Origin: Planctomycetota bacterium
GTDB taxonomy: Bacteria; Planctomycetota; MHYJ01; JACQXL01; JACQZI01
Length of the DNA stretch: 64,000 nt
NCBI GenBank assembly: GCA_016207825.1
Contig: JACQZI010000005.1
Span: 1 to 64,000, forward strand
Direction of reading: 5' to 3'
The notes under the pieces are model-generated. The model was given only the letters and a program-made list of their open reading frames with translations, did not search any database and was not told the DNA's origin. Below, piece by piece: positions 1 to 64,000 of this stretch. The translations under genes and the position numbers were made by a program. The stretch's first letter is position 1. Each line of letters starts with the position of its first letter.

Positions 1-264
1 GATTGTTTTGATAATCCATTCCACCCGCATCCGGACCTCCGGTTCTTGGGTTTCCTTGAGGGTTTGCTTCAAGAGCTCCAGAGCCGGTTCGCCGATTTTA
101 GTTAATTCTTCTTTTGCCTTTTCCCTGGTTTCCCAGTCGTCATCGCCTAATTGCTTAATCAGCGATTGGATTTCATCATTCGCCTTGGCTTCTTTTCCCT
201 CATCACCTGTTATCCAAATCGCTATTATACCAAGCATTAAACAAGCCAGTAGTATTCTTTTCAT
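1..264 (-). CDS. Secreted HEAT-like repeat protein, N-terminal part (runs off the window)
   Basis: Translating the complement from the ATG at 264 gives an open frame to the window edge (88 codons). A basic start (MKR) and a hydrophobic stretch of about 15 residues form a signal peptide. Next comes a HEAT-like segment: LIKQLGDDDWETREKAKEEL, followed by IGEPALELLKQTL. The same pattern (LISQLGSDDFDTRQKAQDEL) opens the TolB-like protein at 28280, and a decayed copy lies at 38475, so this is one family. A purine-rich ribosome site (AAAAGGAAT) precedes the ATG. It is probably the last visible gene of the minus-strand operon that starts at the 4.0 kb sigma-54 promoter. The C-terminal part, possibly a propeller as in the 28280 paralogue, is outside the window. 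Confidence 0.75.
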   Translation of the reverse strand, partial: MKRILLACLMLGIIAIWITGDEGKEAKANDEIQSLIKQLGDDDWETREKAKEELTKIGEPALELLKQTLKETQEPEVRMRVEWIIKTI

Positions 265-495
265 AATATTCCTTTTCTTTTTATATAAACCACCCTACCC
301 CAACGCGCCCCTACCCGGCTCTACTGCATTTAATCGATAAGCCGTCCCGCATCTACGGTAAAACGCCCCCTACGGGGACTCCCTGTTATCGGATGCCCCC
401 GTAATGCCCCATTCTGGGATACCCTATTAATCGCCTCGAAAGCTTTCGGGGTGCGGAGCGGGAAAATGGAACGGGGCAAGATATTCTACTTTCTT

Positions 496-1056
496 TTAAG
501 GTGTTACCGCCACGACAACCGGATTGCCAAACGGGCCCATCCGTTTCCTGCGGTCAAACCATTGCGCCTTATAGGCAAGAGTTACCGTTGTCACATTCCC
601 CACATTATGAATATAGGGTGAGTTAGTATCCAGCGCCAGAAAACGAACCGTCTTCGGACCGGTGCATTTCGCCTCGATTATTGGCGGCGGCTCGCTCAAG
701 ACAATCTGTTCCGAAAGCGGCGTCCGGGTCAGGTCAGGCACGGTAATCCCCAAATCTTCCCTTTGGGCATCGGTCATAGCCGGATAGGATTGAATCCTTT
801 TGACCAGACTGCGTATCTCCGATTCCAAGATATCCCGGGTATCGTCCTTGGTTTCCGCCGCGGCTTTAGCCGCATTTTGCGCCGCCACGTGTGCCGCCAG
901 CGCCATTTGCCAGGCAGCGGAATCCGCACTGACGTTAACCACATCAGCCGGAGTAAGCCCATATGCGGCCGGTGCTCCAACGACTTTCATCACAAAGTTA
1001 CCCTGCCAGATGTTAAAATCACCATCTGGGTCTGGCATATAATCTTTCTTTGGCAT
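496..1056 (-). CDS. Small modular protein, paralogue of the 24602 gene
   Basis: 186 residues, no signal peptide, function not recognised. It resembles the 24602 protein in three places: an N-terminal FNxWQGNFV/FNFQGNLV motif followed by a hydrophobic stretch and an Ala-rich helix, a central helix (SEIRSLVKRIQSYPAMT versus KEIRAFVKTWLMFNPMV) with a shared LTVRDV/ITVPDL step, and a C-terminal half that looks like a beta-sandwich (TVTLAYKAQWFDRRKRMGPFG). A strong ribosome site (AAAGGAGGAAT) abuts the ATG at 1056. It lies downstream of the RCC1 secreted protein and a 21-bp repeat array. Its paralogue is likewise preceded by a secreted-protein gene and a 21-bp array, so the order secreted protein - array - this family is conserved. 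The two proteins are divergent enough that both are probably maintained. Confidence 0.8.
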   Translation of the reverse strand: MPKKDYMPDPDGDFNIWQGNFVMKVVGAPAAYGLTPADVVNVSADSAAWQMALAAHVAAQNAAKAAAETKDDTRDILESEIRSLVKRIQSYPAMTDAQREDLGITVPDLTRTPLSEQIVLSEPPPIIEAKCTGPKTVRFLALDTNSPYIHNVGNVTTVTLAYKAQWFDRRKRMGPFGNPVVVAVTP

Positions 1057-1095
1057 ATTCCTCCTTTCTTATAATAATAAGGGCGGGATTTCTTT

Positions 1096-1284
1096 CCCCG
1101 CCTTCCGCAGCTATTTCCCCGCCCACCGGGGAACTTTCCCCGCCTTCCGTAGCTCTTTCCCCGCCCTCCGGGAAACACTCCCCGCCTTCCGCAGAACTTT
1201 TCCCGCCCTCCGGGAAACACTCCCCGCCTTCCGCAGAACTTTTCCCGCCTTCCGGGAAACAGTTCCCGCCCTCCGGGGCGGATT
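1096..1284 (-). repeat. Nine-unit 21-bp tandem array between two operon genes
   Basis: Nine units of exactly 21 bp. On the plus strand each unit begins ccccgcc or tcccgcc, and two sub-types alternate (one with ccgcagaac, one with ccgggaaac), giving a 42-bp higher-order period. Read on the operon (minus) strand, the second type can fold as TTTCCCG / CGGGAAA around a 5-nt loop. Because 21 is a multiple of three, several frames stay open; one minus-strand frame gives alternating heptads with Gly-Arg-Arg and Cys. It occupies the same relative place as the unrelated-sequence arrays at 24227 and 46946. Confidence 0.85.
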
Positions 1285-1306
1285 TCCCGGGACCGGGAGG
1301 AAGGGA

Positions 1307-3643
1307 TTAAGGCGGCACGCCGATAGCCGTGGCGTTTTCGAATTCTAAATAAGAGCTATCCGCTATCTTCACCCCGGCGCGGGTGCCGCCGCTGATATCG
1401 CTCGCCAGTTTATACACGATGTAATAGGTCTTGGGAGTGGTTGTTACCTGCCAGCGGTTCATGTTGAGGTAACACGTGCCGTTGGTAAAATTACCTTTGC
1501 TGATAAAAGTATCACCTGCGTCCCAGAAGCCGTTAGTATTCGTATCGCACCAGACCTGGACTTCTATCTTACAGGGTGTATTAACGCCGGTAACACCTTT
1601 ATCTATGCGGAAACGTCTCCAGCGGGTAGTGCCAGCGCCTATTTGCATATTGAACTTGACATAACAAACAGATTGCCCCATTCTTACCGGAGTATTGCCG
1701 TTGGTAAGCATCGTCCATGCGGCTGTGGTGACAAGACTGGCAGGGTCCTCGTTTACAGTAATTGTAATTGCCTTGGAATCAGATAGTGTTTTAGACGTGG
1801 CGGTAAAAGTGACCATATAATTCCCGGATTGCGTACCGGAAGGCGTCCAATTAAATATGCCGCTGGCCAGGTTTAACGTTGCCCCTGTCGGAGTTGCGGT
1901 CATAGTATACGTTATCGGGTCACCATCCGGGTCATTAGCAGAAAGCGTAAAGGTTAATAATTGTTTTTCATTTATGCTCTTGTTTCCCGGCGAGGTCAGA
2001 ACCGGCGGCCTGTCAACTACATATCCCACATACCAATAGGCTAATTGCGGGGCAACCGTGGTATTAGAGGTGGACAAGTTCGCCCGGAGTTTTATACCGG
2101 TGATACTGGTGAATGTCGCCGGATAAGCAGATGAAAGATTAGTCCCAGAAGAAACATTAGCAACCAATAGTGAATTATTCGACGAGCTTAAGACATCCAC
2201 GGTCAAGAGTGTGTTAGCCGGCACACTGATAGTATAAGTCAAAACGCCCCAGGAAGAGACCACGGACGGCGCAATGGCTGAACCCAGGTAACTACCCGGA
2301 GTAAGAAATGGCGCCGTTCCCACCACAGCCTTCCAGGTAGTCAAGGCGCCGATTTGGACAGGCGAATAGCGGTCGGTATTTGTCCCATCGCCCAAACTAC
2401 CCAAACCATTATACCCCCAAGCCCAGAGCGTGCCGTCGGTCTTGACGGCTAAGTTGTGCTGAGTTCCGCAGGCAACTTGTTTCCAAGTGGTAGCGACGCC
2501 GACCTGGACAGGCGAGGTGCGTTGGGTTGTCGTCCCATCACCTAATTGGCCAGAGTTATTCCATCCCCACGCCCAGAGCGTGCCGTCGGCCTTGACAGCT
2601 AAGGTGTGCGCAGCCCCGCAGGCAACCTTACTCCAGGTGGTCAATGCCCCGATTTGGACAGGCGAGGTTCTTTGAGTGTATGTCCCATCGCCCAATTGGC
2701 CATTGAAATTATAACCCCATGCCCAGAGCGTGCCATCCGTCTTGATTGCCATGGTGTAAACATTCCCGCAGGCAACCTGTTTCCAGGTCGTCCCGGCTAC
2801 CTGGACCGGTGAAAGCCGCTGGGTAGTCGTCCCATCGCCTAATTGACCCTGTCCATTATAACCCCAAGCCCAGAGCGTTCCGTCAGTCTTTATTGCTACG
2901 GTATGATTACCTCCGCAAGCGACCTGTTTCCAGGTCGTTCCGGCTATTTGGACCGGGGACGATCTATTAGTCTGTGTCCCGTCGCCTAATTGGCCATTCC
3001 AATTATAACCCCAAGCCCAGAGCGTGCCGTCGGTCTTGACGGCTAAGGTGAAAGCATTCCCACCGGCGACCTGTTTCCAAGTGGTGAGCGCCCCGACCTG
3101 GACGGGCGAGTTTCTTTGAATGGTCGTCCCATCACCCAACTGGCCATTAGAATTAAAACCCCAAGCCCAGAGCGTACCGTCGGTCTTGATTGCCATGGTG
3201 TGCTGAGCCCCGCAGGCGACCTTACTCCAGGTGGTCAATGCTCCGATTTGAGTTGGCGTGTTTTTATCAAGATTGTAGAGATAAGCCCCATCTCCGTCGT
3301 ATTGGGCTGTTCCGCCATGGCCAAGCTGTCCGTATTCACCATAGCCCCAAGACCAGAGCGTGCCGTCTGTCCGCGGGCAGAGGCTGTGGTAAGCGTTTGC
3401 TGCGAGGATAAAGGCGGGCGTCTCCTGGCTGGTGTCTGATGATAGTGTGACCTCGGCAGAGCCGGCAGTGGCAACAGTATTCGTAAATGTGCCGTCGGTA
3501 AAGACGGTTTCGGACCAGCTGTCGGCAGCCAAATCCCAAGCACCAAATCCCAAACTCCAAATAATTAATAATACACAAAATCCAAAATTCCCCCGACGTG
3601 CGCCAGGACTACACTTCGCTTCGCAAACTTTCGTGTTACGCAT
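1307..3643 (-). CDS. Secreted RCC1-repeat protein with the shared C-terminal GVP domain
   Basis: 778 residues. The ATG at 3643 is preceded by GGAGGTGATTT. Residues 19-40 form a hydrophobic signal region cleavable near LAA-D41. A short motif ADSWSETVFTDGTF shared by sibling proteins follows. Residues about 80-440 hold seven RCC1-type repeats, each with DGTLWxWG and a GQLGDGT core, which predicts a seven-bladed propeller. A cadherin/He_PIG-type Ig domain lies at about 548-636 (NDPDGDPITYTM). The last 140 residues are the shared C-terminal domain (MGQS, RWRRFRIDKG, DTNTNGFWDAGD, YLEFENAT, GVPP). It is the main product of the module A operon; the small gene at 3659 ends 15 bp upstream. RCC1 repeats are usually interaction scaffolds; the ligand is unknown. 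Confidence 0.9.
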   Translation of the reverse strand: MRNTKVCEAKCSPGARRGNFGFCVLLIIWSLGFGAWDLAADSWSETVFTDGTFTNTVATAGSAEVTLSSDTSQETPAFILAANAYHSLCPRTDGTLWSWGYGEYGQLGHGGTAQYDGDGAYLYNLDKNTPTQIGALTTWSKVACGAQHTMAIKTDGTLWAWGFNSNGQLGDGTTIQRNSPVQVGALTTWKQVAGGNAFTLAVKTDGTLWAWGYNWNGQLGDGTQTNRSSPVQIAGTTWKQVACGGNHTVAIKTDGTLWAWGYNGQGQLGDGTTTQRLSPVQVAGTTWKQVACGNVYTMAIKTDGTLWAWGYNFNGQLGDGTYTQRTSPVQIGALTTWSKVACGAAHTLAVKADGTLWAWGWNNSGQLGDGTTTQRTSPVQVGVATTWKQVACGTQHNLAVKTDGTLWAWGYNGLGSLGDGTNTDRYSPVQIGALTTWKAVVGTAPFLTPGSYLGSAIAPSVVSSWGVLTYTISVPANTLLTVDVLSSSNNSLLVANVSSGTNLSSAYPATFTSITGIKLRANLSTSNTTVAPQLAYWYVGYVVDRPPVLTSPGNKSINEKQLLTFTLSANDPDGDPITYTMTATPTGATLNLASGIFNWTPSGTQSGNYMVTFTATSKTLSDSKAITITVNEDPASLVTTAAWTMLTNGNTPVRMGQSVCYVKFNMQIGAGTTRWRRFRIDKGVTGVNTPCKIEVQVWCDTNTNGFWDAGDTFISKGNFTNGTCYLNMNRWQVTTTPKTYYIVYKLASDISGGTRAGVKIADSSYLEFENATAIGVPP

Positions 3644-3658
3644 AAATCACCTCCATTT

Positions 3659-3871
3659 TCATACGGCGGTTTTCTTCCAGTTCACTAAACAGCCATTTTT
3701 AAATAAATAATGTTCTTTGGAATTAGTTTGCGGGAAGAGATAGATCCATTCTTCTGAAACAGGTTCAGAATCTTTCTTGGGTTTAAGCCATTTAGCCACG
3801 GGCTTGCCGCGTAATGCCATAATATCATCAGTGGTCAGGGGAAGCATTTTGTTTAATGTTGTTTTATTCAT
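3659..3871 (-). CDS. Small WKKTAV-ended protein, first gene after the sigma-54 promoter
   Basis: 70 residues, no signal peptide. The paralogue at 44662 shares LTTDDIMALRGKPVAK / LSTDDLVVLRGKPMAK, an EEW(I/V)Y strand, EHY(L/F)F and the end W-K-K-T-A-V. Each intact copy is the first gene downstream of a sigma-54 promoter. Decayed copies lie at 19137 and 51728, directly ahead of other secreted-protein genes. Ribosome site AAGGAGAACTGTT precedes the ATG. The family is not one I recognise. Constant position ahead of secreted proteins with the GVP domain suggests a chaperone, escort or regulatory role, which is inference only. Confidence 0.8.
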   Translation of the reverse strand: MNKTTLNKMLPLTTDDIMALRGKPVAKWLKPKKDSEPVSEEWIYLFPQTNSKEHYLFKNGCLVNWKKTAV

Positions 3872-3892
3872 AACAGTTCTCCTTGTAAGTAT

Positions 3893-3945
3893 ATAAGTTG
3901 ATACGATAATAAGTTTATAAGGAGCATAGCCTCGTATTAACTTAT
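3893..3945 (-). promoter_or_regulatory. 14-bp inverted repeat in the 5' leader of the module A operon
   Basis: The arms ATAAGTTGATACGA (3893-3906) and TCGTATTAACTTAT (3932-3945) pair with one wobble. They lie between the predicted start site (about 3977) and the small gene. The leader is almost the same as that of module B (19063-19115), including the arms. Module A carries an extra 14-bp duplication upstream of it. It could be an RNA hairpin in the leader or the scar of a recent module duplication. Confidence 0.55.
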
Positions 3946-3987
3946 CACCTTATTTCATCACCTTATTTCTTATCAACTATAATGTAT

Positions 3988-4003
3988 AGCAAATATCGTG
4001 CCA
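3988..4003 (-). promoter_or_regulatory. Sigma-54 (-24/-12) promoter, module A
   Basis: Reads TGGCACG-ATAT-TTGCT on the minus strand, a full match to the sigma-54 consensus TGGCACG-N4-TTGCW. The predicted start is near 3977. It drives the small gene at 3659 and the RCC1 protein. The divergently placed flank ends at the sigma-54 activator gene. Confidence 0.92.
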
Positions 4004-4107
4004 ATAATTCGCAATAATGGAGGAGAACTATAAATTATTTAATGCCTTGTAAATAAAGGGGTTAGAAAGCGAAAACAAGTCAAATAAGAATGTTTTTTGT
4101 ATAATGA

Positions 4108-4126
4108 GCGTGGTAAAAATTCACGC
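4108..4126. promoter_or_regulatory. Inverted repeat, candidate activator-binding site of module A
   Basis: GCGTG-N9-CACGC right after the activator stop codon, centred about 114 bp upstream of the -24 element. No T-run follows, so a terminator is less likely. Modules B and C have unrelated inverted repeats at the same distance. Confidence 0.45.
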
Positions 4127-4128
4127 CG

Positions 4129-6156
4129 TTACCGTTTGGTAACATTAGAGATGGTTATCTTTAATTGTTTTATCTTTTTGGAAAGAGTTGAACGGTCGCT
4201 GTTAAGTTGACAAGCCGCTTTGGTGATATTTCCATTGTTCTTTTTAAGAACTTCTATAATAATACTCTTTTCTATTTCATTACGTAATTCTTTAAGAGGA
4301 CTATCCGATTTGATAGCAGATTGGTTCATATTAATGTAACTCCGGATTGGGTTAGATAGCATTGATTCTTCAATAACATTAACATCCGGATACAATGCGC
4401 AGATGCGTTTTATCTCGTTTTCTAGTTCGCGGATATTGCCGGGCCAGGGGTAGGCGGTGAAAAGCGCTAACGCGCTGGGGGATATGTCAGCCCCGACGTT
4501 CGTCGGGACTTCGCTTCGCTCCGGAATTTCCTTACGGGAAAGAGAGCATTTTCGTAAAAAATGCTGAGCGAGGATGGGAATGTCATCCCCGCGGTCGCGA
4601 AGAGGAGGAAGATTGATTATAATAGTATTGATACGATAAAACAGGTCTTCCCTGAATAACTTCTGCTTAACCATCTGCTCAATAGTCTGATTAGAGGCAA
4701 AGACAAAGCGGGTATCAACCGGAATAGGTTTTTGTCCACCCACTCTCCAGAGAAGTTTTTCTTCCATAACCCTAAGTAATTTTTGTTGCATAGACGGAGA
4801 CATATTAGAAATCTCGTCTATGAAAAGCGTTCCGCCTGAAGCGAGTTCAATATAACCTTTTTTATCTTCTATAGCGCCGGTAAAAGCGCCTTTGGCATGG
4901 CCGAAAAGCGTACTTTCAACAAGCGTTTCGGGAAGCACCCCGCAATTGAACGGTAAATAGGATTTGTTTATACGCAGGCTATTATTATGTATGGCATTGG
5001 CAATAAGTTCTTTTCCGGTTCCTGTTTCTCCCTGGATTAAAACCGGCATATCCGTAGGAGAAATCTTTTCTATAAGATGATAAATTTCTTGCATTGAGGG
5101 GGAATTGCCGACAATGGTATATTTATTAACCGAATTTTCGTAACGGTCATCAAGGGTTTGAACCAATATCTGCGGGATAAACCTGGATTCATGTTTGGTT
5201 TTACCCTGTAATTGTTGATAGAGCCTGTCAAATTCCCTGGTTTTTTCATACAGCCAAATCGTATCCAGTTTAGATAAAACAGGCTTTATCCTGTTTTCTA
5301 TAGAGCTGGCTTTACGCGACAGCCCTTTAAGAGAATAGCATTTGCATAAAAGGAATCCGGCTTCACAGGCAAGGTTATTTAATTTCAAGCATAATGCTTC
5401 TTTCATTATGTCCGGCAAAATCCGAAACGCGGAATCCAACTGGTTTTCCAAAAGGTCAATGGCAGCAAGATGTATTTTCGCTTCAAGGATGCCGCGCGGG
5501 AAATCCGCTTGCTCGCATGCTTTAAGGGATATCTGAAAAGACTGGCGTGCCTGGCGATAGTCTTTTATTGACATCAGATACTCGCCTTTAATGTGCATAT
5601 AATCCATGAAGTATATCTCGCCGGACGGGGACAGCAGGGAAGGTGAAAGTTTTTGTTCAATAATTTGCCCTGCTTTCCCCAAATCGTTTTTATATAAATA
5701 ACAATAAGCTAAATTAATCAGGGTCGAAACATACATTTCCTTATTCATTGGAAACGTGTAACTCGTGAGTTTTTGGCAGTATTGCTCTACTTTATGGAAT
5801 TGGCTTAAAGCCTGATTGATATGCATCATAACCAGGAAATTAAGCCCCATCTTAAACGAAGCATACGCGACGCGAACTTGTTCAAGATTATGTTTTGAAG
5901 CGGTTAAGTATGCTTTATAGAAAGCATCCAGCGAGCGGGCATATTCCGCAAGGCTAAAACAAGCAAATCCCAGATGGCAATATAAAAGGTGTTCTTCAAA
6001 AGGCGAATAAGAAAGGGAAGGGAGTTTCCTTAGCGCCTTTTCGCCCAAACGCTTGGCGTTATCCCAATCCTGTTTATCCAAGGCGGACCTAATTTGTTCC
6101 AGACAATCAGATAATGGTTTAGATTCTCTTCGTTCACTACGAGTGCGTTTTGGCAT
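4129..6156 (-). CDS. TPR-linked sigma-54-dependent transcriptional activator (module A)
   Basis: 675 residues from the ATG at 6156 (MPKRTRS). N-terminal residues of about 20-320 are helical TPR-like repeats in place of a receiver, PAS or GAF domain. Next comes an AAA+ sigma-54 interaction domain with Walker A GETGTGKE, the sigma-54 contact loop GAFTGA (GHAKGAFTGA), the GGTLFIDEI Walker B region and an R-finger segment LFREDLFYRIN. A Fis-type helix-turn-helix closes the protein (NNGNITKAACQLNSDRSTLS). The upstream-frame start at 6192 is rejected because a sigma-70 promoter overlaps it. It probably activates the promoter at 3988-4003 just downstream of its own gene. A linker segment after FLRK, including a palindrome at 4492-4507, differs completely from its two paralogues. 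Confidence 0.93.
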   Translation of the reverse strand: MPKRTRSERRESKPLSDCLEQIRSALDKQDWDNAKRLGEKALRKLPSLSYSPFEEHLLYCHLGFACFSLAEYARSLDAFYKAYLTASKHNLEQVRVAYASFKMGLNFLVMMHINQALSQFHKVEQYCQKLTSYTFPMNKEMYVSTLINLAYCYLYKNDLGKAGQIIEQKLSPSLLSPSGEIYFMDYMHIKGEYLMSIKDYRQARQSFQISLKACEQADFPRGILEAKIHLAAIDLLENQLDSAFRILPDIMKEALCLKLNNLACEAGFLLCKCYSLKGLSRKASSIENRIKPVLSKLDTIWLYEKTREFDRLYQQLQGKTKHESRFIPQILVQTLDDRYENSVNKYTIVGNSPSMQEIYHLIEKISPTDMPVLIQGETGTGKELIANAIHNNSLRINKSYLPFNCGVLPETLVESTLFGHAKGAFTGAIEDKKGYIELASGGTLFIDEISNMSPSMQQKLLRVMEEKLLWRVGGQKPIPVDTRFVFASNQTIEQMVKQKLFREDLFYRINTIIINLPPLRDRGDDIPILAQHFLRKCSLSRKEIPERSEVPTNVGADISPSALALFTAYPWPGNIRELENEIKRICALYPDVNVIEESMLSNPIRSYINMNQSAIKSDSPLKELRNEIEKSIIIEVLKKNNGNITKAACQLNSDRSTLSKKIKQLKITISNVTKR

Positions 6157-6163
6157 GGTTCCA

Positions 6164-6192
6164 TTTATACAAAAAGAAGGGGCGACTGTCAA
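6164..6192 (-). promoter_or_regulatory. Near-consensus sigma-70 promoter of activator A, leaderless
   Basis: TTGACA (6187-6192), 17-bp spacer, TATAAA (6164-6169) on the minus strand. Only 7 bp separate the -10 box from the ATG at 6156, so the mRNA should start at or within a base or two of the start codon. Confidence 0.85.
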
Positions 6193-6329
6193 GACCCGTT
6201 AGAGATTTTATTTAACTATTGTTTCTCATCAAAACAACTTTTAATAATAATGCTTCATTTTTCTCCTAAACCAAAACTCCAGCAAATTTCTAACGGGTCA
6301 AGTTCAAATTTAACAACCATAGGATTATA

Positions 6330-6357
6330 TTGACGAAAACATTGCTTTTCTTATAAT
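6330..6357 (+). promoter_or_regulatory. Sigma-70 promoter of hflX
   Basis: TTGACG, 16-bp spacer, TATAAT. The -10 box ends 8 bp before the GTG at 6366 and no ribosome site is visible, so hflX may also be leaderless. Confidence 0.7.
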
Positions 6358-6365
6358 TAAACATA

Positions 6366-7685
6366 GTGAAATCTCAAAGGCTCATGACTGTCTACCGCGA
6401 GCGCGCCATACTGGTCGGAACTATTTCTCCCCGACACTTTGGGCGGGACTCCACTTACGTTTCGCCTAAAGACCATCAGGAAGATGATCCGCTGGCCGAA
6501 CTGGAGCAACTGGCTATTACAGCCGGCGCCATCGTTGTGGAAAAGATAACTCAGAAAAAGCAAAAGCCTGATGTCGCTTATTATATCGGCCGTGGCAAGG
6601 TCTCCGAACTAAAAGAATTAGCGGATAAAAACGATATCGATACAGTGATTTTTGATAACGACCTCTCGCCCGGACAGATACGTAACCTGGAAAACGAGCT
6701 GAAGATAAAAGTGCTTGACCGGACGGAACTTATCCTGGATATCTTCGTCACGCACGCCAGGAGTTTGCAGGCAAAACTGCAGGTGGAGCTTGCACAGCTT
6801 GAATACACGCTTCCCCGCTTAACGCACCTGTGGTCACATCTTTCCAAGATTGAAGGAGGCGTCGGCATCGGTCAGAGGGGTCCGGGCGAAAAGCAGCTGG
6901 AAATGGACCGCCGCATCGCGCGCGACCGCATCACCAAGCTGAAACGGGAAATCGAGGATATCAACCAACACCACAAGCGCACCACGGAAAACCGCTCGTC
7001 TTATTTCAATATCGCCCTCTTAGGATACACCAACGCCGGCAAATCCGCCCTGATGAACGCCTTAACCGGCACGGATTGCCTGGTGGAAAATAAATTATTC
7101 TCCACTTTGGACACCAAAACCCAACTATGGAACCCGGCGAATCATTATAAAGTCCTTTTAAGCGATACGGTCGGTTTTATCCGCAATCTTCCACACCACC
7201 TGGTCGCCTCTTTTAACGCAACTTTACAGGAAGTCATTGATGCGGATTTGCTCCTCCATATTGTGGATGTCTTTCAGCCGGGAATCGACCAGCGTATCCA
7301 GGCAGTTGATAAAGTATTGGAAGAACTCGGTTGCAGCCAGAAACCGCGACTCTTGGTATTCAATAAGATAGATAAAATAGACCCGCTTGAGATGCAGATA
7401 GTCAGCAAGGAATTCCCGGATTCTGTTTTCATTTCGGCTAAAAATAAACAAGGGCTTGATGCACTCGCCGGAAGAATCGTGGAATTCATCGCCAAAGACG
7501 AAACACTATCGACATTCTCCGTTTCAGCCGGAGACGGCAAGTTCCTTTCTTATCTGGAAGAAATGGGCAATATCATTTCAAAAACGTACCGTGACGGAAT
7601 GGTCCGGATAAAAATACGCCTGTCTCCGCATGCTAAGGCAAAAGTGATGGGTTATCTGGAAGCCAATAAAAACAAGGCTAAATAG
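6366..7685 (+). CDS. hflX: GTPase HflX
   Basis: 439 residues, family-typical length. The HflX N-terminal nucleotide-binding domain (residues about 1-195) has the YYIGRGKVSEL and ERTELILDIF-type motifs (here DRTELILDIF) and the glycine-rich GVGIGQRGPGEKQLE segment. The GTPase domain follows with G1 GYTNAGKSAL, G3 DTVGFI and G4 NKID. HflX binds ribosomes, splits stalled 70S ribosomes under stress and hydrolyses GTP. The start could be GTG 6366 or ATG 6384; the promoter spacing favours the GTG. Residues SPRHFGRDSTYVS just after LVGT are an extra segment not expected in HflX, encoded by a CCCGAC...GGGCGGG-type mini-repeat. Divergent from activator A. Confidence 0.95.
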   Translation: MKSQRLMTVYRERAILVGTISPRHFGRDSTYVSPKDHQEDDPLAELEQLAITAGAIVVEKITQKKQKPDVAYYIGRGKVSELKELADKNDIDTVIFDNDLSPGQIRNLENELKIKVLDRTELILDIFVTHARSLQAKLQVELAQLEYTLPRLTHLWSHLSKIEGGVGIGQRGPGEKQLEMDRRIARDRITKLKREIEDINQHHKRTTENRSSYFNIALLGYTNAGKSALMNALTGTDCLVENKLFSTLDTKTQLWNPANHYKVLLSDTVGFIRNLPHHLVASFNATLQEVIDADLLLHIVDVFQPGIDQRIQAVDKVLEELGCSQKPRLLVFNKIDKIDPLEMQIVSKEFPDSVFISAKNKQGLDALAGRIVEFIAKDETLSTFSVSAGDGKFLSYLEEMGNIISKTYRDGMVRIKIRLSPHAKAKVMGYLEANKNKAK

Positions 7686-7703
7686 CCTGGCTTTTGGAAA
7701 TGA

Positions 7704-8360
7704 TTACCGGTCGGTGTTTTCTGCCACCTGTCCCTGTTTCAGCTTTCTTCTCATTTCATCCCATGGAAAAAGCTTGCCAGGGCAATCTGTCTTGCCTTTA
7801 TCAACGCTTGAATGACCTATGATATTTTCTAAAGGAATATGGTAATCCCTCTGCAGCCTTTTCAGTAAATCATTCAACGCGCTCATTTGCGCCTTGGTCG
7901 GCTTGTCTTTCTCAAAATCTCCCACCAGGCAGATACCGATTGATTGCTCGTTCATGTTGGCGTCAAAGCAATGCAGCCCGGGAATCTTCCTAAACCAGCG
8001 CTCGCCCACCTCAACCTCGCCGTTCCCGGATTTGGTGCCGTTGCCGATGACGTAATGATAGGCCAACCCGTCCTTCATTTTCATTTCTTCCCTGTGGTAA
8101 CGGTCAAATATCCTGGCATTGCCGCTTTTGGTCGAGCTGTGATGAATCACCACGTATTTCCAGGGAGAGGAACTTATTTGAGTTGACGTTACGGCCTCCG
8201 GTATTTCTATTTTCATCTGACCTTCCGCGGTGGATTTCTTTTTACCGGTAAGTTCTTCAAATGAATCGTTGATGTTTTTATCCGTTGTGAAAAGATATGT
8301 AGCGACCAGGAGCGATACGACCGCACCGATGCTGAGGATAAAATCAAATATCCTGACCAT
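7704..8360 (-). CDS. N-acetylmuramoyl-L-alanine amidase (PGRP/Amidase_2 fold), membrane-anchored
   Basis: 218 residues. An N-terminal membrane anchor (about residues 5-25) and a linker precede an Amidase_2 domain. VVIHHSST carries the first zinc histidine, YHYVIGNG is the usual core, and GHSSVDKGKTDCPG carries the second histidine and the cysteine ligand. The enzyme should cleave the bond between muramic acid and L-alanine in the periplasm, in wall recycling or remodelling. Convergent with hflX, 18 bp apart. The anchor suggests a housekeeping rather than a phage enzyme. Confidence 0.9.
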   Translation of the reverse strand: MVRIFDFILSIGAVVSLLVATYLFTTDKNINDSFEELTGKKKSTAEGQMKIEIPEAVTSTQISSSPWKYVVIHHSSTKSGNARIFDRYHREEMKMKDGLAYHYVIGNGTKSGNGEVEVGERWFRKIPGLHCFDANMNEQSIGICLVGDFEKDKPTKAQMSALNDLLKRLQRDYHIPLENIIGHSSVDKGKTDCPGKLFPWDEMRRKLKQGQVAENTDR

Positions 8361-8414
8361 ACGAATATCATATCGTCAAGACATGGGAAACATCTTTAAT
8401 GATTTAAGAAATGC

Positions 8415-8825
8415 TTATAACCAGTTTCGTATTTTTATTAAAGCGGCTTCATGAATTGTTTCTTCGGTAAGAATATTTTGGAGAATATTCCTAAGGTTGC
8501 TGTTCGAAGCCAACTTAACGCATTTCTTATAAATCGAAATGGCTTTCTTTTCTGAAGCAAGATGGCTCCGGACGATTTCCGCCGGGGTTTTCATGCCTTC
8601 CGTAAATCCAAAGTCCCATTCAGCCGTTCCGCCCAACCGGCTGATTTCCAGCGAAACCAAATCAGCATGCCGGCTTTCCGCCTGCCCGAAATTGTGGAAA
8701 AGCTGGACCAGCCATGGATGTTTCGCGAAAGATGTGGCGTGCCTCGGATACAGGAAAATATCGCTGTATTCCATCCGCAAAGCCTTTTGCAGGTAGGTAA
8801 CAAGTTTTTCCTTATTATCCGCCAT
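8415..8825 (-). CDS. Ferritin-like (rubrerythrin-type) four-helix protein
   Basis: 136 residues, all-helical. Candidate di-iron ligands are spaced as in ferritin-like proteins: EYSD near residue 19, QAESRHA near 50, and TEETIHEAAL near the end, with a YPRHA segment between. The family takes part in iron or oxidative-stress chemistry. Its ATG lies 3 bp after the stop of the ferredoxin gene, so the two are one transcriptional and probably translationally coupled unit; the ferredoxin is a plausible electron donor. Ligand assignment is from pattern only. Confidence 0.8.
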   Translation of the reverse strand: MADNKEKLVTYLQKALRMEYSDIFLYPRHATSFAKHPWLVQLFHNFGQAESRHADLVSLEISRLGGTAEWDFGFTEGMKTPAEIVRSHLASEKKAISIYKKCVKLASNSNLRNILQNILTEETIHEAALIKIRNWL

Positions 8826-8828
8826 TTA

Positions 8829-9023
8829 TTATTGGATCTTAATCGCTTCAGCCGGGCATGATTCAGCTGCTTCCTTGCAGCAAGCTTCTGCGCTCGCCGG
8901 GACCGGATTAACCTTGACCTTGGCAATATCATCCGTTCCCATCTCAAAAACGTCAGGGCATGTTTCCACGCAAAGCCCGCAACTGGTGCATGCTTCTTTA
9001 TCTACAATTGCTTTCATGTTCAT
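8829..9023 (-). CDS. 4Fe-4S ferredoxin
   Basis: 64 residues. CTSCGLCVETCPDVF gives three cluster cysteines in C-x2-C-x2-C form plus CP, and a distal ESCPAEAI supplies the fourth. A CC pair near residue 48 is extra. This is the single-cluster ferredoxin pattern with the second site lost. Start either at 9023 (MNMKAIV) or at the internal MKAIV; an AAGGAAG ribosome site fits either. It probably passes electrons to the ferritin-like protein encoded immediately downstream. Confidence 0.9.
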   Translation of the reverse strand: MNMKAIVDKEACTSCGLCVETCPDVFEMGTDDIAKVKVNPVPASAEACCKEAAESCPAEAIKIQ

Positions 9024-9145
9024 TCTTCCTTTCTAAAATCTAATCAAATGCGTTAAAATTATATATTCCCTTAAATAAAGGGTCAAGGATTTTCACCACC
9101 CTATTTTTATAAATATCACATCTGGAAATAGCCGATAATTACAAT

Positions 9146-9655
9146 ATGATTTACCTGCGTCTTCCCGGAATGCTGTTTATCATATTGTCCGTTATCGCGC
9201 CGGTATTGTATCTCAAATTCAGCGATTTGCACTTTTTCCAGCCTAAAGATTATCTGATGGTCGCGCTTACATTTGCCGGCTCCTTGACGTCCGGTATCTG
9301 CCTCTTGGTCCTGGCACAGTGGAAAAAGATGGCCCAGCCGATTCCCCCTCCACCTCCGTCTTCATATCCGCGGGTGGAATTCAAAAAGCCCGTGGTCCAC
9401 AAAAAGGCATCCAGGCACAATATGAAACCGGCGACCGAAGCTGATTTTGTGGTTTTCTCAGATGATAACAAACCGGATTTCAATACCCTGATGGAGGATT
9501 TCAAGAATTATATTAAATTGGAAGCATGGGGAATGGCTCTAGCCAAGGCAAATGAAATACTGCATTATTATCCCGATAAGCCGGAAACCGCCAAGGTGCG
9601 CGCGAACCTTTCCTTCCTTACCCAGCAGATAAAAAAAGAGTCACCGCAGGGATGA
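9146..9655 (+). CDS. Membrane protein with a short C-terminal TPR-like segment
   Basis: 169 residues. Two membrane helices (about residues 8-24 and 36-58) are followed by a proline-rich linker (PIPPPPPSS), a basic stretch and a helical pair (LMEDFKNYIKLEAWGMALAKA and the ILHYYPDKPE turn) that looks like one TPR unit. Function not recognised. It ends tail-to-tail with the O-antigen-ligase-like gene, overlapping it by 15 bp. Its ATG directly follows an AT-rich -10-like GATAAT, so a short or absent leader is possible. Confidence 0.75.
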   Translation: MIYLRLPGMLFIILSVIAPVLYLKFSDLHFFQPKDYLMVALTFAGSLTSGICLLVLAQWKKMAQPIPPPPPSSYPRVEFKKPVVHKKASRHNMKPATEADFVVFSDDNKPDFNTLMEDFKNYIKLEAWGMALAKANEILHYYPDKPETAKVRANLSFLTQQIKKESPQG

Positions 9656-11794
9656 TTTCCTCATTATATCCTTTATCATCTCAGGCGTCAGCTTCAGTCT
9701 CTTAAGCTTTACGCCCTCATTCAATCTCAATGCCTGTTTGTAAGCCTCAAGCGCTGCCGGGATTTCATCAATCGCCTCAAGCGCTTTGCCAAGCCTATAC
9801 ATATATTCCGGCTTGGTCGGGTATAAAGAAACCGCATTACTGAAACATTCCGCGCTTTCCTTTAGCCTCTCATCTCGCCGGCGCATGAAAGAAACCTTTT
9901 GCGCGATATCCGATTCTGTTTTAATCCATTCCGCTAACATCTCCGCATCCTCCTGCAGAAACGTCCCTTTCATAAAATAAAGCGAGGCGGAAAACGGGCT
10001 TAGTTCTATTGCCTTATTAATATATCCATAAATAACTTTCTGCCATACGTCAAACCTTACTTTTTCCGGCTTATTAACCATATGTAAAAAAGGAGCCATT
10101 ACTAGATTCGGCCTGATATCCCAAGTATTACTCTCCAACGCCATGGCTAACTTTTTTCCCGCTTCCACCCTGCCGGATATCAATTCTTCCTGGCTCATAT
10201 CAATCATATAATCAACCAATATCAACCTCGGCACAAGCCACAGGTTCACCAGAAAAACTATGGCAAGTGCGACTGCCAATACCGTTGCCTTAAGCACGAA
10301 ACCGGTTTTGATGATATGCTCTTTACTTTTAAATACCAGCCCCACCAGCAATCCCCCGGCCAGCCAGATGCTCATGGAAAGCCCGGCCTCGGAGAAGTTA
10401 AAATCAACCAAACTATGCAAAAGGAATCCGCAAATCCCGGCAATCAATCCCGTAATGTAATAATTAGTGATGGGTATCCTATATATTAAAAGGAAAGAAA
10501 CCAGCCAGATGATAAAGAATACAGCCAACCCTATTTCCGGGATATCCGATATGGCAAAGACTCCCTGAAATGCCTGTGCCAATAAGAATGCAACGAACGC
10601 CCCTATGATAACGCCTACCACCACACCTTTTCCCTCTCCCCCTCTGGGAGATGCCGGGAGAGGGGTATTTTCCTCTGTTTTAAGATTGTTTATCCCCTTA
10701 AACCCGCGGATAAGGATAATAAGCCAGATAGTGCAAAAAGTTATAATGCCGATAATTCCCAATTCGGAAAACACTTCCAATAAAACATTATGCGCCGTAG
10801 TCGTTTCCCCTGCCCAGACCGGCTTATACATCGTATAGGGGTCGGCGAAGTTGGACAGCCCCACCCCGGTCCATAAATTATTCTTAATCACCCCCCAGGC
10901 GCCTTGCCAGTAGCCGAACCGGGTTTGCATAGATTCGTTCCCCCAAAGTGCCCAGAATAATACCGCCAGCCCGATAATCACAACAGGCGGCACGATAAAA
11001 CGCAACGGTTTATTGAATCGATTCCACAACGCGATTGTAAACAATAAGATAATGCTTATGAGGGCCGCCACCCAGGCGCCTTTTGCGCCCGTTGAGTAAA
11101 GAATGAAGCTCATAAGGACAAGCAATAACCAATAACCAATTACCAATTTCCAATTACGTTTAAGAAACGAATAGATGGAACACGCTAAAAAAATCGGGAT
11201 AACCAAAACGAGAAATCCACCCAAAGAGTTCTGGTAGATAAAAGTCCCGAAAGGCTCGTTGGCATTGACGCGTGACATGAATTCTTCCTCTAATTCCTGC
11301 GGGACACTCGTCCCTCCTGAGGAATTCGCAATAATCGTTTGTCTCATCTCCTCCAATCCCCAGAGATACTGGTAAAGGGCGAAACAAACTATCACCGCTC
11401 CGGTCGCCAGGAAAACACCGCTTATTAGACGAACAACTGACAACTGATAACTGACAACTCCCATTACGAGTTGTATGACCAGATAAAACAGCATTATATC
11501 GCCCAGCCAGATAAAAGCCGTGCCGAATGCCGCGAATTTGTATCCTGCCCATAAAGGCGAAAGGATAATCGTTATAGCCCAGACCAAAAGCAATCCGCCC
11601 AAGCCCAAAAGATTAATCAGCCTAAGCTCACCTGAAAACGCCTGATAAACCAGACGAATAAGAAAGGCAATAATGATAAAAGAAGTGATAAAGATATTCA
11701 CTCCGGTTCCGGCAGTGCTCCCGCAGACCAGGAGTTTTAGGACTATGGCGCAGCTCAAAAGCCCCAAGACCAATAGATGAAAAATACGTGCCAT
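9641..11794 (-). CDS. O-antigen ligase/polymerase-like membrane protein with C-terminal TPRs
   Basis: 717 residues. About a dozen hydrophobic helices. The large periplasmic loop region carries the Wzy_C-type signature GVGLSNFADPYTMY...TTAHNVLLEVFSELG, typical of O-antigen ligases and polymerases. Residues beyond about 590 form TPR-like helices (YPTKPEYMYRLGKALEAIDE). It should join or polymerise surface polysaccharide in the periplasm. Three stretches look like intergenic mini-repeats captured in frame: NTPLPASPRGGEGKG at about 10623-10670, NWKLVIGYWLL at about 11120-11160 and VVSYQLSVV at about 11430-11460. A weak TTGAAG-N16-TATACT promoter ends 9 bp before the ATG. Confidence 0.85.
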   Translation of the reverse strand: MARIFHLLVLGLLSCAIVLKLLVCGSTAGTGVNIFITSFIIIAFLIRLVYQAFSGELRLINLLGLGGLLLVWAITIILSPLWAGYKFAAFGTAFIWLGDIMLFYLVIQLVMGVVSYQLSVVRLISGVFLATGAVIVCFALYQYLWGLEEMRQTIIANSSGGTSVPQELEEEFMSRVNANEPFGTFIYQNSLGGFLVLVIPIFLACSIYSFLKRNWKLVIGYWLLLVLMSFILYSTGAKGAWVAALISIILLFTIALWNRFNKPLRFIVPPVVIIGLAVLFWALWGNESMQTRFGYWQGAWGVIKNNLWTGVGLSNFADPYTMYKPVWAGETTTAHNVLLEVFSELGIIGIITFCTIWLIILIRGFKGINNLKTEENTPLPASPRGGEGKGVVVGVIIGAFVAFLLAQAFQGVFAISDIPEIGLAVFFIIWLVSFLLIYRIPITNYYITGLIAGICGFLLHSLVDFNFSEAGLSMSIWLAGGLLVGLVFKSKEHIIKTGFVLKATVLAVALAIVFLVNLWLVPRLILVDYMIDMSQEELISGRVEAGKKLAMALESNTWDIRPNLVMAPFLHMVNKPEKVRFDVWQKVIYGYINKAIELSPFSASLYFMKGTFLQEDAEMLAEWIKTESDIAQKVSFMRRRDERLKESAECFSNAVSLYPTKPEYMYRLGKALEAIDEIPAALEAYKQALRLNEGVKLKRLKLTPEMIKDIMRKSSLR

Positions 11795-11916
11795 GATGGC
11801 TATAGTATAGATATTTTCCCCCTGTCTTCAAGTAAAATACTTCACCGGCTGTTAAACGGCCCCAACAGAATACTTTTTAACCCATAACTAATTTAACTTT
11901 AAACTCCGGTAAATTA

Positions 11917-11944
11917 TTGACATTTCCGCTAACAATGATATCTT
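11917..11944 (+). promoter_or_regulatory. Sigma-70-type promoter
   Basis: TTGACA, 16-bp spacer, TATCTT, leaving a leader of about 17 nt before the ATG at 11968. No clear ribosome site. Confidence 0.5.
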
Positions 11945-11967
11945 ACCGTAAAAAGATTGGATAAACC

Positions 11968-12621
11968 ATGGAAAGAATACCAACCAGACATGTTCTGCAA
12001 AACACCGTCGTACAGTGGATAGTTTCCATAGCTATTTACCTGGCGCTCGGCGGGTTTTTCATGTGGTATTACTCTGTGCGAGGCTACTCTTACGATTTAT
12101 TTACAGTCAATAAAGGCATCGCCCTGGCGGCGCTTTTTTCGATATGCATTTCCATATCCCTGGGGCCTCTTTCCAGGTTTATCATTTTCATCGGCAAACT
12201 TTTACCCTACCGGCGCACCCTGGGAATGATTGGCGCATACATGGTTGTTGCGCATATAACGCTTTCGTTTTTCTTTCTCCCTGAAATATTTCCCCTGGAA
12301 TGGTTCCTGGAACACTGGCCGACTATCATCTTCTGCATCCCGGCCGTTTTACTGCTCCTGATGATTGCCCTGCTTTCCTATCCATCGGGATTTAAATGGC
12401 TGGTTAAAAAGAAATTACAGTTCTTTCCGAAATTCGTCTGGCTTGCACTGGGTTTTGCTTTAGGGCATATCCTCTTTTTAGGGAAAATACCTGATTGGAT
12501 AGAATGGATTAAAACATTTTACACTCCTTTGCCCCATGCTACCTTACCGGCAAGTATTTTTTGTATCATAGTGCTATTTTTGAAATTGCTCGATATCATA
12601 TGGGGTAAACGAAACCATTAA
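11968..12621 (+). CDS. Ferric-reductase-like transmembrane protein (YedZ/MsrQ type)
   Basis: 217 residues, six hydrophobic helices. The core helix pair has the Ferric_reduct pattern: SISLGPLSRF, then RRTLGMIGAYMVVAHITLSF with the first haem-ligand candidate histidine. A second candidate is the histidine of LALGFALGHILFLGK. Members carry b-type haem and move electrons across the membrane, as MsrQ does for MsrP. No reductase partner is adjacent, but three DOMON proteins are encoded just downstream, and DOMON and ferric-reductase/cytochrome b561 modules often cooperate. Whether they do here is inference. Confidence 0.75.
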   Translation: MERIPTRHVLQNTVVQWIVSIAIYLALGGFFMWYYSVRGYSYDLFTVNKGIALAALFSICISISLGPLSRFIIFIGKLLPYRRTLGMIGAYMVVAHITLSFFFLPEIFPLEWFLEHWPTIIFCIPAVLLLLMIALLSYPSGFKWLVKKKLQFFPKFVWLALGFALGHILFLGKIPDWIEWIKTFYTPLPHATLPASIFCIIVLFLKLLDIIWGKRNH

Positions 12622-12941
12622 AAAACGCCCCTGTTGTGTTTCAACTGTCTCATTTATCATAAAGCCTCATTTACTTTAAAAGAAACCGATTTTTCCAAAC
12701 TTCAATATATCTCACTACCTAATACCATATAATCATTGGTGTTATGATAAGGTAGGATTTAAATATCTGTCTCAATAACAATAATTTAAGCCAGAACAGT
12801 CTCATTAATAGCGATTAAATGATACAGTTTTATCACATAATTTAACTATCGTCTTTTATTTAATGCCTTTATTTATAATGGGTTAGATACATCTACAGCA
12901 TTTATACTCTTATTGGCACGATATTTGCTATATTATAGCTT
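12622..12941 (+). promoter_or_regulatory. 320-bp AT-rich intergenic regulatory region
   Basis: No gene. Contains three copies of a TGTCTCA-like motif (12646-12656, 12768-12777, 12797-12808 as AGTCTCATTAA), an inverted repeat TCATTAAT-AGCG-ATTAAATGA at 12802-12822, and the sigma-54 promoter at 12914. The repeated motif and the palindrome are candidate activator sites about 100-270 bp upstream of the promoter. Confidence 0.45.
12914..12929 (+). promoter_or_regulatory. Sigma-54 (-24/-12) promoter of the DOMON operon
   Basis: TGGCACG-ATAT-TTGCT, the same perfect sequence as in modules A and B. Predicted start near 12940, only about 2 bp before the first ATG (12942). Confidence 0.92.
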
Positions 12942-14669
12942 ATGTTGCATACTAGAATGATAACACCCCTATCAAAGATAAATCTCTTTATCAAAGGAAG
13001 GGCAAACTGGTTTACAATAGCGCTCTTTTTTTTATTATTAAGCATCATCAGTTTTGGTATTAGCGGTTTTTGCAATAAATATGAAGGAAATGAAACCGAA
13101 GTCGGAAGCAGCGGGATAAGCCAGATTACTTCGCCTGCACCGCCCGGCGGAACGGTTGATATCCCGATTACCGCCACACTCTCGTGGGAAATTGTTCCCG
13201 GTGCAACTCATTATGCGGTTTATTTCGGTTTAACTACGGACGGCTTGAGCCCGGTTACAAATACGATGTTGACTAATTATGAGCCGGGAATTCTTGAATA
13301 TAACACTACTTATTACTGGCGGGTAGATCCTAATAACATTAATCAGGTTGTCATCGGACAATTGTGGTCTTTTACTACGATGGCTCAAGCAACAAATTCT
13401 CCGCCGCAGGCAAACACTCCCAATCCGGCAAATGGCGCCACTAATATTCCAGCTGCCTGCCAGCTTTCCTGGGCTGCGGCAACCGGGACGAATTCTTATA
13501 CGATTTATTGCGGAACATCCTCTCCTCCTCCCTTAGTAACAACCTCCACAGTAACAGCTTATCATCCGGGTATTCTTGCCTACAACACCACCTATTACTG
13601 GCGGATAGATTCCAATAATAACGCTGGGACCACCCAGGGAGTAGTATGGAGTTTTAAAACCAAAGCACCGCCGGTAAATCCGCCAGCTCAGGCAACAAAT
13701 CCAACGCCGGCGAATGGCGCAACGAATATTATTGCAAATACCCAACTATCATGGGCTATGGCCACCGATGCCACTTCTTATGACGTGTATTTCGGAACAG
13801 TTAACCCGCCGCCGCTCAAAATAACCACCCTTGACACAACCTATAACCCGGGAACGCTTAATAATAATACCGCTTATTATTGGCGGGTAAATTCCAAGAA
13901 TATCGTCGGAACCACCCAGGGAGCAGTATGGAACTTTACCACACGGGCACAAGAAACCGCTCCCAATCCGCCATCCGGATTAACGGCTACGGCATTATCA
14001 TCTTCCCAGGTGGTCATCTCCTGGACCGATAATTCCGGCGATGAAACCGGCTTTATCGTGGAACGCAAAACCGGTCCCGCCGGCACATATGCGGTAATTA
14101 CCACTCTGCCTGCAAATACCGGTGTGTACACGGATATCAGCGCAGCGCCCTTCACCACCTACTATTACCGGCTGGCGGCATGCAATGCCTCAGGAAATAG
14201 CGCTTATTCCAATGAAGCTTCTGCCGTCACTTTCAACCGGATTGCTTCCGGCACTATGGTCCTGCAGTGGAAAGCCGAAGGCGACAATCTCAGAATCAGG
14301 GTCAGCGCACCGGCTACCGGCTGGATCTCTGTCGGGTTTGACGCGACTAATAGGCATCAGGACGCAAATATCATCATAGGTTACATCAGTAACGGCAGGC
14401 TGTTTATCCAAGACGATTACGGCACAGGCTCCACCACCCACTCCTCCGATATTTCGCTGGGCGGGACCGATAACATCACGGAGAAAACCGGCGCCGAAGC
14501 CAACGGGACCACCGAACTGGTTTTTACGATTCCGCTTAATTCAGGCGATTCACGCGATAAACCGCTCGTTGTCGGCAATAGTTATAATGTAATACTGGGT
14601 TACGGCAACACGGATAATTTTACCGGCATGCATGCGTTCGCTAGAACTATAAATATAAAGATTCAATGA
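12942..14669 (+). CDS. Secreted protein with fibronectin-type-III-like repeats and a DOMON domain
   Basis: 575 residues. A hydrophobic segment near residues 25-45 is a signal or anchor. Three FN3-like repeats with the motif YNTTYYWRVD/S and ANGATNI follow, each about 90 residues, then a canonical FN3 domain (PSGLTATALSSSQVVISW, YYYRLAACNASG). The last 150 residues are a DOMON domain (MVLQWKAEGDNLRIRVSA, GWISVGFD, DANIIIGYI, TGMHAFARTINIKIQ). The methionine near its start and the histidine near its end match haem-ligand positions of DOMON cytochromes, so haem binding is possible. Start at 12942 or 12957; neither has a ribosome site, in line with a nearly leaderless sigma-54 transcript. Confidence 0.85.
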   Translation: MLHTRMITPLSKINLFIKGRANWFTIALFFLLLSIISFGISGFCNKYEGNETEVGSSGISQITSPAPPGGTVDIPITATLSWEIVPGATHYAVYFGLTTDGLSPVTNTMLTNYEPGILEYNTTYYWRVDPNNINQVVIGQLWSFTTMAQATNSPPQANTPNPANGATNIPAACQLSWAAATGTNSYTIYCGTSSPPPLVTTSTVTAYHPGILAYNTTYYWRIDSNNNAGTTQGVVWSFKTKAPPVNPPAQATNPTPANGATNIIANTQLSWAMATDATSYDVYFGTVNPPPLKITTLDTTYNPGTLNNNTAYYWRVNSKNIVGTTQGAVWNFTTRAQETAPNPPSGLTATALSSSQVVISWTDNSGDETGFIVERKTGPAGTYAVITTLPANTGVYTDISAAPFTTYYYRLAACNASGNSAYSNEASAVTFNRIASGTMVLQWKAEGDNLRIRVSAPATGWISVGFDATNRHQDANIIIGYISNGRLFIQDDYGTGSTTHSSDISLGGTDNITEKTGAEANGTTELVFTIPLNSGDSRDKPLVVGNSYNVILGYGNTDNFTGMHAFARTINIKIQ

Positions 14670-14697
14670 GCTTTTTTAAGCAGAAAGGATTCTCGGC

Positions 14698-15474
14698 ATG
14701 AAAAAGATATTAGTGGTTTTAGGCTTGCTGGCATTACTCGCCCAGTCCGTATCGGCAGATGAAGCAGAAAACGCGCCATCCGAATTAACGGCAACTTCCT
14801 TATCTTCTTCCGAGGTCGTTATCTCTTGGTCGGATAATTCCTCTGATGAAACCGGCTTTGTCATCGAACGCAAAACTGCTGTCACCGGCACTTATGCGGC
14901 GATTGTCACAACGACCGCCAATACGACCGTTTATACCGATACCGCGCTGTCATCATTCACCACGTATTATTACCGCCTCTCGGCAGTTAATGACACGGAA
15001 ACGAGCGCCTATTCCAATGAGGTTCCTGCCGTTACATTCAACCGGACGACTGCCGGTGATATGGTTCTGCAGTGGAAAGCCGAAGGCAATAATCTCAGAA
15101 TCAGGGTCAGCGCACCGACTGCCGGCTGGGTTGCAGTCGGTTTTAAAACTGCCGCGGGCAAAAAGGACGCTAATATCATCATGGGATACGTTAAAAAGAA
15201 CGGGGTATTTATCGAGGATAATTACGGCATAGGCGCCACGAACCACGCCGCCGATACTGCCGGGGGAGGAACCGATAACGTCACGGAGAAAACCGGCACC
15301 GAAGCCAAAGGGACCACCGAACTGGTTTTCACTATCCCGCTCGATTCCGGCGATGACCGGGATAAAAAACTCGTCGTCGGCAATACCTACAATACGATGC
15401 TGGCTTACGGCAAAACGGATAATTTTACCGGCATGCATACGTTTTTCAGGGTCATAAAGATAAAAATCCAATGA
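14698..15474 (+). CDS. Secreted FN3-DOMON protein
   Basis: 258 residues. Signal peptide residues 1-20 with cleavage at SVSA-DEAE. One FN3 domain (about 25-115) and one DOMON domain (about 118-258) follow, nearly identical in plan to the C-terminal half of the preceding protein, including the final MHTFFRVIKIKIQ with the conserved histidine. The two genes are 28 bp apart and clearly arose by duplication. The stop overlaps the next gene's ATG (ATGA), so translation is coupled to the beta-barrel protein. Probable periplasmic or surface redox or ligand-binding protein. Confidence 0.87.
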   Translation: MKKILVVLGLLALLAQSVSADEAENAPSELTATSLSSSEVVISWSDNSSDETGFVIERKTAVTGTYAAIVTTTANTTVYTDTALSSFTTYYYRLSAVNDTETSAYSNEVPAVTFNRTTAGDMVLQWKAEGNNLRIRVSAPTAGWVAVGFKTAAGKKDANIIMGYVKKNGVFIEDNYGIGATNHAADTAGGGTDNVTEKTGTEAKGTTELVFTIPLDSGDDRDKKLVVGNTYNTMLAYGKTDNFTGMHTFFRVIKIKIQ

Positions 15475-16253
15475 TAAAAAAAATATTGCCTATCTTGCTC
15501 CTGGTTGGATTAATTATCCTGCCGGTCTTGGCGGATGAACCGGAAGAGGAGACGGAAGAAGAATCCCTGGAATATGTTTATTTTCCTTCAGAAATGATTA
15601 ACCTGAAAATGCCCAACCAGCAGGAGCCGCATTCGCTGATTTTCATCATCACGCACCGCTTCTACGGTGAGTTAAACCATAACCCCATGGAAACCGCCAA
15701 CCTCTTATTCGGCATTAAATATATCGCTTCTCCCAAGGTGGAACTGGAAGCGCTCTACGGAATGAACCAGAATGAATACAGCATCGGCGCCGGTTATTAT
15801 TTCCTGAACTCAGGGATTATACACGGCCAATTCAATGCCACCCTTTTTGATTATAAGGACATTGCCTTTGAAGAAAGAAGCATCAATGCTTTTTACCAGC
15901 TCTCTATGGATACCAAGCCGCTTTTCAAGCATGTTACGCCGGTGGTTAATGCCGGTTATGACGGCTACTATGAAAGGTTCGGCTACGGCTTCGGCTTAAA
16001 AATAGCTTTCAATATCGCGAACTCAACGGTAAAAAAAGTAAACATCATCAGCGAATATTATCCTATTACGGATCCCGAAGCAGGAATCACCCAGCCCAAG
16101 CCGGTCTCCTGTTTCGGCATCGGCATAGATACCTTCCGGCACAATTTTGTCCTCCAGGTGACTAACGGCAACGAAGCGGGTGTCAGGCGGCTTATGCTGG
16201 GCGCGCCTGACGACGAGCTTCACTTCGGTTTTAATATACTCGTGAAATTCTGA
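15471..16253 (+). CDS. Predicted outer-membrane beta-barrel protein (DUF5777-like)
   Basis: 260 residues. Signal peptide 1-21 (LPVLA-DEPE), an acidic linker, then alternating amphipathic strands (IFIITHRFYGEL, KYIASPKVELEALYGM, YSIGAGYYF) ending in LHFGFNILVKF with a terminal Phe, the usual barrel C-terminus. The pattern with IxxHRFGxL and the strand spacing recalls DUF5777-type barrels, which in other genomes occur with periplasmic electron-transfer proteins. Sandwiched between DOMON genes, it may form an outer-membrane component with them. Confidence 0.75.
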   Translation: MIKKILPILLLVGLIILPVLADEPEEETEEESLEYVYFPSEMINLKMPNQQEPHSLIFIITHRFYGELNHNPMETANLLFGIKYIASPKVELEALYGMNQNEYSIGAGYYFLNSGIIHGQFNATLFDYKDIAFEERSINAFYQLSMDTKPLFKHVTPVVNAGYDGYYERFGYGFGLKIAFNIANSTVKKVNIISEYYPITDPEAGITQPKPVSCFGIGIDTFRHNFVLQVTNGNEAGVRRLMLGAPDDELHFGFNILVKF

Positions 16254-16267
16254 AAGGATGGCGTGGC

Positions 16268-16804
16268 ATGAAAAAAATAGTATTGGCTCTTTTCTGTCTG
16301 GCAATAATGGCAATCAATAATGGTTTCAGTTGCAATACCCACGACGAACAGGTGTCATCCGGCTCTTCCGGCGCCGCCGTAGGACAGGTGACGGCCGCGG
16401 GTGTTACCATGAAGTGGTCTGTGGTGGGAACCGATTTATCCGTAACACTCAGCGCCCAGACTGCCGGCTGGGTCGCGGTCGGGTTTAACCCTACCAACAG
16501 GCACCAGGGCGCCAATATTATCATCGGCTATGTCAGCGGAGGCGTGGCATTTATCGAGGACAACTTCGGCAACGGCCCTACCACCCATGTTACCGATGGA
16601 ATCCAAAACGTTACGGAAAAAACCGGGACCGAGGCCGGCGGCATTACCGAAATAAGTTTTAAAATACCGCTTAATTCCGGCGACGCCCAGGACCAGCCGC
16701 TGGTTGTTGGGACCAACTGCACGATAATATTGGCTTACGGTCCGGCGGATAATTTCACCACCCAACACACCAGTATGGGGACTGCGCTTATCAGAATCCA
16801 ATAA
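16268..16804 (+). CDS. Single-DOMON-domain secreted protein, probable lipoprotein
   Basis: 178 residues. N-terminal signal MKKIVLALFCLAIMAINNGFSC ends in a cysteine with a lipobox-like FSC, so lipidation is plausible though the box is not canonical. The rest is one DOMON domain: VTMKWSVVGTDLSVTL, GWVAVGFNPTNRHQGANI, FTTQHTSMGTALIRIQ, keeping a histidine near the C-terminus. Third DOMON gene of the operon that begins at the 12914 sigma-54 promoter. The activator of module B follows after its own sigma-70 promoter. Confidence 0.85.
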   Translation: MKKIVLALFCLAIMAINNGFSCNTHDEQVSSGSSGAAVGQVTAAGVTMKWSVVGTDLSVTLSAQTAGWVAVGFNPTNRHQGANIIIGYVSGGVAFIEDNFGNGPTTHVTDGIQNVTEKTGTEAGGITEISFKIPLNSGDAQDQPLVVGTNCTIILAYGPADNFTTQHTSMGTALIRIQ

Positions 16805-16831
16805 TCCAGGCGATGATTTCCCGTTTACTAC

Positions 16832-16860
16832 TTGACAATCACCCATTTTTTCTATATAAC
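16832..16860 (+). promoter_or_regulatory. Near-consensus sigma-70 promoter of activator B, leaderless
   Basis: TTGACA (16832-16837), 17-bp spacer, TATAAC (16855-16860). The ATG is at 16868, 7 bp after the -10 box. Confidence 0.85.
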
Positions 16861-16867
16861 CAATATC

Positions 16868-18892
16868 ATGAAAACCGGAAAGCCTCTATCCGACCAGCCC
16901 GACAGCCTGCCTGCCGGAAAGGCAGGTCTGGCGGGTTACCTGGAACAAATCAAATCCGCCAATACCAAACAAAACTGGATTCAAGTAAAGCGCCTGGGGA
17001 AAATCGTTTTAAAAAACCTGCCTAATCTGGCTTATTCTCCATCCGAAGAATATCTTTTGTTTCGCCGGCTGGGTGTCGCCCATTATCATTTGGCGGAATA
17101 TTCAAACTCCCTGGACTTTTTCTACAAAGCATTCCTGGCCGCCTTCAGGCATAAACTCAACCAAGCCGATATCGCCTGCGCGATTTTTATGATGGGAAGC
17201 AATTTTATCGCTATCAGGAATATACCGCAAGCCCTGGCTCATTTCCAGAAAGTGGAAGAATACTATAAAAAATACGGGGATAATAATCCTCCGATGGATA
17301 AAGATATCTATATTGATACGCTTTTAAGCCTGGCGTATTGTTATCTATATAAAAATGATACGGAAAAAGCACGTGAGATTATAGAAGAAAAACTTTCTGT
17401 TTACCGGCCGGACGCGTTTGACGGAATCAGCTTTATAGATTACACCCACCTTAAAGGGGAATATCTGGCGGCAGCCGAAAAATACGCCGATGCCCGTAAA
17501 TGTTTTGACGAATGTATCACGATGGGAAAACAAATTAACTTCCCGGTAAGCATCCTCGAAGCAAAAATACACCTGGCCCTAATTGATATCATGGAAAGCG
17601 AAACAGATAGCGGCATCCAAACCTTGCGCGCCGTAATGAAAGAAAGCCGGAAGTTAAAGCTAAACGACCTCTTCTGTGAATCAGGGCTCCTTTTAAGCAA
17701 ATGTTACATCATTCAAGGTCTTCCCGATAAAGCCGTGCTTATCGAAAACAGGATTAAGCTTAATTTGTCCAAACTTGACACGGTTTGGCTCTATGAAAAA
17801 ATGCGCGAGTTCGAAAAACTCTACCGCCAATTAACCACCGTATCGAAAGTCAAATCGCAAATCGCTCCCGAAATACTCGTTCGCACCCTTAATTCACGTT
17901 ATGAAAAATCACCCCATAAAGAAATTGTCATAGGCGTCACTCCCTTAATGCAGGAAATCTGGCAACTGTTAGAAAAAATTGCTCCGACCGATTTGCCCGT
18001 TTTAATCCAGGGGGAAACCGGCACGGGAAAAGAACTCATCGCCCGCGCTATCCACCAAAACAGCCTGCGGGCATCCCGTTCCTGCCTCGGATTTAATTCC
18101 GGAGCGGTTGCCGAAACTCTTTTGGAAAGCACGCTTTTCGGCCATGCCAAAGGCGCTTTTACCGGCGCTATTGAAGAGAAAAAAGGCTATATTGAACTCG
18201 CCTCCGGCGGAACGCTTTTCGTGGATGAGATTGCCAATATGTCGCTTGGTATGCAGCAAAAACTTCTAAGGGTCATGGAAGAAAAACTTCTCTGGCGTGT
18301 CGGTGACTCAAAACCAATTCAGATAGATACCCGTTTTATCTTTGCCAGCAATCAGGATATTGAGCAGATGGTCAAGAACAAAACCTTCCGTGAAGACCTG
18401 TTCTATCGTATCAACGCCATTGTAATTAACCTTCCGCCTCTGCGCGAACGCGGGGATGACATTCCCTTGCTGATAAACCACTTCCTCTCCAAATATAAAA
18501 CGCATGACGCCCAACGCATGACGCAAGACTCACAACGCATAACGCCCGACGCACAACGCCTCCTCTCCTCCTACCCCTGGCCCGGCAATATCCGCGAACT
18601 GGAAAACGAGATAAAACGTATCTGCGTATTATACCCAAATGCAAAAACCATCGAAGAACCAATACTCTCAGATTCAATCAGAAATTATAAAAAAACGCCC
18701 GAACCGTTTAAACAAATCTTGAACATGAAAGAAGCAACTGATGCCTTCCAAAGGAGCCTTATCATCGAAACGATTAGCCAATGCCAGGGCAATATGACCC
18801 AAGCCGCCCGCCAGCTCGGCTATGCGCGCCAAAGCCTTTACGATAAAATGAAACAGCTTAAGATAACTCCGGAAACTGTCGTGAAAAAGTAA
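16868..18892 (+). CDS. TPR-linked sigma-54-dependent transcriptional activator (module B)
   Basis: 674 residues from the ATG at 16868. Same architecture as activator A: TPR-like helices to about residue 320, AAA+ domain with GETGTGKE, GHAKGAFTGA and GGTLFVDEI, and a Fis-type helix-turn-helix (CQGNMTQAARQLGYARQSLY). Compared with A (KPLSDCLEQI) it has 14 extra residues between KPLSD and YLEQI (codons 16895-16936), encoded by a palindromic element CCTGCC...GGCAGG. A second region rich in repeated ACGC-type codons (about 18500-18558) replaces the palindrome-bearing linker of A. The Fis domains of A, B and C differ in the recognition helix, so each may read its own site. Probable targets are the promoter at 19018 and perhaps 12914. 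Confidence 0.93.
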   Translation: MKTGKPLSDQPDSLPAGKAGLAGYLEQIKSANTKQNWIQVKRLGKIVLKNLPNLAYSPSEEYLLFRRLGVAHYHLAEYSNSLDFFYKAFLAAFRHKLNQADIACAIFMMGSNFIAIRNIPQALAHFQKVEEYYKKYGDNNPPMDKDIYIDTLLSLAYCYLYKNDTEKAREIIEEKLSVYRPDAFDGISFIDYTHLKGEYLAAAEKYADARKCFDECITMGKQINFPVSILEAKIHLALIDIMESETDSGIQTLRAVMKESRKLKLNDLFCESGLLLSKCYIIQGLPDKAVLIENRIKLNLSKLDTVWLYEKMREFEKLYRQLTTVSKVKSQIAPEILVRTLNSRYEKSPHKEIVIGVTPLMQEIWQLLEKIAPTDLPVLIQGETGTGKELIARAIHQNSLRASRSCLGFNSGAVAETLLESTLFGHAKGAFTGAIEEKKGYIELASGGTLFVDEIANMSLGMQQKLLRVMEEKLLWRVGDSKPIQIDTRFIFASNQDIEQMVKNKTFREDLFYRINAIVINLPPLRERGDDIPLLINHFLSKYKTHDAQRMTQDSQRITPDAQRLLSSYPWPGNIRELENEIKRICVLYPNAKTIEEPILSDSIRNYKKTPEPFKQILNMKEATDAFQRSLIIETISQCQGNMTQAARQLGYARQSLYDKMKQLKITPETVVKK

Positions 18893-18897
18893 CACCT

Positions 18898-18913
18898 GTC
18901 AGATTTCCCTGAC
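18898..18913. promoter_or_regulatory. Inverted repeat, candidate activator-binding site of module B
   Basis: GTCAG-N6-CTGAC immediately after the activator stop, centred about 113 bp upstream of the -24 element at 19018. Could also be part of a transcript end, but no T-run follows. Confidence 0.45.
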
Positions 18914-19017
18914 ACCACCCGTCAAAACTAATTCATACTATATTTGCTCTTTCAGCCTAACTCCTTTATTCATATCAAATTAGGGCTTGTCGGTATTTCT
19001 CTGTTTTTAGGCATTTC

Positions 19018-19033
19018 TGGCACGATATTTGCT
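19018..19033 (+). promoter_or_regulatory. Sigma-54 (-24/-12) promoter, module B
   Basis: TGGCACG-ATAT-TTGCT. The following leader matches module A almost base for base. Predicted start near 19044, about 94 nt ahead of the first start codon. Confidence 0.92.
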
Positions 19034-19062
19034 ATACATTATAGTTGATAAGAAATAAGGTG

Positions 19063-19115
19063 ATAAGTTAATACGAGGCTATGCTCCTTATAAACTTATT
19101 ATCGTATCAACTTAT
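19063..19115 (+). promoter_or_regulatory. 14-bp inverted repeat in the module B 5' leader
   Basis: The arms ATAAGTTAATACGA (19063-19076) and TCGTATCAACTTAT (19102-19115) enclose 25 bp. The sequence equals the module A leader apart from a 14-bp duplication in A. It lies upstream of the decayed small gene. Confidence 0.55.
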
Positions 19116-19136
19116 ATACTTACAAGGAGAACTGTT

Positions 19137-19263
19137 ATGAATAAAACAACATTAAACACCTGTCTCGGAAGAATGGATTTATCTCTTCCCGCAAACTAAT
19201 TCTGAAGAGCATTATTTCTTTAAAAATGGCTGTTTAGTGAGCTGGAAGAAAACCGCCGTATGA
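19137..19263 (+). pseudogene. Decayed WKKTAV small gene
   Basis: Begins MNKTTLN like the 3659 gene, then about 80 bp are missing (the LTTDDIMALRGKP part). The remainder (EEWIYLFPQTNSEEHYFFKN, then LVSWKKTAV) continues in another frame to the TGA at 19261. So one deletion with frameshift destroyed this copy. It keeps the strong ribosome site AAGGAGAACTGTT and the position between the sigma-54 promoter and a secreted-protein gene. Confidence 0.85.
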
Positions 19264-19278
19264 AAATGGAGGTGATTT

Positions 19279-21606
19279 ATGCGTAACACGAAAGTTTGCG
19301 AAGCGAAGTGCGAAACGACAGTGGAGTCCCGACCTAATCGGGGTAGTCCCGACGCACGTCGGGGGAATTTTGGATTTTGTGTATTATTAATTATTTGGAG
19401 CTTGGGTTTTGGTGCTTGGGATTTGTGTGCGGACTCCTGGTCCCAGACCACCTTTACCGATGGGACATTTAATAGCACGATGAGCGCTACCAGTGGCAGC
19501 GATGTAAGTCTTTTTGTATCCATTGATGCTGGTAATGGCACGGATGGTGCAATAACCGTTGCCGCGGCAAAAAATATTAATACGGATACCATTGCCGCCG
19601 GCAGGACTGTCGCCGATGGCTGGAACTCACGCGTTTCCGCCCTTACGGCAAATACAGCTACATTAGTAACCACACCTCCTGTTAATACTTTTGCAGTCGG
19701 TGACGAAGTTATTTTAATCAGTCTCAAAGGCATCTCTGCGGCTTATGGTAATGTTGGATTATATGAATTCCTTCGTGTCCAGTCAGTTGCTGGTAATATA
19801 ATTACCTTTACCGCCAATAAAATTAACTGGTACGGTGATGGCGCTAATGATACCAATGTCGGAACAAATCAAGTCGTGATGCTCCAGCGGGTGCCTAATT
19901 ATACTGATGTAACGATTAATATCGGCGGCTCACTTGCCTGTTCGGCTTTTGATGGGACAAAGGGAGGGATTCTTATCGTTAAAGCTACCGGAACAGTTAC
20001 GGTAAATGCGCTGAATGGTATAAATGCGAGTGACCGCGGATTTAGGGGCGGCGTTGGAGGCGGTTACTCCAGTCGTTCGGGTGGTGGTGAGTCATATAAT
20101 GGCACGGGTGGTGCCGGTGGTGTAAATGGAGATGGATATAGTCCTCGTAGCGTTGGTTTAGCGGGTCAATCCGGCCAAGGTGGCGGTGGCGGCGCTGGTG
20201 CGTATGATAGTACTCTTGGTACTGCAGCCGCTGGCGCGCTTGGTTCAGGTGGTGGTGCTGGCGGCGGCAGTGGTTACTACTCCAGTAACGATATTGGTGG
20301 TGGTGGCGGCGGCGGCGGTAATGGAGGAACAGGCGGTGGCGGCGTGGGTGGCGGAGGTACGGCCGGGGCTGGTTCAGGAACTAACGGTGGTAATGGTAGT
20401 GCGGGGGTGGGTACCCGCTCTGCCGGTGGCGGCGGCGGCGGTGGGAACGATGGTCGGGCAGATTCTTCCGGGCTGGGTAATCGGGCATATATGGGTGGCG
20501 GTGGTGGTGCCGGTGGCGGCGGTTTTGAAGGTACGACATCTACCGCCGGACAACCCGGAGGCAATGGCGGAGGTATAATATTTATCTGTGCTAATAATAT
20601 TAACGTTGCCTCAGGTGCATCTATTGCCGCAAATGGAGCAAACGGAGGAGCTGTCGGCACCTATGTAGGTGGTGGTGGCGGTGGGGCTGGTGGTTCTATA
20701 ATTCTGAACTCAATCAGCGTGTCTAATTCAGGTTCCGTCACTGCTATTGGCGGTTCAGGAGGTTCCAATGCTCTTTCCGGCGGCGCGGGTGGTGGTGGTC
20801 GAACATATGCTCGGTATGTGGCTTTCAGCGGCACTGCACCAACCCCAAATTACTCAAGTGGAAATCCATCATCATATACTACTGCCGGCACCTATGTTTC
20901 ATCGCTGATTAATTTGACTGGTCTTTCCTCTTGGGGTATTTTAACCTATACACGAACCGCTCCGGCAAATACCACCTTTACAGTTGACGTCTTAAAGGCC
21001 ATAGATAATTCCATCCTGGTTTCTAACGTTGCTTCCGGCGTTAATCTTTCATCGGTTCTTCCATCGCCGTTATGCTATGCCATCAGGCTCCGGGCTAACT
21101 TTTCTACTTCAGATAATACCCAAACCCCGACCCTTTCTGACTGGGGAATAAACTACACAAGCGGCGGGACGACCATCACCACCACCAACTGGACGGATTT
21201 GGTTAACGGGCAATCCGTCCGGATGGGACAATCTATCGCCCACGTTAAATTTGAAATGAAAACATTTGATGGCACTGCCCGCTGGAGACGTTTCCGTATC
21301 GATAAAGGATTAAAAACATACACAAACCTTGCCTGCCCGGATTCTAAAATAGAAGTTCAGGTCTGGTGCGATACAAATGCCAATGGTTTCTGGGATACCG
21401 GCGATACGTTCATCGCTAAAGGCAATTTTACCAACGGCACGTGTTATCTCAATATGAAACAATGGCAGGTAACGACTACCACCAAGACTTATTATATCGT
21501 GTATAAATTAGCCAGTGATATCAGCGGCGGCACCCGCGCCGGGGTGAAGATAGCGGATAGCAGCTATCTTGAATTTGAAAATGCCACTTGTATCGGAGTG
21601 CCATAA
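19279..21606 (+). CDS. Glycine-rich secreted protein with the shared C-terminal GVP domain
   Basis: 775 residues; GGAGGTGATTT precedes the ATG. Residues 1-55 contain a palindrome-encoded insert (VESRPNRGSPDARRG) and the hydrophobic signal region also seen in the RCC1 protein, then ADSWSQTTFTDGTF. A beta-rich region to about 235 is followed by about 250 residues of glycine-rich low complexity (GGGGGG, GGAGG) of the surface-adhesin type, a linker domain (SWGILTYTRTAPANTTFTVDVL) and the 140-residue C-terminal domain ending IGVP. A 116-bp stretch (19543-19658) is identical to 52027-52142 in the 51817 gene while the flanks diverge, evidence of recent gene conversion. First intact gene after the module B promoter. 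Confidence 0.88.
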   Translation: MRNTKVCEAKCETTVESRPNRGSPDARRGNFGFCVLLIIWSLGFGAWDLCADSWSQTTFTDGTFNSTMSATSGSDVSLFVSIDAGNGTDGAITVAAAKNINTDTIAAGRTVADGWNSRVSALTANTATLVTTPPVNTFAVGDEVILISLKGISAAYGNVGLYEFLRVQSVAGNIITFTANKINWYGDGANDTNVGTNQVVMLQRVPNYTDVTINIGGSLACSAFDGTKGGILIVKATGTVTVNALNGINASDRGFRGGVGGGYSSRSGGGESYNGTGGAGGVNGDGYSPRSVGLAGQSGQGGGGGAGAYDSTLGTAAAGALGSGGGAGGGSGYYSSNDIGGGGGGGGNGGTGGGGVGGGGTAGAGSGTNGGNGSAGVGTRSAGGGGGGGNDGRADSSGLGNRAYMGGGGGAGGGGFEGTTSTAGQPGGNGGGIIFICANNINVASGASIAANGANGGAVGTYVGGGGGGAGGSIILNSISVSNSGSVTAIGGSGGSNALSGGAGGGGRTYARYVAFSGTAPTPNYSSGNPSSYTTAGTYVSSLINLTGLSSWGILTYTRTAPANTTFTVDVLKAIDNSILVSNVASGVNLSSVLPSPLCYAIRLRANFSTSDNTQTPTLSDWGINYTSGGTTITTTNWTDLVNGQSVRMGQSIAHVKFEMKTFDGTARWRRFRIDKGLKTYTNLACPDSKIEVQVWCDTNANGFWDTGDTFIAKGNFTNGTCYLNMKQWQVTTTTKTYYIVYKLASDISGGTRAGVKIADSSYLEFENATCIGVP

Positions 21607-21662
21607 GTTCTCCGCCAGAGGCAGGGCGCAGGATGTTACAAGGGATTATAGGAGGTTACAAG

Positions 21663-24125
21663 ATGTTACCGAAAACATGTATCTCATTAAATCCCCTCTT
21701 GAGAGGGGTCAGGGGTGTGTTATCTTCTGTCTTTCTTCTCTCATCTCTCATCTTTCCCCTCTCTGTTTCTGCCGGTTCTTTCCCTAACTTTGACAACTCC
21801 GGCGGCGGCTCCTGGACTACCGGCTACTACCGTCCCATCTCCATCACCAATACCGCCGGCGCCCAGACCGATTATCAAGTTGCGGTAACTCCATTTGGCC
21901 CGGAATATGAAGAAAACAATGGGAATGTCACGTATAATGGGACATGGAATGTTTACAATAATGTAAATTGCAGCCGCGGTTCCCAAAAATGGTCAACCAC
22001 AACGAACAACACCGCAACTTTTTCCTTTAATGGCACCGGTGTTACATGGGTTTCAACAAAGAACGCAGATTATGGTATTGCTAAAGTCTACATCGACGAT
22101 GTCTATCAGCAAAACGTAGACCTTTATAATTCAACGAATATATTCCAGCAAGCTGTTTATACTAAAGATGGGCTGGCAAATGGGTTTCACACAATTAAAG
22201 TGGAAGTAACCGGCACAAAAAACGCTTCGTCTACTAATTATTATGTTACCATAGACGCGTTTGATACCGGCAACTTTATCAATAACTCCGGACTGGTCGG
22301 CTCGTGGCACTTCTCCGAAAACTCCGGCACCGCCGCCGCCGATATGTCAGGCAATGGCAATAACGGAACGTTAACTAACAGTCCAATATGGGTAGACGGC
22401 AAGTTCGGAAATGCATTATCCTTTGATGGAGCGAATGATTATGTAAGCGTGTCGGATAATAATGCGTTAACATTTGGCAACGGGACAACCGATTCGCCTT
22501 TTTCAATAGAATTATGGGTATACCCTAATTCTGCGAGTGGTGCTGTTATAGCAAAAGCAACTGCTTCTAATGCCGGTGAATATTATATCACAACTGCCGG
22601 AGGAAATTTATATTTCAGGCTGGTAGATAATAGCGCCAGTGGTTATATAGGAATATATGCCGTGATTTCCCAAAATCGATGGACTCATATCACAGCAGCT
22701 TATGATGGCAACGGTATTTCCGGAATGAGATTATATTTTAATGGCGTCTTGCAGGCAACAACTGCGTCAAGTTCAGGCAGTTATACCGCAATGGAAAATC
22801 TTGCTACCAATCTTAAAATAGGCGAAAGAGAGAGTGGCAGTAACTATTTTAACGGTCTCATTGACGAAGTCCGCATCTATAACCGGGCGCTCACCGCCGC
22901 CGAAATCACCACCCGCTATAACTACTACACCAACAAACTCACAGGCGATTATTCTGATATCCGCTTCGCCCTTAGTCCTCCCCCAAATTCCGGCAATGAA
23001 CTTTCTTACTGGCAGGAGACTGATAACAAGTTCTGGCTGAAGATTCCCAACCTGCCCGCTGGCGATTCTTATATCTATATGTATTACGGCAACCTAAGCG
23101 CGGAAAATTCAAGCGACGAAAACAATGTCTTCGGGTCGGCAACTTCTAACCTCGCCCTGGGTAAAACATATACTAAATCAGAAGCCCCCTCCGGCTCTTA
23201 TCCGGATACAGGCAATGCTGAATTTACCGACGGCCAGCCTGATGAAACATGGGCGGATTCTTTTGGTTATGGTAAACCAAGCACCAATTATTGGCTGGAA
23301 ATCACCGTTGATTTAACTTATTCCAAGCTGATAAAGAATCCGATTTTGTATACCGGCGGCGGAACTGGATATCGGGCGCATTATGTGGAAATCTACGGCA
23401 GTCCTGATAACACCGCTTTTTACCTGATTGGTTCCGCAGGAAATTTGAATTTAGGCACCGCGGATATAGGAATTTCCCCACTGGACATAACGACCACTCC
23501 CCGTGTTTTCAGGTATGTTAAATTTAAAATTAATAAAGAGTGCGGGACTTCAGTGCAGGCAACCGATTGGCTTTTTGTCGGAGAGGGAATTGTTAACGGC
23601 AAAAGCCGCCAGTATGTTTCCCCAGAACCGACAGTTTCCGCACCGGGTGCGGAAAGTTTTGCACTCGACAAATACATCCAGACCGCCAACTGGCAAAGCC
23701 TTGTTTCATCCGGAAAAAGCATCGTCATGGGGCAATCTATTGCCCAAGTTTCCTTTACCGCCGTCTTTACCGGCACTGACTCGGCAGGCAAAACAGCTAA
23801 ATGGAAAAAGCTCCGCATTGATAAAGGCGTCGGCGCCTATGCCGGTAGCGCCTGCCCTGATTCCAAAATAGAAGTCCAAATCTGGATGGAGAATAATGGC
23901 AACGGCTTCTGGGATACCGGCGATACCTTTATCGCTAAAGGCAACTTCACCAACGGCACGTGCTATTTGAATATGAACCGGTTTCAGATAACAACTACTC
24001 AGAGAACATTTTATATTGTATACAAATTAGCCAATGATATAGGAGGGGGGCAAAGAGCGGGCGTTAAGATAGTTGATAGCAGTTACCTTGAATTTGAAAA
24101 CGCTACGGCAATTGGAGTCCCGTAA
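21663..24125 (+). CDS. Secreted LamG/discoidin-like protein with the shared C-terminal GVP domain
   Basis: 820 residues from the ATG at 21663, chosen because GGAGG (21651-21655) sits 7 bp upstream; the longer frame overlaps the previous gene. The signal peptide contains LLRGVRGVL, encoded by a CCCCTCTT...GAGGGG palindrome. Domains in order: DUF2341-like start (about 45-80), an inserted beta-domain (about 85-205), a LamG/concanavalin-like domain (about 210-425: GLVGSWHFSE, DGANDYVSV, GLIDEVRIYNRALT), the second DUF2341 half (DIRFALS, YIYMYYGN), a discoidin-like domain (about 490-655), and the 140-residue C-terminal domain ending IGVP. LamG and discoidin folds usually bind sugars, so a carbohydrate-binding surface protein is likely. 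Confidence 0.9.
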   Translation: MLPKTCISLNPLLRGVRGVLSSVFLLSSLIFPLSVSAGSFPNFDNSGGGSWTTGYYRPISITNTAGAQTDYQVAVTPFGPEYEENNGNVTYNGTWNVYNNVNCSRGSQKWSTTTNNTATFSFNGTGVTWVSTKNADYGIAKVYIDDVYQQNVDLYNSTNIFQQAVYTKDGLANGFHTIKVEVTGTKNASSTNYYVTIDAFDTGNFINNSGLVGSWHFSENSGTAAADMSGNGNNGTLTNSPIWVDGKFGNALSFDGANDYVSVSDNNALTFGNGTTDSPFSIELWVYPNSASGAVIAKATASNAGEYYITTAGGNLYFRLVDNSASGYIGIYAVISQNRWTHITAAYDGNGISGMRLYFNGVLQATTASSSGSYTAMENLATNLKIGERESGSNYFNGLIDEVRIYNRALTAAEITTRYNYYTNKLTGDYSDIRFALSPPPNSGNELSYWQETDNKFWLKIPNLPAGDSYIYMYYGNLSAENSSDENNVFGSATSNLALGKTYTKSEAPSGSYPDTGNAEFTDGQPDETWADSFGYGKPSTNYWLEITVDLTYSKLIKNPILYTGGGTGYRAHYVEIYGSPDNTAFYLIGSAGNLNLGTADIGISPLDITTTPRVFRYVKFKINKECGTSVQATDWLFVGEGIVNGKSRQYVSPEPTVSAPGAESFALDKYIQTANWQSLVSSGKSIVMGQSIAQVSFTAVFTGTDSAGKTAKWKKLRIDKGVGAYAGSACPDSKIEVQIWMENNGNGFWDTGDTFIAKGNFTNGTCYLNMNRFQITTTQRTFYIVYKLANDIGGGQRAGVKIVDSSYLEFENATAIGVP

Positions 24126-24226
24126 CACGAAATCAGTGCGAAGCCTCCCCGACAGGGGGCGAAACTGAAATGCGGAAACACGAAAGATTAATATTCCGTG
24201 TTTTCGTGTAACAGAAAGGAGGTGCG
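24126..24226 (+). repeat. Repeat flank shared with 46824-46945
   Basis: After the stop codon an almost identical stretch occurs in both places: an ACACGAAATC start, a CCTCCCCGACAGGGGGC palindrome, and TTCGTG repeats that form an inverted repeat with CACGAAA. It ends in a strong ribosome site AAAGGAGG just before each 21-bp array. The copy at 46.9 kb has one extra TTCGTGTTTTCGTG unit. The arrays were therefore duplicated together with their flanks. Confidence 0.75.
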
Positions 24227-24541
24227 TGTTCCCGCAAGGGTATAACCTGTGCCCTCAAGGGCAAAACTTGTGCTCTCAAGAGCAGAACTCGTACCCTCAA
24301 GAGCAGGACTTGTGCCCACAAGGGCAGAACCTGTGCCCGCAAGGGCAAAACCTGTGCTCTCAAGGGCAGAACTTGTGCCCGCAAAGGCAAAACCTGTGCC
24401 CGCAAGGGCAAAACCTGTGCTCTCAAGGGCAGAACTTGTGCCCGCAAAGGCAAAACCTGTGCCCGCAATGGCAAAACCTGTGCTCTCAAGGGCAGAACTT
24501 GTGCCCGCAAAGGCAAAACCTGTGCCCGCAAGGGCAGAACT
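24227..24541 (+). repeat. Fifteen-unit 21-bp tandem hairpin array, possibly translated
   Basis: Exactly 15 units of 21 bp, each of the form tgt-GCCC-gcaa-GGGC-aaaacc or tgt-GCTC-tcaa-GAGC-agaact. The four-base arms pair around a tetraloop and some changes are compensatory (GCCC/GGGC versus GCTC/GAGC), though four units have a mismatched closing pair. In the frame from GTG 24226 (after AAAGGAGG) the units encode the heptad CPQGQNL, and most differences between unit types are synonymous there (CAA/CAG, CTG/TTG), giving a 132-residue Cys-repeat peptide up to 24624. It could be coding, an RNA-structure element, or both. Confidence 0.8.
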
Positions 24542-24601
24542 CGTGCCCCGAAATTCTTCGGGGTACCCCCGATTATATCGGGGAGAAAAGGAGAATTGTT
24601 T

Positions 24602-25294
24602 ATGGCAATAATAAAAGGGACTAACTATCTCCCGCAAAAGGACGATGATTTCTTCAATTTCCAGGGCAATTTGGTCAACGAGGTCGTAACCAACACGGCT
24701 TGGGGCATTATGCCTGCGGCGGTAACGGCGCTGGTCGCCCGCCGGGCTTCGTATGAGCCGCTCTATACCAAAAGCCAGAATAAAGGCAACCGGACTCAGG
24801 CAGACGTCTTAGCCCATCGCCAGATGCGCGAACTCTATGAAAAGGAAATCAGGGCATTCGTCAAGACCTGGTTGATGTTTAATCCAATGGTTATGGACCA
24901 GGACCGCCGCCGGATGCGACTGACCGTGCGCGATGTTGAACCGACCCCCAGGGGAAAAATCACTTCCTTCCCGATTATCGGGTTAATCGCCGTGGGCGGC
25001 GGTTCTATTGAAGTCCGTGCCCGCGTCACGACCGACCAGACCAGATCCAGTATGCATTCTTTAGCCGATGCCGTGGAAGTGAGATATACCCTTGTGCCAA
25101 AAGGCGAGATGCCGCCGGACGACCCGGAATCCTGCCCTAAAAATCAGGTATCAAAAAAGGCGCGGTTTTCCATTGCTTGCGGGGTGAAAAATGCCGGAGA
25201 CACTTTTTACGGGTTTTTCCGCTGGGTGAACCTGACCAACCCGCAAAACAACAGCGACTGGACGACCAAACCCGAAGGCGTGGTCATTGCGTAG
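24602..25294 (+). CDS. Small modular protein, paralogue of the 496 gene
   Basis: 230 residues from the ATG at 24602 with GGAG 8 bp upstream; the TTG at 24596 is less likely. Function not recognised. It shares the FxFQGNLV start, the central KEIRAFVKTWLMFNPMV helix and an LTVRDV step with the 496 protein. The C-terminal 80 residues look like a second beta-sandwich (KARFSIACGVKNAGDTFYGFFRWVN) with metal-free cysteines. Positioned after a secreted-protein gene and a 21-bp array, as in module A. No signal peptide, so probably cytoplasmic or exported by another route. Confidence 0.8.
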   Translation: MAIIKGTNYLPQKDDDFFNFQGNLVNEVVTNTAWGIMPAAVTALVARRASYEPLYTKSQNKGNRTQADVLAHRQMRELYEKEIRAFVKTWLMFNPMVMDQDRRRMRLTVRDVEPTPRGKITSFPIIGLIAVGGGSIEVRARVTTDQTRSSMHSLADAVEVRYTLVPKGEMPPDDPESCPKNQVSKKARFSIACGVKNAGDTFYGFFRWVNLTNPQNNSDWTTKPEGVVIA

Positions 25295-25337
25295 CGAAGC
25301 GGAGTCCCGATTATTTCGGGGCGTGAGAAAAGATTTA

Positions 25338-25364
25338 ACCACCCCGACGCTAAGTCGGGGTGGT
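25338..25364. repeat. Palindromic mini-element
   Basis: ACCACCCCGAC-gctaa-GTCGGGGTGGT, a perfect 11-bp stem. It belongs to the GC-rich palindromes scattered through intergenic and coding DNA of this window. Two related CCCGATT...CGGGG half-elements precede it (about 25304-25322). Confidence 0.7.
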
Positions 25365-25385
25365 GAGACGGAAAGGACAGGAAAA

Positions 25386-25613
25386 ATGTCCAAACCAAGC
25401 ATAATCGGAATAAAATATGCGGCAATCGGGATTCTGGGCGCCTGCATTATTTTTGCCATAACAACGCTCCTCCTGAAAATCATCCCTTCTGCCTCTGTAG
25501 GTTTGGCATCTCTAACAGGGGGAGGAATAATATCAGCTATGGCGATAGCAATATCCCATAAAGATTATAAACGCGGGGGAAAAACAAATAAAGATAATGT
25601 GCATCAAGTTTAA
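25386..25613 (+). CDS. Small two-helix membrane protein (copy 1)
   Basis: 75 residues from the ATG at 25386 (MSKPSIIGIKYAAIGIL). Two hydrophobic helices with glycine-rich spacing, then a basic tail. Its first 25 codons are nearly identical at the DNA level to those of the gene at 26454, while the second halves differ. Not recognised; small size and two helices fit a holin-like or accessory membrane protein, but nothing proves that. The end overlaps the next lipoprotein gene by 17 bp. Confidence 0.75.
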   Translation: MSKPSIIGIKYAAIGILGACIIFAITTLLLKIIPSASVGLASLTGGGIISAMAIAISHKDYKRGGKTNKDNVHQV

Positions 25614-26442
25614 TTTTGTTTTGATTTTAATACTATTCGCTGTAATTCTTTGCGCCGGCTGCTCCCCTGCGATTTTTTATGAAACCTCCAGCCTAATCAA
25701 TTCAGAGTGGCTTATCAAAGAAACAGAGCACTTAACCATACATTATAAGCCTGATTCATACGCGCAAACCGATATCAAAAACGCTGTGGAATCCTATGAA
25801 AATAGCTACCAGGCGGCTAAAGATAAATTCCGTGAAATCGGATTCAGTGATGTAAAAAATAAAATCAACCTGTATTTGGTGGAAAAATTCAACTCGAAAG
25901 GAGCTGATAAGAATGGCAATAACCCGATAAGCGGATGCGCCCTTATGGGGAAAAGAACCGTTTTCTACCAGTATTCTCAGGCGGTGCGAGATGACTCCGC
26001 TCATGAAATAATCCATCTGTTTCTCTATGATATTAACCCTAAAGCGCCGTATGGTTTCCAGGAAGGAATCTGCCGCTTTTATGAAACCAGGGCAATTCCC
26101 GATAAAAACGGCGAGCCGTATTCTTGCAAGCCTTTTCGCCTTGCCAAGCTTGAACCGCCGGATGATTGGAAAGCGGCAAATATTTTTGTTAATAATTACA
26201 CGTATGCTTCAGGGAACATCGCGGCCGCTTTTGTTTCATTTCTGATGGAGCGTTTAGGAGAAAGGGAGCTTTACGAGTTCTATCGTGCGCTTAACGGCAA
26301 AAAAAACTATAAGCAGCTTATACAGGCAAAGTTAAATATTGCCCCGGATGATATCAATAAATTGTTTGTTGAATACGGGGAAACGCTTGAAAACCCGCCT
26401 CAGATTTTCGGAGCCATCCATGAAGAATGGAAAAATAAATGA
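25597..26442 (+). CDS. Lipoprotein zinc metallopeptidase (gluzincin, HEIIH)
   Basis: 281 residues. Signal with lipobox LCAGC, so a lipidated envelope protein. DSAHEIIHLFLYD holds the HExxH zinc motif; about 17 residues on, PYGFQEGICRFYE supplies the third ligand Glu in the usual EGxxxFxE setting of gluzincin (peptidase MA-like) enzymes. C-terminal helices follow. It probably cleaves proteins or peptides at the cell surface. It lies between two copies of the small two-helix membrane gene, overlapping the first and touching the second. Confidence 0.85.
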   Translation: MCIKFNFVLILILFAVILCAGCSPAIFYETSSLINSEWLIKETEHLTIHYKPDSYAQTDIKNAVESYENSYQAAKDKFREIGFSDVKNKINLYLVEKFNSKGADKNGNNPISGCALMGKRTVFYQYSQAVRDDSAHEIIHLFLYDINPKAPYGFQEGICRFYETRAIPDKNGEPYSCKPFRLAKLEPPDDWKAANIFVNNYTYASGNIAAAFVSFLMERLGERELYEFYRALNGKKNYKQLIQAKLNIAPDDINKLFVEYGETLENPPQIFGAIHEEWKNK

Positions 26443-26453
26443 AAGGAGCGAAA

Positions 26454-26663
26454 ATGTCACCACCAAGCATAATCGGGATAAAATATGCGGCAATCGGGAT
26501 TCTGGCCGCCTGCGTTGTTTTTATTATAGCGGCAAACCTCTTTAAAATCACCCCTTCCGTCGGCTTGGCGGCCGGAACGATGGGAGGAATGATGGCCGCG
26601 ATGATGATACTAACCGCCCATGAAGCGTATAAACGCGGAAAAAAAGAGGATAGCAAGAATTAA
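26454..26663 (+). CDS. Small two-helix membrane protein (copy 2)
   Basis: 69 residues from the ATG at 26454, 6 bp after AAAGGAG. It repeats SIIGIKYAAIGIL from copy 1, then diverges into a Gly/Met-rich second helix (GTMGGMMAAMMI) and a Lys/Glu tail. The near-identical 5' half and divergent 3' half of the two copies point to gene conversion of the N-terminal part. Not a recognised family. Confidence 0.78.
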   Translation: MSPPSIIGIKYAAIGILAACVVFIIAANLFKITPSVGLAAGTMGGMMAAMMILTAHEAYKRGKKEDSKN

Positions 26664-26691
26664 ACTCTTATAATCATCGAAAGGAAGTATT

Positions 26692-27030
26692 ATGAAAAAA
26701 CTGATTAAGATAAAATATCTCGGTATTTTATTAGGGATAGTCGTTATCACAGTGACGTTTATTGAAGCCGGGAATAATTCCTACAATCAATCCGTTGGGC
26801 AGGAGCTTAGAACCGCTATCAACTCGCTGGGACCGCGTTTTGACGGAGTAAAAATCATTTATTCTAAAAGCGGCGGAATAATTGTTTCTCAAAATTGGCC
26901 GTCTGTTGTGACAGGCAAGGTTCCTGGTAAATCGGATATTGACGCTATTACGAATGCAGTAAGCCAGGTGTGTGCTAAGACAAAATATGAACGAAAAATA
27001 ACAATCAACGTTGATATTGAAAATAAATGA
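26692..27030 (+). CDS. Small secreted protein of unknown function
   Basis: 112 residues. Signal peptide 1-26 (GIVVITVTFIEAGN), then a mixed alpha/beta domain of about 85 residues with one cysteine. GAAAGGAAG precedes the ATG. No family recognised. Same orientation and tight spacing as its neighbours. Confidence 0.75.
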   Translation: MKKLIKIKYLGILLGIVVITVTFIEAGNNSYNQSVGQELRTAINSLGPRFDGVKIIYSKSGGIIVSQNWPSVVTGKVPGKSDIDAITNAVSQVCAKTKYERKITINVDIENK

Positions 27031-27090
27031 AAGGAAAGTATATGCGAAGTAAAACGCCTGCCCGTCCGTCAGGCGGGGAGTCCCGATTGA

Positions 27091-28245
27091 ATGTATCGGG
27101 GAAAAACTGATAAAAACATGGTAAACGATTCATTCTCTGTTCAGGTGTATCCTTCCGGCCAAATCTACACGGCAAAAGAAAATCGTATCATTGGCGGCGA
27201 CACTTTTTATTTGCGCACGGTTGTGATTAGAAACGACAGCGGTGAGGCGATTTCTATTATAGATGTAAAAATCTATTTATTATCAAGCGGAGTGGCGCGT
27301 GTTACAAACGAAATCAGCGGTAAAGTCCTTGAAACGATGTTGCAGGAAAGTTTTGATGGCATAAAACAATATTCCGGTTTCTGCCGGGGGTTTACTGACG
27401 TCAATACGGCATTATCAGTGATAAAATTAGAGTATGGGGTTTTATTCAAAGAGCAGGATATCCAAACCCTTTCTAATACCGCAAACCTGCCGCCGGGGAA
27501 AATAGCCGTGTTGCATGGAATCAGGGGGGATATCCCGTCAGAATTTAACATAGATTACCTGGATGTGGAAATTACGGCTAAAGACTCTAAAGGTAAACTA
27601 ATTATTAAGAGAATTGGGTTGCCTCTTGTAAAATACCGGTGTAAAACAAAATTAACGTTTCCCTTTAAGGGGGTCTGGCAAGCCCAAACCCCTCACCGGT
27701 TCGGGCCGGTGCCGACAGAATGCGCGGTTGATTTTGTCCAGATTGATAAGGAAGGGAACCTGTCTCCTAACCAAAGCAGTGAATTAAACAATTATTATGC
27801 CTTCGGAAAACCAATTCTTGCCCCAGCCGATGGAGTAATTGGAGATTGTTTTGACGATATGGCGGATAATCCGATTTATACCGACAGAATGCCTACTCCT
27901 GAAGAGTTGGATTATGCGGCATTATTCAAAAAATATGGCTTAAAAACAGTTGGGGGAAATTACATAATAATCGACCACAACAACGGGGAATATTCATGCA
28001 TCGGGCACTTAAAACATAAATCATTGAAGGTAAAAAAGGGTGATTGTGTGCGTCAAGGGCAAACGGTAGCGGAATGCGGGAACAGCGGTGAATCGCCGAT
28101 GCCTCATATACATTACCAACTGATGGATAAAGGTGATTTTTCAAATGCCCGCGGTTTGCCTGCGATATTCGAAGGAAGGATTCTTTTCCGTCCGGACAAA
28201 GGAGCCGTTTTGCCCAGAGACGGGCAATATTGTATTAATGATTGA
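27091..28245 (+). CDS. M23 (LytM)-type endopeptidase, N-terminus disrupted
   Basis: 384 residues in this frame. C-terminal half is an M23 domain: AVDFVQID keeps the zinc Asp, ADGVIGD and GNYIIIDHNNGEYSCIGHL form the core, GDCVRQGQTVAECGNSGESPMPHIHYQL has the HxH motif. The N-terminal half is a beta-domain. No signal peptide remains. A well-placed ribosome site and ATG (27042) precede it but run into a stop after 22 codons, because a palindromic element (GCCCGTCCGTCAGGCGGG plus CCCGATT...ATCGGGG, 27059-27101) shifts the frame. So the present start (ATG 27091 inside the element, or 27118) looks secondary. It may be untranslated or cytoplasmic; a sequence error is also possible. Confidence 0.7.
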   Translation: MYRGKTDKNMVNDSFSVQVYPSGQIYTAKENRIIGGDTFYLRTVVIRNDSGEAISIIDVKIYLLSSGVARVTNEISGKVLETMLQESFDGIKQYSGFCRGFTDVNTALSVIKLEYGVLFKEQDIQTLSNTANLPPGKIAVLHGIRGDIPSEFNIDYLDVEITAKDSKGKLIIKRIGLPLVKYRCKTKLTFPFKGVWQAQTPHRFGPVPTECAVDFVQIDKEGNLSPNQSSELNNYYAFGKPILAPADGVIGDCFDDMADNPIYTDRMPTPEELDYAALFKKYGLKTVGGNYIIIDHNNGEYSCIGHLKHKSLKVKKGDCVRQGQTVAECGNSGESPMPHIHYQLMDKGDFSNARGLPAIFEGRILFRPDKGAVLPRDGQYCIND

Positions 28246-28279
28246 GTATAAATTTTTTAATAAAAAGAAAGGAAAGTAT

Positions 28280-29548
28280 ATGAGAAAACTGATAATGGCT
28301 TGTTTAATGATTGGAATAATAGCGATTCCGTATTGGATTGCGGGAGAAGAAGAAAAAGAATCGCTGTTTGACGAACAGGCTGAACGGTTTAACGGATTGA
28401 TTAGCCAGCTCGGCTCGGATGACTTCGATACACGCCAAAAGGCGCAAGATGAATTAATCCAAATCGGCGAAAAGTTGATTGAAGAATATAAAAAAGTTAA
28501 GACTAAGAATGATAATGAAAAACTAAAAGCTGAAAAATCTAAAATAAATGATTTTGCTGTCAGCATAAAAAAAACCTGCCAGAATAACGATCCGGAGATA
28601 AAAACCAGGGCGAATCAAATCAGGCGTCATTTTTATTATCAAAATATGCCGGAAATCGCTTTCATTTCCAATGAATCACGTAATTGTGTGATTAATTTGA
28701 TAAAAATTGATGGGACGAACTGCCGGCAATTAAAAACAGAATACGGCAATAGCTATTGGCCGGACTGGAGCCCGGACGGCAAGAAGATTGTTTTTACCGC
28801 AGAGGTGCAGGGAAACTTTGAAATCAGGGTGATGGATGCTGACGGGAGAAACGAACGCAGATTAACACGTGATGAAAACAATTCATTATATCCTGTATGG
28901 AGCCCTGATGGGAAAAAGATTGCTTTCCGCAAGGATTCCAAGCAGGGCCGTATAATTTATATCATGGATGCCGACGGTAAAAGCCAGAAGCCTTTGACAG
29001 ACGATGAAGATATTTTAAAAACAATAAAACATATCGCAATAAACAGTGAAGAGATTAGCTGGTCTCCTGACGGCAAAAAAATCGCCTTTGTTTCGGGAAT
29101 TGATGGTAATCCTGAAATTTACACAATAACCACTGATGGAAAAACCCTACAGCGCCTGACTGAAAACCCGGCAGAGGATGTTAGTCCGGCCTGGAGTGCC
29201 GACGGCAAAAAGATAGTTTTTACATCTAATCGGGATGGTGAAAATAAGATTTGTGTAATGCCTGCCTCGCCGCCCGCCTCGCCGAGCGAGAGCGAGGTTG
29301 GGGTAGGCGGGGATGTTAACGGTAAAGACCAAAGAATATTAACCCAAGGCTGTTCACCTGCTTGTTCTCCGGATGGCAAAAAAATAGCTTTTGTCCGCTC
29401 CCATACGATAGACTGTTCTGATATCTATATAATGGATCTTGATGGTTCTAATGAGCATAGATTAACCAGCGGGCATGGGGGGCGAGGTTCGCCCTCTTGG
29501 AAACCGGGAGGGGTTTATGAAATTTCTGAGCTGTTTAAAGAAAGGTAA
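28280..29548 (+). CDS. Secreted TolB-like propeller with a HEAT-like N-terminal segment
   Basis: 422 residues from the ATG at 28280 (GAAAGGAAAGTAT upstream). Signal peptide 1-22. The segment LISQLGSDDFDTRQKAQDEL is shared with the gene at 1-264. Then five to six PD40/TolB blades with WSPDGKKIVFT-type motifs and DADGRNERRLT hairpins. One blade carries an insert (PASPPASPSESEVGVGGD, about 29262-29318), encoded by a GC-rich repeat. TolB-like propellers act as protein-interaction platforms in the periplasm. A 5'-truncated relative fused to a 21-bp array lies at 46945. Confidence 0.85.
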   Translation: MRKLIMACLMIGIIAIPYWIAGEEEKESLFDEQAERFNGLISQLGSDDFDTRQKAQDELIQIGEKLIEEYKKVKTKNDNEKLKAEKSKINDFAVSIKKTCQNNDPEIKTRANQIRRHFYYQNMPEIAFISNESRNCVINLIKIDGTNCRQLKTEYGNSYWPDWSPDGKKIVFTAEVQGNFEIRVMDADGRNERRLTRDENNSLYPVWSPDGKKIAFRKDSKQGRIIYIMDADGKSQKPLTDDEDILKTIKHIAINSEEISWSPDGKKIAFVSGIDGNPEIYTITTDGKTLQRLTENPAEDVSPAWSADGKKIVFTSNRDGENKICVMPASPPASPSESEVGVGGDVNGKDQRILTQGCSPACSPDGKKIAFVRSHTIDCSDIYIMDLDGSNEHRLTSGHGGRGSPSWKPGGVYEISELFKER

Positions 29549-29597
29549 CGAAGGAATTAAATGCCTGTTAAACAGTATTTTTAACAAAGGTATAAAT

Positions 29598-29804
29598 ATG
29601 GCCAATTTAGAAAATTGTCCCATATGTGGGAATAAGATGGAAAAAGGATATCTAAATAGTCATTGGTGGCGGATTCGCTGGTCAATCAAAAAGATCTTTT
29701 GGATGTGGTCCGGAGAACCATTAGGGAAAAGAGCTCTTTGGAGAGCGCCTACATTGGAAGCTGTTAGATGTAAAAATTGTAGAATAGGAATTTTTAATTA
29801 TTAG
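29598..29804 (+). CDS. Small zinc-ribbon protein
   Basis: 68 residues from the ATG at 29598; the longer frame overlaps the TolB-like gene. Two cysteine pairs, CPICGNKMEKGYL and CKNCRIGIF, form a zinc ribbon of the DUF6487-like kind, with tryptophans between (HWWRIRWSIKKIFWMW). Probably a small cytoplasmic structural or nucleic-acid-binding protein. Ribosome site is weak (AAAGG). Confidence 0.75.
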   Translation: MANLENCPICGNKMEKGYLNSHWWRIRWSIKKIFWMWSGEPLGKRALWRAPTLEAVRCKNCRIGIFNY

Positions 29805-29823
29805 TACGAGTTACGCACACCCC

Positions 29824-29886
29824 GTCATTGCGAGGAGCGTAGCGACGAAGCAATCTCATATGCCCCTCATAAAACCGAGAGATTGC
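29824..29886. repeat. REP-like palindromic repeat
   Basis: Begins GTCATTGCGAGGAGCG...GACGAAGCAATCTC, a dispersed bacterial palindromic repeat that I recognise from other genomes. The inverted partner GAGATTGC at 29879-29886 pairs with GCAATCTC at 29850-29857. It lies in the 306-bp gap before the 30.1 kb gene, together with a gene remnant and a promoter. Confidence 0.7.
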
Positions 29887-29938
29887 CACGGCGGACGGGC
29901 CGACGGGCAGGCTCGCTTCCTTCAGGACATCTATAATT

Positions 29939-29981
29939 ACCTGCTTTTCCCAAGCCCCAACGCTTTACACACCGGGCATCC
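29939..29981 (-). pseudogene. 43-bp remnant of a thioredoxin-like gene
   Basis: 29939-29968 matches the 3' end of the gene at 38588 (around 38590-38619) and 29963-29981 matches its 5' active-site region (around 38812-38830), joined at the shared CTTTA. It is what remains after an internal deletion of a second copy. Confidence 0.7.
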
Positions 29982-30034
29982 TGCGAGCGGAGCGTAGCAG
30001 GGTAAAAATATTTTACCAAATTATCGGTTTTCCT

Positions 30035-30062
30035 TTGACAGTAAGTTTGGTAATGGTATAAT
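30035..30062 (+). promoter_or_regulatory. Sigma-70 promoter of the 30.1 kb gene
   Basis: TTGACA (30035-30040), 16-bp spacer, TATAAT (30057-30062). A leader of about 40 nt with AAAAGGAG (30096-30103) follows. Confidence 0.85.
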
Positions 30063-30122
30063 ACTACAAAATAAAAATAACTATAACTATATTTTAAAAG
30101 GAGCCGGAATATAAAAAGACTG

Positions 30123-33100
30123 TTGAAACTAAGCGTAATAGGGTTGTTGTCAATGGTTATCTGCCTGGCTGGAAACGGTAAAATAGGGTTTGCTGAAGAT
30201 GCCATCACCGGGTCTTCAGCCAGCAACGAAACCACTTCTCCCTCAAACGAGCTTGCCGGATTTTCCCAAGCCGTGCTTAAAGAGGAAATTACAAAGTCAT
30301 CGGATAACCTGGAATCATCCAATATCCAGCCTCCGTCATCAGGGCATAATACATTATATGTGACGGTTGGCTCAACAGGGACTGAAAGTTTCCAGGCAGG
30401 TGAGACTAAAAACATCTCACATGTGATTACGTGGGACGAAGGCGACTTGTTCGGGTATTTTTGTATGGGTTATCTCAAGATAGTATTTGACCCGAATGTC
30501 GTGGAAATAGACCATGTCACATCCGGGGTATTTTCTACTGGCTCATCGAGGAGAGGTCCCGGCTGGGTGATAGTTGACCCGTGGTTATGGTTTTCCGAGG
30601 ATGATATTCCGCCCAGCGACCCGAACCGCTTGGCTTTCAGCATTACCTGGAAAGGCAAGCAGGCAGGCACGACCACATTTGCTTATAGTATTACAAATAG
30701 CAGTGGGACGATAATCAGGAATTATTTCCTGACAGGGACAGTCCATAATATGCAGGCGGTTCCGGCGGTAGTCCAGTTCGCCCCGCAAATACAGCCGCCC
30801 GCCGCACCTGGTAATTTAGTAGCCACCGCTGTTTCTCCCCATCAAATAAACATTAGCTGGCAGGATAATTCGGATAATGAGCAAGGGTTTTATGTCGAAC
30901 GTAAAATAGGTGAATCCGGTACTTATACACAAATTATTGGGGTTAATTCTGATATAACTACTTACTCTGATACCGGTTTATCGGACGGCACGCTTTATTA
31001 TTATCGGGTCAGGGCATACAATCAGGCGGGTAACAGTGATTATTCTAATGAAGCCTCTGCGACCACTTTGCCGGAACTTCCCGCTGCTCCAACAAATTTA
31101 GCCGCCATTCCGTTTTCTCCTTCTGAGATTGACCTTACATGGTTAGATAATTCTAATAATGAAGATGGGTTTATAGTCGAGACAAAAACTAATCCCCAAG
31201 CGCCTTTTGAAATCTTTGCGGCAATCGGGCCAAACAACGGTTTCGGCACCACAATTACCTTTTTACACCTTCCTATTTCAGCAGAAACGACATATTATTA
31301 CCGTGTCAGTGCATATAATCTAACTGGTCAAAGTAATTATTCCAATGAAGCCAATGCAATGACTTTCTTAAAATCGCCTTCGGATTTAGTCGCCGCCTCG
31401 GTTTCTTTCTCCCAGATAAACCTTACCTGGCAGGACACTTCCAATTGCGAAGAAGGCGTAATTATTGAACGGAAAACGGGTATCTATGGTTCATTTGAAC
31501 AGGTTGCCACGGTTACTTCAAATGTTACTAATTACTCAAGCACAAACCTTCTCGATGGGACTCTTTATTTTTACCGCCTCAAGGCTTATAATAATCAGGG
31601 AGAAAGTTATTATTCTCAAGAAGCCAGCGCAATTACCAAGGCTATTAATATTGATAACTTAAGCGGTTTACTTAACCAATACTTTCAAGACGGGTCGATC
31701 AAGAATCAGGGTATCTATAATTCTCTTCTGTCTAAACTCGATTCAGCGCAGGACTCTTTTAAAAACGGCAATCTTATTTCAATGGTCAACAAACTAAGTG
31801 CCTTTTGTAATGAAGTCAATGCACAAAAGGGAAAGCAGATTGGCAATGAAGCCGGACAGGTTTTAGAGGATGCCGCTAAAAAATTGTCGCAACCTATTGC
31901 ATCCATTAAAGCAGGCGATGGGGTATCGCCTTTGCCACAATATTTTCAAGTCGGCAAGATTATAACATTTACCGGCATACCACCGGCAGGAGAAGGCACT
32001 TATGAATGGGAGATTATTCCTCCCAGCCAGGATGACGTTGAGATTCACGGTAATCGTACGGGCAAAATTGCTGGAGGTGTTAATCCAACCATTGGCGTCC
32101 ACTTCAAAAAGCCAAGTACGGACAAAGATGATACCGCCACGATAAAATTCAAATTCATACCAACCAAAGGTGAGACTAGCACCGTATATCAAATCGCCCC
32201 AGTAGTAGCTATAGATTTGGACATACATAATGGATTATATGATTGGGTTACTACCGACCCAGATAAAAAAGATTGGACTGGGGGACAACTTCTTTCAGAA
32301 GATGAGGAAGATGATCTTAAAGGTGCCGTTACTGTGGCGAATAAGAACGATACGAATGGCGATGGAACAATGGATAGATGGCAGGATTCGGTTAAATATA
32401 AGGATGCTAAAGGCAGAAATGAAATAGATTTGATGCGGCTTGAACTACGTAAACCCGTGCCTGATTTAGGGGGAACCGTTAGCCTTAACGAAACTAACCG
32501 TAGCATCGCTGTGATTTGGAAACAGTCCACTAAAGAAGAAAAGGAGAGACGACGTGTATTTAACACCTCTGACTTACCAATAACATTGTGGGTTGAGACA
32601 GTTGAACCAAGTACGAAATTAAGGGATATTAGTTTTACACTGGAATATCAAGGAGCAAATGATACTGTCAAAGCCACTGCCGTTTGGGTGATTCTGAATA
32701 GGGCTTATTATACCAGAGCTACAAGTGGTGATGAGAACAAGATACCTGATTATCTTAATGATATTGACGAAAATTATCTTCGCAAGACAGACATTCAAAA
32801 CAATCAAGCATCTGACAGTTCATACTATGGTCTTGGCTCCTACACGGACGAAGACGGAAATACGCAGCTTGGCGGTAGAATTTTATTTGAATGGAATATT
32901 ATTCCAAACGGGGAAGAATTGCGAAAATTAGGGGTGGTATTTGATGTTACTAGACAAGCTATGTGGCGTGCGTATGGAATCCAAAGCGGTAAGAGAATCT
33001 TAGAGCCTGTCGCTCCTCCAGACAAATGGAAATTTCCCGAAAACCGAACTCCTGCAATGGATAATGAAACCCCAAATGATAATGGTCATCCAGAGGATGA

Positions 33101-33704
33101 AGACAATGAGCCAGAAAATTCAATGATATATTCTTCTGACAGACCAGGATATCCCAGTAGCTTGACGGGGATTGCTTTTGTTACATACCGCAGTTGGTTT
33201 AAGGAATTGGTTCGGATTCAGTTAAATAACACTCCTTTCAAACATGATAATGAAAAAATCCTTCAGGATGTTCAAGGGAGTCGAGCTTCAGCTAAAAAAG
33301 ATTGGCATATAGTATTTTATACTGTTAGAAATAGTGATGGTGAAATGGAGAGGGATACCGCACCTACAACTTGTTCTGTCCCAATAAAAACCGGAACCGG
33401 TAATGGAACATTTTCTACTGCGCTATCAACAAATGCCGTAACCGAAGGGTTTGCCGCAACTTATGATGCAACTAATCAGAAATGGACATTAACAGGCACG
33501 AACAGCCAGCCAGTTAGTGCTTCCCTTGCCAATGGAATCTGGACGCTTACTGTGCAAAATAAAATAACCGTAACCATAACTCAAGGGACCACTGCTTTTG
33601 CTAATGGAGATAGATTTACGTTTAGTGTCTTTAAAACATCTGCGCCAGATGGGAAAGGATATGACCTCGGTTTTGGTCCAATTGATGTTTTAGACATCCC
33701 ATAA
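30123..33704 (+). CDS. Large secreted cohesin-like / FN3 / FIMAH-like protein
   Basis: 1193 residues from TTG 30123. The ribosome site AAAAGGAG lies 7 bp before an in-frame ATA (30111), exactly where ATG is expected, so translation may begin at ATA (1197 residues) or at the poorly spaced TTG. Signal peptide ends near FAEDA. Cohesin-like domain about 75-215 (SFQAGETKNISHVITW, FDPNVVEI), three FN3 domains about 225-505 (PGNLVATAVSPHQINISW, YYRVRAYNQAGNSDYSNEAS), then a FIMAH-like helical domain about 510-590 (INIDNLSGLLNQYFQDGSIKN), and beta-rich C-terminal domains. Likely surface or extracellular binding protein. Lacks the GVP C-terminal domain. DNA at 30760-30848 is identical to 34786-34874. 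Confidence 0.85.
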   Translation: MKLSVIGLLSMVICLAGNGKIGFAEDAITGSSASNETTSPSNELAGFSQAVLKEEITKSSDNLESSNIQPPSSGHNTLYVTVGSTGTESFQAGETKNISHVITWDEGDLFGYFCMGYLKIVFDPNVVEIDHVTSGVFSTGSSRRGPGWVIVDPWLWFSEDDIPPSDPNRLAFSITWKGKQAGTTTFAYSITNSSGTIIRNYFLTGTVHNMQAVPAVVQFAPQIQPPAAPGNLVATAVSPHQINISWQDNSDNEQGFYVERKIGESGTYTQIIGVNSDITTYSDTGLSDGTLYYYRVRAYNQAGNSDYSNEASATTLPELPAAPTNLAAIPFSPSEIDLTWLDNSNNEDGFIVETKTNPQAPFEIFAAIGPNNGFGTTITFLHLPISAETTYYYRVSAYNLTGQSNYSNEANAMTFLKSPSDLVAASVSFSQINLTWQDTSNCEEGVIIERKTGIYGSFEQVATVTSNVTNYSSTNLLDGTLYFYRLKAYNNQGESYYSQEASAITKAINIDNLSGLLNQYFQDGSIKNQGIYNSLLSKLDSAQDSFKNGNLISMVNKLSAFCNEVNAQKGKQIGNEAGQVLEDAAKKLSQPIASIKAGDGVSPLPQYFQVGKIITFTGIPPAGEGTYEWEIIPPSQDDVEIHGNRTGKIAGGVNPTIGVHFKKPSTDKDDTATIKFKFIPTKGETSTVYQIAPVVAIDLDIHNGLYDWVTTDPDKKDWTGGQLLSEDEEDDLKGAVTVANKNDTNGDGTMDRWQDSVKYKDAKGRNEIDLMRLELRKPVPDLGGTVSLNETNRSIAVIWKQSTKEEKERRRVFNTSDLPITLWVETVEPSTKLRDISFTLEYQGANDTVKATAVWVILNRAYYTRATSGDENKIPDYLNDIDENYLRKTDIQNNQASDSSYYGLGSYTDEDGNTQLGGRILFEWNIIPNGEELRKLGVVFDVTRQAMWRAYGIQSGKRILEPVAPPDKWKFPENRTPAMDNETPNDNGHPEDEDNEPENSMIYSSDRPGYPSSLTGIAFVTYRSWFKELVRIQLNNTPFKHDNEKILQDVQGSRASAKKDWHIVFYTVRNSDGEMERDTAPTTCSVPIKTGTGNGTFSTALSTNAVTEGFAATYDATNQKWTLTGTNSQPVSASLANGIWTLTVQNKITVTITQGTTAFANGDRFTFSVFKTSAPDGKGYDLGFGPIDVLDIP

Positions 33705-33723
33705 TCAAAGGAGATGTTTCGTT

Positions 33724-34371
33724 ATGAGAATAACTTGCAATTTAATACTAATAGGTATGCTAAGTTTTTTATGTGGTTGTATGCAACGTGAAAATGAAAT
33801 CGATATAAACGAAAAAGGCAAAAGGGAAAATATATACATTACTGATAGGACGGAATGGGAAATCAGTGCGGAAAAACACTTAGCGGAATCCGACAAATTA
33901 ACTGATATTTTTATCGCCATTGCGGAAGCAAAAGATAAACCTAAACCCACAGAAATAAGCGGAGACTTGCGCGCCCGTATCGGGCTTGAGAACAGGAGAT
34001 TATTGGCAATAATATTATTAGGTGAGTTAGAGACAAAAAAGGCAATCCAATTCCTTGTAGATAGTATTACATTGAATCTTGAACCAGCCTTTAATGGCGA
34101 GGAAGGAATGATTAAACGACACCCTTGTTCTTATGTATTAAGAAAGTCAGGCTGGAAAGTTATTCCTTTTATTCTAAAGGCATTGGAACAAGCCAAAACC
34201 GATAAAGAGATGAATTATTTATATGGGGTTTTAAAAAGTATTCTCGGTATAAGACTATCACGAGCTGTCATCCAAAGTGAAATAGAAACGTTTAAGGATG
34301 ATAAGGATAAAGCGACTTATATCAATAACCTCAACCAGATAAAACAGTATTTAGAAAAGCCGGATAAATAA
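33724..34371 (+). CDS. Lipoprotein with HEAT-like helices
   Basis: 215 residues. Lipobox LCGC at about residues 17-20. After a charged linker, helical pairs resemble HEAT repeats (LLAIILLGELETKKAIQFLVDSI, YVLRKSGWKVIPFILKALEQA). Envelope-facing scaffold of unknown partner. The 60 bp after its stop codon resemble the 60 bp after 38378, so the two 3' flanks are paralogous. Confidence 0.78.
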   Translation: MRITCNLILIGMLSFLCGCMQRENEIDINEKGKRENIYITDRTEWEISAEKHLAESDKLTDIFIAIAEAKDKPKPTEISGDLRARIGLENRRLLAIILLGELETKKAIQFLVDSITLNLEPAFNGEEGMIKRHPCSYVLRKSGWKVIPFILKALEQAKTDKEMNYLYGVLKSILGIRLSRAVIQSEIETFKDDKDKATYINNLNQIKQYLEKPDK

Positions 34372-34481
34372 AAATCAGCGTTATAATCCCCTTGCAATAA
34401 AGGAGTTGTATCGGTGGGAAGTGATAGTATGCAAGAGGCATCTCTAAATGCTATAATAGCAGCAAAAAAAGGAGGTGCTTT

Positions 34482-37400
34482 ATGGGTATATCACAAGCGG
34501 GAATAAATTGCTTTGTTGGAATTGACCAACATAAACATTACTCACAGGTGGCGGTTAAAGATAAGGAAGGAACTGTCCCGAAATTACCGCCGAAATTACC
34601 GATCACTGAACTGCAAATGAAAGCCGAAGCCGGTGACGCAAAGGCACAATATAGATTAGGACGGCTCTATTATGACGGCAAGGGCGTTGACAAGGATGAA
34701 AAGAAGGCAATAACATTTTTTAAGTTAGCAGCTAAACAGGGACATAAAAAATCTATATCTATGCTTAAAGCATTAGGCGAGTCCATTCCGGCGGTAGTCC
34801 AGTTCGCCCCGCAAATACAGCCGCCCGCCGCACCTGGTAATTTAGTAGCCACCGCTGTTTCTCCCCATCAAATAGACCTTAGCTGGACGGATAATTCTGA
34901 TAATGAACAAGGGTTTATAGTTGAAAGCAAAACCAGTTGTTATGATCCGTTTGTGCAAATCGCTACGGTAGGCCCGAATAATATCAATTATTCGCATACA
35001 GGGCTTTTGCCGGGAACGGTTCATTATTATCGCGTTTGTGCCTATAACCAAGCTGGTAACAGTAATTATTCTAATAAAGCCGCTGCCGTTACCTTTGCTG
35101 ATATCCCTGTTGTAGGACAAACGATAGATTTACTGAACAATTACAATACTCAAGGTGCTTTTAAAAATCCTGGAATCTACAATTCATTGCTTACCAAGCT
35201 AAACACAGCACAGAGTTATATCAGTCAGGGAAATTATCAAGCCGCTCTGGAACAACTCAATGCTTTATTAAACGCAATCAAAGCACAAACCGGTAAAGGA
35301 GTTACTGTAGAGGTGGCTGAAGGTTTAGCCCAATCCGTTAATACCTTAGCGGATTATCTCTCATTACGCTCTGGTCTGCCGGTAAGTTTTAAGTTATATC
35401 TCTATGGATACCCCTGTGAAAACGAAACTGTTATTGACCTGCCTGACGGCAATACGGTTCGGACGAAAATGTCCGGTGACCTTACTGTAGGACTTGCCCC
35501 AACTGGGAATCCCGATATTCTTTCAATAACTATTAATGAAGCGAGTTATACAGGGACGGCATTTACTGTAAATGGCGTAGATTTCGGCGAATCTTATATT
35601 TCGCATGACCCGAATAATCTTTCACAGGGGACTCTTAATTGCCGAACCGGAGAAATTGTTATAACAGAGAAAGTATTAATAAAAAGCGCGTATCTTGAAT
35701 CTATAGGTAGGTCGCCCCTGCCGTTTCAATCTGTAGCAAAAGGCACTTTTTATCCGTTTGGTTTAAGAAACGGTGTTATTCAGACGGTAAGTCAGGGTGT
35801 TTTTTCGCAGACAGGCACTCCTTTAGACGGTGCGCAATACAGCACTACTTCCCGCAAACAGGCTAAGAAACCGAAAACCAAAATAGTAGTCGTACCCTTT
35901 CAATATGTTGAAACAGAGACCCCAAGACAAGTATTGGTTAAACTTGTAACAGACGAACCGGTTGAGGAAGAGGTTACTGAAACCCCTTCAATAACCATAA
36001 TGAGAGATGATGTAAAATCAGGTAATGCTATTGTTACGAGTCCACCGCTAACTTTTATAATACCAGTTGGTCAAACAGAAAGCGACACTAAAGCAGTAAT
36101 ACTTGACGGCACAAAAGTTAGCAAGCAAGAAGACGATGTTACTTTGATAGTAGGTTTTGCCGAGGAACGATTTAGCGTGATTGACTTACAGGCAACTTTT
36201 AATACACCCATTAAACCGGATTTTGTATGTGTAGATGGTTTAGGAAGCTATACTATAAATTTATTGGGACCACAAGGGACAAAAGGGGAACTTATTAACG
36301 AGATAAAAATAACACCTGATACTAATGCCAAAGTCCTTCCTATGAAATTTTATACTTTTGCCGTAAATGATTCTCTAACACTACGGATTTACGGAAAAAA
36401 TCCAAGTACAGACTTAAACAAAACAAATTTTACGGCTACTGCTCAGATAAGCGATGTTACTATTAATCTGGAAATGACGTTTACGGTTATTAAATTAGAA
36501 AAAATAGAGTTGGTGAGCGGTGCAACTATGGTTGCTGATGGAACAGCTACCCCTGCCGATACTGATATTTGCGCGGCAATAAAAGAAACAGGAGATGTTT
36601 TATTAAAAGCAGTTATTAAGCCAGCCTCTGTCGAACCTTTGCTTCCTCCTGATGCTATAATCTGGAAAGGCGGCGAAGGTGTATCAGGAAATCAATTACA
36701 AAGAAAGGTTTCCAAATCAACTTGGGTAAAAAATACAGTAACCGCCACGCTATATGGAACTAATCGCACTGTTACGATGCTTGCTTATATCATCGGGGCG
36801 GAACCAACAGATTTCAGCCCGAGGAATGGTACCGGCGGAACGCATTTTAGTGATAATAATGCAGCTTGGTTTGTAAGTACAGGAGTCTTTGGTCCTAACT
36901 CAACAACTGGAAGTTATGCAAGTCGTTGTGAGATAGAATTTACTGTCAAACCTGATATTTTAATTACAGACGGCAATGCAAATCTTTTTGATAAAACTCA
37001 AATTCAATGGGATGTTAGCCGAAATAAAAGGGTTAAGGTTTGGCGAAAGACGGCCGGAACATGGTCGGTGATAGATGACCGTTCTTCCAGTTGGCCAACA
37101 AATGATACGGTAGATACCGATGAGGATAACAATCCGTGGGATGGAAACGGTCATTTATATGGTAATGACGAACCATCTTGGGCAGGTAGCGGACAAGGTA
37201 TTGTTGATAAGATGAATATGCGCGAATGGGTGCGGGTTGGTCTTGGTGGTGTCTCTGGCAGAGATGGAGTACGCTGTTCAGATTATTACCTCTGGCATGT
37301 CTTCCGTTCAATAAAATTGAATGGGATTTGGTCTGCAGATAATACTTACGGAAACGAGATTGCTCTGGGTAATATCTTCTGGGGAGCAATTCCTATTGCA

Positions 37401-37700
37401 GGAGTGGAAATTACAACTGCTTCATTGCCAGATGGAAAAGTAGGGCAAGTATATAGTCAAACGCTGTCAAGTAGTGGCGGCACGGCTCCGATTATCTGGA
37501 GTCTGGATATAGGAACACTTCCGCCAGGTTTAATCCTGAATGCTTCCGGTGGAATAAGCGGGACACCAACCTTGGCAGGGACATTTACCTTTGATGTAGA
37601 AGCACAGGATTCTTCACCAGCATTGCCGTCACCACCTGCCCTATCAGGGCAAGGACCGTCAGCAGATATTCAAACTCTTACTATAAAAATAAAGAAATAG
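34482..37700 (+). CDS. Chimeric protein: IS110-type N-terminus, Sel1 repeats, FN3, FIMAH-like, He_PIG
   Basis: 1072 residues. Residues 1-32 (INCFVGIDQHKHYSQVAV) match the start of IS110-family transposases (DEDD domain beginning with FVGID.HK). Residues about 45-100 are Sel1-like repeats (GDAKAQYRLGRLYYDGKGV). From about residue 104 the sequence becomes the FN3 region of the 30123 protein, sharing 89 identical bases. A FIMAH-like domain, several beta domains and a C-terminal He_PIG Ig domain (LPPGLILNASGGISGTP) follow. The usual signal peptide is missing, so an extracellular-type protein now has a cytoplasmic-type front end. The strong ribosome site AAAGGAGG and TATAAT upstream look inherited from the insertion sequence. 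Confidence 0.8.
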   Translation: MGISQAGINCFVGIDQHKHYSQVAVKDKEGTVPKLPPKLPITELQMKAEAGDAKAQYRLGRLYYDGKGVDKDEKKAITFFKLAAKQGHKKSISMLKALGESIPAVVQFAPQIQPPAAPGNLVATAVSPHQIDLSWTDNSDNEQGFIVESKTSCYDPFVQIATVGPNNINYSHTGLLPGTVHYYRVCAYNQAGNSNYSNKAAAVTFADIPVVGQTIDLLNNYNTQGAFKNPGIYNSLLTKLNTAQSYISQGNYQAALEQLNALLNAIKAQTGKGVTVEVAEGLAQSVNTLADYLSLRSGLPVSFKLYLYGYPCENETVIDLPDGNTVRTKMSGDLTVGLAPTGNPDILSITINEASYTGTAFTVNGVDFGESYISHDPNNLSQGTLNCRTGEIVITEKVLIKSAYLESIGRSPLPFQSVAKGTFYPFGLRNGVIQTVSQGVFSQTGTPLDGAQYSTTSRKQAKKPKTKIVVVPFQYVETETPRQVLVKLVTDEPVEEEVTETPSITIMRDDVKSGNAIVTSPPLTFIIPVGQTESDTKAVILDGTKVSKQEDDVTLIVGFAEERFSVIDLQATFNTPIKPDFVCVDGLGSYTINLLGPQGTKGELINEIKITPDTNAKVLPMKFYTFAVNDSLTLRIYGKNPSTDLNKTNFTATAQISDVTINLEMTFTVIKLEKIELVSGATMVADGTATPADTDICAAIKETGDVLLKAVIKPASVEPLLPPDAIIWKGGEGVSGNQLQRKVSKSTWVKNTVTATLYGTNRTVTMLAYIIGAEPTDFSPRNGTGGTHFSDNNAAWFVSTGVFGPNSTTGSYASRCEIEFTVKPDILITDGNANLFDKTQIQWDVSRNKRVKVWRKTAGTWSVIDDRSSSWPTNDTVDTDEDNNPWDGNGHLYGNDEPSWAGSGQGIVDKMNMREWVRVGLGGVSGRDGVRCSDYYLWHVFRSIKLNGIWSADNTYGNEIALGNIFWGAIPIAGVEITTASLPDGKVGQVYSQTLSSSGGTAPIIWSLDIGTLPPGLILNASGGISGTPTLAGTFTFDVEAQDSSPALPSPPALSGQGPSADIQTLTIKIKK

Positions 37701-37711
37701 GGGGTTTTATT

Positions 37712-38323
37712 ATGATTAAGAAATTGTTGTTAATCGGTTTATTGATGAGTTCGTTGTTGATAATAGCATTATATGCTGAAGAGATGAAACTAACCATTGT
37801 AGCTGGTTTATTAAGCGAGGATGTATTAGAACGAGGAACAACTTATAATAAGATACTTGACCAAAGGAAGAATACTATTAATGAACTCGTTTCTATCATT
37901 AATCAACCTAATATTGATAAATCTTCTGAATCGAATTCATTCTATTATGCTATTGAATTATTAAAGATATCAAGAGCAAAAGAAGCAGTGAACGCCCTCT
38001 CTAACCATTTGATGTATGTATATGACTATCTAAGAACAGACGAGACACTTCCATCTGAATATTATTATGTGGTCGCGGTTGCGCTGGTGGAAATAGGCAA
38101 CCAATCTATTGAATCAATGCTTGCCAAAATCCAGAAGGGCGACTCGGAAGAAGAACGAAACTTAGCCGCATGGGTAATAATGCAGATTGATGGTAAAGAA
38201 CAGGCTTTAAATAGAATGGATATAATGATAAATAAAGGTGGCGAAAGCAAAGAAAGATTTGAATCAGCCAAGAAATACATAGAAAATTATAAACCGACCT
38301 CTGGACGTCCAAAAAAGAAATAA
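37712..38323 (+). CDS. Secreted helical (HEAT-like) protein
   Basis: 203 residues. Signal peptide 1-22 (LLIIALYAEE). The rest is helical with HEAT-like pairs (ELVSIINQPNIDKSSESNSF, YAIELLKISRAKEAVNALSN, AAWVIMQIDGKEQALNRM). Starts 12 bp after the chimeric gene. Function unknown. Bases 38325-38378 just after its stop encode a fragment ending EGETPEK that is the tail of another family member. Confidence 0.75.
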   Translation: MIKKLLLIGLLMSSLLIIALYAEEMKLTIVAGLLSEDVLERGTTYNKILDQRKNTINELVSIINQPNIDKSSESNSFYYAIELLKISRAKEAVNALSNHLMYVYDYLRTDETLPSEYYYVVAVALVEIGNQSIESMLAKIQKGDSEEERNLAAWVIMQIDGKEQALNRMDIMINKGGESKERFESAKKYIENYKPTSGRPKKK

Positions 38324-38474
38324 TAGACGAAATAAAAGCATACTGGGAGCAAACCGAAGGTGAAACTCCTGAAAAGTAAAAATCGGCGTTCTAATCCGCT
38401 CGTGATTAAGGAGTTATATCGGCAGGAAGTGGCCTGCGAGTAAAGAGTGATGGGAAATAAATCCTCAAAATACA

Positions 38475-38546
38475 GAGAAGCTGATTAAGCCATTAGGCTC
38501 AGACGATTTTGAAACACGGGAAAATGCGTTACATCATCCAGGTTAA
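38475..38546 (+). pseudogene. Remnant of the HEAT-like secreted protein family
   Basis: Reading from 38478 gives KLIKPLGSDDFETRENALHHPG and a stop. This is the conserved segment of the genes at 1-264 and 28280 (LISQLGSDDFDTRQKAQDEL). No start or downstream domain remains. Confidence 0.75.
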
Positions 38547-38587
38547 TATGTATACGCTCTTTGCCGTTATCCTTAATCAGGGCTAAA

Positions 38588-38866
38588 TCACCTGCTTTTC
38601 CCAAGCCCCAACGCTTTAAGGGTTTTCAGGTTAATGCCCCGTCCCTTACAGCAATCCGCCAGCTTGCCGTTAATCGCAACCGCGGGCACGGATTTGACGC
38701 CGTATTTTTTTGCCTTGGTGCGGCAGATATTGGTCTTGCAACCTTTATTAAGGTCGTAAACCTTGACCTCGCAGGAATCGCAGGCAATCGCTTTTACCTG
38801 CTTTACCGCTTCTTTACACACCGGGCATCCGGCTGTAAAAACCTCTATCAATCTTTTCTCCGCCAT
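38588..38866 (-). CDS. Thioredoxin/glutaredoxin-like thiol protein of a metal cassette
   Basis: 92 residues. FTAGCPVCKEAV is a CxxC active site on the first strand-helix turn of a thioredoxin-like fold; VKSVPAVAINGK has the cis-Pro motif. Extra cysteines (CDSC, CKTNIC, DCC) are unusual and suit metal-thiol handling. Starts 3 bp after the stop of the membrane protein gene, in a tight operon with a MerR-type regulator. It may shuttle a thiophilic metal such as mercury, or reduce the membrane partner. Confidence 0.85.
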   Translation of the reverse strand: MAEKRLIEVFTAGCPVCKEAVKQVKAIACDSCEVKVYDLNKGCKTNICRTKAKKYGVKSVPAVAINGKLADCCKGRGINLKTLKALGLGKSR

Positions 38867-38869
38867 ACG

Positions 38870-39319
38870 TCACTTCCTTTCTTCAGGGGTGTTATTTAGC
38901 GTAATCCGGCAGCAGTCCCCTTCGACTGCCGGCAGATTTTCCGGTTGTCTGATAATGCGCTTTGGCATAATATTCCAGATGCTGGCGATAATCAACACTG
39001 CCGCGCCGGCATACAATATTACGCCCGATATAAATAAGAACTTGCCGCCCAACATTACGAGCGATGCGGCTAACCCCAGCCAGAACGGCCCGTATCCGCG
39101 GCGCTGTCTTGCCCTGAATAAAAACGAGAGCAAAGTAATCCCGATTAATAAGCCAACCGCCGCCAACAAATAATTATCGTTTAGCAAGAAGCTCAGACCG
39201 AGCGACGATAACAGCCCCGCGTAAAGGGGCCAGCAGCACGGTCAGGTCACCTTGGGAAGAAAGACTGCGATAACCGCCGGGATTGACCATAAGGCGCGAA
39301 TCCATTTATTTTGTTTCAT
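38870..39319 (-). CDS. MerT/MerC-like membrane protein with in-frame TGA at codon 26 (Sec candidate)
   Basis: The ATG at 39319 overlaps the regulator stop as ATGA, giving 25 codons (ending AVFLPKVT), then TGA at 39244-39242, then PCCWPLYAGLLSSLGLSFLL and on to the stop at 38870: 149 codons in all, three to four membrane helices. The family motif is CPxCWPxYAGLL, so TGA replaces the first cysteine of a CxxC pair, the commonest setting for selenocysteine. A 7-bp stem (39232-39226 with 39218-39212) with a 7-nt loop begins about 10 nt after the TGA, a weak bacterial SECIS candidate. Without readthrough only a TTG-started 105-residue product (38870-39187) could be made, losing the metal motif. A simple Cys-to-stop mutation or a sequence error is the alternative. 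Confidence 0.7.
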
Positions 39320-39747
39320 ATCCGATTCTCCTTTGATAATGTTTTTATCACCGAACATCCGGCGAGAATTCCTTTGCGCGGACAGGTCTTGATTAAACCC
39401 TTTAACGACTTGCGCAACTTACGCAGGCTGGTAATTTTCTCTTCAATCTCCGTGATTTTAAGAGCCACTGATTTATAGACGTCACGGCAGGTTCCCTTTT
39501 TGCCGTCTATCAAGTCGAGCAATTGTTTGATTTCCCTGAGGGCAAAGCCGAATTGCTGGGCGTGCTTAATAAAATCGATTCGCTGGATTATTTCCGGAGA
39601 AAACAGCCGGTAGCCCTTGCTGAAAAGCTGGTAAGCGGATAGCTTCCTGGGCGGCGCGGGGATAAAGCCGATGCGTTCGTAATAGCGGATGGTGGAAACT
39701 TTCACTCCGGATTTTTTAGCCGCCTGCCCGATGGTTAATTCTTTCAT
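39316..39747 (-). CDS. merR: MerR-family metal-responsive regulator
   Basis: 143 residues. N-terminal winged helix (LTIGQAAKKSGVKVSTIRYYERIGFIP), dimerisation helix, and three cysteines at the Hg(II) positions of MerR: GTCRD near residue 82, then CPRKGILAGC with the two cysteines nine residues apart. The reading is therefore a mercury-type (or similar soft-metal) sensor. It represses and activates promoters with overlong spacers; its own promoter has a 20-bp spacer. First gene of a three-gene cassette (regulator, membrane protein, thiol protein) with overlapping or 3-bp junctions. Confidence 0.9.
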   Translation of the reverse strand: MKELTIGQAAKKSGVKVSTIRYYERIGFIPAPPRKLSAYQLFSKGYRLFSPEIIQRIDFIKHAQQFGFALREIKQLLDLIDGKKGTCRDVYKSVALKITEIEEKITSLRKLRKSLKGLIKTCPRKGILAGCSVIKTLSKENRI

Positions 39748-39753
39748 GGTAAT

Positions 39754-39785
39754 ATTATACTCCCTGCACTTGGGTATAGAGTCAA
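39754..39785 (-). promoter_or_regulatory. MerR-type promoter with a 20-bp spacer
   Basis: TTGACT (39780-39785), 20-bp spacer, TATAAT (39754-39759). The overlong spacer with a dyad (ACTC, CCC - GGG, GAGT) is the hallmark of MerR-regulated promoters. The ATG follows the -10 box by 6 bp, so the transcript is probably leaderless. Confidence 0.85.
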
Positions 39786-39960
39786 GTTTTTTACGGTTAA
39801 ATTTTAGTTAAATACTTGAGTTTGGCAAATTTTGAGTAGAAGGCGGAAAAACCACATAAATAAGAGTTAAATGCCCCTATGTCTCCCTAGACCCTCCCCG
39901 ACCCCGAAAACATTCGGGGTTGGGGTCGGACACTCAGGGCATCGGGACGGGGTGGAGCCT

Positions 39961-40761
39961 TTACTTTTTCTCTTTGAGTTCCTGGGCTTGTTTTTTGACC
40001 AGTCTCATTTCTTCGGGGTCAAAAGATTCCCAGGCGGTTCCCAGAATCGCCGGATACTCCTTCTCGATTGCCTTGGCCACATAATTTAATAAAACGGCAT
40101 AATAGGGAGCCACGTTGCCTTTGATTGAATCTTCGTCCCGAAGAATTACGTTATAAGGCACTTCGGTGTTAGGAATCTCCAGGCTCTTAGACCACATCAG
40201 CTCGCGGGTCAGGGGTTCCCGCAATTCCAGATTGATTTTCCCGCTCAGCACGAACTTTCCGGTCATGTCTGAACCCTTGCCGCCGCCCAACTTGGATTCG
40301 ATTTTGACCGATTTGGATTCATAGTCCTGCGCGTCGAGGGAAAGTTCTGTCGTGGAGATAAGAATCAGGTCACTGCCTTTTTTATCCGGAAAGGGAATCT
40401 TGTCATAAGAAGCAAATGGGCCGCGGACGCTAAAGCCTTTGGCCGTCAGGAGGCTCAGAAAGCCCGGTTCCAGCTCATCGCCTAAGGATTTAAATTGTTG
40501 ATGGGGAAACCAAGTCTCGATGTCTTTAGAGAGAAGCCAGGTAATGCCGGGAAGGGCTTTGACTTTAACATCAGCACTGCCTAACAGCAACGTTACGCCC
40601 GCGGAATCCGGCTCGGCCTGGGCAGGCGGGGTATAGCTAAAAGCCGGGGTATAGGCCTCGACCTTTGGTTCTTGCTGTTTTTCCGACGGACTCATGTTAC
40701 AGCCCAGAAACATGCCGGATAAAAGAGCCGCGGCCAAAACTACCAGGCATATTCTTGTCAT
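39961..40761 (-). CDS. HpaA-like (NLBH family) lipoprotein
   Basis: 266 residues from the ATG at 40761 with AAGGAG upstream. Lipobox LSGMFLGC. The body resembles the HpaA / neuraminyllactose-binding haemagglutinin family: a KGFSVRGPF step, SDLILISTTEL, GKFVLSGKINLELREPLTRE, and a C-terminal coiled helix rich in Lys/Glu. Family members are outer-membrane lipoproteins, some adhesive. Family assignment is from pattern and moderate. Its sigma-70 promoter is at 40810-40837. Confidence 0.72.
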   Translation of the reverse strand: MTRICLVVLAAALLSGMFLGCNMSPSEKQQEPKVEAYTPAFSYTPPAQAEPDSAGVTLLLGSADVKVKALPGITWLLSKDIETWFPHQQFKSLGDELEPGFLSLLTAKGFSVRGPFASYDKIPFPDKKGSDLILISTTELSLDAQDYESKSVKIESKLGGGKGSDMTGKFVLSGKINLELREPLTRELMWSKSLEIPNTEVPYNVILRDEDSIKGNVAPYYAVLLNYVAKAIEKEYPAILGTAWESFDPEEMRLVKKQAQELKEKK

Positions 40762-40809
40762 CTTATTCTCCTTATTTTCTACGGTGGCACAAACCTTTAT
40801 TCCCACAGT

Positions 40810-40837
40810 AGAATATCAGAATTATCAGGAATGTCAA
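40810..40837 (-). promoter_or_regulatory. Sigma-70 promoter of the HpaA-like gene
   Basis: TTGACA (40832-40837), 16-bp spacer, TATTCT (40810-40815), leaving a leader of about 42 nt with a ribosome site. Confidence 0.75.
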
Positions 40838-41060
40838 TCTATTTATTCTGCCTCGTTTTTTTTTGTTATCCAGTTTGACTTTAGCCGTGTTTTATGATAT
40901 AAATAATATTTTGTAAGCTGATTAAGCGGATTGAACCGGTTTGGTTTGTGTATCAGAAAAATCAGATAAATTGGCTTAATCTGCCTCTACCTATTTATTA
41001 AATCAGGCGTCCCCGAATCACGCAAAGCGGGATGAAAGGGACTTACTTTATTAATCTCTT

Positions 41061-41233
41061 ATGGAAAACGAGAACTGTTTCGCCATTCCAAAGTTAAGTA
41101 TTAAATCAAAGGCGAACGTGCTCATTATACCATTGATAGCAGTATGTTAAACGAGCGCTGCTTCGCCATTCCAAAGTTAAGTATTAAATCAAAGGCGAAC
41201 GTGCTCGTTATACCAATTATAGCAGTATGTTAA
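41061..41233 (+). repeat. 83-bp tandem duplication with two nested 29-codon ORFs ahead of dinB
   Basis: Two copies of an 83-bp unit end at the dinB start. Each copy carries a 29-codon frame (41061-41150 and 41144-41233, both reading FAIPKLSIKSKANVL) whose stop overlaps the next start as ATGTTAA. The second uORF and dinB both begin MLNER, so the duplicated unit includes the dinB start codon. Differences between copies within the uORF body are conservative (Ile/Val, Leu/Ile). AACGTGCTCGTT in copy 2 is a possible operator. The 300 bp before it (40762-41060) holds the HpaA promoter, a GATTAAGC/GCTTAATC inverted repeat and a CCCCGAATC...GCGGGAT mini-element. Confidence 0.75.
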
Positions 41234-42420
41234 ACGAGCGCTATATCGTCCACGTTGATATGGATGCGTTTTTCGCCGCTATCGAACAGCGGGATAATCC
41301 GTCCTTGCGCGGGAAACCGGTTATTGTAGGTTCCGATCCTAAAGGGGGCAAAGGCCGTGGCGTAGTCTCCACATGCTCATACGAGGCGCGCAAGTTCGGA
41401 ATCCATTCCGCCATGCCTATCTCGGAAGCCTATCGCAGGTGCCCCACCGCCATCTTTCTCCCCGTTGATATGGAAAAATACTCGCGCGTCTCAGGCGAGA
41501 TATTCAAACTGCTCTATGAATTCACTCCGGTCATCGAACCCGTCAGCATTGACGAGGCGTTTCTGGATATCACGGAAAGCTATAAAATCTTTGGAACGCC
41601 GCTCAAGACCTGTGCATTAATCAAGGAACGCATCAAAAAGGAAACGGGATTGACTGCATCGCTCGGGATGGCGCCGGTCAAGATGGTTGCCAAGATTGCC
41701 TCCGACCTAAAAAAGCCCGATGGCTTTGTCGAAGTGAAAGCGGGCAAGGTGCGCGAGTTCCTGAACCCACTGCCTATCAGAAAACTCTGGGGATTGGGGG
41801 AAAAGAGTGAAATCATTTTTAACCGAATGGGGATTAAAACCATCGGCCAACTCGCCCGGATGGATGAAGAGAAATTAGTTGAGATACTCGGAGAAAACGG
41901 GCGGCATCTGCTCTCCCTCTCTAAAGGAATCGACCCGCGGGAAGTCGTGACCGAATATGAAACCAAATCCGTCAGCAAGGAATTCACCTTTGATGTTGAT
42001 ACGCTGGATAAGAAAAAGATAGAAGCGACCCTGATGCTCTTGTGCGAGGGGGTCTCGGCTAATCTGCGCGCGGAGGGATTAAAAGGCCGGACCATCACCC
42101 TGAAAATCCGGCTGGAAGGCTTTGAAACTTACACGCGGGCGGCAACTATAACTGAGCCGACGAACTTCGAGGACGTGATTTACCAGGAAATAAAAACGCT
42201 CTATAATAAGTTTGAGACACGAGGGAAAAGGATTCGGCTTTTGGGGGTGAAGGTTTCGCACTTCGGCGAGGTGGGAATACAAACGAACCTCTTCGAAAAG
42301 CCCGACCGGAAAAAGGAAGAACTCCACAAGGCGCTTGACGCCATCAAGAAGAAGTTCGGCGATGACGCCATCCACCGCGCCACGGTAATAAAAAATAAAG
42401 ACGAGTCACAAACCAGTTGA
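41227..42420 (+). CDS. dinB: DNA polymerase IV (Y-family, translesion)
   Basis: 397 residues. VDMDAFFAAIEQRDNP carries the first catalytic Asp and the steric residues; SIDEAFLDIT has the second Asp-Glu pair. Palm, thumb (PVKMVAKIASDLKKPDG; RKLWGLGEKS helix-hairpin-helix) and little-finger domains are complete. It copies past damaged bases with low fidelity. The C-terminus lacks an obvious beta-clamp motif beyond QTNLFEKP (residues about 355-362), which fits QxxLF clamp binding. Its TGA stop lies inside the -35 box of the next promoter. Possible translational coupling to the upstream uORF. Confidence 0.95.
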   Translation: MLNERYIVHVDMDAFFAAIEQRDNPSLRGKPVIVGSDPKGGKGRGVVSTCSYEARKFGIHSAMPISEAYRRCPTAIFLPVDMEKYSRVSGEIFKLLYEFTPVIEPVSIDEAFLDITESYKIFGTPLKTCALIKERIKKETGLTASLGMAPVKMVAKIASDLKKPDGFVEVKAGKVREFLNPLPIRKLWGLGEKSEIIFNRMGIKTIGQLARMDEEKLVEILGENGRHLLSLSKGIDPREVVTEYETKSVSKEFTFDVDTLDKKKIEATLMLLCEGVSANLRAEGLKGRTITLKIRLEGFETYTRAATITEPTNFEDVIYQEIKTLYNKFETRGKRIRLLGVKVSHFGEVGIQTNLFEKPDRKKEELHKALDAIKKKFGDDAIHRATVIKNKDESQTS

Positions 42421-42445
42421 CAGGCAAAGGTATATTTATTATATT
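42417..42445 (+). promoter_or_regulatory. Near-consensus sigma-70 promoter of activator C, leaderless
   Basis: TTGACA (42417-42422, overlapping the dinB stop), 17-bp spacer, TATATT (42440-42445). ATG at 42454, 8 bp after the -10 box. Confidence 0.85.
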
Positions 42446-42453
42446 ATACCAGT

Positions 42454-44481
42454 ATGAAAGATAAGCAATTATCAGAATACCTCGAAAAGATTAGTTCATT
42501 CGGGGGAAAAAGCAACTGGCAAAAAGTAAGGCATCTCGGGGAGACGGCCGTAAAAAAGCTGGCGACACTCCATTACACACCCCAAGAAGAATTTACGCTC
42601 TACCGCCAGATGGGACTGGCTTATTATAATCTGGTGGAATATCCCCGTTCGGTTGATATTTTCTACAAGGCCTATCTGGTAGCCTCGCGCAATTCATTCC
42701 CGCCAATACAAGTAGCTTATGCCCATTACAGCTTAGGGCTTGGTTTTCTTGTAATGCACCACATCAAGCAATCTTTAGCGCAATTACTGAAGGTGGAACA
42801 ATATTACCAAAAATATGGCGATGCGACCCCGCCGATGAACCGGAATAAGTATTATTTCTCACTTATCTATATCGCTCTTTGCCATCTCTATAATAATGAA
42901 ATAGACAAAGCACGGGAGGTAATCGAACAGAAACTTGCCGGCCCGATGGAAACAGAATCGAACGGCATTATTTTAAATAGTTATCATCACCTGAAAGGCG
43001 AATATGCCTACGCCATAAAAGATTATGTCGCATCCCGCAAGGCTTTCAACGAATGCGTTAAAATCAGCGAGGAGTTCAAATTCCCGCGCGGCATCCTGGA
43101 AGCAAAGGTGCATATAGTCACCCTTGATATCCTGGAAGGACATTTGGATTCTGCCGTCCGGCTGGCAACCAGTATCTTTCAAGACGCCCGCCGGATAAAA
43201 TATAACGAACTCGTTTGCGAAGCCGGATTGCTTTTAAGTAAATGTTATTCCCTCTTCCGCCAGCCGAACAAGGCGCAGGCAATCGAAAAACGTATCAAAC
43301 CGCTTTTACGGAAACTGGACATCATCTGGTTTTATGAAAAAACCCGGGAGTTTGAACTGCTCTATCAACAAATGGAAACAAGCGTCAATTTACCGCAGGC
43401 AATGCATCCCGATACTGCGAGCCGGGAGACGTGGCTGACCCGGACAAAACCACTGCCGGAAGTGCTTGCCCAGGCGATTAACCACTGTTCCGCGCAAATG
43501 CCTTATAAAAGTGTGATTATCGGTAATGCACCGCCGATGCGGGAGGTTTGCCAGTTGATTAATCGGATTGGCCCGACCGACCTGCCCGTTTTAATCCAGG
43601 GGGAAACCGGGACGGGCAAGGAACTTGTGGCCCACGCGGTTCACCACCTCCATAATCTGCGTTCATCCAAACCGTTATTAGCTTTTAATTGCGGGGCTTT
43701 CCCGGAGACCCTGATTGAAAGCGAACTCTTCGGGCATACCAAAGGCGCCTTTACGGGGGCAAGCGAGAAAAAGAAAGGCTATATTGAACTGGCGTCCGGG
43801 GGATCGCTTTTTATGGATGAGGTCGCCAATATGTCTTCATCAATGCAACAGAAACTATTGCGGGTCCTGGAAGAAAAACAAGTTTGGCCGCTGGGGGCGG
43901 AAAAAGCGATTCCTATCAATACCCGCTTTATTTTTGCTTCCAACCGAAACCTTGACAACTTAGTCCGCCAGAAACTTTTCCGGGAAGACTTGTTCTACCG
44001 GATTAATACAATTGTCATTACTCTTCCATCCCTGCGTGACCGCAAGGACGATATCCCTTTGCTAATCCAGCACTTCCTTGCTAAATATTCTCCTAAAGAC
44101 GCACGACACAGTGCGCAGCCTCCCGTAGGGATAACGCAGGACGCACAACGCCTCCTCACCACCTATTCCTGGCCAGGAAATGTAAGAGAACTGGAAAATG
44201 AGGCCAAAAAGATTTGCGTGCTGTATCCTGATGCCAAATTAATCAAAGACGATATGCTTTCCGATGCTATCCGGGCTTGCAAACCAACCAGTGAATATTT
44301 ATCAAACAACAGATTAACCTTAAAAGAACAGAGGGCAGACTGGGAACGGAATACCATCAAAGAAACCATAAAAAAATGCTCCGGCAATATCACCAAAACC
44401 GCCTCCCGGTTAGGATTAGACCGTTCCGGCTTATACAAAAAAATGCGGGAATTAAACATCCCGTTCAAAGATGTAGACTAA
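42454..44481 (+). CDS. TPR-linked sigma-54-dependent transcriptional activator (module C)
   Basis: 675 residues, collinear with activators A and B. TPR-like helices about 20-320; a longer inter-domain linker (TASRETWLTRTK); AAA+ domain with GETGTGKE, GHTKGAFTGA, GGSLFMDEV and LFREDLFYRIN; Fis-type helix-turn-helix CSGNITKTASRLGLDRSGLY. The segment following FLAKY (about 44098-44150, DARHSAQPPVGITQDAQR) is another variant at the linker that differs in all three paralogues. No receiver domain, so the signal is probably read by the TPR region through a protein or peptide partner. The expected target is the promoter at 44609. Confidence 0.93.
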   Translation: MKDKQLSEYLEKISSFGGKSNWQKVRHLGETAVKKLATLHYTPQEEFTLYRQMGLAYYNLVEYPRSVDIFYKAYLVASRNSFPPIQVAYAHYSLGLGFLVMHHIKQSLAQLLKVEQYYQKYGDATPPMNRNKYYFSLIYIALCHLYNNEIDKAREVIEQKLAGPMETESNGIILNSYHHLKGEYAYAIKDYVASRKAFNECVKISEEFKFPRGILEAKVHIVTLDILEGHLDSAVRLATSIFQDARRIKYNELVCEAGLLLSKCYSLFRQPNKAQAIEKRIKPLLRKLDIIWFYEKTREFELLYQQMETSVNLPQAMHPDTASRETWLTRTKPLPEVLAQAINHCSAQMPYKSVIIGNAPPMREVCQLINRIGPTDLPVLIQGETGTGKELVAHAVHHLHNLRSSKPLLAFNCGAFPETLIESELFGHTKGAFTGASEKKKGYIELASGGSLFMDEVANMSSSMQQKLLRVLEEKQVWPLGAEKAIPINTRFIFASNRNLDNLVRQKLFREDLFYRINTIVITLPSLRDRKDDIPLLIQHFLAKYSPKDARHSAQPPVGITQDAQRLLTTYSWPGNVRELENEAKKICVLYPDAKLIKDDMLSDAIRACKPTSEYLSNNRLTLKEQRADWERNTIKETIKKCSGNITKTASRLGLDRSGLYKKMRELNIPFKDVD

Positions 44482-44490
44482 ACCCCTCTG

Positions 44491-44510
44491 GTGTAGACTT
44501 TTTTCCACAC
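44491..44510. promoter_or_regulatory. Imperfect inverted repeat, candidate activator-binding site of module C
   Basis: GTGTAG-N8-CCACAC, 10 bp after the activator stop, centred about 109 bp before the -24 element. A direct TGTAGAC repeat at 44472 and 44492 overlaps it. Weaker than the A and B sites. Confidence 0.35.
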
Positions 44511-44608
44511 TTTAATCAAATCCATTTTATCGCAGGCGGCTATCCATCCACAACCTCTTTATTTTAAGCAGTTAGAAACTCGGTGCTTTTAGCTAAAACA
44601 GCCTTCTT

Positions 44609-44624
44609 TGGCACGTTATTTGCT
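44609..44624 (+). promoter_or_regulatory. Sigma-54 (-24/-12) promoter, module C
   Basis: TGGCACG-TTAT-TTGCT; only the 4-bp spacer differs from the other three. Predicted start near 44635, with a 27-nt leader to the small gene. The long hairpin leader of modules A and B is absent. Confidence 0.92.
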
Positions 44625-44661
44625 ATATATAATGTATATATCAATAACGAAAGGATAGCAT

Positions 44662-44910
44662 ATGAATAACAACAAAGCGAATAAATCGGGATTAGCTTGC
44701 CCCCCGCTCAGCACGGATGATCTCGTTGTGTTGCGCGGCAAACCAATGGCAAAAATAATCCAACCTATTAATAACCATCCTCATCCTGCAAAGGACTCGT
44801 TCCCGTCTACAACAGAAGAATGGGTTTACATATCTATCAGGGATAATTCTAATGAACATTATTTCTTTGAAAATCAACAGCTTGTTGGATGGAAGAAAAC
44901 AGCGGTATGA
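44662..44910 (+). CDS. Small WKKTAV-ended protein (module C)
   Basis: 82 residues. Shares LSTDDLVVLRGKPMAK, EEWVYIS, EHYFFENQQLVGWKKTAV with the 3659 protein but has a longer central loop (NNHPHPAKDSFPS). AAAGGA upstream of the ATG. First gene after the sigma-54 promoter. The final TGA overlaps an ATG in the next frame. Unknown function; see the conserved position noted for its paralogue. Confidence 0.85.
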   Translation: MNNNKANKSGLACPPLSTDDLVVLRGKPMAKIIQPINNHPHPAKDSFPSTTEEWVYISIRDNSNEHYFFENQQLVGWKKTAV

Positions 44911-44984
44911 AAGTATGCATTAATATGCCAGGGAGACGAAAGCCCGCCGAAGGCGGGTCCGTCTCTGGCGGAAAAGGAATGAAT

Positions 44985-45458
44985 ATGAAGGCAAAAACAA
45001 AATTAGGGCTAAGCATCCTTGGGGTTTTGGGATTGGTGTCAGCGGCGCTTATTGGTTTTACTAACCACACCGCTAAATATGAAATAAAACCGCAGGCTGG
45101 CGACAAAATAGAATATAGATGCCGTCCCTTGGCCGTAGGGCAAGGGGCTGAAGCTAAATTAAGCCGCGTAATCGTTTATCAATGCGGGCTTCCGCTTAGC
45201 CGGGCTTGTGAAGTTTCTAACGGCGTTATCACCCTGCCGGTTGGCGATGAACGGATACTTTCCATTAACGGATATGATGCCCTTGGAAATCCGGTTGAGA
45301 CCGAAGGTTCTACCTGGGATATTAACCGGGTTGAATGTCTGTCATGTTGTTCGCAATGTAATAAGCAATTAAGCATAAAAGGCATAAACCCCGGGACAGC
45401 AAATATCACGTTAAGATGCGGAGGAATAACCGTTCCGGTAAAAGTCGTGGTGCAGTAA
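44985..45458 (+). CDS. Secreted protein with a cysteine-rich Ig-like (Big_2-type) domain
   Basis: 157 residues from the ATG at 44985 (AAGGA 6 bp upstream). A signal or anchor helix 7-25 (LSILGVLGLVSAALIGF) is followed by a beta domain with YQCGLPLSRACEVSNG and LPVGDERILSINGYD, then a Big_2-like domain (GNPVETEGSTWDI, INPGTANITL). Eight cysteines, including CLSCCSQC, are unusual for Ig-like domains and suggest disulfides or metal. The longer upstream frame (from 44889) includes a palindromic element (GCCCGCCGAAGGCGGG at about 44942) and is rejected as the start. Confidence 0.78.
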   Translation: MKAKTKLGLSILGVLGLVSAALIGFTNHTAKYEIKPQAGDKIEYRCRPLAVGQGAEAKLSRVIVYQCGLPLSRACEVSNGVITLPVGDERILSINGYDALGNPVETEGSTWDINRVECLSCCSQCNKQLSIKGINPGTANITLRCGGITVPVKVVVQ

Positions 45459-45473
45459 CAAAAGGAGCTGTTT

Positions 45474-46823
45474 ATGGGTAAATTAACCATTGGTGTTCTT
45501 GTCATCGTCTTTATCATCTCTGGCTCTCTCCACGCCGAAACGTTTATTGAAAACTTTTCGACCACCACCAACAAAGACGCCGGCAACACTACGGCTAACT
45601 GGGATACCGCAACCGGTCTTTTAAAACTTCCGGGAAGCGGTGCGACATCCGAAAAACCTTTAAGCACGAATACATTCCCTACTTCATCCCTTGCCGCTGT
45701 TTATGAAATAGGTTGGCGATTTATCCCTCAAGTCAATGGTCAAATCACCGCCTTAGGCAGATATGATGATGCGTCTCATAATAATACTATTATTACGTTG
45801 TGGAACGATTCGGGCGGACAACTGGCCCAGGTAACGGTGGTAAACAGCGCCGGATGGTCATGGGCGGCCTTAGGTACACCGGTCAATGTAACGGCCGGCA
45901 CTGCTTACCGGGTAAGCCTTTGGTGTTCGACTGGCTATAAATACGGCGCATGGGCTCAACCACAAATCAGAGGAAATATCCAAATAACCTCATATTGTTA
46001 TCTTGTGAATACCCATGCGTATCCTAACCTTACGGGGACAGGCTATATGTACGGAGTCCCTGATATAGAATTCACTGTTGGTGGCGGTTACCAAACACCT
46101 AAAACCGGACAATCTACAAAAATCAATACAACCTTCGATACCATTCAGGCGGTTAACCTGTCCGTTTCAGGTACTCTGCCGGCGAATACCGCCATTACTT
46201 ATGAAATCACCGCCAACGCCGGGACAAACTGGTATCAAATCACGCCGACCGCGCAAGGGAATGAATTTATTATTCCTCAAGTCGGCAGGGGAAACGACCT
46301 TAGGTGGCGCGCGAATTTATCTACTGCTAATACCAACGTTACGCCGTCCTTGGACCAATTAATAATCACTTATTATACAGGCAGCGCTTTAGTCACCACC
46401 ACCAACTGGACGGGTTTGGTTAATACGAATCCGATTAAAATGGGTCAATCAATTGCTTATATCAAGTTTGATGCCAAAACCGATTCAGGAACCGCATGTT
46501 GGAAGCGTTTTCGTGTTGATAAAGGGCTGAAAACATACACAAACTCTGCCTGCCCGGATAATAAGATTGAAGTCCAGGTTTGGTGTGATACAAATACCAA
46601 CGGCTTCTGGGATACCGGCGATACGTTTATCGCCAAAGGTAATTTTACTAACGGCACTTGTTACCTCAATATGAACCGCTGGCAGGTAACGACCACCTCT
46701 AAAACATATTACATCGTGTATAAGCTTGCTAATGATATTGGAGGTGGTCAACGTGCCGGGGTAAGCGTGAAAGATAGTAGTTATCTTGAGTTCGAGAATG
46801 CTACATGTGTAGGTGTTCCGTAA
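45474..46823 (+). CDS. Secreted DUF4082-like protein with the shared C-terminal GVP domain
   Basis: 449 residues. Signal peptide 1-20 (LVIVFIISGSLHAET). A DUF4082-like beta domain about 75-200 (VYEIGWRFIPQVNGQITALGRY, GTAYRVSLWCSTGYKYGAW), a beta linker about 210-310 (LSVSGTLPANTAITYEITAN), and the 140-residue C-terminal domain (MGQSIAYIKF, WKRFRVDKGLKTYT, DTNTNGFWDTGDTF, YLEFENATCVGVP). AAAGGAGC precedes the ATG. The shortest of the seven family members. Its 3' flank is the same repeat as after the 21663 gene. Confidence 0.88.
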   Translation: MGKLTIGVLVIVFIISGSLHAETFIENFSTTTNKDAGNTTANWDTATGLLKLPGSGATSEKPLSTNTFPTSSLAAVYEIGWRFIPQVNGQITALGRYDDASHNNTIITLWNDSGGQLAQVTVVNSAGWSWAALGTPVNVTAGTAYRVSLWCSTGYKYGAWAQPQIRGNIQITSYCYLVNTHAYPNLTGTGYMYGVPDIEFTVGGGYQTPKTGQSTKINTTFDTIQAVNLSVSGTLPANTAITYEITANAGTNWYQITPTAQGNEFIIPQVGRGNDLRWRANLSTANTNVTPSLDQLIITYYTGSALVTTTNWTGLVNTNPIKMGQSIAYIKFDAKTDSGTACWKRFRVDKGLKTYTNSACPDNKIEVQVWCDTNTNGFWDTGDTFIAKGNFTNGTCYLNMNRWQVTTTSKTYYIVYKLANDIGGGQRAGVSVKDSSYLEFENATCVGVP

Positions 46824-46944
46824 CACGAAATCAGTGCGAAGCCTCCCCGACAGGGGGCGAAACTGAAATGCGGAAACACGAAAGATTAATATTCCGTGTT
46901 TTCGTGAATTCTTTTCGTGTTTTCGTGTAACAGAAAGGAGGTGC

Positions 46945-48207
46945 GTGTTCTCGCAAGGGTATAACCTGTGCCCTCAAGGGCAAAACTTGTGCTCTCAAGA
47001 GCAGAACTCGTACCCTCAAGAGCAGGACTTGTGCCCACAAGGGCAGAACCTGTGCCCGCAATGGCAAAACCTGTGCTCTCAAGGGCAGAACTTGTGCCCG
47101 CAAAGGCAAAACCTGTGCCCGCAAGGGCAGAACTCGTGCCCCGAAATTCTTCGGGGTACCCCCGACCGTAAAAAACTGCTGGAAAACAAAGATTCTAACC
47201 AACCCGCATGCTGTCTCTTGGCTCCGATAATCAAGCCGTTTAGCGATACTTTGAAGGAAGCGTGCAAAAATAAAAACCAGGTGATTAAAGACCGGGCCAA
47301 TCAAGTTCGCTTGAGCCTTTTGGCTTCGGTTAAATCAAAAATCATTTACATTTCCGGCAGTGCCTTACATATAAAGGATATAATAGGCAACGATTCCCCG
47401 ATAATCAATTTTAACGATATAACAGATTTGCCATCTATCTGTTCGAAATGCAATATCGCGGTCAATCAGGCTGGAGATAAAATCCTGTTTGTCGGCTATG
47501 ACCGGGAAAAGAACAGGGATATTTATAAGCTGGATATAACAGAGAAAAAATGTTATCGGCTTACAGAAGATACGGCAGATGATTTTGCCCCTTCTTGGAG
47601 TCCGGACGGAACTAAAATCACATTTACTTCAACTCGGGATGGCAATGATGAAATATATGTAATGGATGCGGACGGAAAAAATCAAAAGCGTCTTACGGAA
47701 AATAAAACTAATGATAGCATGCCTGTCTGGAGGCCGGATGGCACATTCATTGCTTTTATTTCCGACCGTGATGGAACAAACACCATTTACACGATGAATC
47801 CTGACGGGACAAACCAGCAGAAAGTTCTTAGCCTTAAAGCGGATAATATTTCCGCTCTCGGAATGCATCCGGATGGGACTAAAATCGCATTTGCCTCCAA
47901 CCGGAGCGGAAAATATGAAATATACACAGCCGGAGGAATGGGCGATGAAATAACACAGATAACCAAATGTCCGGAAGAGTTTGAATTCGTCGGCAGTCCA
48001 ATCTGGAGTCCGGACGTCACGCAAATCGCGTTTGCCGCAAAGGTAAAAGGGCAACATGAGATTTATATAATGCCTGCCCGTCCGTCAGGCGGGAATGTGG
48101 ACGGCTCAAATATGCGCAATATAAGCAATAATCCAGAAGCTGACGATCTTTCGCCCGCTTGGATTCCATCCGATTTAAAAAAGCTTTCTATCTTATTTTC
48201 AGAATGA
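46945..48207 (+). CDS. TolB-like propeller fused behind the 21-bp heptad array
   Basis: 420 residues from GTG 46945, right after AAAGGAGG. Residues 1-67 are Cys-containing heptads from the array; residues about 75-115 (PIIKPFSDTLKEACKNKNQV, IKDRANQVRLSLLA) match the region just before the propeller of the 28280 protein; then PD40/TolB blades (WSPDGTKITFTSTRDGNDEI, DADGKNQKRLTEN). The signal peptide and HEAT-like start of its relative are gone, so the array has replaced the N-terminus. A palindrome-encoded insert (PARPSGGN) interrupts one late blade. Either a real fusion expressed from the array start or a 5'-truncated pseudogene. Stop overlaps the next ATG (ATGA). Confidence 0.65.
   Translation: MFSQGYNLCPQGQNLCSQEQNSYPQEQDLCPQGQNLCPQWQNLCSQGQNLCPQRQNLCPQGQNSCPEILRGTPDRKKLLENKDSNQPACCLLAPIIKPFSDTLKEACKNKNQVIKDRANQVRLSLLASVKSKIIYISGSALHIKDIIGNDSPIINFNDITDLPSICSKCNIAVNQAGDKILFVGYDREKNRDIYKLDITEKKCYRLTEDTADDFAPSWSPDGTKITFTSTRDGNDEIYVMDADGKNQKRLTENKTNDSMPVWRPDGTFIAFISDRDGTNTIYTMNPDGTNQQKVLSLKADNISALGMHPDGTKIAFASNRSGKYEIYTAGGMGDEITQITKCPEEFEFVGSPIWSPDVTQIAFAAKVKGQHEIYIMPARPSGGNVDGSNMRNISNNPEADDLSPAWIPSDLKKLSILFSE
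46946..47134 (+). repeat. Nine-unit 21-bp tandem hairpin array
   Basis: Nine exact 21-bp units. Units 1-5 and the last units equal those of the 24227 array, with six internal units missing, so this is a contracted (or the other an expanded) copy. Here the CPQGQNL-type frame runs without a stop into a TolB-like propeller. Confidence 0.85.
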
Positions 48208-49835
48208 TTAATAAACTAAAACGTTTTATTGACTCTATCGAAAACACCAAGCTTGGTTTCGGCTGGTGGATAATTACTTTTTCATGCATCATTCTGGTCC
48301 GAAATTTCCTCGAAGGGATTTTGGAGATTGATAAAACCATCGGGTTTATAGATGACCCCTATGCATCTATAATGAGGTTTTTTAGCCACTATCCCCTTTT
48401 CTATCTTAGCCAGTTTTTCATCCTGGTAATCCTGCTCCGGTTGCTTACAAAGGAGCGGATAGAAAAGATATCCAAAACAGTCATAGTATTCTGGATTATC
48501 ACCTGGTTTCCGCCTGTTTTCGACTTCTTTTTCTCCGGAGGCAAGGGGGAAAACGCCGTATACTTTTTCACGGTCAATGAAGTCTGGAATTTCTTTATTA
48601 ACTGCGCCAATCCGCTGGTAAGTTTTCCCAAAAACGCACCCCCGGGCATCCGGATAGAGTTTGTGTTGGTTAGTTTATTAGCCATTATCTATGTTTTTAC
48701 CAAGACTAAAAAACTGATTAAATCAATTGCCGGTGCGATTCTATTCTATTTGTCTTTTACCGTTTACGCCGCTGGTTTCCTGGCTATATTGGCGCATATA
48801 TGGAATGCAATTTTTCCGCAACTTCCTCCGCTTAATACCGGAACGCCTTTTGAGAAAATATATAACGACAGCCCCAGTTTGATAATCAGGTCAGACCAAA
48901 GGGTCTCTTTAATTTTCCTGCTCGTTATAATGGTTGCGATATTTATCTGGTATTTCTTGTATGACCGCAATAAGTGCCTGGCGCTTTTAAAGAATATAAG
49001 GCTAACCAGATGCATTCACTTCTGCGGGTTAGTCCTTGGAGGAATACTATTAGGCTATCTTGCGGAAAGAAATAATTTACTTGGAGTATTTAGCAACCCG
49101 ATAGACTATCTTGCCTGCATAGGGCTATGCCTGGCAATCTTTTTTGCCATCCAGTCTTTGATAGTCGTGAATGATATCTTTGACATTGAAAGCGACCGTA
49201 TCTCCAATCCAAACCGGCCGTTAACACAGGGAATTATTCCATTGGATGAATATAAAACTATTGGATTGGTTTATTTCCTGTTAATGGGTTATTTTGCGGC
49301 TAATATTTCATATCTTTCTCTGGTAATCACCCTTTTCTTTAGCGCTTTATACCTGATTTATTCTATTCCGCCTTTCAGGTTAAAACGTATTTTCCCGTTT
49401 AATATGATGGTGATAGGAATAAACTCTTTGGTGGCGATGCTATTGGGTTATGCTTTGTTGGGAGGCTCAAAAACGGTAGAGAAATTTCCTAAGGAGCTTA
49501 TGATACTGGTCCCGCTAAGTTTTTCCCTCGCGGCTAATATTATTACCATTAAAGATGTTAAAGCTGATAAGCAAGCAGGAGTAATCACCCTGCCGGTTTT
49601 GTTAGGGGAAAAGATAGGGAGGATAATTATTGCTTTTTTGGTTTTAGCGGCTTATCTGGCTGTTCCGTTAATTTTAGGCATACCTCAATTATGGCTGGCT
49701 TCTATCCTGTTTGGAATACTGGCTGGCTTCTGGATTTTAAGAAAGAAATGGCAGGAAACGCCGTTTTTTATCAGTTATTTTATTTATTTAGCAATCGTAT
49801 TCTATGCGATTGGCATGAGCAGTAAATATATTTAA
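48204..49835 (+). CDS. Membrane protein with a C-terminal UbiA-type prenyltransferase domain
   Basis: 543 residues from the ATG at 48204. About five helices in the first 250 residues of unknown type (a Yip1-like or generic membrane region), then a UbiA domain at about 270-543: VVNDIFDIESDRISNPNRPL carries the first Asp-rich prenyl-diphosphate motif (NDxxDxxxD), and IKDVKADKQAGVITLPVLLG the second. It should transfer an isoprenoid chain onto an aromatic or polar acceptor in the membrane; the acceptor is not predictable. Placement inside a secreted-protein cluster, with translational overlap to the TolB-like gene, is odd for a quinone enzyme and hints at lipid modification of a surface component. 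Confidence 0.85.
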   Translation: MINKLKRFIDSIENTKLGFGWWIITFSCIILVRNFLEGILEIDKTIGFIDDPYASIMRFFSHYPLFYLSQFFILVILLRLLTKERIEKISKTVIVFWIITWFPPVFDFFFSGGKGENAVYFFTVNEVWNFFINCANPLVSFPKNAPPGIRIEFVLVSLLAIIYVFTKTKKLIKSIAGAILFYLSFTVYAAGFLAILAHIWNAIFPQLPPLNTGTPFEKIYNDSPSLIIRSDQRVSLIFLLVIMVAIFIWYFLYDRNKCLALLKNIRLTRCIHFCGLVLGGILLGYLAERNNLLGVFSNPIDYLACIGLCLAIFFAIQSLIVVNDIFDIESDRISNPNRPLTQGIIPLDEYKTIGLVYFLLMGYFAANISYLSLVITLFFSALYLIYSIPPFRLKRIFPFNMMVIGINSLVAMLLGYALLGGSKTVEKFPKELMILVPLSFSLAANIITIKDVKADKQAGVITLPVLLGEKIGRIIIAFLVLAAYLAVPLILGIPQLWLASILFGILAGFWILRKKWQETPFFISYFIYLAIVFYAIGMSSKYI

Positions 49836-49851
49836 GTAAAAGGAGGAAATT

Positions 49852-51717
49852 ATGGGAAAGAAATGGATAATAGGAAATTCCCCTCTATCAAGAGGGGTTA
49901 GGGGTGTGTTATTTCTCTGTGTTCTTTGTGCCTTTGTGGTGCCGTCTTTGGCGAGCCTCGCCCCGATGGGCGGGAATCTCTACGCCGATAGCTGGTCACA
50001 AACCACCTTCCCGGCCGGGACGGGTGTTTTTACCAGCACCCAACCGGCTAACGGAAATGCCGATGCTACACTATCCAATGCTTTTAACGTGGATTCCGGA
50101 ACAGGTGCGGATGGCGCGTTTGATTCTTCCACATATAACGGAAGTTCTATTGCCGGTATTTCCGGAACCGCTCCTAATATAACTATAAATACCAGCAATG
50201 CAACTAAACTGGGCACGTATAACTTCACCACATTTACCATTGCCGCAGGGCATACGGTTACAGCTAATGGAACTAACTTTTTAATTATTAAAGCAACCGG
50301 AAATGTAACGATTAGCGGGACTTTAAATGGCAGCGGCAGTAATGGACAAGATGGTTCCACTACCGGACAAGCGGCAGGCGGTGGCGGCGGCGGCGCAGTG
50401 AAAATATTGTCCGCCGGAAATATTACCATAAATGCCGGTGGATTTATTCTGGCTAATGGGGGAAACGGAGGAAATGTTGATAATAACTACCCCAATACTC
50501 CAGGCGGGCCTGGTGGTCCGGGTGGTGGCACCGGCGGCGCGGGATGTGGCTACGGCGGAGTATCAGGCGGCAGACCAGGAACTGGATCCGGTCCCGGTGG
50601 CGGTGGCTGGACTGCTGGCGGTGGCGGCGGCGGTTATGGTGGCGCTGGAGGAGTTGGTGGCGGCTCGGCAGGAGTTACTTATGGAGCGGCTGATTTAGCC
50701 ACCTTATACGGAGGCAGCGGCGGCGGCGGCGGATGCACAGGTAACGGAGGCGGAGGCGGCGGCAGTGGCGGAAGCATCTTCTTAACCTCTGGTAATGTAA
50801 CTATTTCAGGTTTTGTCAGGGCAAATGGCGGTAATGGCGTGGCTTCTACTAACGGAGGAGGAGGCGGCGGAAGAATCAGAGTGGAATCGCCCACGATTAC
50901 CGGTTTAGCCAATTGCACTGCCAACGGCGGTACCGGGGTCCCTAACAACGGCGCGGCTGGCACCATTTCATCTTCTACAGGAGGAGGCGGTTATGCGGCT
51001 TCAGGAACTTATCTTTCCCCGCTAATTAATCCTTCCGGACTTGTTTCCTGGGGTGCATTGACATATACTAAAAACACACCTGCCAATACAACGCTTACTA
51101 TCGATGTTCTGAAAGCTGATGATAATTCTGTTTTATCTAGTAACGTTACTTCCGGCACCAATTTATCATCCCTTATTCCAGCGTATACATTTATTAAACT
51201 TAGAGCTAATTTTTCATCTACAAATCCTTCCAACACTTCAACACTTTCAGATTGGGGAATAAATTATACGGGTGGAGGCACAACTGTAACCACCTCAAAC
51301 TGGACGGATTTGACTCAAGGGAAAGCCGTTCAAATGGGACAATCAACCGCTTATGTGAAATTTACCATGAAAACCGAATCCGGGACGACCCGCTGGAAAC
51401 GTTTTCGCATTGATAAAGGATTAAAAACATATACAAATATCGCCGCGCCGGACAGTAAAATAGAAATCCAGGTTTGGTGTGAAACTAGTGGCAATGGATT
51501 CTGGGATTCCGGAGATACGCTTATCAGTAAAGGCAACTTTGTTAACGGCACGTGCTGGCTTAATATGAAACGCTGGGAGATAACAACAACGCCTAAAACT
51601 TATTATATTGTATATAAACTCAAAGACGATATCGGTGGCGGACAACGTGCTGGAGTAAAAATAACTAATTCAAGTTATTTAGAGTTTGAAAATGCTACTT
51701 GCGTCGGCGTTCCTTAG
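49852..51717 (+). CDS. Glycine-rich secreted protein with the shared C-terminal GVP domain
   Basis: 621 residues; AAAAGGAGGAAATT before the ATG. The signal region contains SPLSRGVRGVLFLCVLCAF, encoded by a CCCCTCT...AGAGGGG palindrome and a TCTGTGTTCTTTGTGCCTTTGTGGTG-like repeat. Then ADSWSQTTFPAGTGVF, a beta domain, about 200 residues of Gly-rich sequence (about 170-370), the SWGALTYTKNTPANTTLTIDVL linker, and the 140-residue C-terminal domain ending CVGVP. Within it the calcium-like loop is ETSGNGFWDSGD. Probably a surface adhesin or matrix protein. Confidence 0.88.
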   Translation: MGKKWIIGNSPLSRGVRGVLFLCVLCAFVVPSLASLAPMGGNLYADSWSQTTFPAGTGVFTSTQPANGNADATLSNAFNVDSGTGADGAFDSSTYNGSSIAGISGTAPNITINTSNATKLGTYNFTTFTIAAGHTVTANGTNFLIIKATGNVTISGTLNGSGSNGQDGSTTGQAAGGGGGGAVKILSAGNITINAGGFILANGGNGGNVDNNYPNTPGGPGGPGGGTGGAGCGYGGVSGGRPGTGSGPGGGGWTAGGGGGGYGGAGGVGGGSAGVTYGAADLATLYGGSGGGGGCTGNGGGGGGSGGSIFLTSGNVTISGFVRANGGNGVASTNGGGGGGRIRVESPTITGLANCTANGGTGVPNNGAAGTISSSTGGGGYAASGTYLSPLINPSGLVSWGALTYTKNTPANTTLTIDVLKADDNSVLSSNVTSGTNLSSLIPAYTFIKLRANFSSTNPSNTSTLSDWGINYTGGGTTVTTSNWTDLTQGKAVQMGQSTAYVKFTMKTESGTTRWKRFRIDKGLKTYTNIAAPDSKIEIQVWCETSGNGFWDSGDTLISKGNFVNGTCWLNMKRWEITTTPKTYYIVYKLKDDIGGGQRAGVKITNSSYLEFENATCVGVP

Positions 51718-51727
51718 AAACGGCTAC

Positions 51728-51786
51728 AACAAATATTATTTCTTTAAGAATGAATACTTAGTAATGCGAAAAAAAAACGCTTATGA
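51728..51786 (+). pseudogene. Remnant of a WKKTAV small gene
   Basis: NKYYFFKNEYLVMRKKNAYE corresponds to the EHYFFKNGCLVxWKKTAV tail of the small genes at 3659 and 44662. Lies directly ahead of the 51817 secreted-protein gene, the same order as in the intact modules. Confidence 0.7.
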
Positions 51787-51816
51787 AATTATACACCTAT
51801 AAAAATGGAGATTTTT

Positions 51817-54105
51817 ATGCGCCACATGAAAGTTTGTAACTTTGGATTTTGGGGATTGATAATTATTTGGAGTTTAGCAATTGTAAATTGTGATTTGGGT
51901 GCCGATACCTGGCTGCAAACGACTTTTCCGCCCGAGACAGGAACGTTCAATAACACCTCGCCGGCTAACTCTGATAATGATATAATTCTTACCAGTTCAG
52001 TTGCGATTAATGTTGGTACCGGTTCTGATGGTGCAATAACCGTTGCCGCGGCAAAAAATATTAATACGGATACCATTGCCGCCGGCAGGACTGTCGCCGA
52101 TGGCTGGAACTCACGCGTTTCCGCCCTTACGGCAAATACAGCGACTCTTGTAGATGCACCACCGGCTAATACTTTTAACGTGGGGGATGAGGTTATTCTA
52201 ATATCACTTAAAGGGATATCCACTGCTTCTTCTAATGTCGGACTCTATGAATTTCTCCGCGTTCAATCGGTCGCAGGGAATATCCTAACTTTTACGACCA
52301 ATAAGGTCAATTGGTATGGGGATGGAGCTAACGATACCAATGTTGGAACGAATCAAAAAGTAATGGTCCAGCGTGTTCCGAATTATACAGATGTAACGAT
52401 TAATTCAGGCGGATCGCTCACTTGTAATGCTTTTAATGGAACGAAAGGCGGAATTCTGGCATTTCGCGCTAAAGGAACCGTGACAGTTAATGTTTCCAAT
52501 GGAATTAGTGCTACTGGAAAAGGATTTGTAGGAGGCACCGGCGTCGCTTATACCGCAAATGCCGGAGGCGGCGAATCCTATAACGGAACCGGCGGAATAG
52601 GCGGCCCTTATAACGGCGGAGGAAGCCCCGGCCAGGGCGGCGGCGGCGGCGGCGGCGATAATAACGGCTCTGTTTTTGCTGGAGGCGGTGGAGCGCTTGG
52701 TTCCGGTGGCGGTGGCGGCGGCGGGGCAGGAGCAGGCGGCGGTTATATTGCCAGAGGAGGAGGCGGCGGAGGCGGCGGACACGGGAATAACAGTTTCGGA
52801 ATGGGCGGCGCTGGCATTAACTCGGGAGGAAACGGGACAACAACATCAGGAGGCGCCGGCGCAATCGCGGCAAGGTCAGGCTCCAGCGATAACGGCGGCG
52901 GAGCGGGCGGCGGCGGTTATGACGGCAGGGCGGATTCTTCCGGACTCAATACACGGGCGTATATGGGCGGCGGCGGCGGCGCAGGCGGCGGCGCGACTAA
53001 CTTAAATAATTTAGGCGACGCCAAAACAGGCGCTAACGGAGGAATCGGAGGCGGCATCATTATTATTTATGCATCCTTCATTAATATTACAACGGGAGCT
53101 TCTATGACCGCCAATGGCAACAACGGCGCGAATGGTGCAAGCGGCACATATGGACGAGGAGGAGGCGGCGGGGGCGGTGCCGGAGGTTCTATTATAATAT
53201 TAGCAACTCAAATAATCAACTCAGGCAACATTACTGCTGATAAAGGGAACGGAGGAACAACGACGGATGGATACACCGGCGGTGCCGGCGGCAATGGCAG
53301 AATCTACGCACGCTATGTTTCTTTCAGCGGTAATAATCCTACCCCGAATTACTATAGCCTTGCAATACCTTATATTACGCCTGGTAGTTATATTTCCCCG
53401 GCGCTTATTCCAACTGGCGTTTCTTATTGGGGTGTCTTAAAATATTCGGTAACATCACCCACTAATACCGCCTTAACCGTGGATGTAATCAGCTCATCTA
53501 ACAATTCATTATTAGTTGCAAATGTGCCTTTTGGAACAGACCTTAAAGCCGCTTACCCTGCGACATTTGTAAATATTACGGGAATAAAACTTAGGGCGAA
53601 TTTCTCTGCCGCAGATACAACCAAAACCCCGTCTTTGTCTTACTGGCAGCTGGAATACGCCACGGGCACTGCAGTCACCACCACTAACTGGACGGATTTG
53701 CTTAATGGGAAATCAATTCAAATGGGGCAATCAATCGCTCATGTTAAATTCAATATGAAAACCGAGGCAGGAATAACCAAATGGCGCCGTTTTCGGGTTG
53801 ATAAAGGAGTAAAAACATATACCAATATCGCCTGCCCGGATAGCAAAATAGAAGTCCAGATCTGGTGTGAAAATACCGGTAACGGATTCTGGGACATTGG
53901 CGATACGTTTATCTCTAAAGGCATCTTCGGCAATGGAATATGCTATCTTAATATGAAAGGCTGGGAGGTAACAACGACATCAAAAACATATTATATTGTC
54001 TATAAGCTATCAGGGGATGTCGGCGGAGGACAGCGTGCCGGCGTTAAAATAACAGATAGCAGTTATCTAGAATTCGAAAACGCAACTTGCGTCGGCGTTC
54101 CTTAG
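51817..54105 (+). CDS. Glycine-rich secreted protein with the shared C-terminal GVP domain
   Basis: 762 residues from the ATG at 51817; the ATG at 51805 lies inside the ribosome-site region, which aligns with ATGGAGGTGATTT of the sibling genes. Signal region NFGFWGLIIIWSLAIVNCDLG, then ADTWLQTTF. A beta domain shared with the 19279 protein, including 116 identical bases (52027-52142), a Gly-rich tract about 235-460, linker and the 140-residue C-terminal domain ending CVGVP. Here the conserved GNFTNGT motif reads GIFGNGI. Domain order as in 19279, so they are close paralogues in different modules. Confidence 0.88.
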   Translation: MRHMKVCNFGFWGLIIIWSLAIVNCDLGADTWLQTTFPPETGTFNNTSPANSDNDIILTSSVAINVGTGSDGAITVAAAKNINTDTIAAGRTVADGWNSRVSALTANTATLVDAPPANTFNVGDEVILISLKGISTASSNVGLYEFLRVQSVAGNILTFTTNKVNWYGDGANDTNVGTNQKVMVQRVPNYTDVTINSGGSLTCNAFNGTKGGILAFRAKGTVTVNVSNGISATGKGFVGGTGVAYTANAGGGESYNGTGGIGGPYNGGGSPGQGGGGGGGDNNGSVFAGGGGALGSGGGGGGGAGAGGGYIARGGGGGGGGHGNNSFGMGGAGINSGGNGTTTSGGAGAIAARSGSSDNGGGAGGGGYDGRADSSGLNTRAYMGGGGGAGGGATNLNNLGDAKTGANGGIGGGIIIIYASFINITTGASMTANGNNGANGASGTYGRGGGGGGGAGGSIIILATQIINSGNITADKGNGGTTTDGYTGGAGGNGRIYARYVSFSGNNPTPNYYSLAIPYITPGSYISPALIPTGVSYWGVLKYSVTSPTNTALTVDVISSSNNSLLVANVPFGTDLKAAYPATFVNITGIKLRANFSAADTTKTPSLSYWQLEYATGTAVTTTNWTDLLNGKSIQMGQSIAHVKFNMKTEAGITKWRRFRVDKGVKTYTNIACPDSKIEVQIWCENTGNGFWDIGDTFISKGIFGNGICYLNMKGWEVTTTSKTYYIVYKLSGDVGGGQRAGVKITDSSYLEFENATCVGVP

Positions 54106-54181
54106 TGTAATAATTATCGCCGAAGTCCCGCCCCATGGCGTCGGGGTATAGGGGTGCCGTAATAACACATAAGAATTAATC

Positions 54182-56464
54182 ATGAGAATAAGTAATTGGA
54201 AATTGATTGTGGGCACGTTCTTTTTCCTTTGTGTTTTTGTAATTAATCATCTTCATGCCGATACCTGGTCGCAAACAACTTTCCCGATAGGGACAGGAGT
54301 ATTTAGCGATACCTCTCCGGCTGATTTTGACAATGATGTAAAACTAATCGGCACTCTTGTAATTGATGCCGGTAACGGTGCAGATGGACCTTGGACTATT
54401 TCCACATCTGTTAATATTAATGTGAATACCAATGGAAATGGTGGACGGACCGCACCTGATGGTATTAACTGGCAGGTCAATCAGAATGTTGTTTCAGGAC
54501 AGGCTGTTATATCATCAGGAATAGCCGTTCCTACCGGATTTGCCGTCGGTGATGAGATTATTATAATTAACCTCAAAGGCGCTTCCGGAAATTATGCTAA
54601 TGTCGGCTTATATGAATTCAAACGAATTTCTGTAGTTGCCGCTAATTCAATTACTGTCACTTCTAACTTGACTAATTCTTATGATGGAACAACCCAAAAA
54701 ATAATGGTCCAGCGAATTCCTAACTACACTAATGTAACAATTGATACAGGAGGTTCTTTGACCTGCAATGCATGGAATGGAACTCTTGGTGGCGTCCTCG
54801 CTTTTAGGGCAAACGGGACAGTAACAGTTAATGTGGCTAATGGAATTAATGCTAATGGTAAAGGGTTTACCGGGGGCACAGGCACAACATATGATGCTAA
54901 TGCCGGTGGAGGAGAATCTTATAACGGTGCAGCCGGCAGCGGAGGAAAAGGCAATCCCGTATCTGTAGGAAATAGCGGACAGGGTGGTGGTGGTGGCGCA
55001 GGTGATACTAACTCTGATGCGACCCAGCGTGCCGGAGGAACCGGTACAATCGGTTCCGGAGGCGGCGGGGCCGGCGCTTGCTGGACTAACAGTAACTTCA
55101 GCAGCTTTGCTGGAGGAGGAGGTGGTGGTGGACATGGTTCTGCTGGAGGAGGAGGCAGCAGCGGCTCTGCTAACGGACAAACACCAACCGGTTCTCAGGG
55201 AGGTAGTGGCTTAAACAATGGTGGCGCATCAGGTAGCACCAGTGGCGGGGCCGCACAATATGGCGGCGGCGGTGGTGGTGGCGGTTATGACGGCAGAGCA
55301 GATTCTTCCGGCCTTAATACACGGGCGTATATGGGCGGAGGCGGCGGTGCCGGCGGCGCGGTATGTAATACGAATTACGGTACTTCAAGAAATGGAGCTT
55401 CGGGCGGTTCAGGCGCAGGTATTATTTTTATCAGCGCTAATACGCTTAACACCGCTTCAGGGGCATCTATTACCGCCAACGGAGCTAATGGGTCTTCTGC
55501 GTCTACTGCAACAGGTTCATTTCCGGGTGCCGGAGGTGGCGGCGCCGGAGGCTCTATTATCTTATATGCAATGACGGTAAACAATAGTGGTAATATCATA
55601 GCTAATGGAGGCACTGGAGGAACGGTACAATATGCCGGCGGCAATGGCGGCGGAGGAAGAACATTTGCTGCGTATAATTCTTTTAATGGGGCTGCGCCTA
55701 CGCCTAATTATTCAAGCGGGACACTGCTAATGGGATACTCTTCATCCGGCACATACATTTCTCCTTTAATTAATCCAACCGGACTTGTTTCTTGGGGGGT
55801 CTTAACTTATACTAAAAATACACCTGCCGATACAACTTTTACCGTTGATGTCTTAAAAGCAGAAGATAATTCTGTATTAGTTGCCAATGTCGCTTCGGGG
55901 ACTAATTTGGCATCTGTTATTCTTAACTATACTCTTATTAAACTCCGGGCAAATTTAGCTACTTCGAATCCGATAGCAACTTCCACGCTTTCAGATTGGG
56001 GAATAATTTATACAGGAGGAGGCACAACTGTTACAACTACAAACTGGTCAGATTTGCTTAACGGAAAATCAGTTCAAATGGGCCAATCAATAGCTCACGT
56101 AAAATTTGAGATGAAAACTCTGTCAGGAACAGCGCGCTGGAAAAGATTTAGAATTGACAAGGGATTGAAAACATATACAAATATTGCTTGTTCTGATTCT
56201 AAAATAGAGACACAGGTGTGGTGCGAAAATAATAATAATGGTTTTTGGGATATCGGCGATACGTTTATCAGTAAAGGTAATTTTACCAATGGTACCGTGT
56301 ATCTCAATATGAACCGCTGGGAGGTAACGACAATACCTAAAACGTATTATATTGTATATAAACTCAAAAATGATATCGGCGGCGGACAACGTGCCGGCGT
56401 TAAAATAACCGATAGCAGTTATCTTGAGTTCGAGAACGCCATGTGTGTTGGAGTACCACCATAA
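54182..56464 (+). CDS. Glycine-rich secreted protein with the shared C-terminal GVP domain
   Basis: 760 residues. The signal region RISNWKLIVGTFFFLCVFVI resembles translations of the TTACCAATTTCCAATTA-type intergenic repeat. ADTWSQTTFPIGTGVF follows, then a beta domain, a Gly-rich tract about 235-460, a linker (SWGVLTYTKNTPADTTFTVDVL) and the C-terminal domain ending MCVGVPP. No clear ribosome site. Third of three Gly-rich paralogues in a row with the 49852 and 51817 genes, likely tandem duplicates. Confidence 0.88.
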   Translation: MRISNWKLIVGTFFFLCVFVINHLHADTWSQTTFPIGTGVFSDTSPADFDNDVKLIGTLVIDAGNGADGPWTISTSVNINVNTNGNGGRTAPDGINWQVNQNVVSGQAVISSGIAVPTGFAVGDEIIIINLKGASGNYANVGLYEFKRISVVAANSITVTSNLTNSYDGTTQKIMVQRIPNYTNVTIDTGGSLTCNAWNGTLGGVLAFRANGTVTVNVANGINANGKGFTGGTGTTYDANAGGGESYNGAAGSGGKGNPVSVGNSGQGGGGGAGDTNSDATQRAGGTGTIGSGGGGAGACWTNSNFSSFAGGGGGGGHGSAGGGGSSGSANGQTPTGSQGGSGLNNGGASGSTSGGAAQYGGGGGGGGYDGRADSSGLNTRAYMGGGGGAGGAVCNTNYGTSRNGASGGSGAGIIFISANTLNTASGASITANGANGSSASTATGSFPGAGGGGAGGSIILYAMTVNNSGNIIANGGTGGTVQYAGGNGGGGRTFAAYNSFNGAAPTPNYSSGTLLMGYSSSGTYISPLINPTGLVSWGVLTYTKNTPADTTFTVDVLKAEDNSVLVANVASGTNLASVILNYTLIKLRANLATSNPIATSTLSDWGIIYTGGGTTVTTTNWSDLLNGKSVQMGQSIAHVKFEMKTLSGTARWKRFRIDKGLKTYTNIACSDSKIETQVWCENNNNGFWDIGDTFISKGNFTNGTVYLNMNRWEVTTIPKTYYIVYKLKNDIGGGQRAGVKITDSSYLEFENAMCVGVPP

Positions 56465-56469
56465 GGATG

Positions 56470-56538
56470 TTAGAATTTTCCGCCAGAGGCGGACTCGCCT
56501 TCGGCGGGGAGAATGCTACGTGCATAGGAGTTCCTTAA
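56470..56538 (+). pseudogene. Tail fragment of a GVP-domain gene split by a palindromic element
   Basis: The frame reads LEF, then ten residues SARGGLAFGG encoded by a 30-bp palindromic element (56479-56508), then ENATCIGVP and a stop. In intact genes LEF and ENAT are contiguous. It is therefore an orphan 3' end that took up an in-frame insertion. A smaller trace (IGVP plus stop) lies at 54148-54162. Confidence 0.8.
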
Positions 56539-56673
56539 TAATCTAAAAAGTTAGCTATTAATACCTGCCCCCGCAATGAAGCAAGGCATCCTCTACCCCT
56601 TCGGTCAAGGGAAGCTGTGCACAGGGAAAAAGTAATCCTTCAAATCCGCGTAGCAAAGCTCTGCGTCCAAAAT

Positions 56674-56706
56674 AAAAAAGGGCGTCCCGATTTCTCAGAA
56701 CGCCCC
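56674..56706 (-). terminator. Rho-independent terminator of pnp
   Basis: On the minus strand: GGGCGT, 14-nt loop, ACGCCC, then TTTTTTATTTT. It lies 46 bp after the pnp stop. No gene in the rest of 56539-56751. Confidence 0.85.
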
Positions 56707-56751
56707 TTCATAACATACTAACAACTAATAACTGTCCTCTGACAACTTCCT

Positions 56752-58932
56752 CTACCTGCGCCTATCGCCACTAAACCGATTATTTTGCCTGGGAGGACGG
56801 GGCCTTTCCTGCTGCATCCCTTCCGGAACCGGTGGCTCGCTCGCCGGGTCAACAGCTTGCTTGCGGCTGAGCTTAATCTTGCCCTGGTCGTCTATACCGA
56901 TGCACTTGACCGGGATAATATCGCCCATCTTGACGACATCGGTGACGCTCCCGACATAGCGGTTGGAAAGCTCGGAGATATGGACCAACCCTTCCTGGCC
57001 GACCAGTATCTCGACAAACGCACCGAAGTCCTTGATGGAAACGACTTTGCCCTGGTAGATTTTGCCGATTTCGGCTTCTTCCACGATACCTTCCACCTGT
57101 TTCTTGGCGGCATCAAGAGAGGCGGCGTCCTTACCGTAAATGATAACCTCTCCGGTATCTTCTATTTCAATCTTGACGCCTGTTTCTTCCTGGATTCTGC
57201 GGATGGTCTTGCCGCCGCCGCCGATAACCGCGCCGATTTTATCCGGCTTAATCATCAAGCGGACAACGCGCGGTGCATAAGCAGAAATATCCGTCCTGGG
57301 CGCGGCAAGCGCCTGCGCCATCTTTCCCAAAATATGGAGACGGCCTTCTTTTGCCTGCGCCAGTGCTTTCTTCATGATGTCCATAGAAAGGCCGCCCACC
57401 TTTATATCCATCTGGAAACCGGTAATCCCGTTGGCGGTGCCGGCGACTTTGAAATCCATATCGCCGTATTTATCTTCGCTTCCGAGAATATCGGAAAGTA
57501 TGCTGATATCGTTCCCTTCCTTAACGAGTCCCATGGCGATTCCGGCAACCGGGGACTTAATCGGCACACCCGCGTCCATCAGGGAAAGCGTCGCGCCGCA
57601 AACCGTTGCCATGGATGAGGAGCCGTTTGATTCCAGGATATCGGAAACCACCCGGATGGTATACGGGAATTTCTCAAAGTCCGGCAGCATCGGTTCCACC
57701 GCCCTTTCGGCTAAGTGGCCGTGCCCTATTTCACGCCTGCCGGGCCCGCGCAGAGGTTTCACCTCTCCCACCGAAAACGGCGGGAAATTATAGTGGAGCA
57801 TAAAACGCTTGACGTATTCATCGGCCAGCCCGTCTATAATCTGCTCGTCATCGGCTGTACCGAGCGTTGCCACGACCAATGCCTGCGTCTCGCCGCGGGT
57901 AAAGAGCGCCGAGCCGTGCGTCCGGGGCAGTATCCCCAAATCGCAGGTAATCGGGCGTATTTCCGTCAGGCTTCTGCCGTCCATCCGTTTGCCGCTGGTA
58001 ATCAGCTCGCGGACTATTTCCTCTTCAATCTTGGTGAATGCCGCCTTGATGAGCTTGGTCTGCTTTTGGGCATCGGCTTCGGGAAGACTCGCGCAATAAG
58101 TTTCAATCTGCTTCTTTTTTATCTCGGAAACGGCGTCATGCCGCTCGTGCTTGCCTTTTATCTGGATTTTGGTTTTTAATTCGTCATGGATTTCCTTCTT
58201 CATCTTTTCATAAAGCGCCTTATCGAATTCCGGCGGAGTCACTTCCATCTTCTTCTTATCGGTCTTCAACTGTTTCTGGAGAGCGACCAGTTCCTTAACG
58301 GCTTTATGGCCGAACTCGATTGCTTCCAGCAAGGCTTCCTCGGATTCCTCCTTGGCGCCGCCTTCGACCATGAGGACCGCGTCCGCCGTGCCGGCGATGA
58401 CGATATCCATCGTGCTTTCTTTCATTTCCGATATTTCCGGGTTGAGGGTGAGCGTCCCGTTGAGCTTGCCGACTTTTACCGCGCCGATAGGCCCGTTAAA
58501 AGGAATGCCGGAAAGCACCAGACACGCCGAGGCGCCGTTGATTGCCAGGATATCCGGGTCGAAATTGCCTTCTGCGGAAAGAACCATGGACATCAGCTGT
58601 ATTTCGTTCTGGAATCCTTCCGGGAAAAGCGGCCTTAAGGGGCGGTCAATCAACCGCATGGTTAAGATTTCCTCCGTGGTCGGCCTGCCTTCGCGCTTAA
58701 AGAAGCCGCCCGGAATCTTTCCGGCGGCGGAGGTCTTTTCGCGGTAGTCCACGGTCAAGGGGACCATAGCATCGTCCCACTGGGATTCTCTGGCTTCACC
58801 GGCAACCACGGTCGTTAAGACGACCGAATCGCCGTAGGAGACGAGAGCCGCTCCGTCTGCCTGTTTTGCCATCACACCTGTCTGGATGGTGAACTGGCGC
58901 CTGCCTAATTGCAGTGTCACTTCCTGTTTCAT
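56752..58932 (-). CDS. pnp: Polyribonucleotide nucleotidyltransferase (PNPase)
   Basis: 726 residues. Two RNase PH domains (first with IPGGFFKREGRPTTEEIL, second with GRREIGHGHLAERA and EDKYGDMDFKVAGT carrying the catalytic acids), a helical linker, a KH domain (IGGGGKTIRRIQEETG) and an S1 domain (GKIYQGKVVSIKDFGAFVEI). It degrades RNA 3' to 5' by phosphorolysis and joins the RNA degradosome. A basic Arg/Pro tail ends the protein. Downstream of rpsO in the classic order. The 341-bp gap between them holds a long inverted repeat. Confidence 0.97.
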   Translation of the reverse strand: MKQEVTLQLGRRQFTIQTGVMAKQADGAALVSYGDSVVLTTVVAGEARESQWDDAMVPLTVDYREKTSAAGKIPGGFFKREGRPTTEEILTMRLIDRPLRPLFPEGFQNEIQLMSMVLSAEGNFDPDILAINGASACLVLSGIPFNGPIGAVKVGKLNGTLTLNPEISEMKESTMDIVIAGTADAVLMVEGGAKEESEEALLEAIEFGHKAVKELVALQKQLKTDKKKMEVTPPEFDKALYEKMKKEIHDELKTKIQIKGKHERHDAVSEIKKKQIETYCASLPEADAQKQTKLIKAAFTKIEEEIVRELITSGKRMDGRSLTEIRPITCDLGILPRTHGSALFTRGETQALVVATLGTADDEQIIDGLADEYVKRFMLHYNFPPFSVGEVKPLRGPGRREIGHGHLAERAVEPMLPDFEKFPYTIRVVSDILESNGSSSMATVCGATLSLMDAGVPIKSPVAGIAMGLVKEGNDISILSDILGSEDKYGDMDFKVAGTANGITGFQMDIKVGGLSMDIMKKALAQAKEGRLHILGKMAQALAAPRTDISAYAPRVVRLMIKPDKIGAVIGGGGKTIRRIQEETGVKIEIEDTGEVIIYGKDAASLDAAKKQVEGIVEEAEIGKIYQGKVVSIKDFGAFVEILVGQEGLVHISELSNRYVGSVTDVVKMGDIIPVKCIGIDDQGKIKLSRKQAVDPASEPPVPEGMQQERPRPPRQNNRFSGDRRR

Positions 58933-59002
58933 GATTAAACTCCTTTAGCGGGAGTGTCGTGAACCTGATTTTCCGGACGGGAAAGTATGAAGGTTAAGGA
59001 AA

Positions 59003-59139
59003 AGGTAGGTACTACATTAATTTTTTATTAATCACCATCCCCGAATCCCGCAGGGGTGAGTGGGATAGGCGCCACACTTCCGCCATCCTCTCAACCCGCA
59101 GGGCTGAACGGCATAGGCACATCAATATTGTACCTACCT
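59003..59139 (-). promoter_or_regulatory. Long inverted repeat in the rpsO-pnp intergenic leader
   Basis: AGGTAGGTAC (59003-59012) pairs with GTACCTACCT (59130-59139); GAAGGTTA and TAACCTTC continue the stem on the outside with a few unpaired bases. The loop contains two CCCGCAGG-type mini-elements. In other bacteria a stem at this place is cut by RNase III and lets PNPase control its own mRNA; a similar role is inferred. Nothing else coding is seen in 58933-59273. Confidence 0.6.
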
Positions 59140-59273
59140 CGCCCTAATAACCTTCTTCATTACTTCCCGCTTCCGCGGTTCTGTTTAAACTCCCTACTTT
59201 ATTATTATCCCGATACACAGTATTCGGGAATATTATTGTTTATGTATAAACGGACTTCTTAAAACGAGCCGTG

Positions 59274-59543
59274 TTATTTACGAATGCCGAGCTTCTTGAT
59301 AATTTCCTGGTATTTGGATGGCTGGTGTTTGGCAAGATATTTAAGAAGGGCTGAACGGTGTCCGACCATCATAAGCAAGCCCCTACGGGAATTGGTATCC
59401 TTGGGGTGGCGCTTAAAATGTTCGGTTAATTCGGCTATCCGCTCGGTTAAGAGCGCGATTTGGACCTGTGACGAACCGGTATCTTTCTTATGCACCTGGT
59501 GCGCCTTAATAACCCCTGTCTTTTTTTCTGCTACTAATGCCAT
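59274..59543 (-). CDS. rpsO: 30S ribosomal protein S15
   Basis: 89 residues, normal length. Contains the S15 core [22 protein letters not shown], then [25 protein letters not shown], and the KLGIRK end. It binds 16S rRNA helices 20-22 and helps early 30S assembly. Promoter TTGACA-N16-TATCCT at 59574-59601. Followed by pnp on the same strand. Confidence 0.97.
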
Positions 59544-59573
59544 ATCATTTATTATTAATTTATTAACTCTTAT

Positions 59574-59601
59574 AGGATAACATTTAATAGGAAATTGTCA
59601 A
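59574..59601 (-). promoter_or_regulatory. Sigma-70 promoter of rpsO
   Basis: TTGACA (59596-59601), 16-bp spacer, TATCCT (59574-59579). Leader of about 25-30 nt. Confidence 0.7.
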
Positions 59602-59880
59602 GAAATAATCACACCTCTACAATATAATCAATCAGGTGTCCCCGAATCCCGCAAGGCGGGAGAAGTGGGATGTTTACCTTAATAACTTTTTAGTATCAAT
59701 GACGTCCCCGCCTCCGGAACGCAACCGAAGGTCCCCGACAGGGGGTGATGTCCCGACCGGCTGTGTCGGGATACAATCCATAATAAAGCATAATCAAGCG
59801 TTCCCGAAATGTAACGAAGTGGTAGTGAAACGTGACGCCATTTTCCGCCCTGATTTTTGGATAGGAAGAGCCTACTATCT

Positions 59881-60170
59881 TTATAATGGAGGGGTACCTT
59901 ACTATGATGCCATATTTAGCTTAATTATAATAGATAGCTACCTTACTATGTTGCCATACTTAGCTCTATTATAATGGATAGACACCTTACTATGATACCA
60001 CGCCTATTTTAATTATAGTGGAATGGGGCCTTACTTTGATGCCATACTTATTTTAATTATAATGGATGGCTACCTTACTATATTGCCACACTTAGCTTAA
60101 TTATAATGGATAGGTACCTTACTGTGATGCCATACTTGCAATATTTATAATGAAGGGAGAGTTAGGTAGG
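59881..60170. repeat. Degenerate 44-bp tandem repeat array
   Basis: Six units of exactly 44 bp start at 59881, 59925, 59969, 60013, 60057 and 60101, plus partial units at both ends. Each starts TTATAATGGAT and contains CCTTACTATGATGCCATACTTA. ATGG-ATAG...CTAT...CCAT can fold as an interrupted hairpin. 44 is not a multiple of three, so it is not a coding repeat. The rest of the 808-bp gap (59602-59880) holds CCCCGAATCCCGCAAGGCGGG-type mini-elements and no gene. Confidence 0.85.
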
Positions 60171-60216
60171 AGGGGGGTAGGGGTATGGGGGTAGGCTGAA
60201 ACACGCTTATATTGAG

Positions 60217-60342
60217 ATGCAAACGCATATATTCGTTTTCAGGAAAATTGGGGATGAGGCGTATTACCGCAAAAGAAGCCAAGGCGAAATCGCCCAGCTA
60301 ACCATAGACATCTTCCTGAACGGGTTGAGGCCGAGGAAATAG
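60217..60342 (+). CDS. Short possible ORF, 41 residues
   Basis: ATG 60217 to TAG 60342, reading FVFRKIGDEAYYRKRSQGEI then AQLTIDIFLNGLRPRK. Charged, with a helical tail. No ribosome site and no known relative; it may be a gene fragment. Listed because the surrounding DNA is otherwise repeat. Confidence 0.3.
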   Translation: MQTHIFVFRKIGDEAYYRKRSQGEIAQLTIDIFLNGLRPRK

Positions 60343-60351
60343 CTTTTACTA

Positions 60352-60591
60352 TCAGAAAACTACCCACATCACGCCGAGGCATATTACAAACCATATTAAG
60401 ATAGCATGCTTAAAATATTTCCTTGGGGACCGATCCTGTTTATATAAAAGACGTTTAGTCGGGTCATTACTCCCCCATCTCCACATCCAATCAGGAAGAG
60501 CCCTTTCCTTTTTCATATCGATAAAACAAACAGCTATCCCTATCAGAAAGATAAATCCGGTAACTATTAATTTGATTTCTATAGGCATCAT
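60352..60591 (-). CDS. Small two-helix membrane protein
   Basis: 79 residues. Two hydrophobic helices (about 6-25 and 62-79) separated by a charged, Trp-rich loop (LPDWMWRWGSND). No family recognised. Just downstream of the MBL hydrolase on the same strand, 37 bp apart. Confidence 0.6.
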   Translation of the reverse strand: MMPIEIKLIVTGFIFLIGIAVCFIDMKKERALPDWMWRWGSNDPTKRLLYKQDRSPRKYFKHAILIWFVICLGVMWVVF

Positions 60592-60628
60592 ATCAATTAT
60601 TTCAGGGACAATTCAGAGGACGTTTTGT

Positions 60629-61468
60629 TTACAGACCCAGTTCCATCCCCTCAGCCGTGGCGAAGCAGTCCAATGATGATTTCTTGTTTTTGATGATACG
60701 ACGGCAATCCGAGACAAAGCCGTCAATCGCTTCGTCTTCCCTTTCCTGGTTATGGTGGAATAAGCCGAACTTTTTCACCTTAGCTTCCAACGCCAGCCGT
60801 AAAGCGTCCGTATAAACGCTATGCCCCCAGGTCTTGGTCCGGGCGTATTCCTCTGCCGTGAATTCGGCATCGTGGATAAGCAAATCCACACCCGCACACG
60901 CCTTGACGTAATCCGCGTATTCTAATCCCCCCGGATGCTTATATGTAAGCTCGTTATCCGTTATGAAGATAAAGCTTTTCCCATCTTCGGTAAACTTATA
61001 ACCCATGCCCTGGTCAGGATGGCTCAATAAAATCGGTGAAACAGAGATAGAATCAATCTTAAATGTTTCAGTACAAATGCCGTGATAGGTAATATCCGCC
61101 TTGACTTCGCTGTAATTCACCGGGAAGTTCGGATGCACCATGGTGCCGGAAATTATATTCTTGACGGAATCCTGGGCAAATGGGCAGCCGAACATATCTA
61201 TTTTAGTCTGCTTCATGTGAATGGGCTTAAAGAAAGGGAATCCGAGGATATGGTCCCAGTGCGCGTGGGTGAAGACCAGCGAATATTCAAACCGCTTTTC
61301 GCTAATAAGTTTGTTGCCGAGCTTCCGGATGCCCGAACCGGCGTCAACAATGATTATGTAATCGTTTTTCGTCCGTATTTCCAGGCAGGTGGTGCTCCCG
61401 CCGTATTTCAGGTATTCTTTGCCCGAAACCGGAATCGAGCCGCGGCTTCCCCAACAGCGAATTAACAT
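60629..61468 (-). CDS. MBL-fold metallohydrolase
   Basis: 279 residues. GSRGSIPVSGKEYLKYGGST start, VDAGSGIRKLG strand, and THAHWDH as the HxHxDH metal motif; further ligands are HPDQGMGY, TDNE and HHNQ near the end. The overall pattern (CWGSRGSIPV, YGG.TTCLEI) matches the family related to RNase Z and cyclic-nucleotide phosphodiesterase-type beta-lactamase fold hydrolases. Substrate not predictable. Confidence 0.88.
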   Translation of the reverse strand: MLIRCWGSRGSIPVSGKEYLKYGGSTTCLEIRTKNDYIIIVDAGSGIRKLGNKLISEKRFEYSLVFTHAHWDHILGFPFFKPIHMKQTKIDMFGCPFAQDSVKNIISGTMVHPNFPVNYSEVKADITYHGICTETFKIDSISVSPILLSHPDQGMGYKFTEDGKSFIFITDNELTYKHPGGLEYADYVKACAGVDLLIHDAEFTAEEYARTKTWGHSVYTDALRLALEAKVKKFGLFHHNQEREDEAIDGFVSDCRRIIKNKKSSLDCFATAEGMELGL

Positions 61469-61639
61469 TTAAGCGAGTATAATAAAAATATTGGCGTATT
61501 TCAAATAAATGCGGTTATTATTGGCGAGCGCTGTCCTCGTCCTTATAATAGATGTATGGGATTAAAGGCGGGCACTGTCTCGCACTTCTATTATAAATAT
61601 TAGATTAGTAGCGAGCGTGCCTGACTTACCGATTAAGAT

Positions 61640-62206
61640 TTATGTCAGTCTGGCATACTGCTTCACGCCGATTTCGTAGAGGTCGTTGCCTTTGGTATCG
61701 TTGATGACGATAAGCGGGAAATCTTCCACTTCGAGCCTGCGGACTGCTTCCGGTCCCAAATCATCGTAGGCGATGAGGTCGGCTTTCTTGATATGCTGGC
61801 TTAAAAGAGCGGCCGCGCCGCCGACCGCCGCGAAGTATATTGCCTTGTATTTCTTAATCGCCTCTATCACTTCAGGAGAGCGCTTGCCTTTACCTATCAT
61901 GCCTTTCAATCCGTCCTCCATAAGGAGCGGGGAATAGGCGTCCATCCGGTAGGAAGTGGTCGGGCCGGCCGAGCCGATAACCTGTCCTGGCTTGGCGGGA
62001 GTGGGACCGACGTAGTATACAACGCTTCCTTTCAGGTCGAAAGGCAGTTTCGGGACGCGCTTTTCCTTGCCGGCGAGGATGATTTCGTCGTAGATGCGCT
62101 TGTGGGCGGCATCGCGCGAGGTATAGATTACGCCGGAAAGGGTGATTTTATCTCCGGCGGATAAGCTATTAACCACGGCATCGGTAAGCGGTGTGGTTAT
62201 TTTCAT
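61640..62206 (-). CDS. Fe-S hydro-lyase beta subunit (fumarase class I / tartrate dehydratase type)
   Basis: 188 residues, a complete C-terminal-type subunit: LSGVIYTSRDAAHKRI, PGQVIGSAGPTTSYRMD, GKGKRSP, and YFAAVGGAAALLS. With an alpha subunit carrying the 4Fe-4S cluster it would interconvert fumarate and malate. No alpha-subunit gene is adjacent, so it must be elsewhere. A TTGACG-N17-TAAAAT promoter lies at 62219-62247. Confidence 0.88.
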   Translation of the reverse strand: MKITTPLTDAVVNSLSAGDKITLSGVIYTSRDAAHKRIYDEIILAGKEKRVPKLPFDLKGSVVYYVGPTPAKPGQVIGSAGPTTSYRMDAYSPLLMEDGLKGMIGKGKRSPEVIEAIKKYKAIYFAAVGGAAALLSQHIKKADLIAYDDLGPEAVRRLEVEDFPLIVINDTKGNDLYEIGVKQYARLT

Positions 62207-62218
62207 ATATCAATATGG

Positions 62219-62247
62219 ATTTTACTCCCCCGCTGATTTGCCGTCAA
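62219..62247 (-). promoter_or_regulatory. Sigma-70 promoter of the fumarase-type beta subunit
   Basis: TTGACG (62242-62247), 17-bp spacer, TAAAAT (62219-62224). ATG at 62206. Confidence 0.65.
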
Positions 62248-62477
62248 GAAAAATATATTGCCATCCCCTACCTGAAGGTTGGGATTCCCTATTAATCGGG
62301 TATCCCCGAAACATAGTGGAGCGGGACAAAGGCACTAAGGCACAAAAAAAAGAATCTAATTCTTAATTATATTTTTAGTGTCTTGGTGTCTTAGTGGCAA
62401 GAATTCTATAAGAAAAATAAATTGACATACGCAAATAAACAATATATTCTATCACTTTAATTGATGCAAATTAGAAT

Positions 62478-62553
62478 GGGGGTGTAGCTCAGCTGGGAGA
62501 GCGTGTGAATGGCATTCACAAGGCCAGGGGTTCAATTCCCCTCACCTCCACCA
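62478..62553 (+). tRNA. tRNA-Ala (GGC)
   Basis: Full cloverleaf. Acceptor GGGGGTG/CACCTCC with one G-T pair, D-arm GCTC...GAGC, anticodon stem TGTGA/TCACA with loop ATGGCAT (anticodon GGC at 62511-62513), T-arm AGGGG-TTCAATT-CCCCT, discriminator A and an encoded CCA. An imperfect inverted AAGGCACTAAG / CTTAGTG repeat lies upstream at about 62331-62400. Confidence 0.96.
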
Positions 62554-62629
62554 AATACTGTTAAAGGTTACAGGTTACGAGTTATAAGTTAATTCAACCT
62601 GCAACTTAAAACCTATAACTTGTAACGCC

Positions 62630-64000
62630 ATGTTAATAGACACACACGCCCATCTTGATTTTCCGGACTTCGATAAAGACCGCGATGACGTCATCCAGCA
62701 CGCCAAGGAAGCCAATATCGGCTATATTATAAATATCGGAACCTCCATCGAATCCAGCCGTAAGGTAATAGCGCTTGCCGAACAATACGAAAACCTTTAC
62801 GCGGCGGTGGGAATCCATCCGCACGAGGCACAAACCGTTAAAGAGGCTGATTATATCGAACTGGAAAAATTAGCCGCCAATCCCAAAGTGGTTGCCATAG
62901 GCGAAATCGGGCTCGATTTCTACAAGGATAAAAGCCCACGCGATAAGCAGAAAGAGATTTTTACAAGGCAACTCCGAATTGCTAAGAAGGTTGCCAAACC
63001 CGTGGTCATCCATTCGAGGGAAGCTCACAATGAGACTTTAGAAATAATCAGAGCCGAGTTGGGGGAAAAGGCCAAAGGCGTAGCGCACTGCTTTTCCGGC
63101 TCCACGGAAACGGCAAGGGAATTCCTTGATTTAGGATTTTACATCTCGATTGCCGGGCCGGTGACATACCCGAACGCGGAGAAACTGCGCGCCGTGACCA
63201 AGACCATACCGGTCGAAAAGCTGCTTCTGGAAACGGATTGCCCGTTCCTCGCCCCGCAGTCCAGGCGCGGATTGCGCAACGAACCGGCTTATATCGTCCA
63301 CGCCCTTGAGGAATTCTCCAGAATCTACGGACTCTCCAAGGACGATATCGGGAGAATCACCACCCTTAACGCCATGGAATTATTCAAGCTCGCACCTTTG
63401 AGCGAAAAGAGCAAGATTGCTTATAATATCAGGAACTCGCTTTACCTTAATATTACCAACCGGTGCACCTCCAGCTGTATCTTCTGCGTGACCAAATTCA
63501 CCAACTATGTAAAGGGACATAATTTGCGGCTGGAAACGGAGCCAAGCGTAAAGGAAATAATCGACGCCATCGGCGATTCATCCAAATACAAGGAAGTGGT
63601 CTTCTGCGGATATGGCGAACCGACCATGCGGCTTGATGTGATAAAAGAAATCGCCAAGTACCTTAAGAAGAAAAACACCTATATACGCCTGAATACCAAT
63701 GGGCACGGCAACCTGATTAATAACCGCTCGATTGGGTCGGAGCTAAAAGGTCTGATTGACGCCATGTCCATAAGCCTCAATGCGGTTACTCCGGAGCAGT
63801 ATGTAAAAATCTGCCATCCCAAATTCGGTGCGGAAACTTTCTATAAGGTGCTGGAATTCATCAGGGAAGCCAAGCAATACATCCCAAGGATTGAAGTCAC
63901 CTGCGTATCCCACCCGGATGTGGATGTCCAGAAATGCCGCCAGATTGCCGGAGAGCTGGGAGTGGATTTCCGCGGAAGGATTTATAACGAAGTCGGATAG
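62630..64000 (+). CDS. tatD: TatD deoxyribonuclease fused to a TatD-associated radical SAM domain
   Basis: 456 residues, complete (TAG at 63998-64000). Residues 1-255 are a TatD metal-dependent hydrolase: DTHAHLDFPDF, GIHPHEA, GEIGLDFYKD, VIHSREAH, HCFSGS and LLETDCPFL provide the metal ligands. After a short linker, residues about 275-456 form a radical SAM domain with CTSSCIFC as the CxxxCxxC cluster motif and GYGEPTMR for SAM binding. TatD proteins are 3'-5' nucleases involved in DNA damage repair. The fused radical SAM part matches the TatD-associated radical SAM family; its reaction is unknown. Confidence 0.93.
   Translation: MLIDTHAHLDFPDFDKDRDDVIQHAKEANIGYIINIGTSIESSRKVIALAEQYENLYAAVGIHPHEAQTVKEADYIELEKLAANPKVVAIGEIGLDFYKDKSPRDKQKEIFTRQLRIAKKVAKPVVIHSREAHNETLEIIRAELGEKAKGVAHCFSGSTETAREFLDLGFYISIAGPVTYPNAEKLRAVTKTIPVEKLLLETDCPFLAPQSRRGLRNEPAYIVHALEEFSRIYGLSKDDIGRITTLNAMELFKLAPLSEKSKIAYNIRNSLYLNITNRCTSSCIFCVTKFTNYVKGHNLRLETEPSVKEIIDAIGDSSKYKEVVFCGYGEPTMRLDVIKEIAKYLKKKNTYIRLNTNGHGNLINNRSIGSELKGLIDAMSISLNAVTPEQYVKICHPKFGAETFYKVLEFIREAKQYIPRIEVTCVSHPDVDVQKCRQIAGELGVDFRGRIYNEVG

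Follow-up and report, generated by a model that had tools for sequence, protein, structure and literature searches.

Activators of the NtrC family that work as one-component enhancer-binding proteins (NorR, PspF and those of D. vulgaris) share an AAA+ domain with a GAFTGA motif, a Fis-type helix–turn–helix (HTH), an upstream palindrome and a -24/-12 promoter, and their gene lies beside its target. Adjacent activator/promoter pairs of this one-component type are known, and in D. vulgaris the promoter of DVU0569 lies downstream of the activator gene (PMC4641369). The window analysed here, 64,000 nucleotides from a Planctomycetota genome, carries three modules with the same ingredients: an AAA+ domain with Walker A and GAFTGA, a Fis-type HTH with a predicted upstream site, and a -24/-12 promoter together with RpoN. 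As read from the sequence, the activators are NtrC-family enhancer-binding proteins by every feature tested. They differ from the described members in a long TPR sensor, in expression from a sigma-70 promoter that is predicted to be leaderless, in a common extra palindrome, and in a 16-fold paralogous array with putative private operators directly behind the stop codons of most activators.

In the PEP-CTERM system, surface proteins with a common C-terminal tail are RpoN-dependent, with a kinase/response-regulator pair, PrsK-PrsR (PMC9850573, PMC1569441). Both there and here, one finds RpoN, a Fis-type activator, a TGGCAC promoter, and surface proteins with a common C-terminal domain. However, PrsR is a response regulator with a kinase, whereas the present activators would be TPR-gated and private to each cargo; a PrsR-type receiver domain is absent, and the N-terminus of the activator consists of TPRs instead. 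The PrsR family TIGR02915 is matched not over its full length but in the AAA+/HTH part only (303 bits vs. a cut-off of 502.6). The PEP-CTERM tail is short, whereas the C-terminal domain here is an all-beta module of ~143 residues.

The RRNPP(A) quorum-sensing regulators (PMC9765709) likewise join a TPR sensor, located in the cytoplasm, to a DNA-binding regulator, with a short gene nearby. The similarity between the TPR parts is weak, and the small protein found here is without evident export signal. We know of no RRNPP regulator with an AAA+ ring or sigma-54 dependence. In a limited literature search, no TPR-gated, sixteen-fold, privately wired array was found. With a probability of roughly 0.78, each module would be an insulated one-component sigma-54 switch for surface proteins.

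The three modules of the window

Module A is on the minus strand, in the orientation opposite to that of modules B and C. Its sigma-70 promoter, TTGACA-N17-TATAAA (6157–6192, -), ends 7 nt ahead of the ATG, with a leaderless transcript predicted, and is followed by the TPR-AAA+-Fis activator of 675 amino acids (4129–6156, -). The candidate private operator, the palindrome GCGTGAATTTTTACCACGC (4108–4126, -), abuts the activator stop; then come the common -64 palindromic element (4040–4065, -) and the sigma-54 promoter TGGCACGATATTTGC (3989–4003, -), a perfect -24/-12 box. Downstream are a small protein of 70 amino acids (3659–3871, -) of the PPL..D....GKP..K..P...W.Y....Y.F....W family and a secreted RCC1/Ig surface protein (1307–3643, -) with a C-terminal domain, called GVP, at 1313–1735.

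In module B, the sigma-70 promoter is TTGACA-N17-TATAAC (16832–16867, +), again 7 nt ahead of the ATG, and the activator has 674 amino acids (16868–18892, +). The candidate private operator TGTCAGATTTCCCTGACA (18897–18914, +), the common -64 element (18957–18982, +) and the sigma-54 promoter TGGCACGATATTTGC (19018–19032, +), also a perfect box, are followed by a decayed small-protein gene (19137–19260, +), with an internal deletion and the frame lost. Two surface proteins complete the module, one glycine-rich (19279–21606, +; GVP domain at 21175–21603) and one of LamG/DUF2341 type (21588–24125, +; GVP domain at 23676–24122).

In module C, the sigma-70 promoter is TTGACA-N17-TATATT (42417–42453, +), 8 nt ahead of the ATG, and the activator again has 675 amino acids (42454–44481, +). 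The candidate private operator GTGTAGACTTTTTTCCACAC (44491–44510, +), the common -64 element (44548–44577, +) and the perfect sigma-54 box TGGCACGTTATTTGC (44609–44623, +) precede a small protein of 82 amino acids (44662–44910, +). Four surface proteins with a GVP domain follow: a DUF4082 protein (45474–46823, +) and three glycine-rich proteins (49852–51717, 51805–54105 and 54182–56464, all +).

The sequence-only reading of this DNA is borne out for the activators at 4129, 16868 and 42454 (coordinates, TPR-AAA+-Fis make-up, 674–675 residues, GAFTGA in all three), for the perfect sigma-54 promoter beside each of them (boxes at 4003(-), 19018(+) and 44609(+)), for the small protein being intact in modules A and C and decayed in B, and for the C-terminal domain common to the surface proteins of the window, present in seven of them. 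It had also spoken of three collinear copies; module A is inverted relative to B and C, and the genome holds about 16 copies in all. A search of the window for sigma-54 boxes with at most one mismatch gives 14 matches vs. 3.6 expected. A further perfect box, at 12914–12928 (+), is an orphan, without adjacent activator; it has the common element at about 12858–12887 and a DOMON operon (12942–16804) downstream, and its upstream half-sites are unlike those of modules A to C.

Copy number and distribution

The groundwater-type planctomycete genome from which the window comes (2.89 Mb in 42 contigs) has 16 members of the TPR-activator family, the three of the window included. At least 14 of these activators are intact; the L082 gene is clearly broken, and L081 contains an insertion but is still open. 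Exact TGGCACNNNNNTTGCTAT sites number 21 in the genome, vs. four one-mismatch matches of the reversed control, and there are two RpoN-like loci. The usual promoter form behind the activators is TGGCACG(A/n)TATTTGC, with the box nearly identical in all copies. From activator stop to sigma-54 promoter start there are 119–146 bp in most modules, with longer gaps in L075, L077 and some relatives. L071 is permuted, with promoter, small protein and cargo ahead of the activator.

Searched with the TPR profile, 4 of the 23 genomes of the class contain relatives, and so do 4 of the 392 genomes of the phylum; every one belongs to a single order, outside which the switch arrangement was not found among these 392 Planctomycetota genomes. 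The named relative from the TPR-profile scan of genome contigs is a Planctomycetota groundwater MAG. In two of the related genomes, G006 and G005, most TPR activators adjoin TGGCACGnTATTTGC-type sites, with a layout as in the window genome. The activator–promoter neighbourhood that had been proposed for a search of related genomes does recur there, and with it the duplicating unit in which a TPR-type sigma-54 activator is joined to its matched promoter and a surface protein.

The activator and its own promoter

The window activators match Sigma54_activat (PF00158) with E ≤ 1.7e-63 and Fis HTH_8 (PF02954) with E ≤ 8e-10; the TPR match is weak. The motifs GETGTGKE and GAFTGA are present in all three, and GAFTDA replaces GAFTGA in L073, L081 and L084. 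A TTGACA precedes all 16 activators of the genome, with a spacer of 17 or 18 bp, and in 15 a TATA-like box follows; in 14 of the 16, the -10 box ends 7–10 nt ahead of the start codon. Longer, TTG-started open reading frames of 687/686 amino acids (MTTTPFFCIN...) were rejected as artefacts because the extension is the sigma-70 promoter read as codons. With the established geometry of sigma-70 promoters, transcripts would begin at or beside the start codon of the activator. The activator mRNA is predicted to be leaderless and constitutive, which would place control on the activity of the protein and points to the TPR domain. Sensing of a protein or peptide partner by the TPRs is plausible; the similarity of the TPR part to Rap-type TPR regulators is weak (best Rap match, E = 3.5e-5).

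A private palindrome near -113

Near -113 from the sigma-54 promoter, each module has a palindrome that differs from one module to the next (GCGTGAATTTTTACCACGC, TGTCAGATTTCCCTGACA and GTGTAGACTTTTTTCCACAC in the window; TGTAAACCGCAGTTTACA, TGTGTCTTTTTAGACACA, GTGTGGATTTTGTCCACAC and others elsewhere in the set). Taken singly, most are no better than shuffled sequences, and the signal is seen only in the ensemble and in covariation; single-palindrome statistics were replaced by position-anchored and covariation tests. Averaged over the set, symmetry peaks at -113 with a mean of 5.38 of 7 pairs, vs. a background of 3.86 (sd 0.43), that is, about 3.5 sd above background.

The palindrome usually begins within about 10 nt of the activator stop, as would a terminator or a 3′ stem–loop of the activator mRNA. 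That it is such an element, and not an operator, is highly improbable: the T run sits in the loop, with none after the stem; in L075, L077 and L132b, where the stop is 209–373 bp off, the palindromes keep their distance to the promoter (centers at -110 to -114) and not to the stop; palindromes that match are also present at orphan promoters, which have no activator gene before them, and at L071, whose activator is elsewhere; and the palindrome covaries with the recognition helix.

For this covariation, operators were picked automatically and compared with six recognition-helix residues of the neighboring activator, which we take to be the base-contacting positions of Fis/NtrC. Similarity between operators tracks similarity between these residues (Mantel r = 0.45, P = 2e-4, n = 21), also within the own genome alone (r = 0.58, n = 16), whereas there is no correlation with the remaining HTH residues (r = -0.02). 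L072 and L134 of G006 form a same-specificity pair from different families of the order: they have in common the recognition residues TRAGYR, an HTH 79% identical and the operator GTATA..TATAC. Among orphan promoters, L087 carries the L077 operator with a 13/14 match, ahead of a surface/YD-repeat-like protein of at least 1049 amino acids (1049+), and both L083 and L090 carry the L081 operator, again at 13/14. The palindromes are weak in L076 and L084, and that of L080 is clear but off position; operator predictions from the HTH for L135, L137 and L140 gave scores not above noise. The "matched" promoter of the earlier description is to be taken literally for the -113 palindrome, which is private, and not for the sigma-54 box, which is near-identical in all copies.

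A common element near -64

Between operator and sigma-54 promoter lies a second palindrome, of 28 bp. The motif TCCTAACcnCTTTATTTanAnnnnGTTA starts near -64, at a near-fixed position, in 21 of 21 activator-linked promoters, with a score of 488 vs. 272–288 for shuffled controls. Such constancy, with sigma-54 boxes that are nearly identical, is what one would expect of a single regulon in which interchangeable activators act via the common element and all copies fire together. We consider this very unlikely, as the recognition residues covary with the -113 palindrome and the -64 element is also found far from sigma-54 promoters. Genome-wide, the element has 21 matches vs. one in the control; about half are at sigma-54 promoters and the rest elsewhere, for instance before a clpC-like gene. 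A role strictly as a part of sigma-54 promoters was rejected on this ground, and the element therefore resembles the site of a general factor. In classical sigma-54 systems, IHF bends the DNA between operator and promoter. Being common to all modules, the -64 element could carry shared control, a point against the insulated-switch reading.

Mosaic evolution of the modules

Mean pairwise identity among the paralogs is 77% in the AAA+ domain, 45% in the TPR part and 40% in the HTH. At the DNA level, the modules resemble each other strongly within AAA+ and once more starting with the first base of TGGCAC; in the HTH–operator stretch (about -330 to -25), no pair of modules has blastn-level similarity. 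For 4003/19018 and L082/L084, identity is 91–93% and sets in at the T of TGGCAC (position 0 or -1), with no blastn-detectable common DNA in the ~300 bp before the promoter box. In the trees of AAA+ and TPR, sequences group by genome (P = 0.0035 and 0.0085, respectively); in that of the HTH there is no such grouping (P = 0.37). The TPR part of L072 is 83% identical to that of L077 of the same genome, yet the HTH and operator of L077 differ from those of L072.

The unit had been thought to diversify as a whole; it appears as a mosaic instead, with AAA+ core and promoter/leader shared while the sensor and the HTH with its operator diverge separately. By these comparisons of sequence, the private part of a module is the HTH plus operator, and homogenisation has affected the AAA+ core and the promoter/leader blocks. 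The simplest account would be that gene conversion acts on core and leader, while HTH plus operator are exchanged, or retained, separately. A further proposal, to which we give even odds, is that the modules are self-diversifying insulated switches, with the TPR part and the HTH-plus-operator cassette reassorted separately via the homogenised AAA+ core/promoter block. If so, one bacterium could call on each surface protein of its repertoire individually, with no phase variation involved.

Proposed mechanism

In the insulated switch, an always-present activator would be kept inactive by, or be waiting on, its TPR domain. The TPRs would bind a partner, most likely a protein or a peptide given TPR chemistry, upon which the AAA+ ring would form at the operator of that module; looping of the DNA, perhaps aided by the -64 binder, would bring the ring to the RpoN-polymerase. 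Only the surface proteins of that module, and orphan promoters with the same operator, would then be transcribed. Differences in operator and HTH would keep the paralogs apart. The HTH and the operator would be exchanged together as a specificity cassette, which is possible because the HTH code and the operator lie within about 150 bp, while gene conversion would keep the AAA+ core and the promoter/leader alike.

The array offers sixteen natural paralogous pairs of Fis-type HTH and putative operator, with a near-constant AAA+ core, promoter box and geometry. The NtrC/Fis DNA-recognition code thereby becomes directly testable, as does the question of how regulators evolve insulation once duplicated, and the pairs would be a ready source of orthogonal sigma-54 parts. 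They also connect sigma-54 biology in uncultured Planctomycetota, which has been little studied, with a surface proteome that is large and recombining.

The small protein

The small protein has 11 matches in the own genome, the decayed copy included, and most modules containing it have it as their first gene; the same family is found beside four activators in G006 and G005. It had been described as part of each module, but it is missing or decayed in 6 of 16. The family has no match in Pfam, NCBIfam or PDB and no evident signal peptide or other export signal.

Its place beside activators in three genomes, the binding of proteins and peptides by TPR domains and the weak similarity to Rap-type regulators could suggest a private ligand or feedback inhibitor of the TPR-activator of its module. 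We regard this as unlikely, given its absence or decay in those six modules; moreover, its divergence does not follow that of the TPR domain in the own genome (r = 0.07, P = 0.27, n = 10). For want of such covariation, the role of private TPR ligand was rejected, and peptide–receptor co-diversification of the RRNPP type, with the small protein as candidate, is not seen. The small protein may act in the cytoplasm as a shared helper in cargo export, or be a feedback factor of a general kind.

By eye, the small protein resembled the BamE fold; its AlphaFold model has a pLDDT of 46. A BamE/SmpA-like identity was rejected (Pfam BamE in 0 of 10 members; hhalign probability of 1.7% against E. coli BamE).

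Surface proteins and the GVP domain

In a typical module, the small protein, where present, precedes at least one very large surface protein, either secreted or a lipoprotein. The cargo proteins of the own genome start with an N-terminal signal and mostly end in a GVP domain; they often contain a W(S/T)(Q/E)xTF motif, and their middle part varies (RCC1, LamG, DUF4082 or glycine-rich). This domain, of ~143 residues, has 32 matches in the genome with a mean column identity of 77%; the seven window copies are 69–80% identical to the copy in 45474–46823. Being strictly C-terminal and conserved over varied passengers, it suggests a role in sorting or anchoring. Identity with a known sorting domain was rejected: Pfam gives nothing beyond weak GEVED/SdrD_B matches, and the model, all-beta at moderate confidence (pLDDT 67), has no PDB match with E < 0.001.

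With so many copies and homogenised leaders, one broken activator gene and one decayed small-protein gene, the array might be mainly an expanded, recombining family of surface proteins in which the regulators hitch-hike without functional separation. This seems quite improbable, since at least 14 activators are intact, with diverged HTHs and co-varying operators, and since relatives without GVP cargo keep the switch. The domain is absent from G006 and G005, weak in G003, and present twice in a genome of the same genus. It had been taken as integral to the unit, which does not hold: across the genomes compared, it is cargo specific to a lineage, and most relatives lack it. The conserved core therefore excludes it and, as predicted here, is the activator, the operator, the sigma-54 promoter and often the small protein. 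In the relatives, the cargo consists of other large surface proteins or lipoproteins (He_PIG, PKD, fn3), and one module of G006 has putative pilin-like genes as cargo.

Sigma-54 promoters outside the three modules

The layout of the modules occurs also at an NtrC-type regulator with a receiver domain (L085:13824). There, the promoter TGGCACGCTAATTGC lies 168 bp 3′ of the regulator's stop, with an element like the modules' -64 palindrome, and a NuoE/NuoF-like oxidoreductase operon follows downstream. Two RpoN-like loci occur in the genome, L160 (contig C24) and L161 (contig C6); the one on C6 (369 aa) adjoins two NtrC-type response regulators.

Pilin-linked sigma-54 loci are found at L089:15206 and L132:17296 (both minus strand). 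In the own genome, a type IV pilin-like gene (N_methyl) is preceded by a sigma-54 promoter of the modules' type and, in G006 (a relative of the same order), pilin-like genes appear, from sequence, to be driven by one TPR-activator module. Pilus control may therefore be an older use of the TPR-activator family.

In the window, an orphan sigma-54 promoter leads into genes for three DOMON/fn3-type proteins and one DUF5777 beta-barrel (12914-16804, promoter and genes together). The sequence far upstream of this promoter (CATTAA..TTAAATGATAC) is similar to that of the L074:9799 promoter on contig C25, a likeness that suggests another sigma-54 regulon.

Leaders, repeats and further genes

An imperfect inverted repeat (GTTAATACGA...TCGTATCAAC), possibly a riboregulatory hairpin, lies in the long 5′ leaders of modules A and B (3880-3990, minus strand, and 19040-19140, plus strand), downstream of the promoter and ahead of the small protein. 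Tandem repeats with a 21-bp period adjoin surface-protein genes in modules A, B and C (1092-1277, 24227-24548 and 46954-47141); the repeat units of the second and third arrays resemble each other (..TGTGCCCGCAAGGGCAAAACC). An intergenic array of about six 44-bp copies occupies 59881-60152.

After the surface-protein cargo of modules A and B come proteins of one look (~190-230 aa; 496-1056, minus strand, and 24596-25294, plus strand), starting with D.DF...NF and matching no Pfam family; in G006, a similar protein comes after activator module L133. Module C contains a UbiA-like prenyltransferase (48159-49835, assigned by eye), with a homologue immediately 3′ of the small protein in module L073. 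The chimeric ORF at 34482-37700 joins an IS110-type transposase-like start (first residues) to Sel1-like and fn3/Ig-type surface domains.
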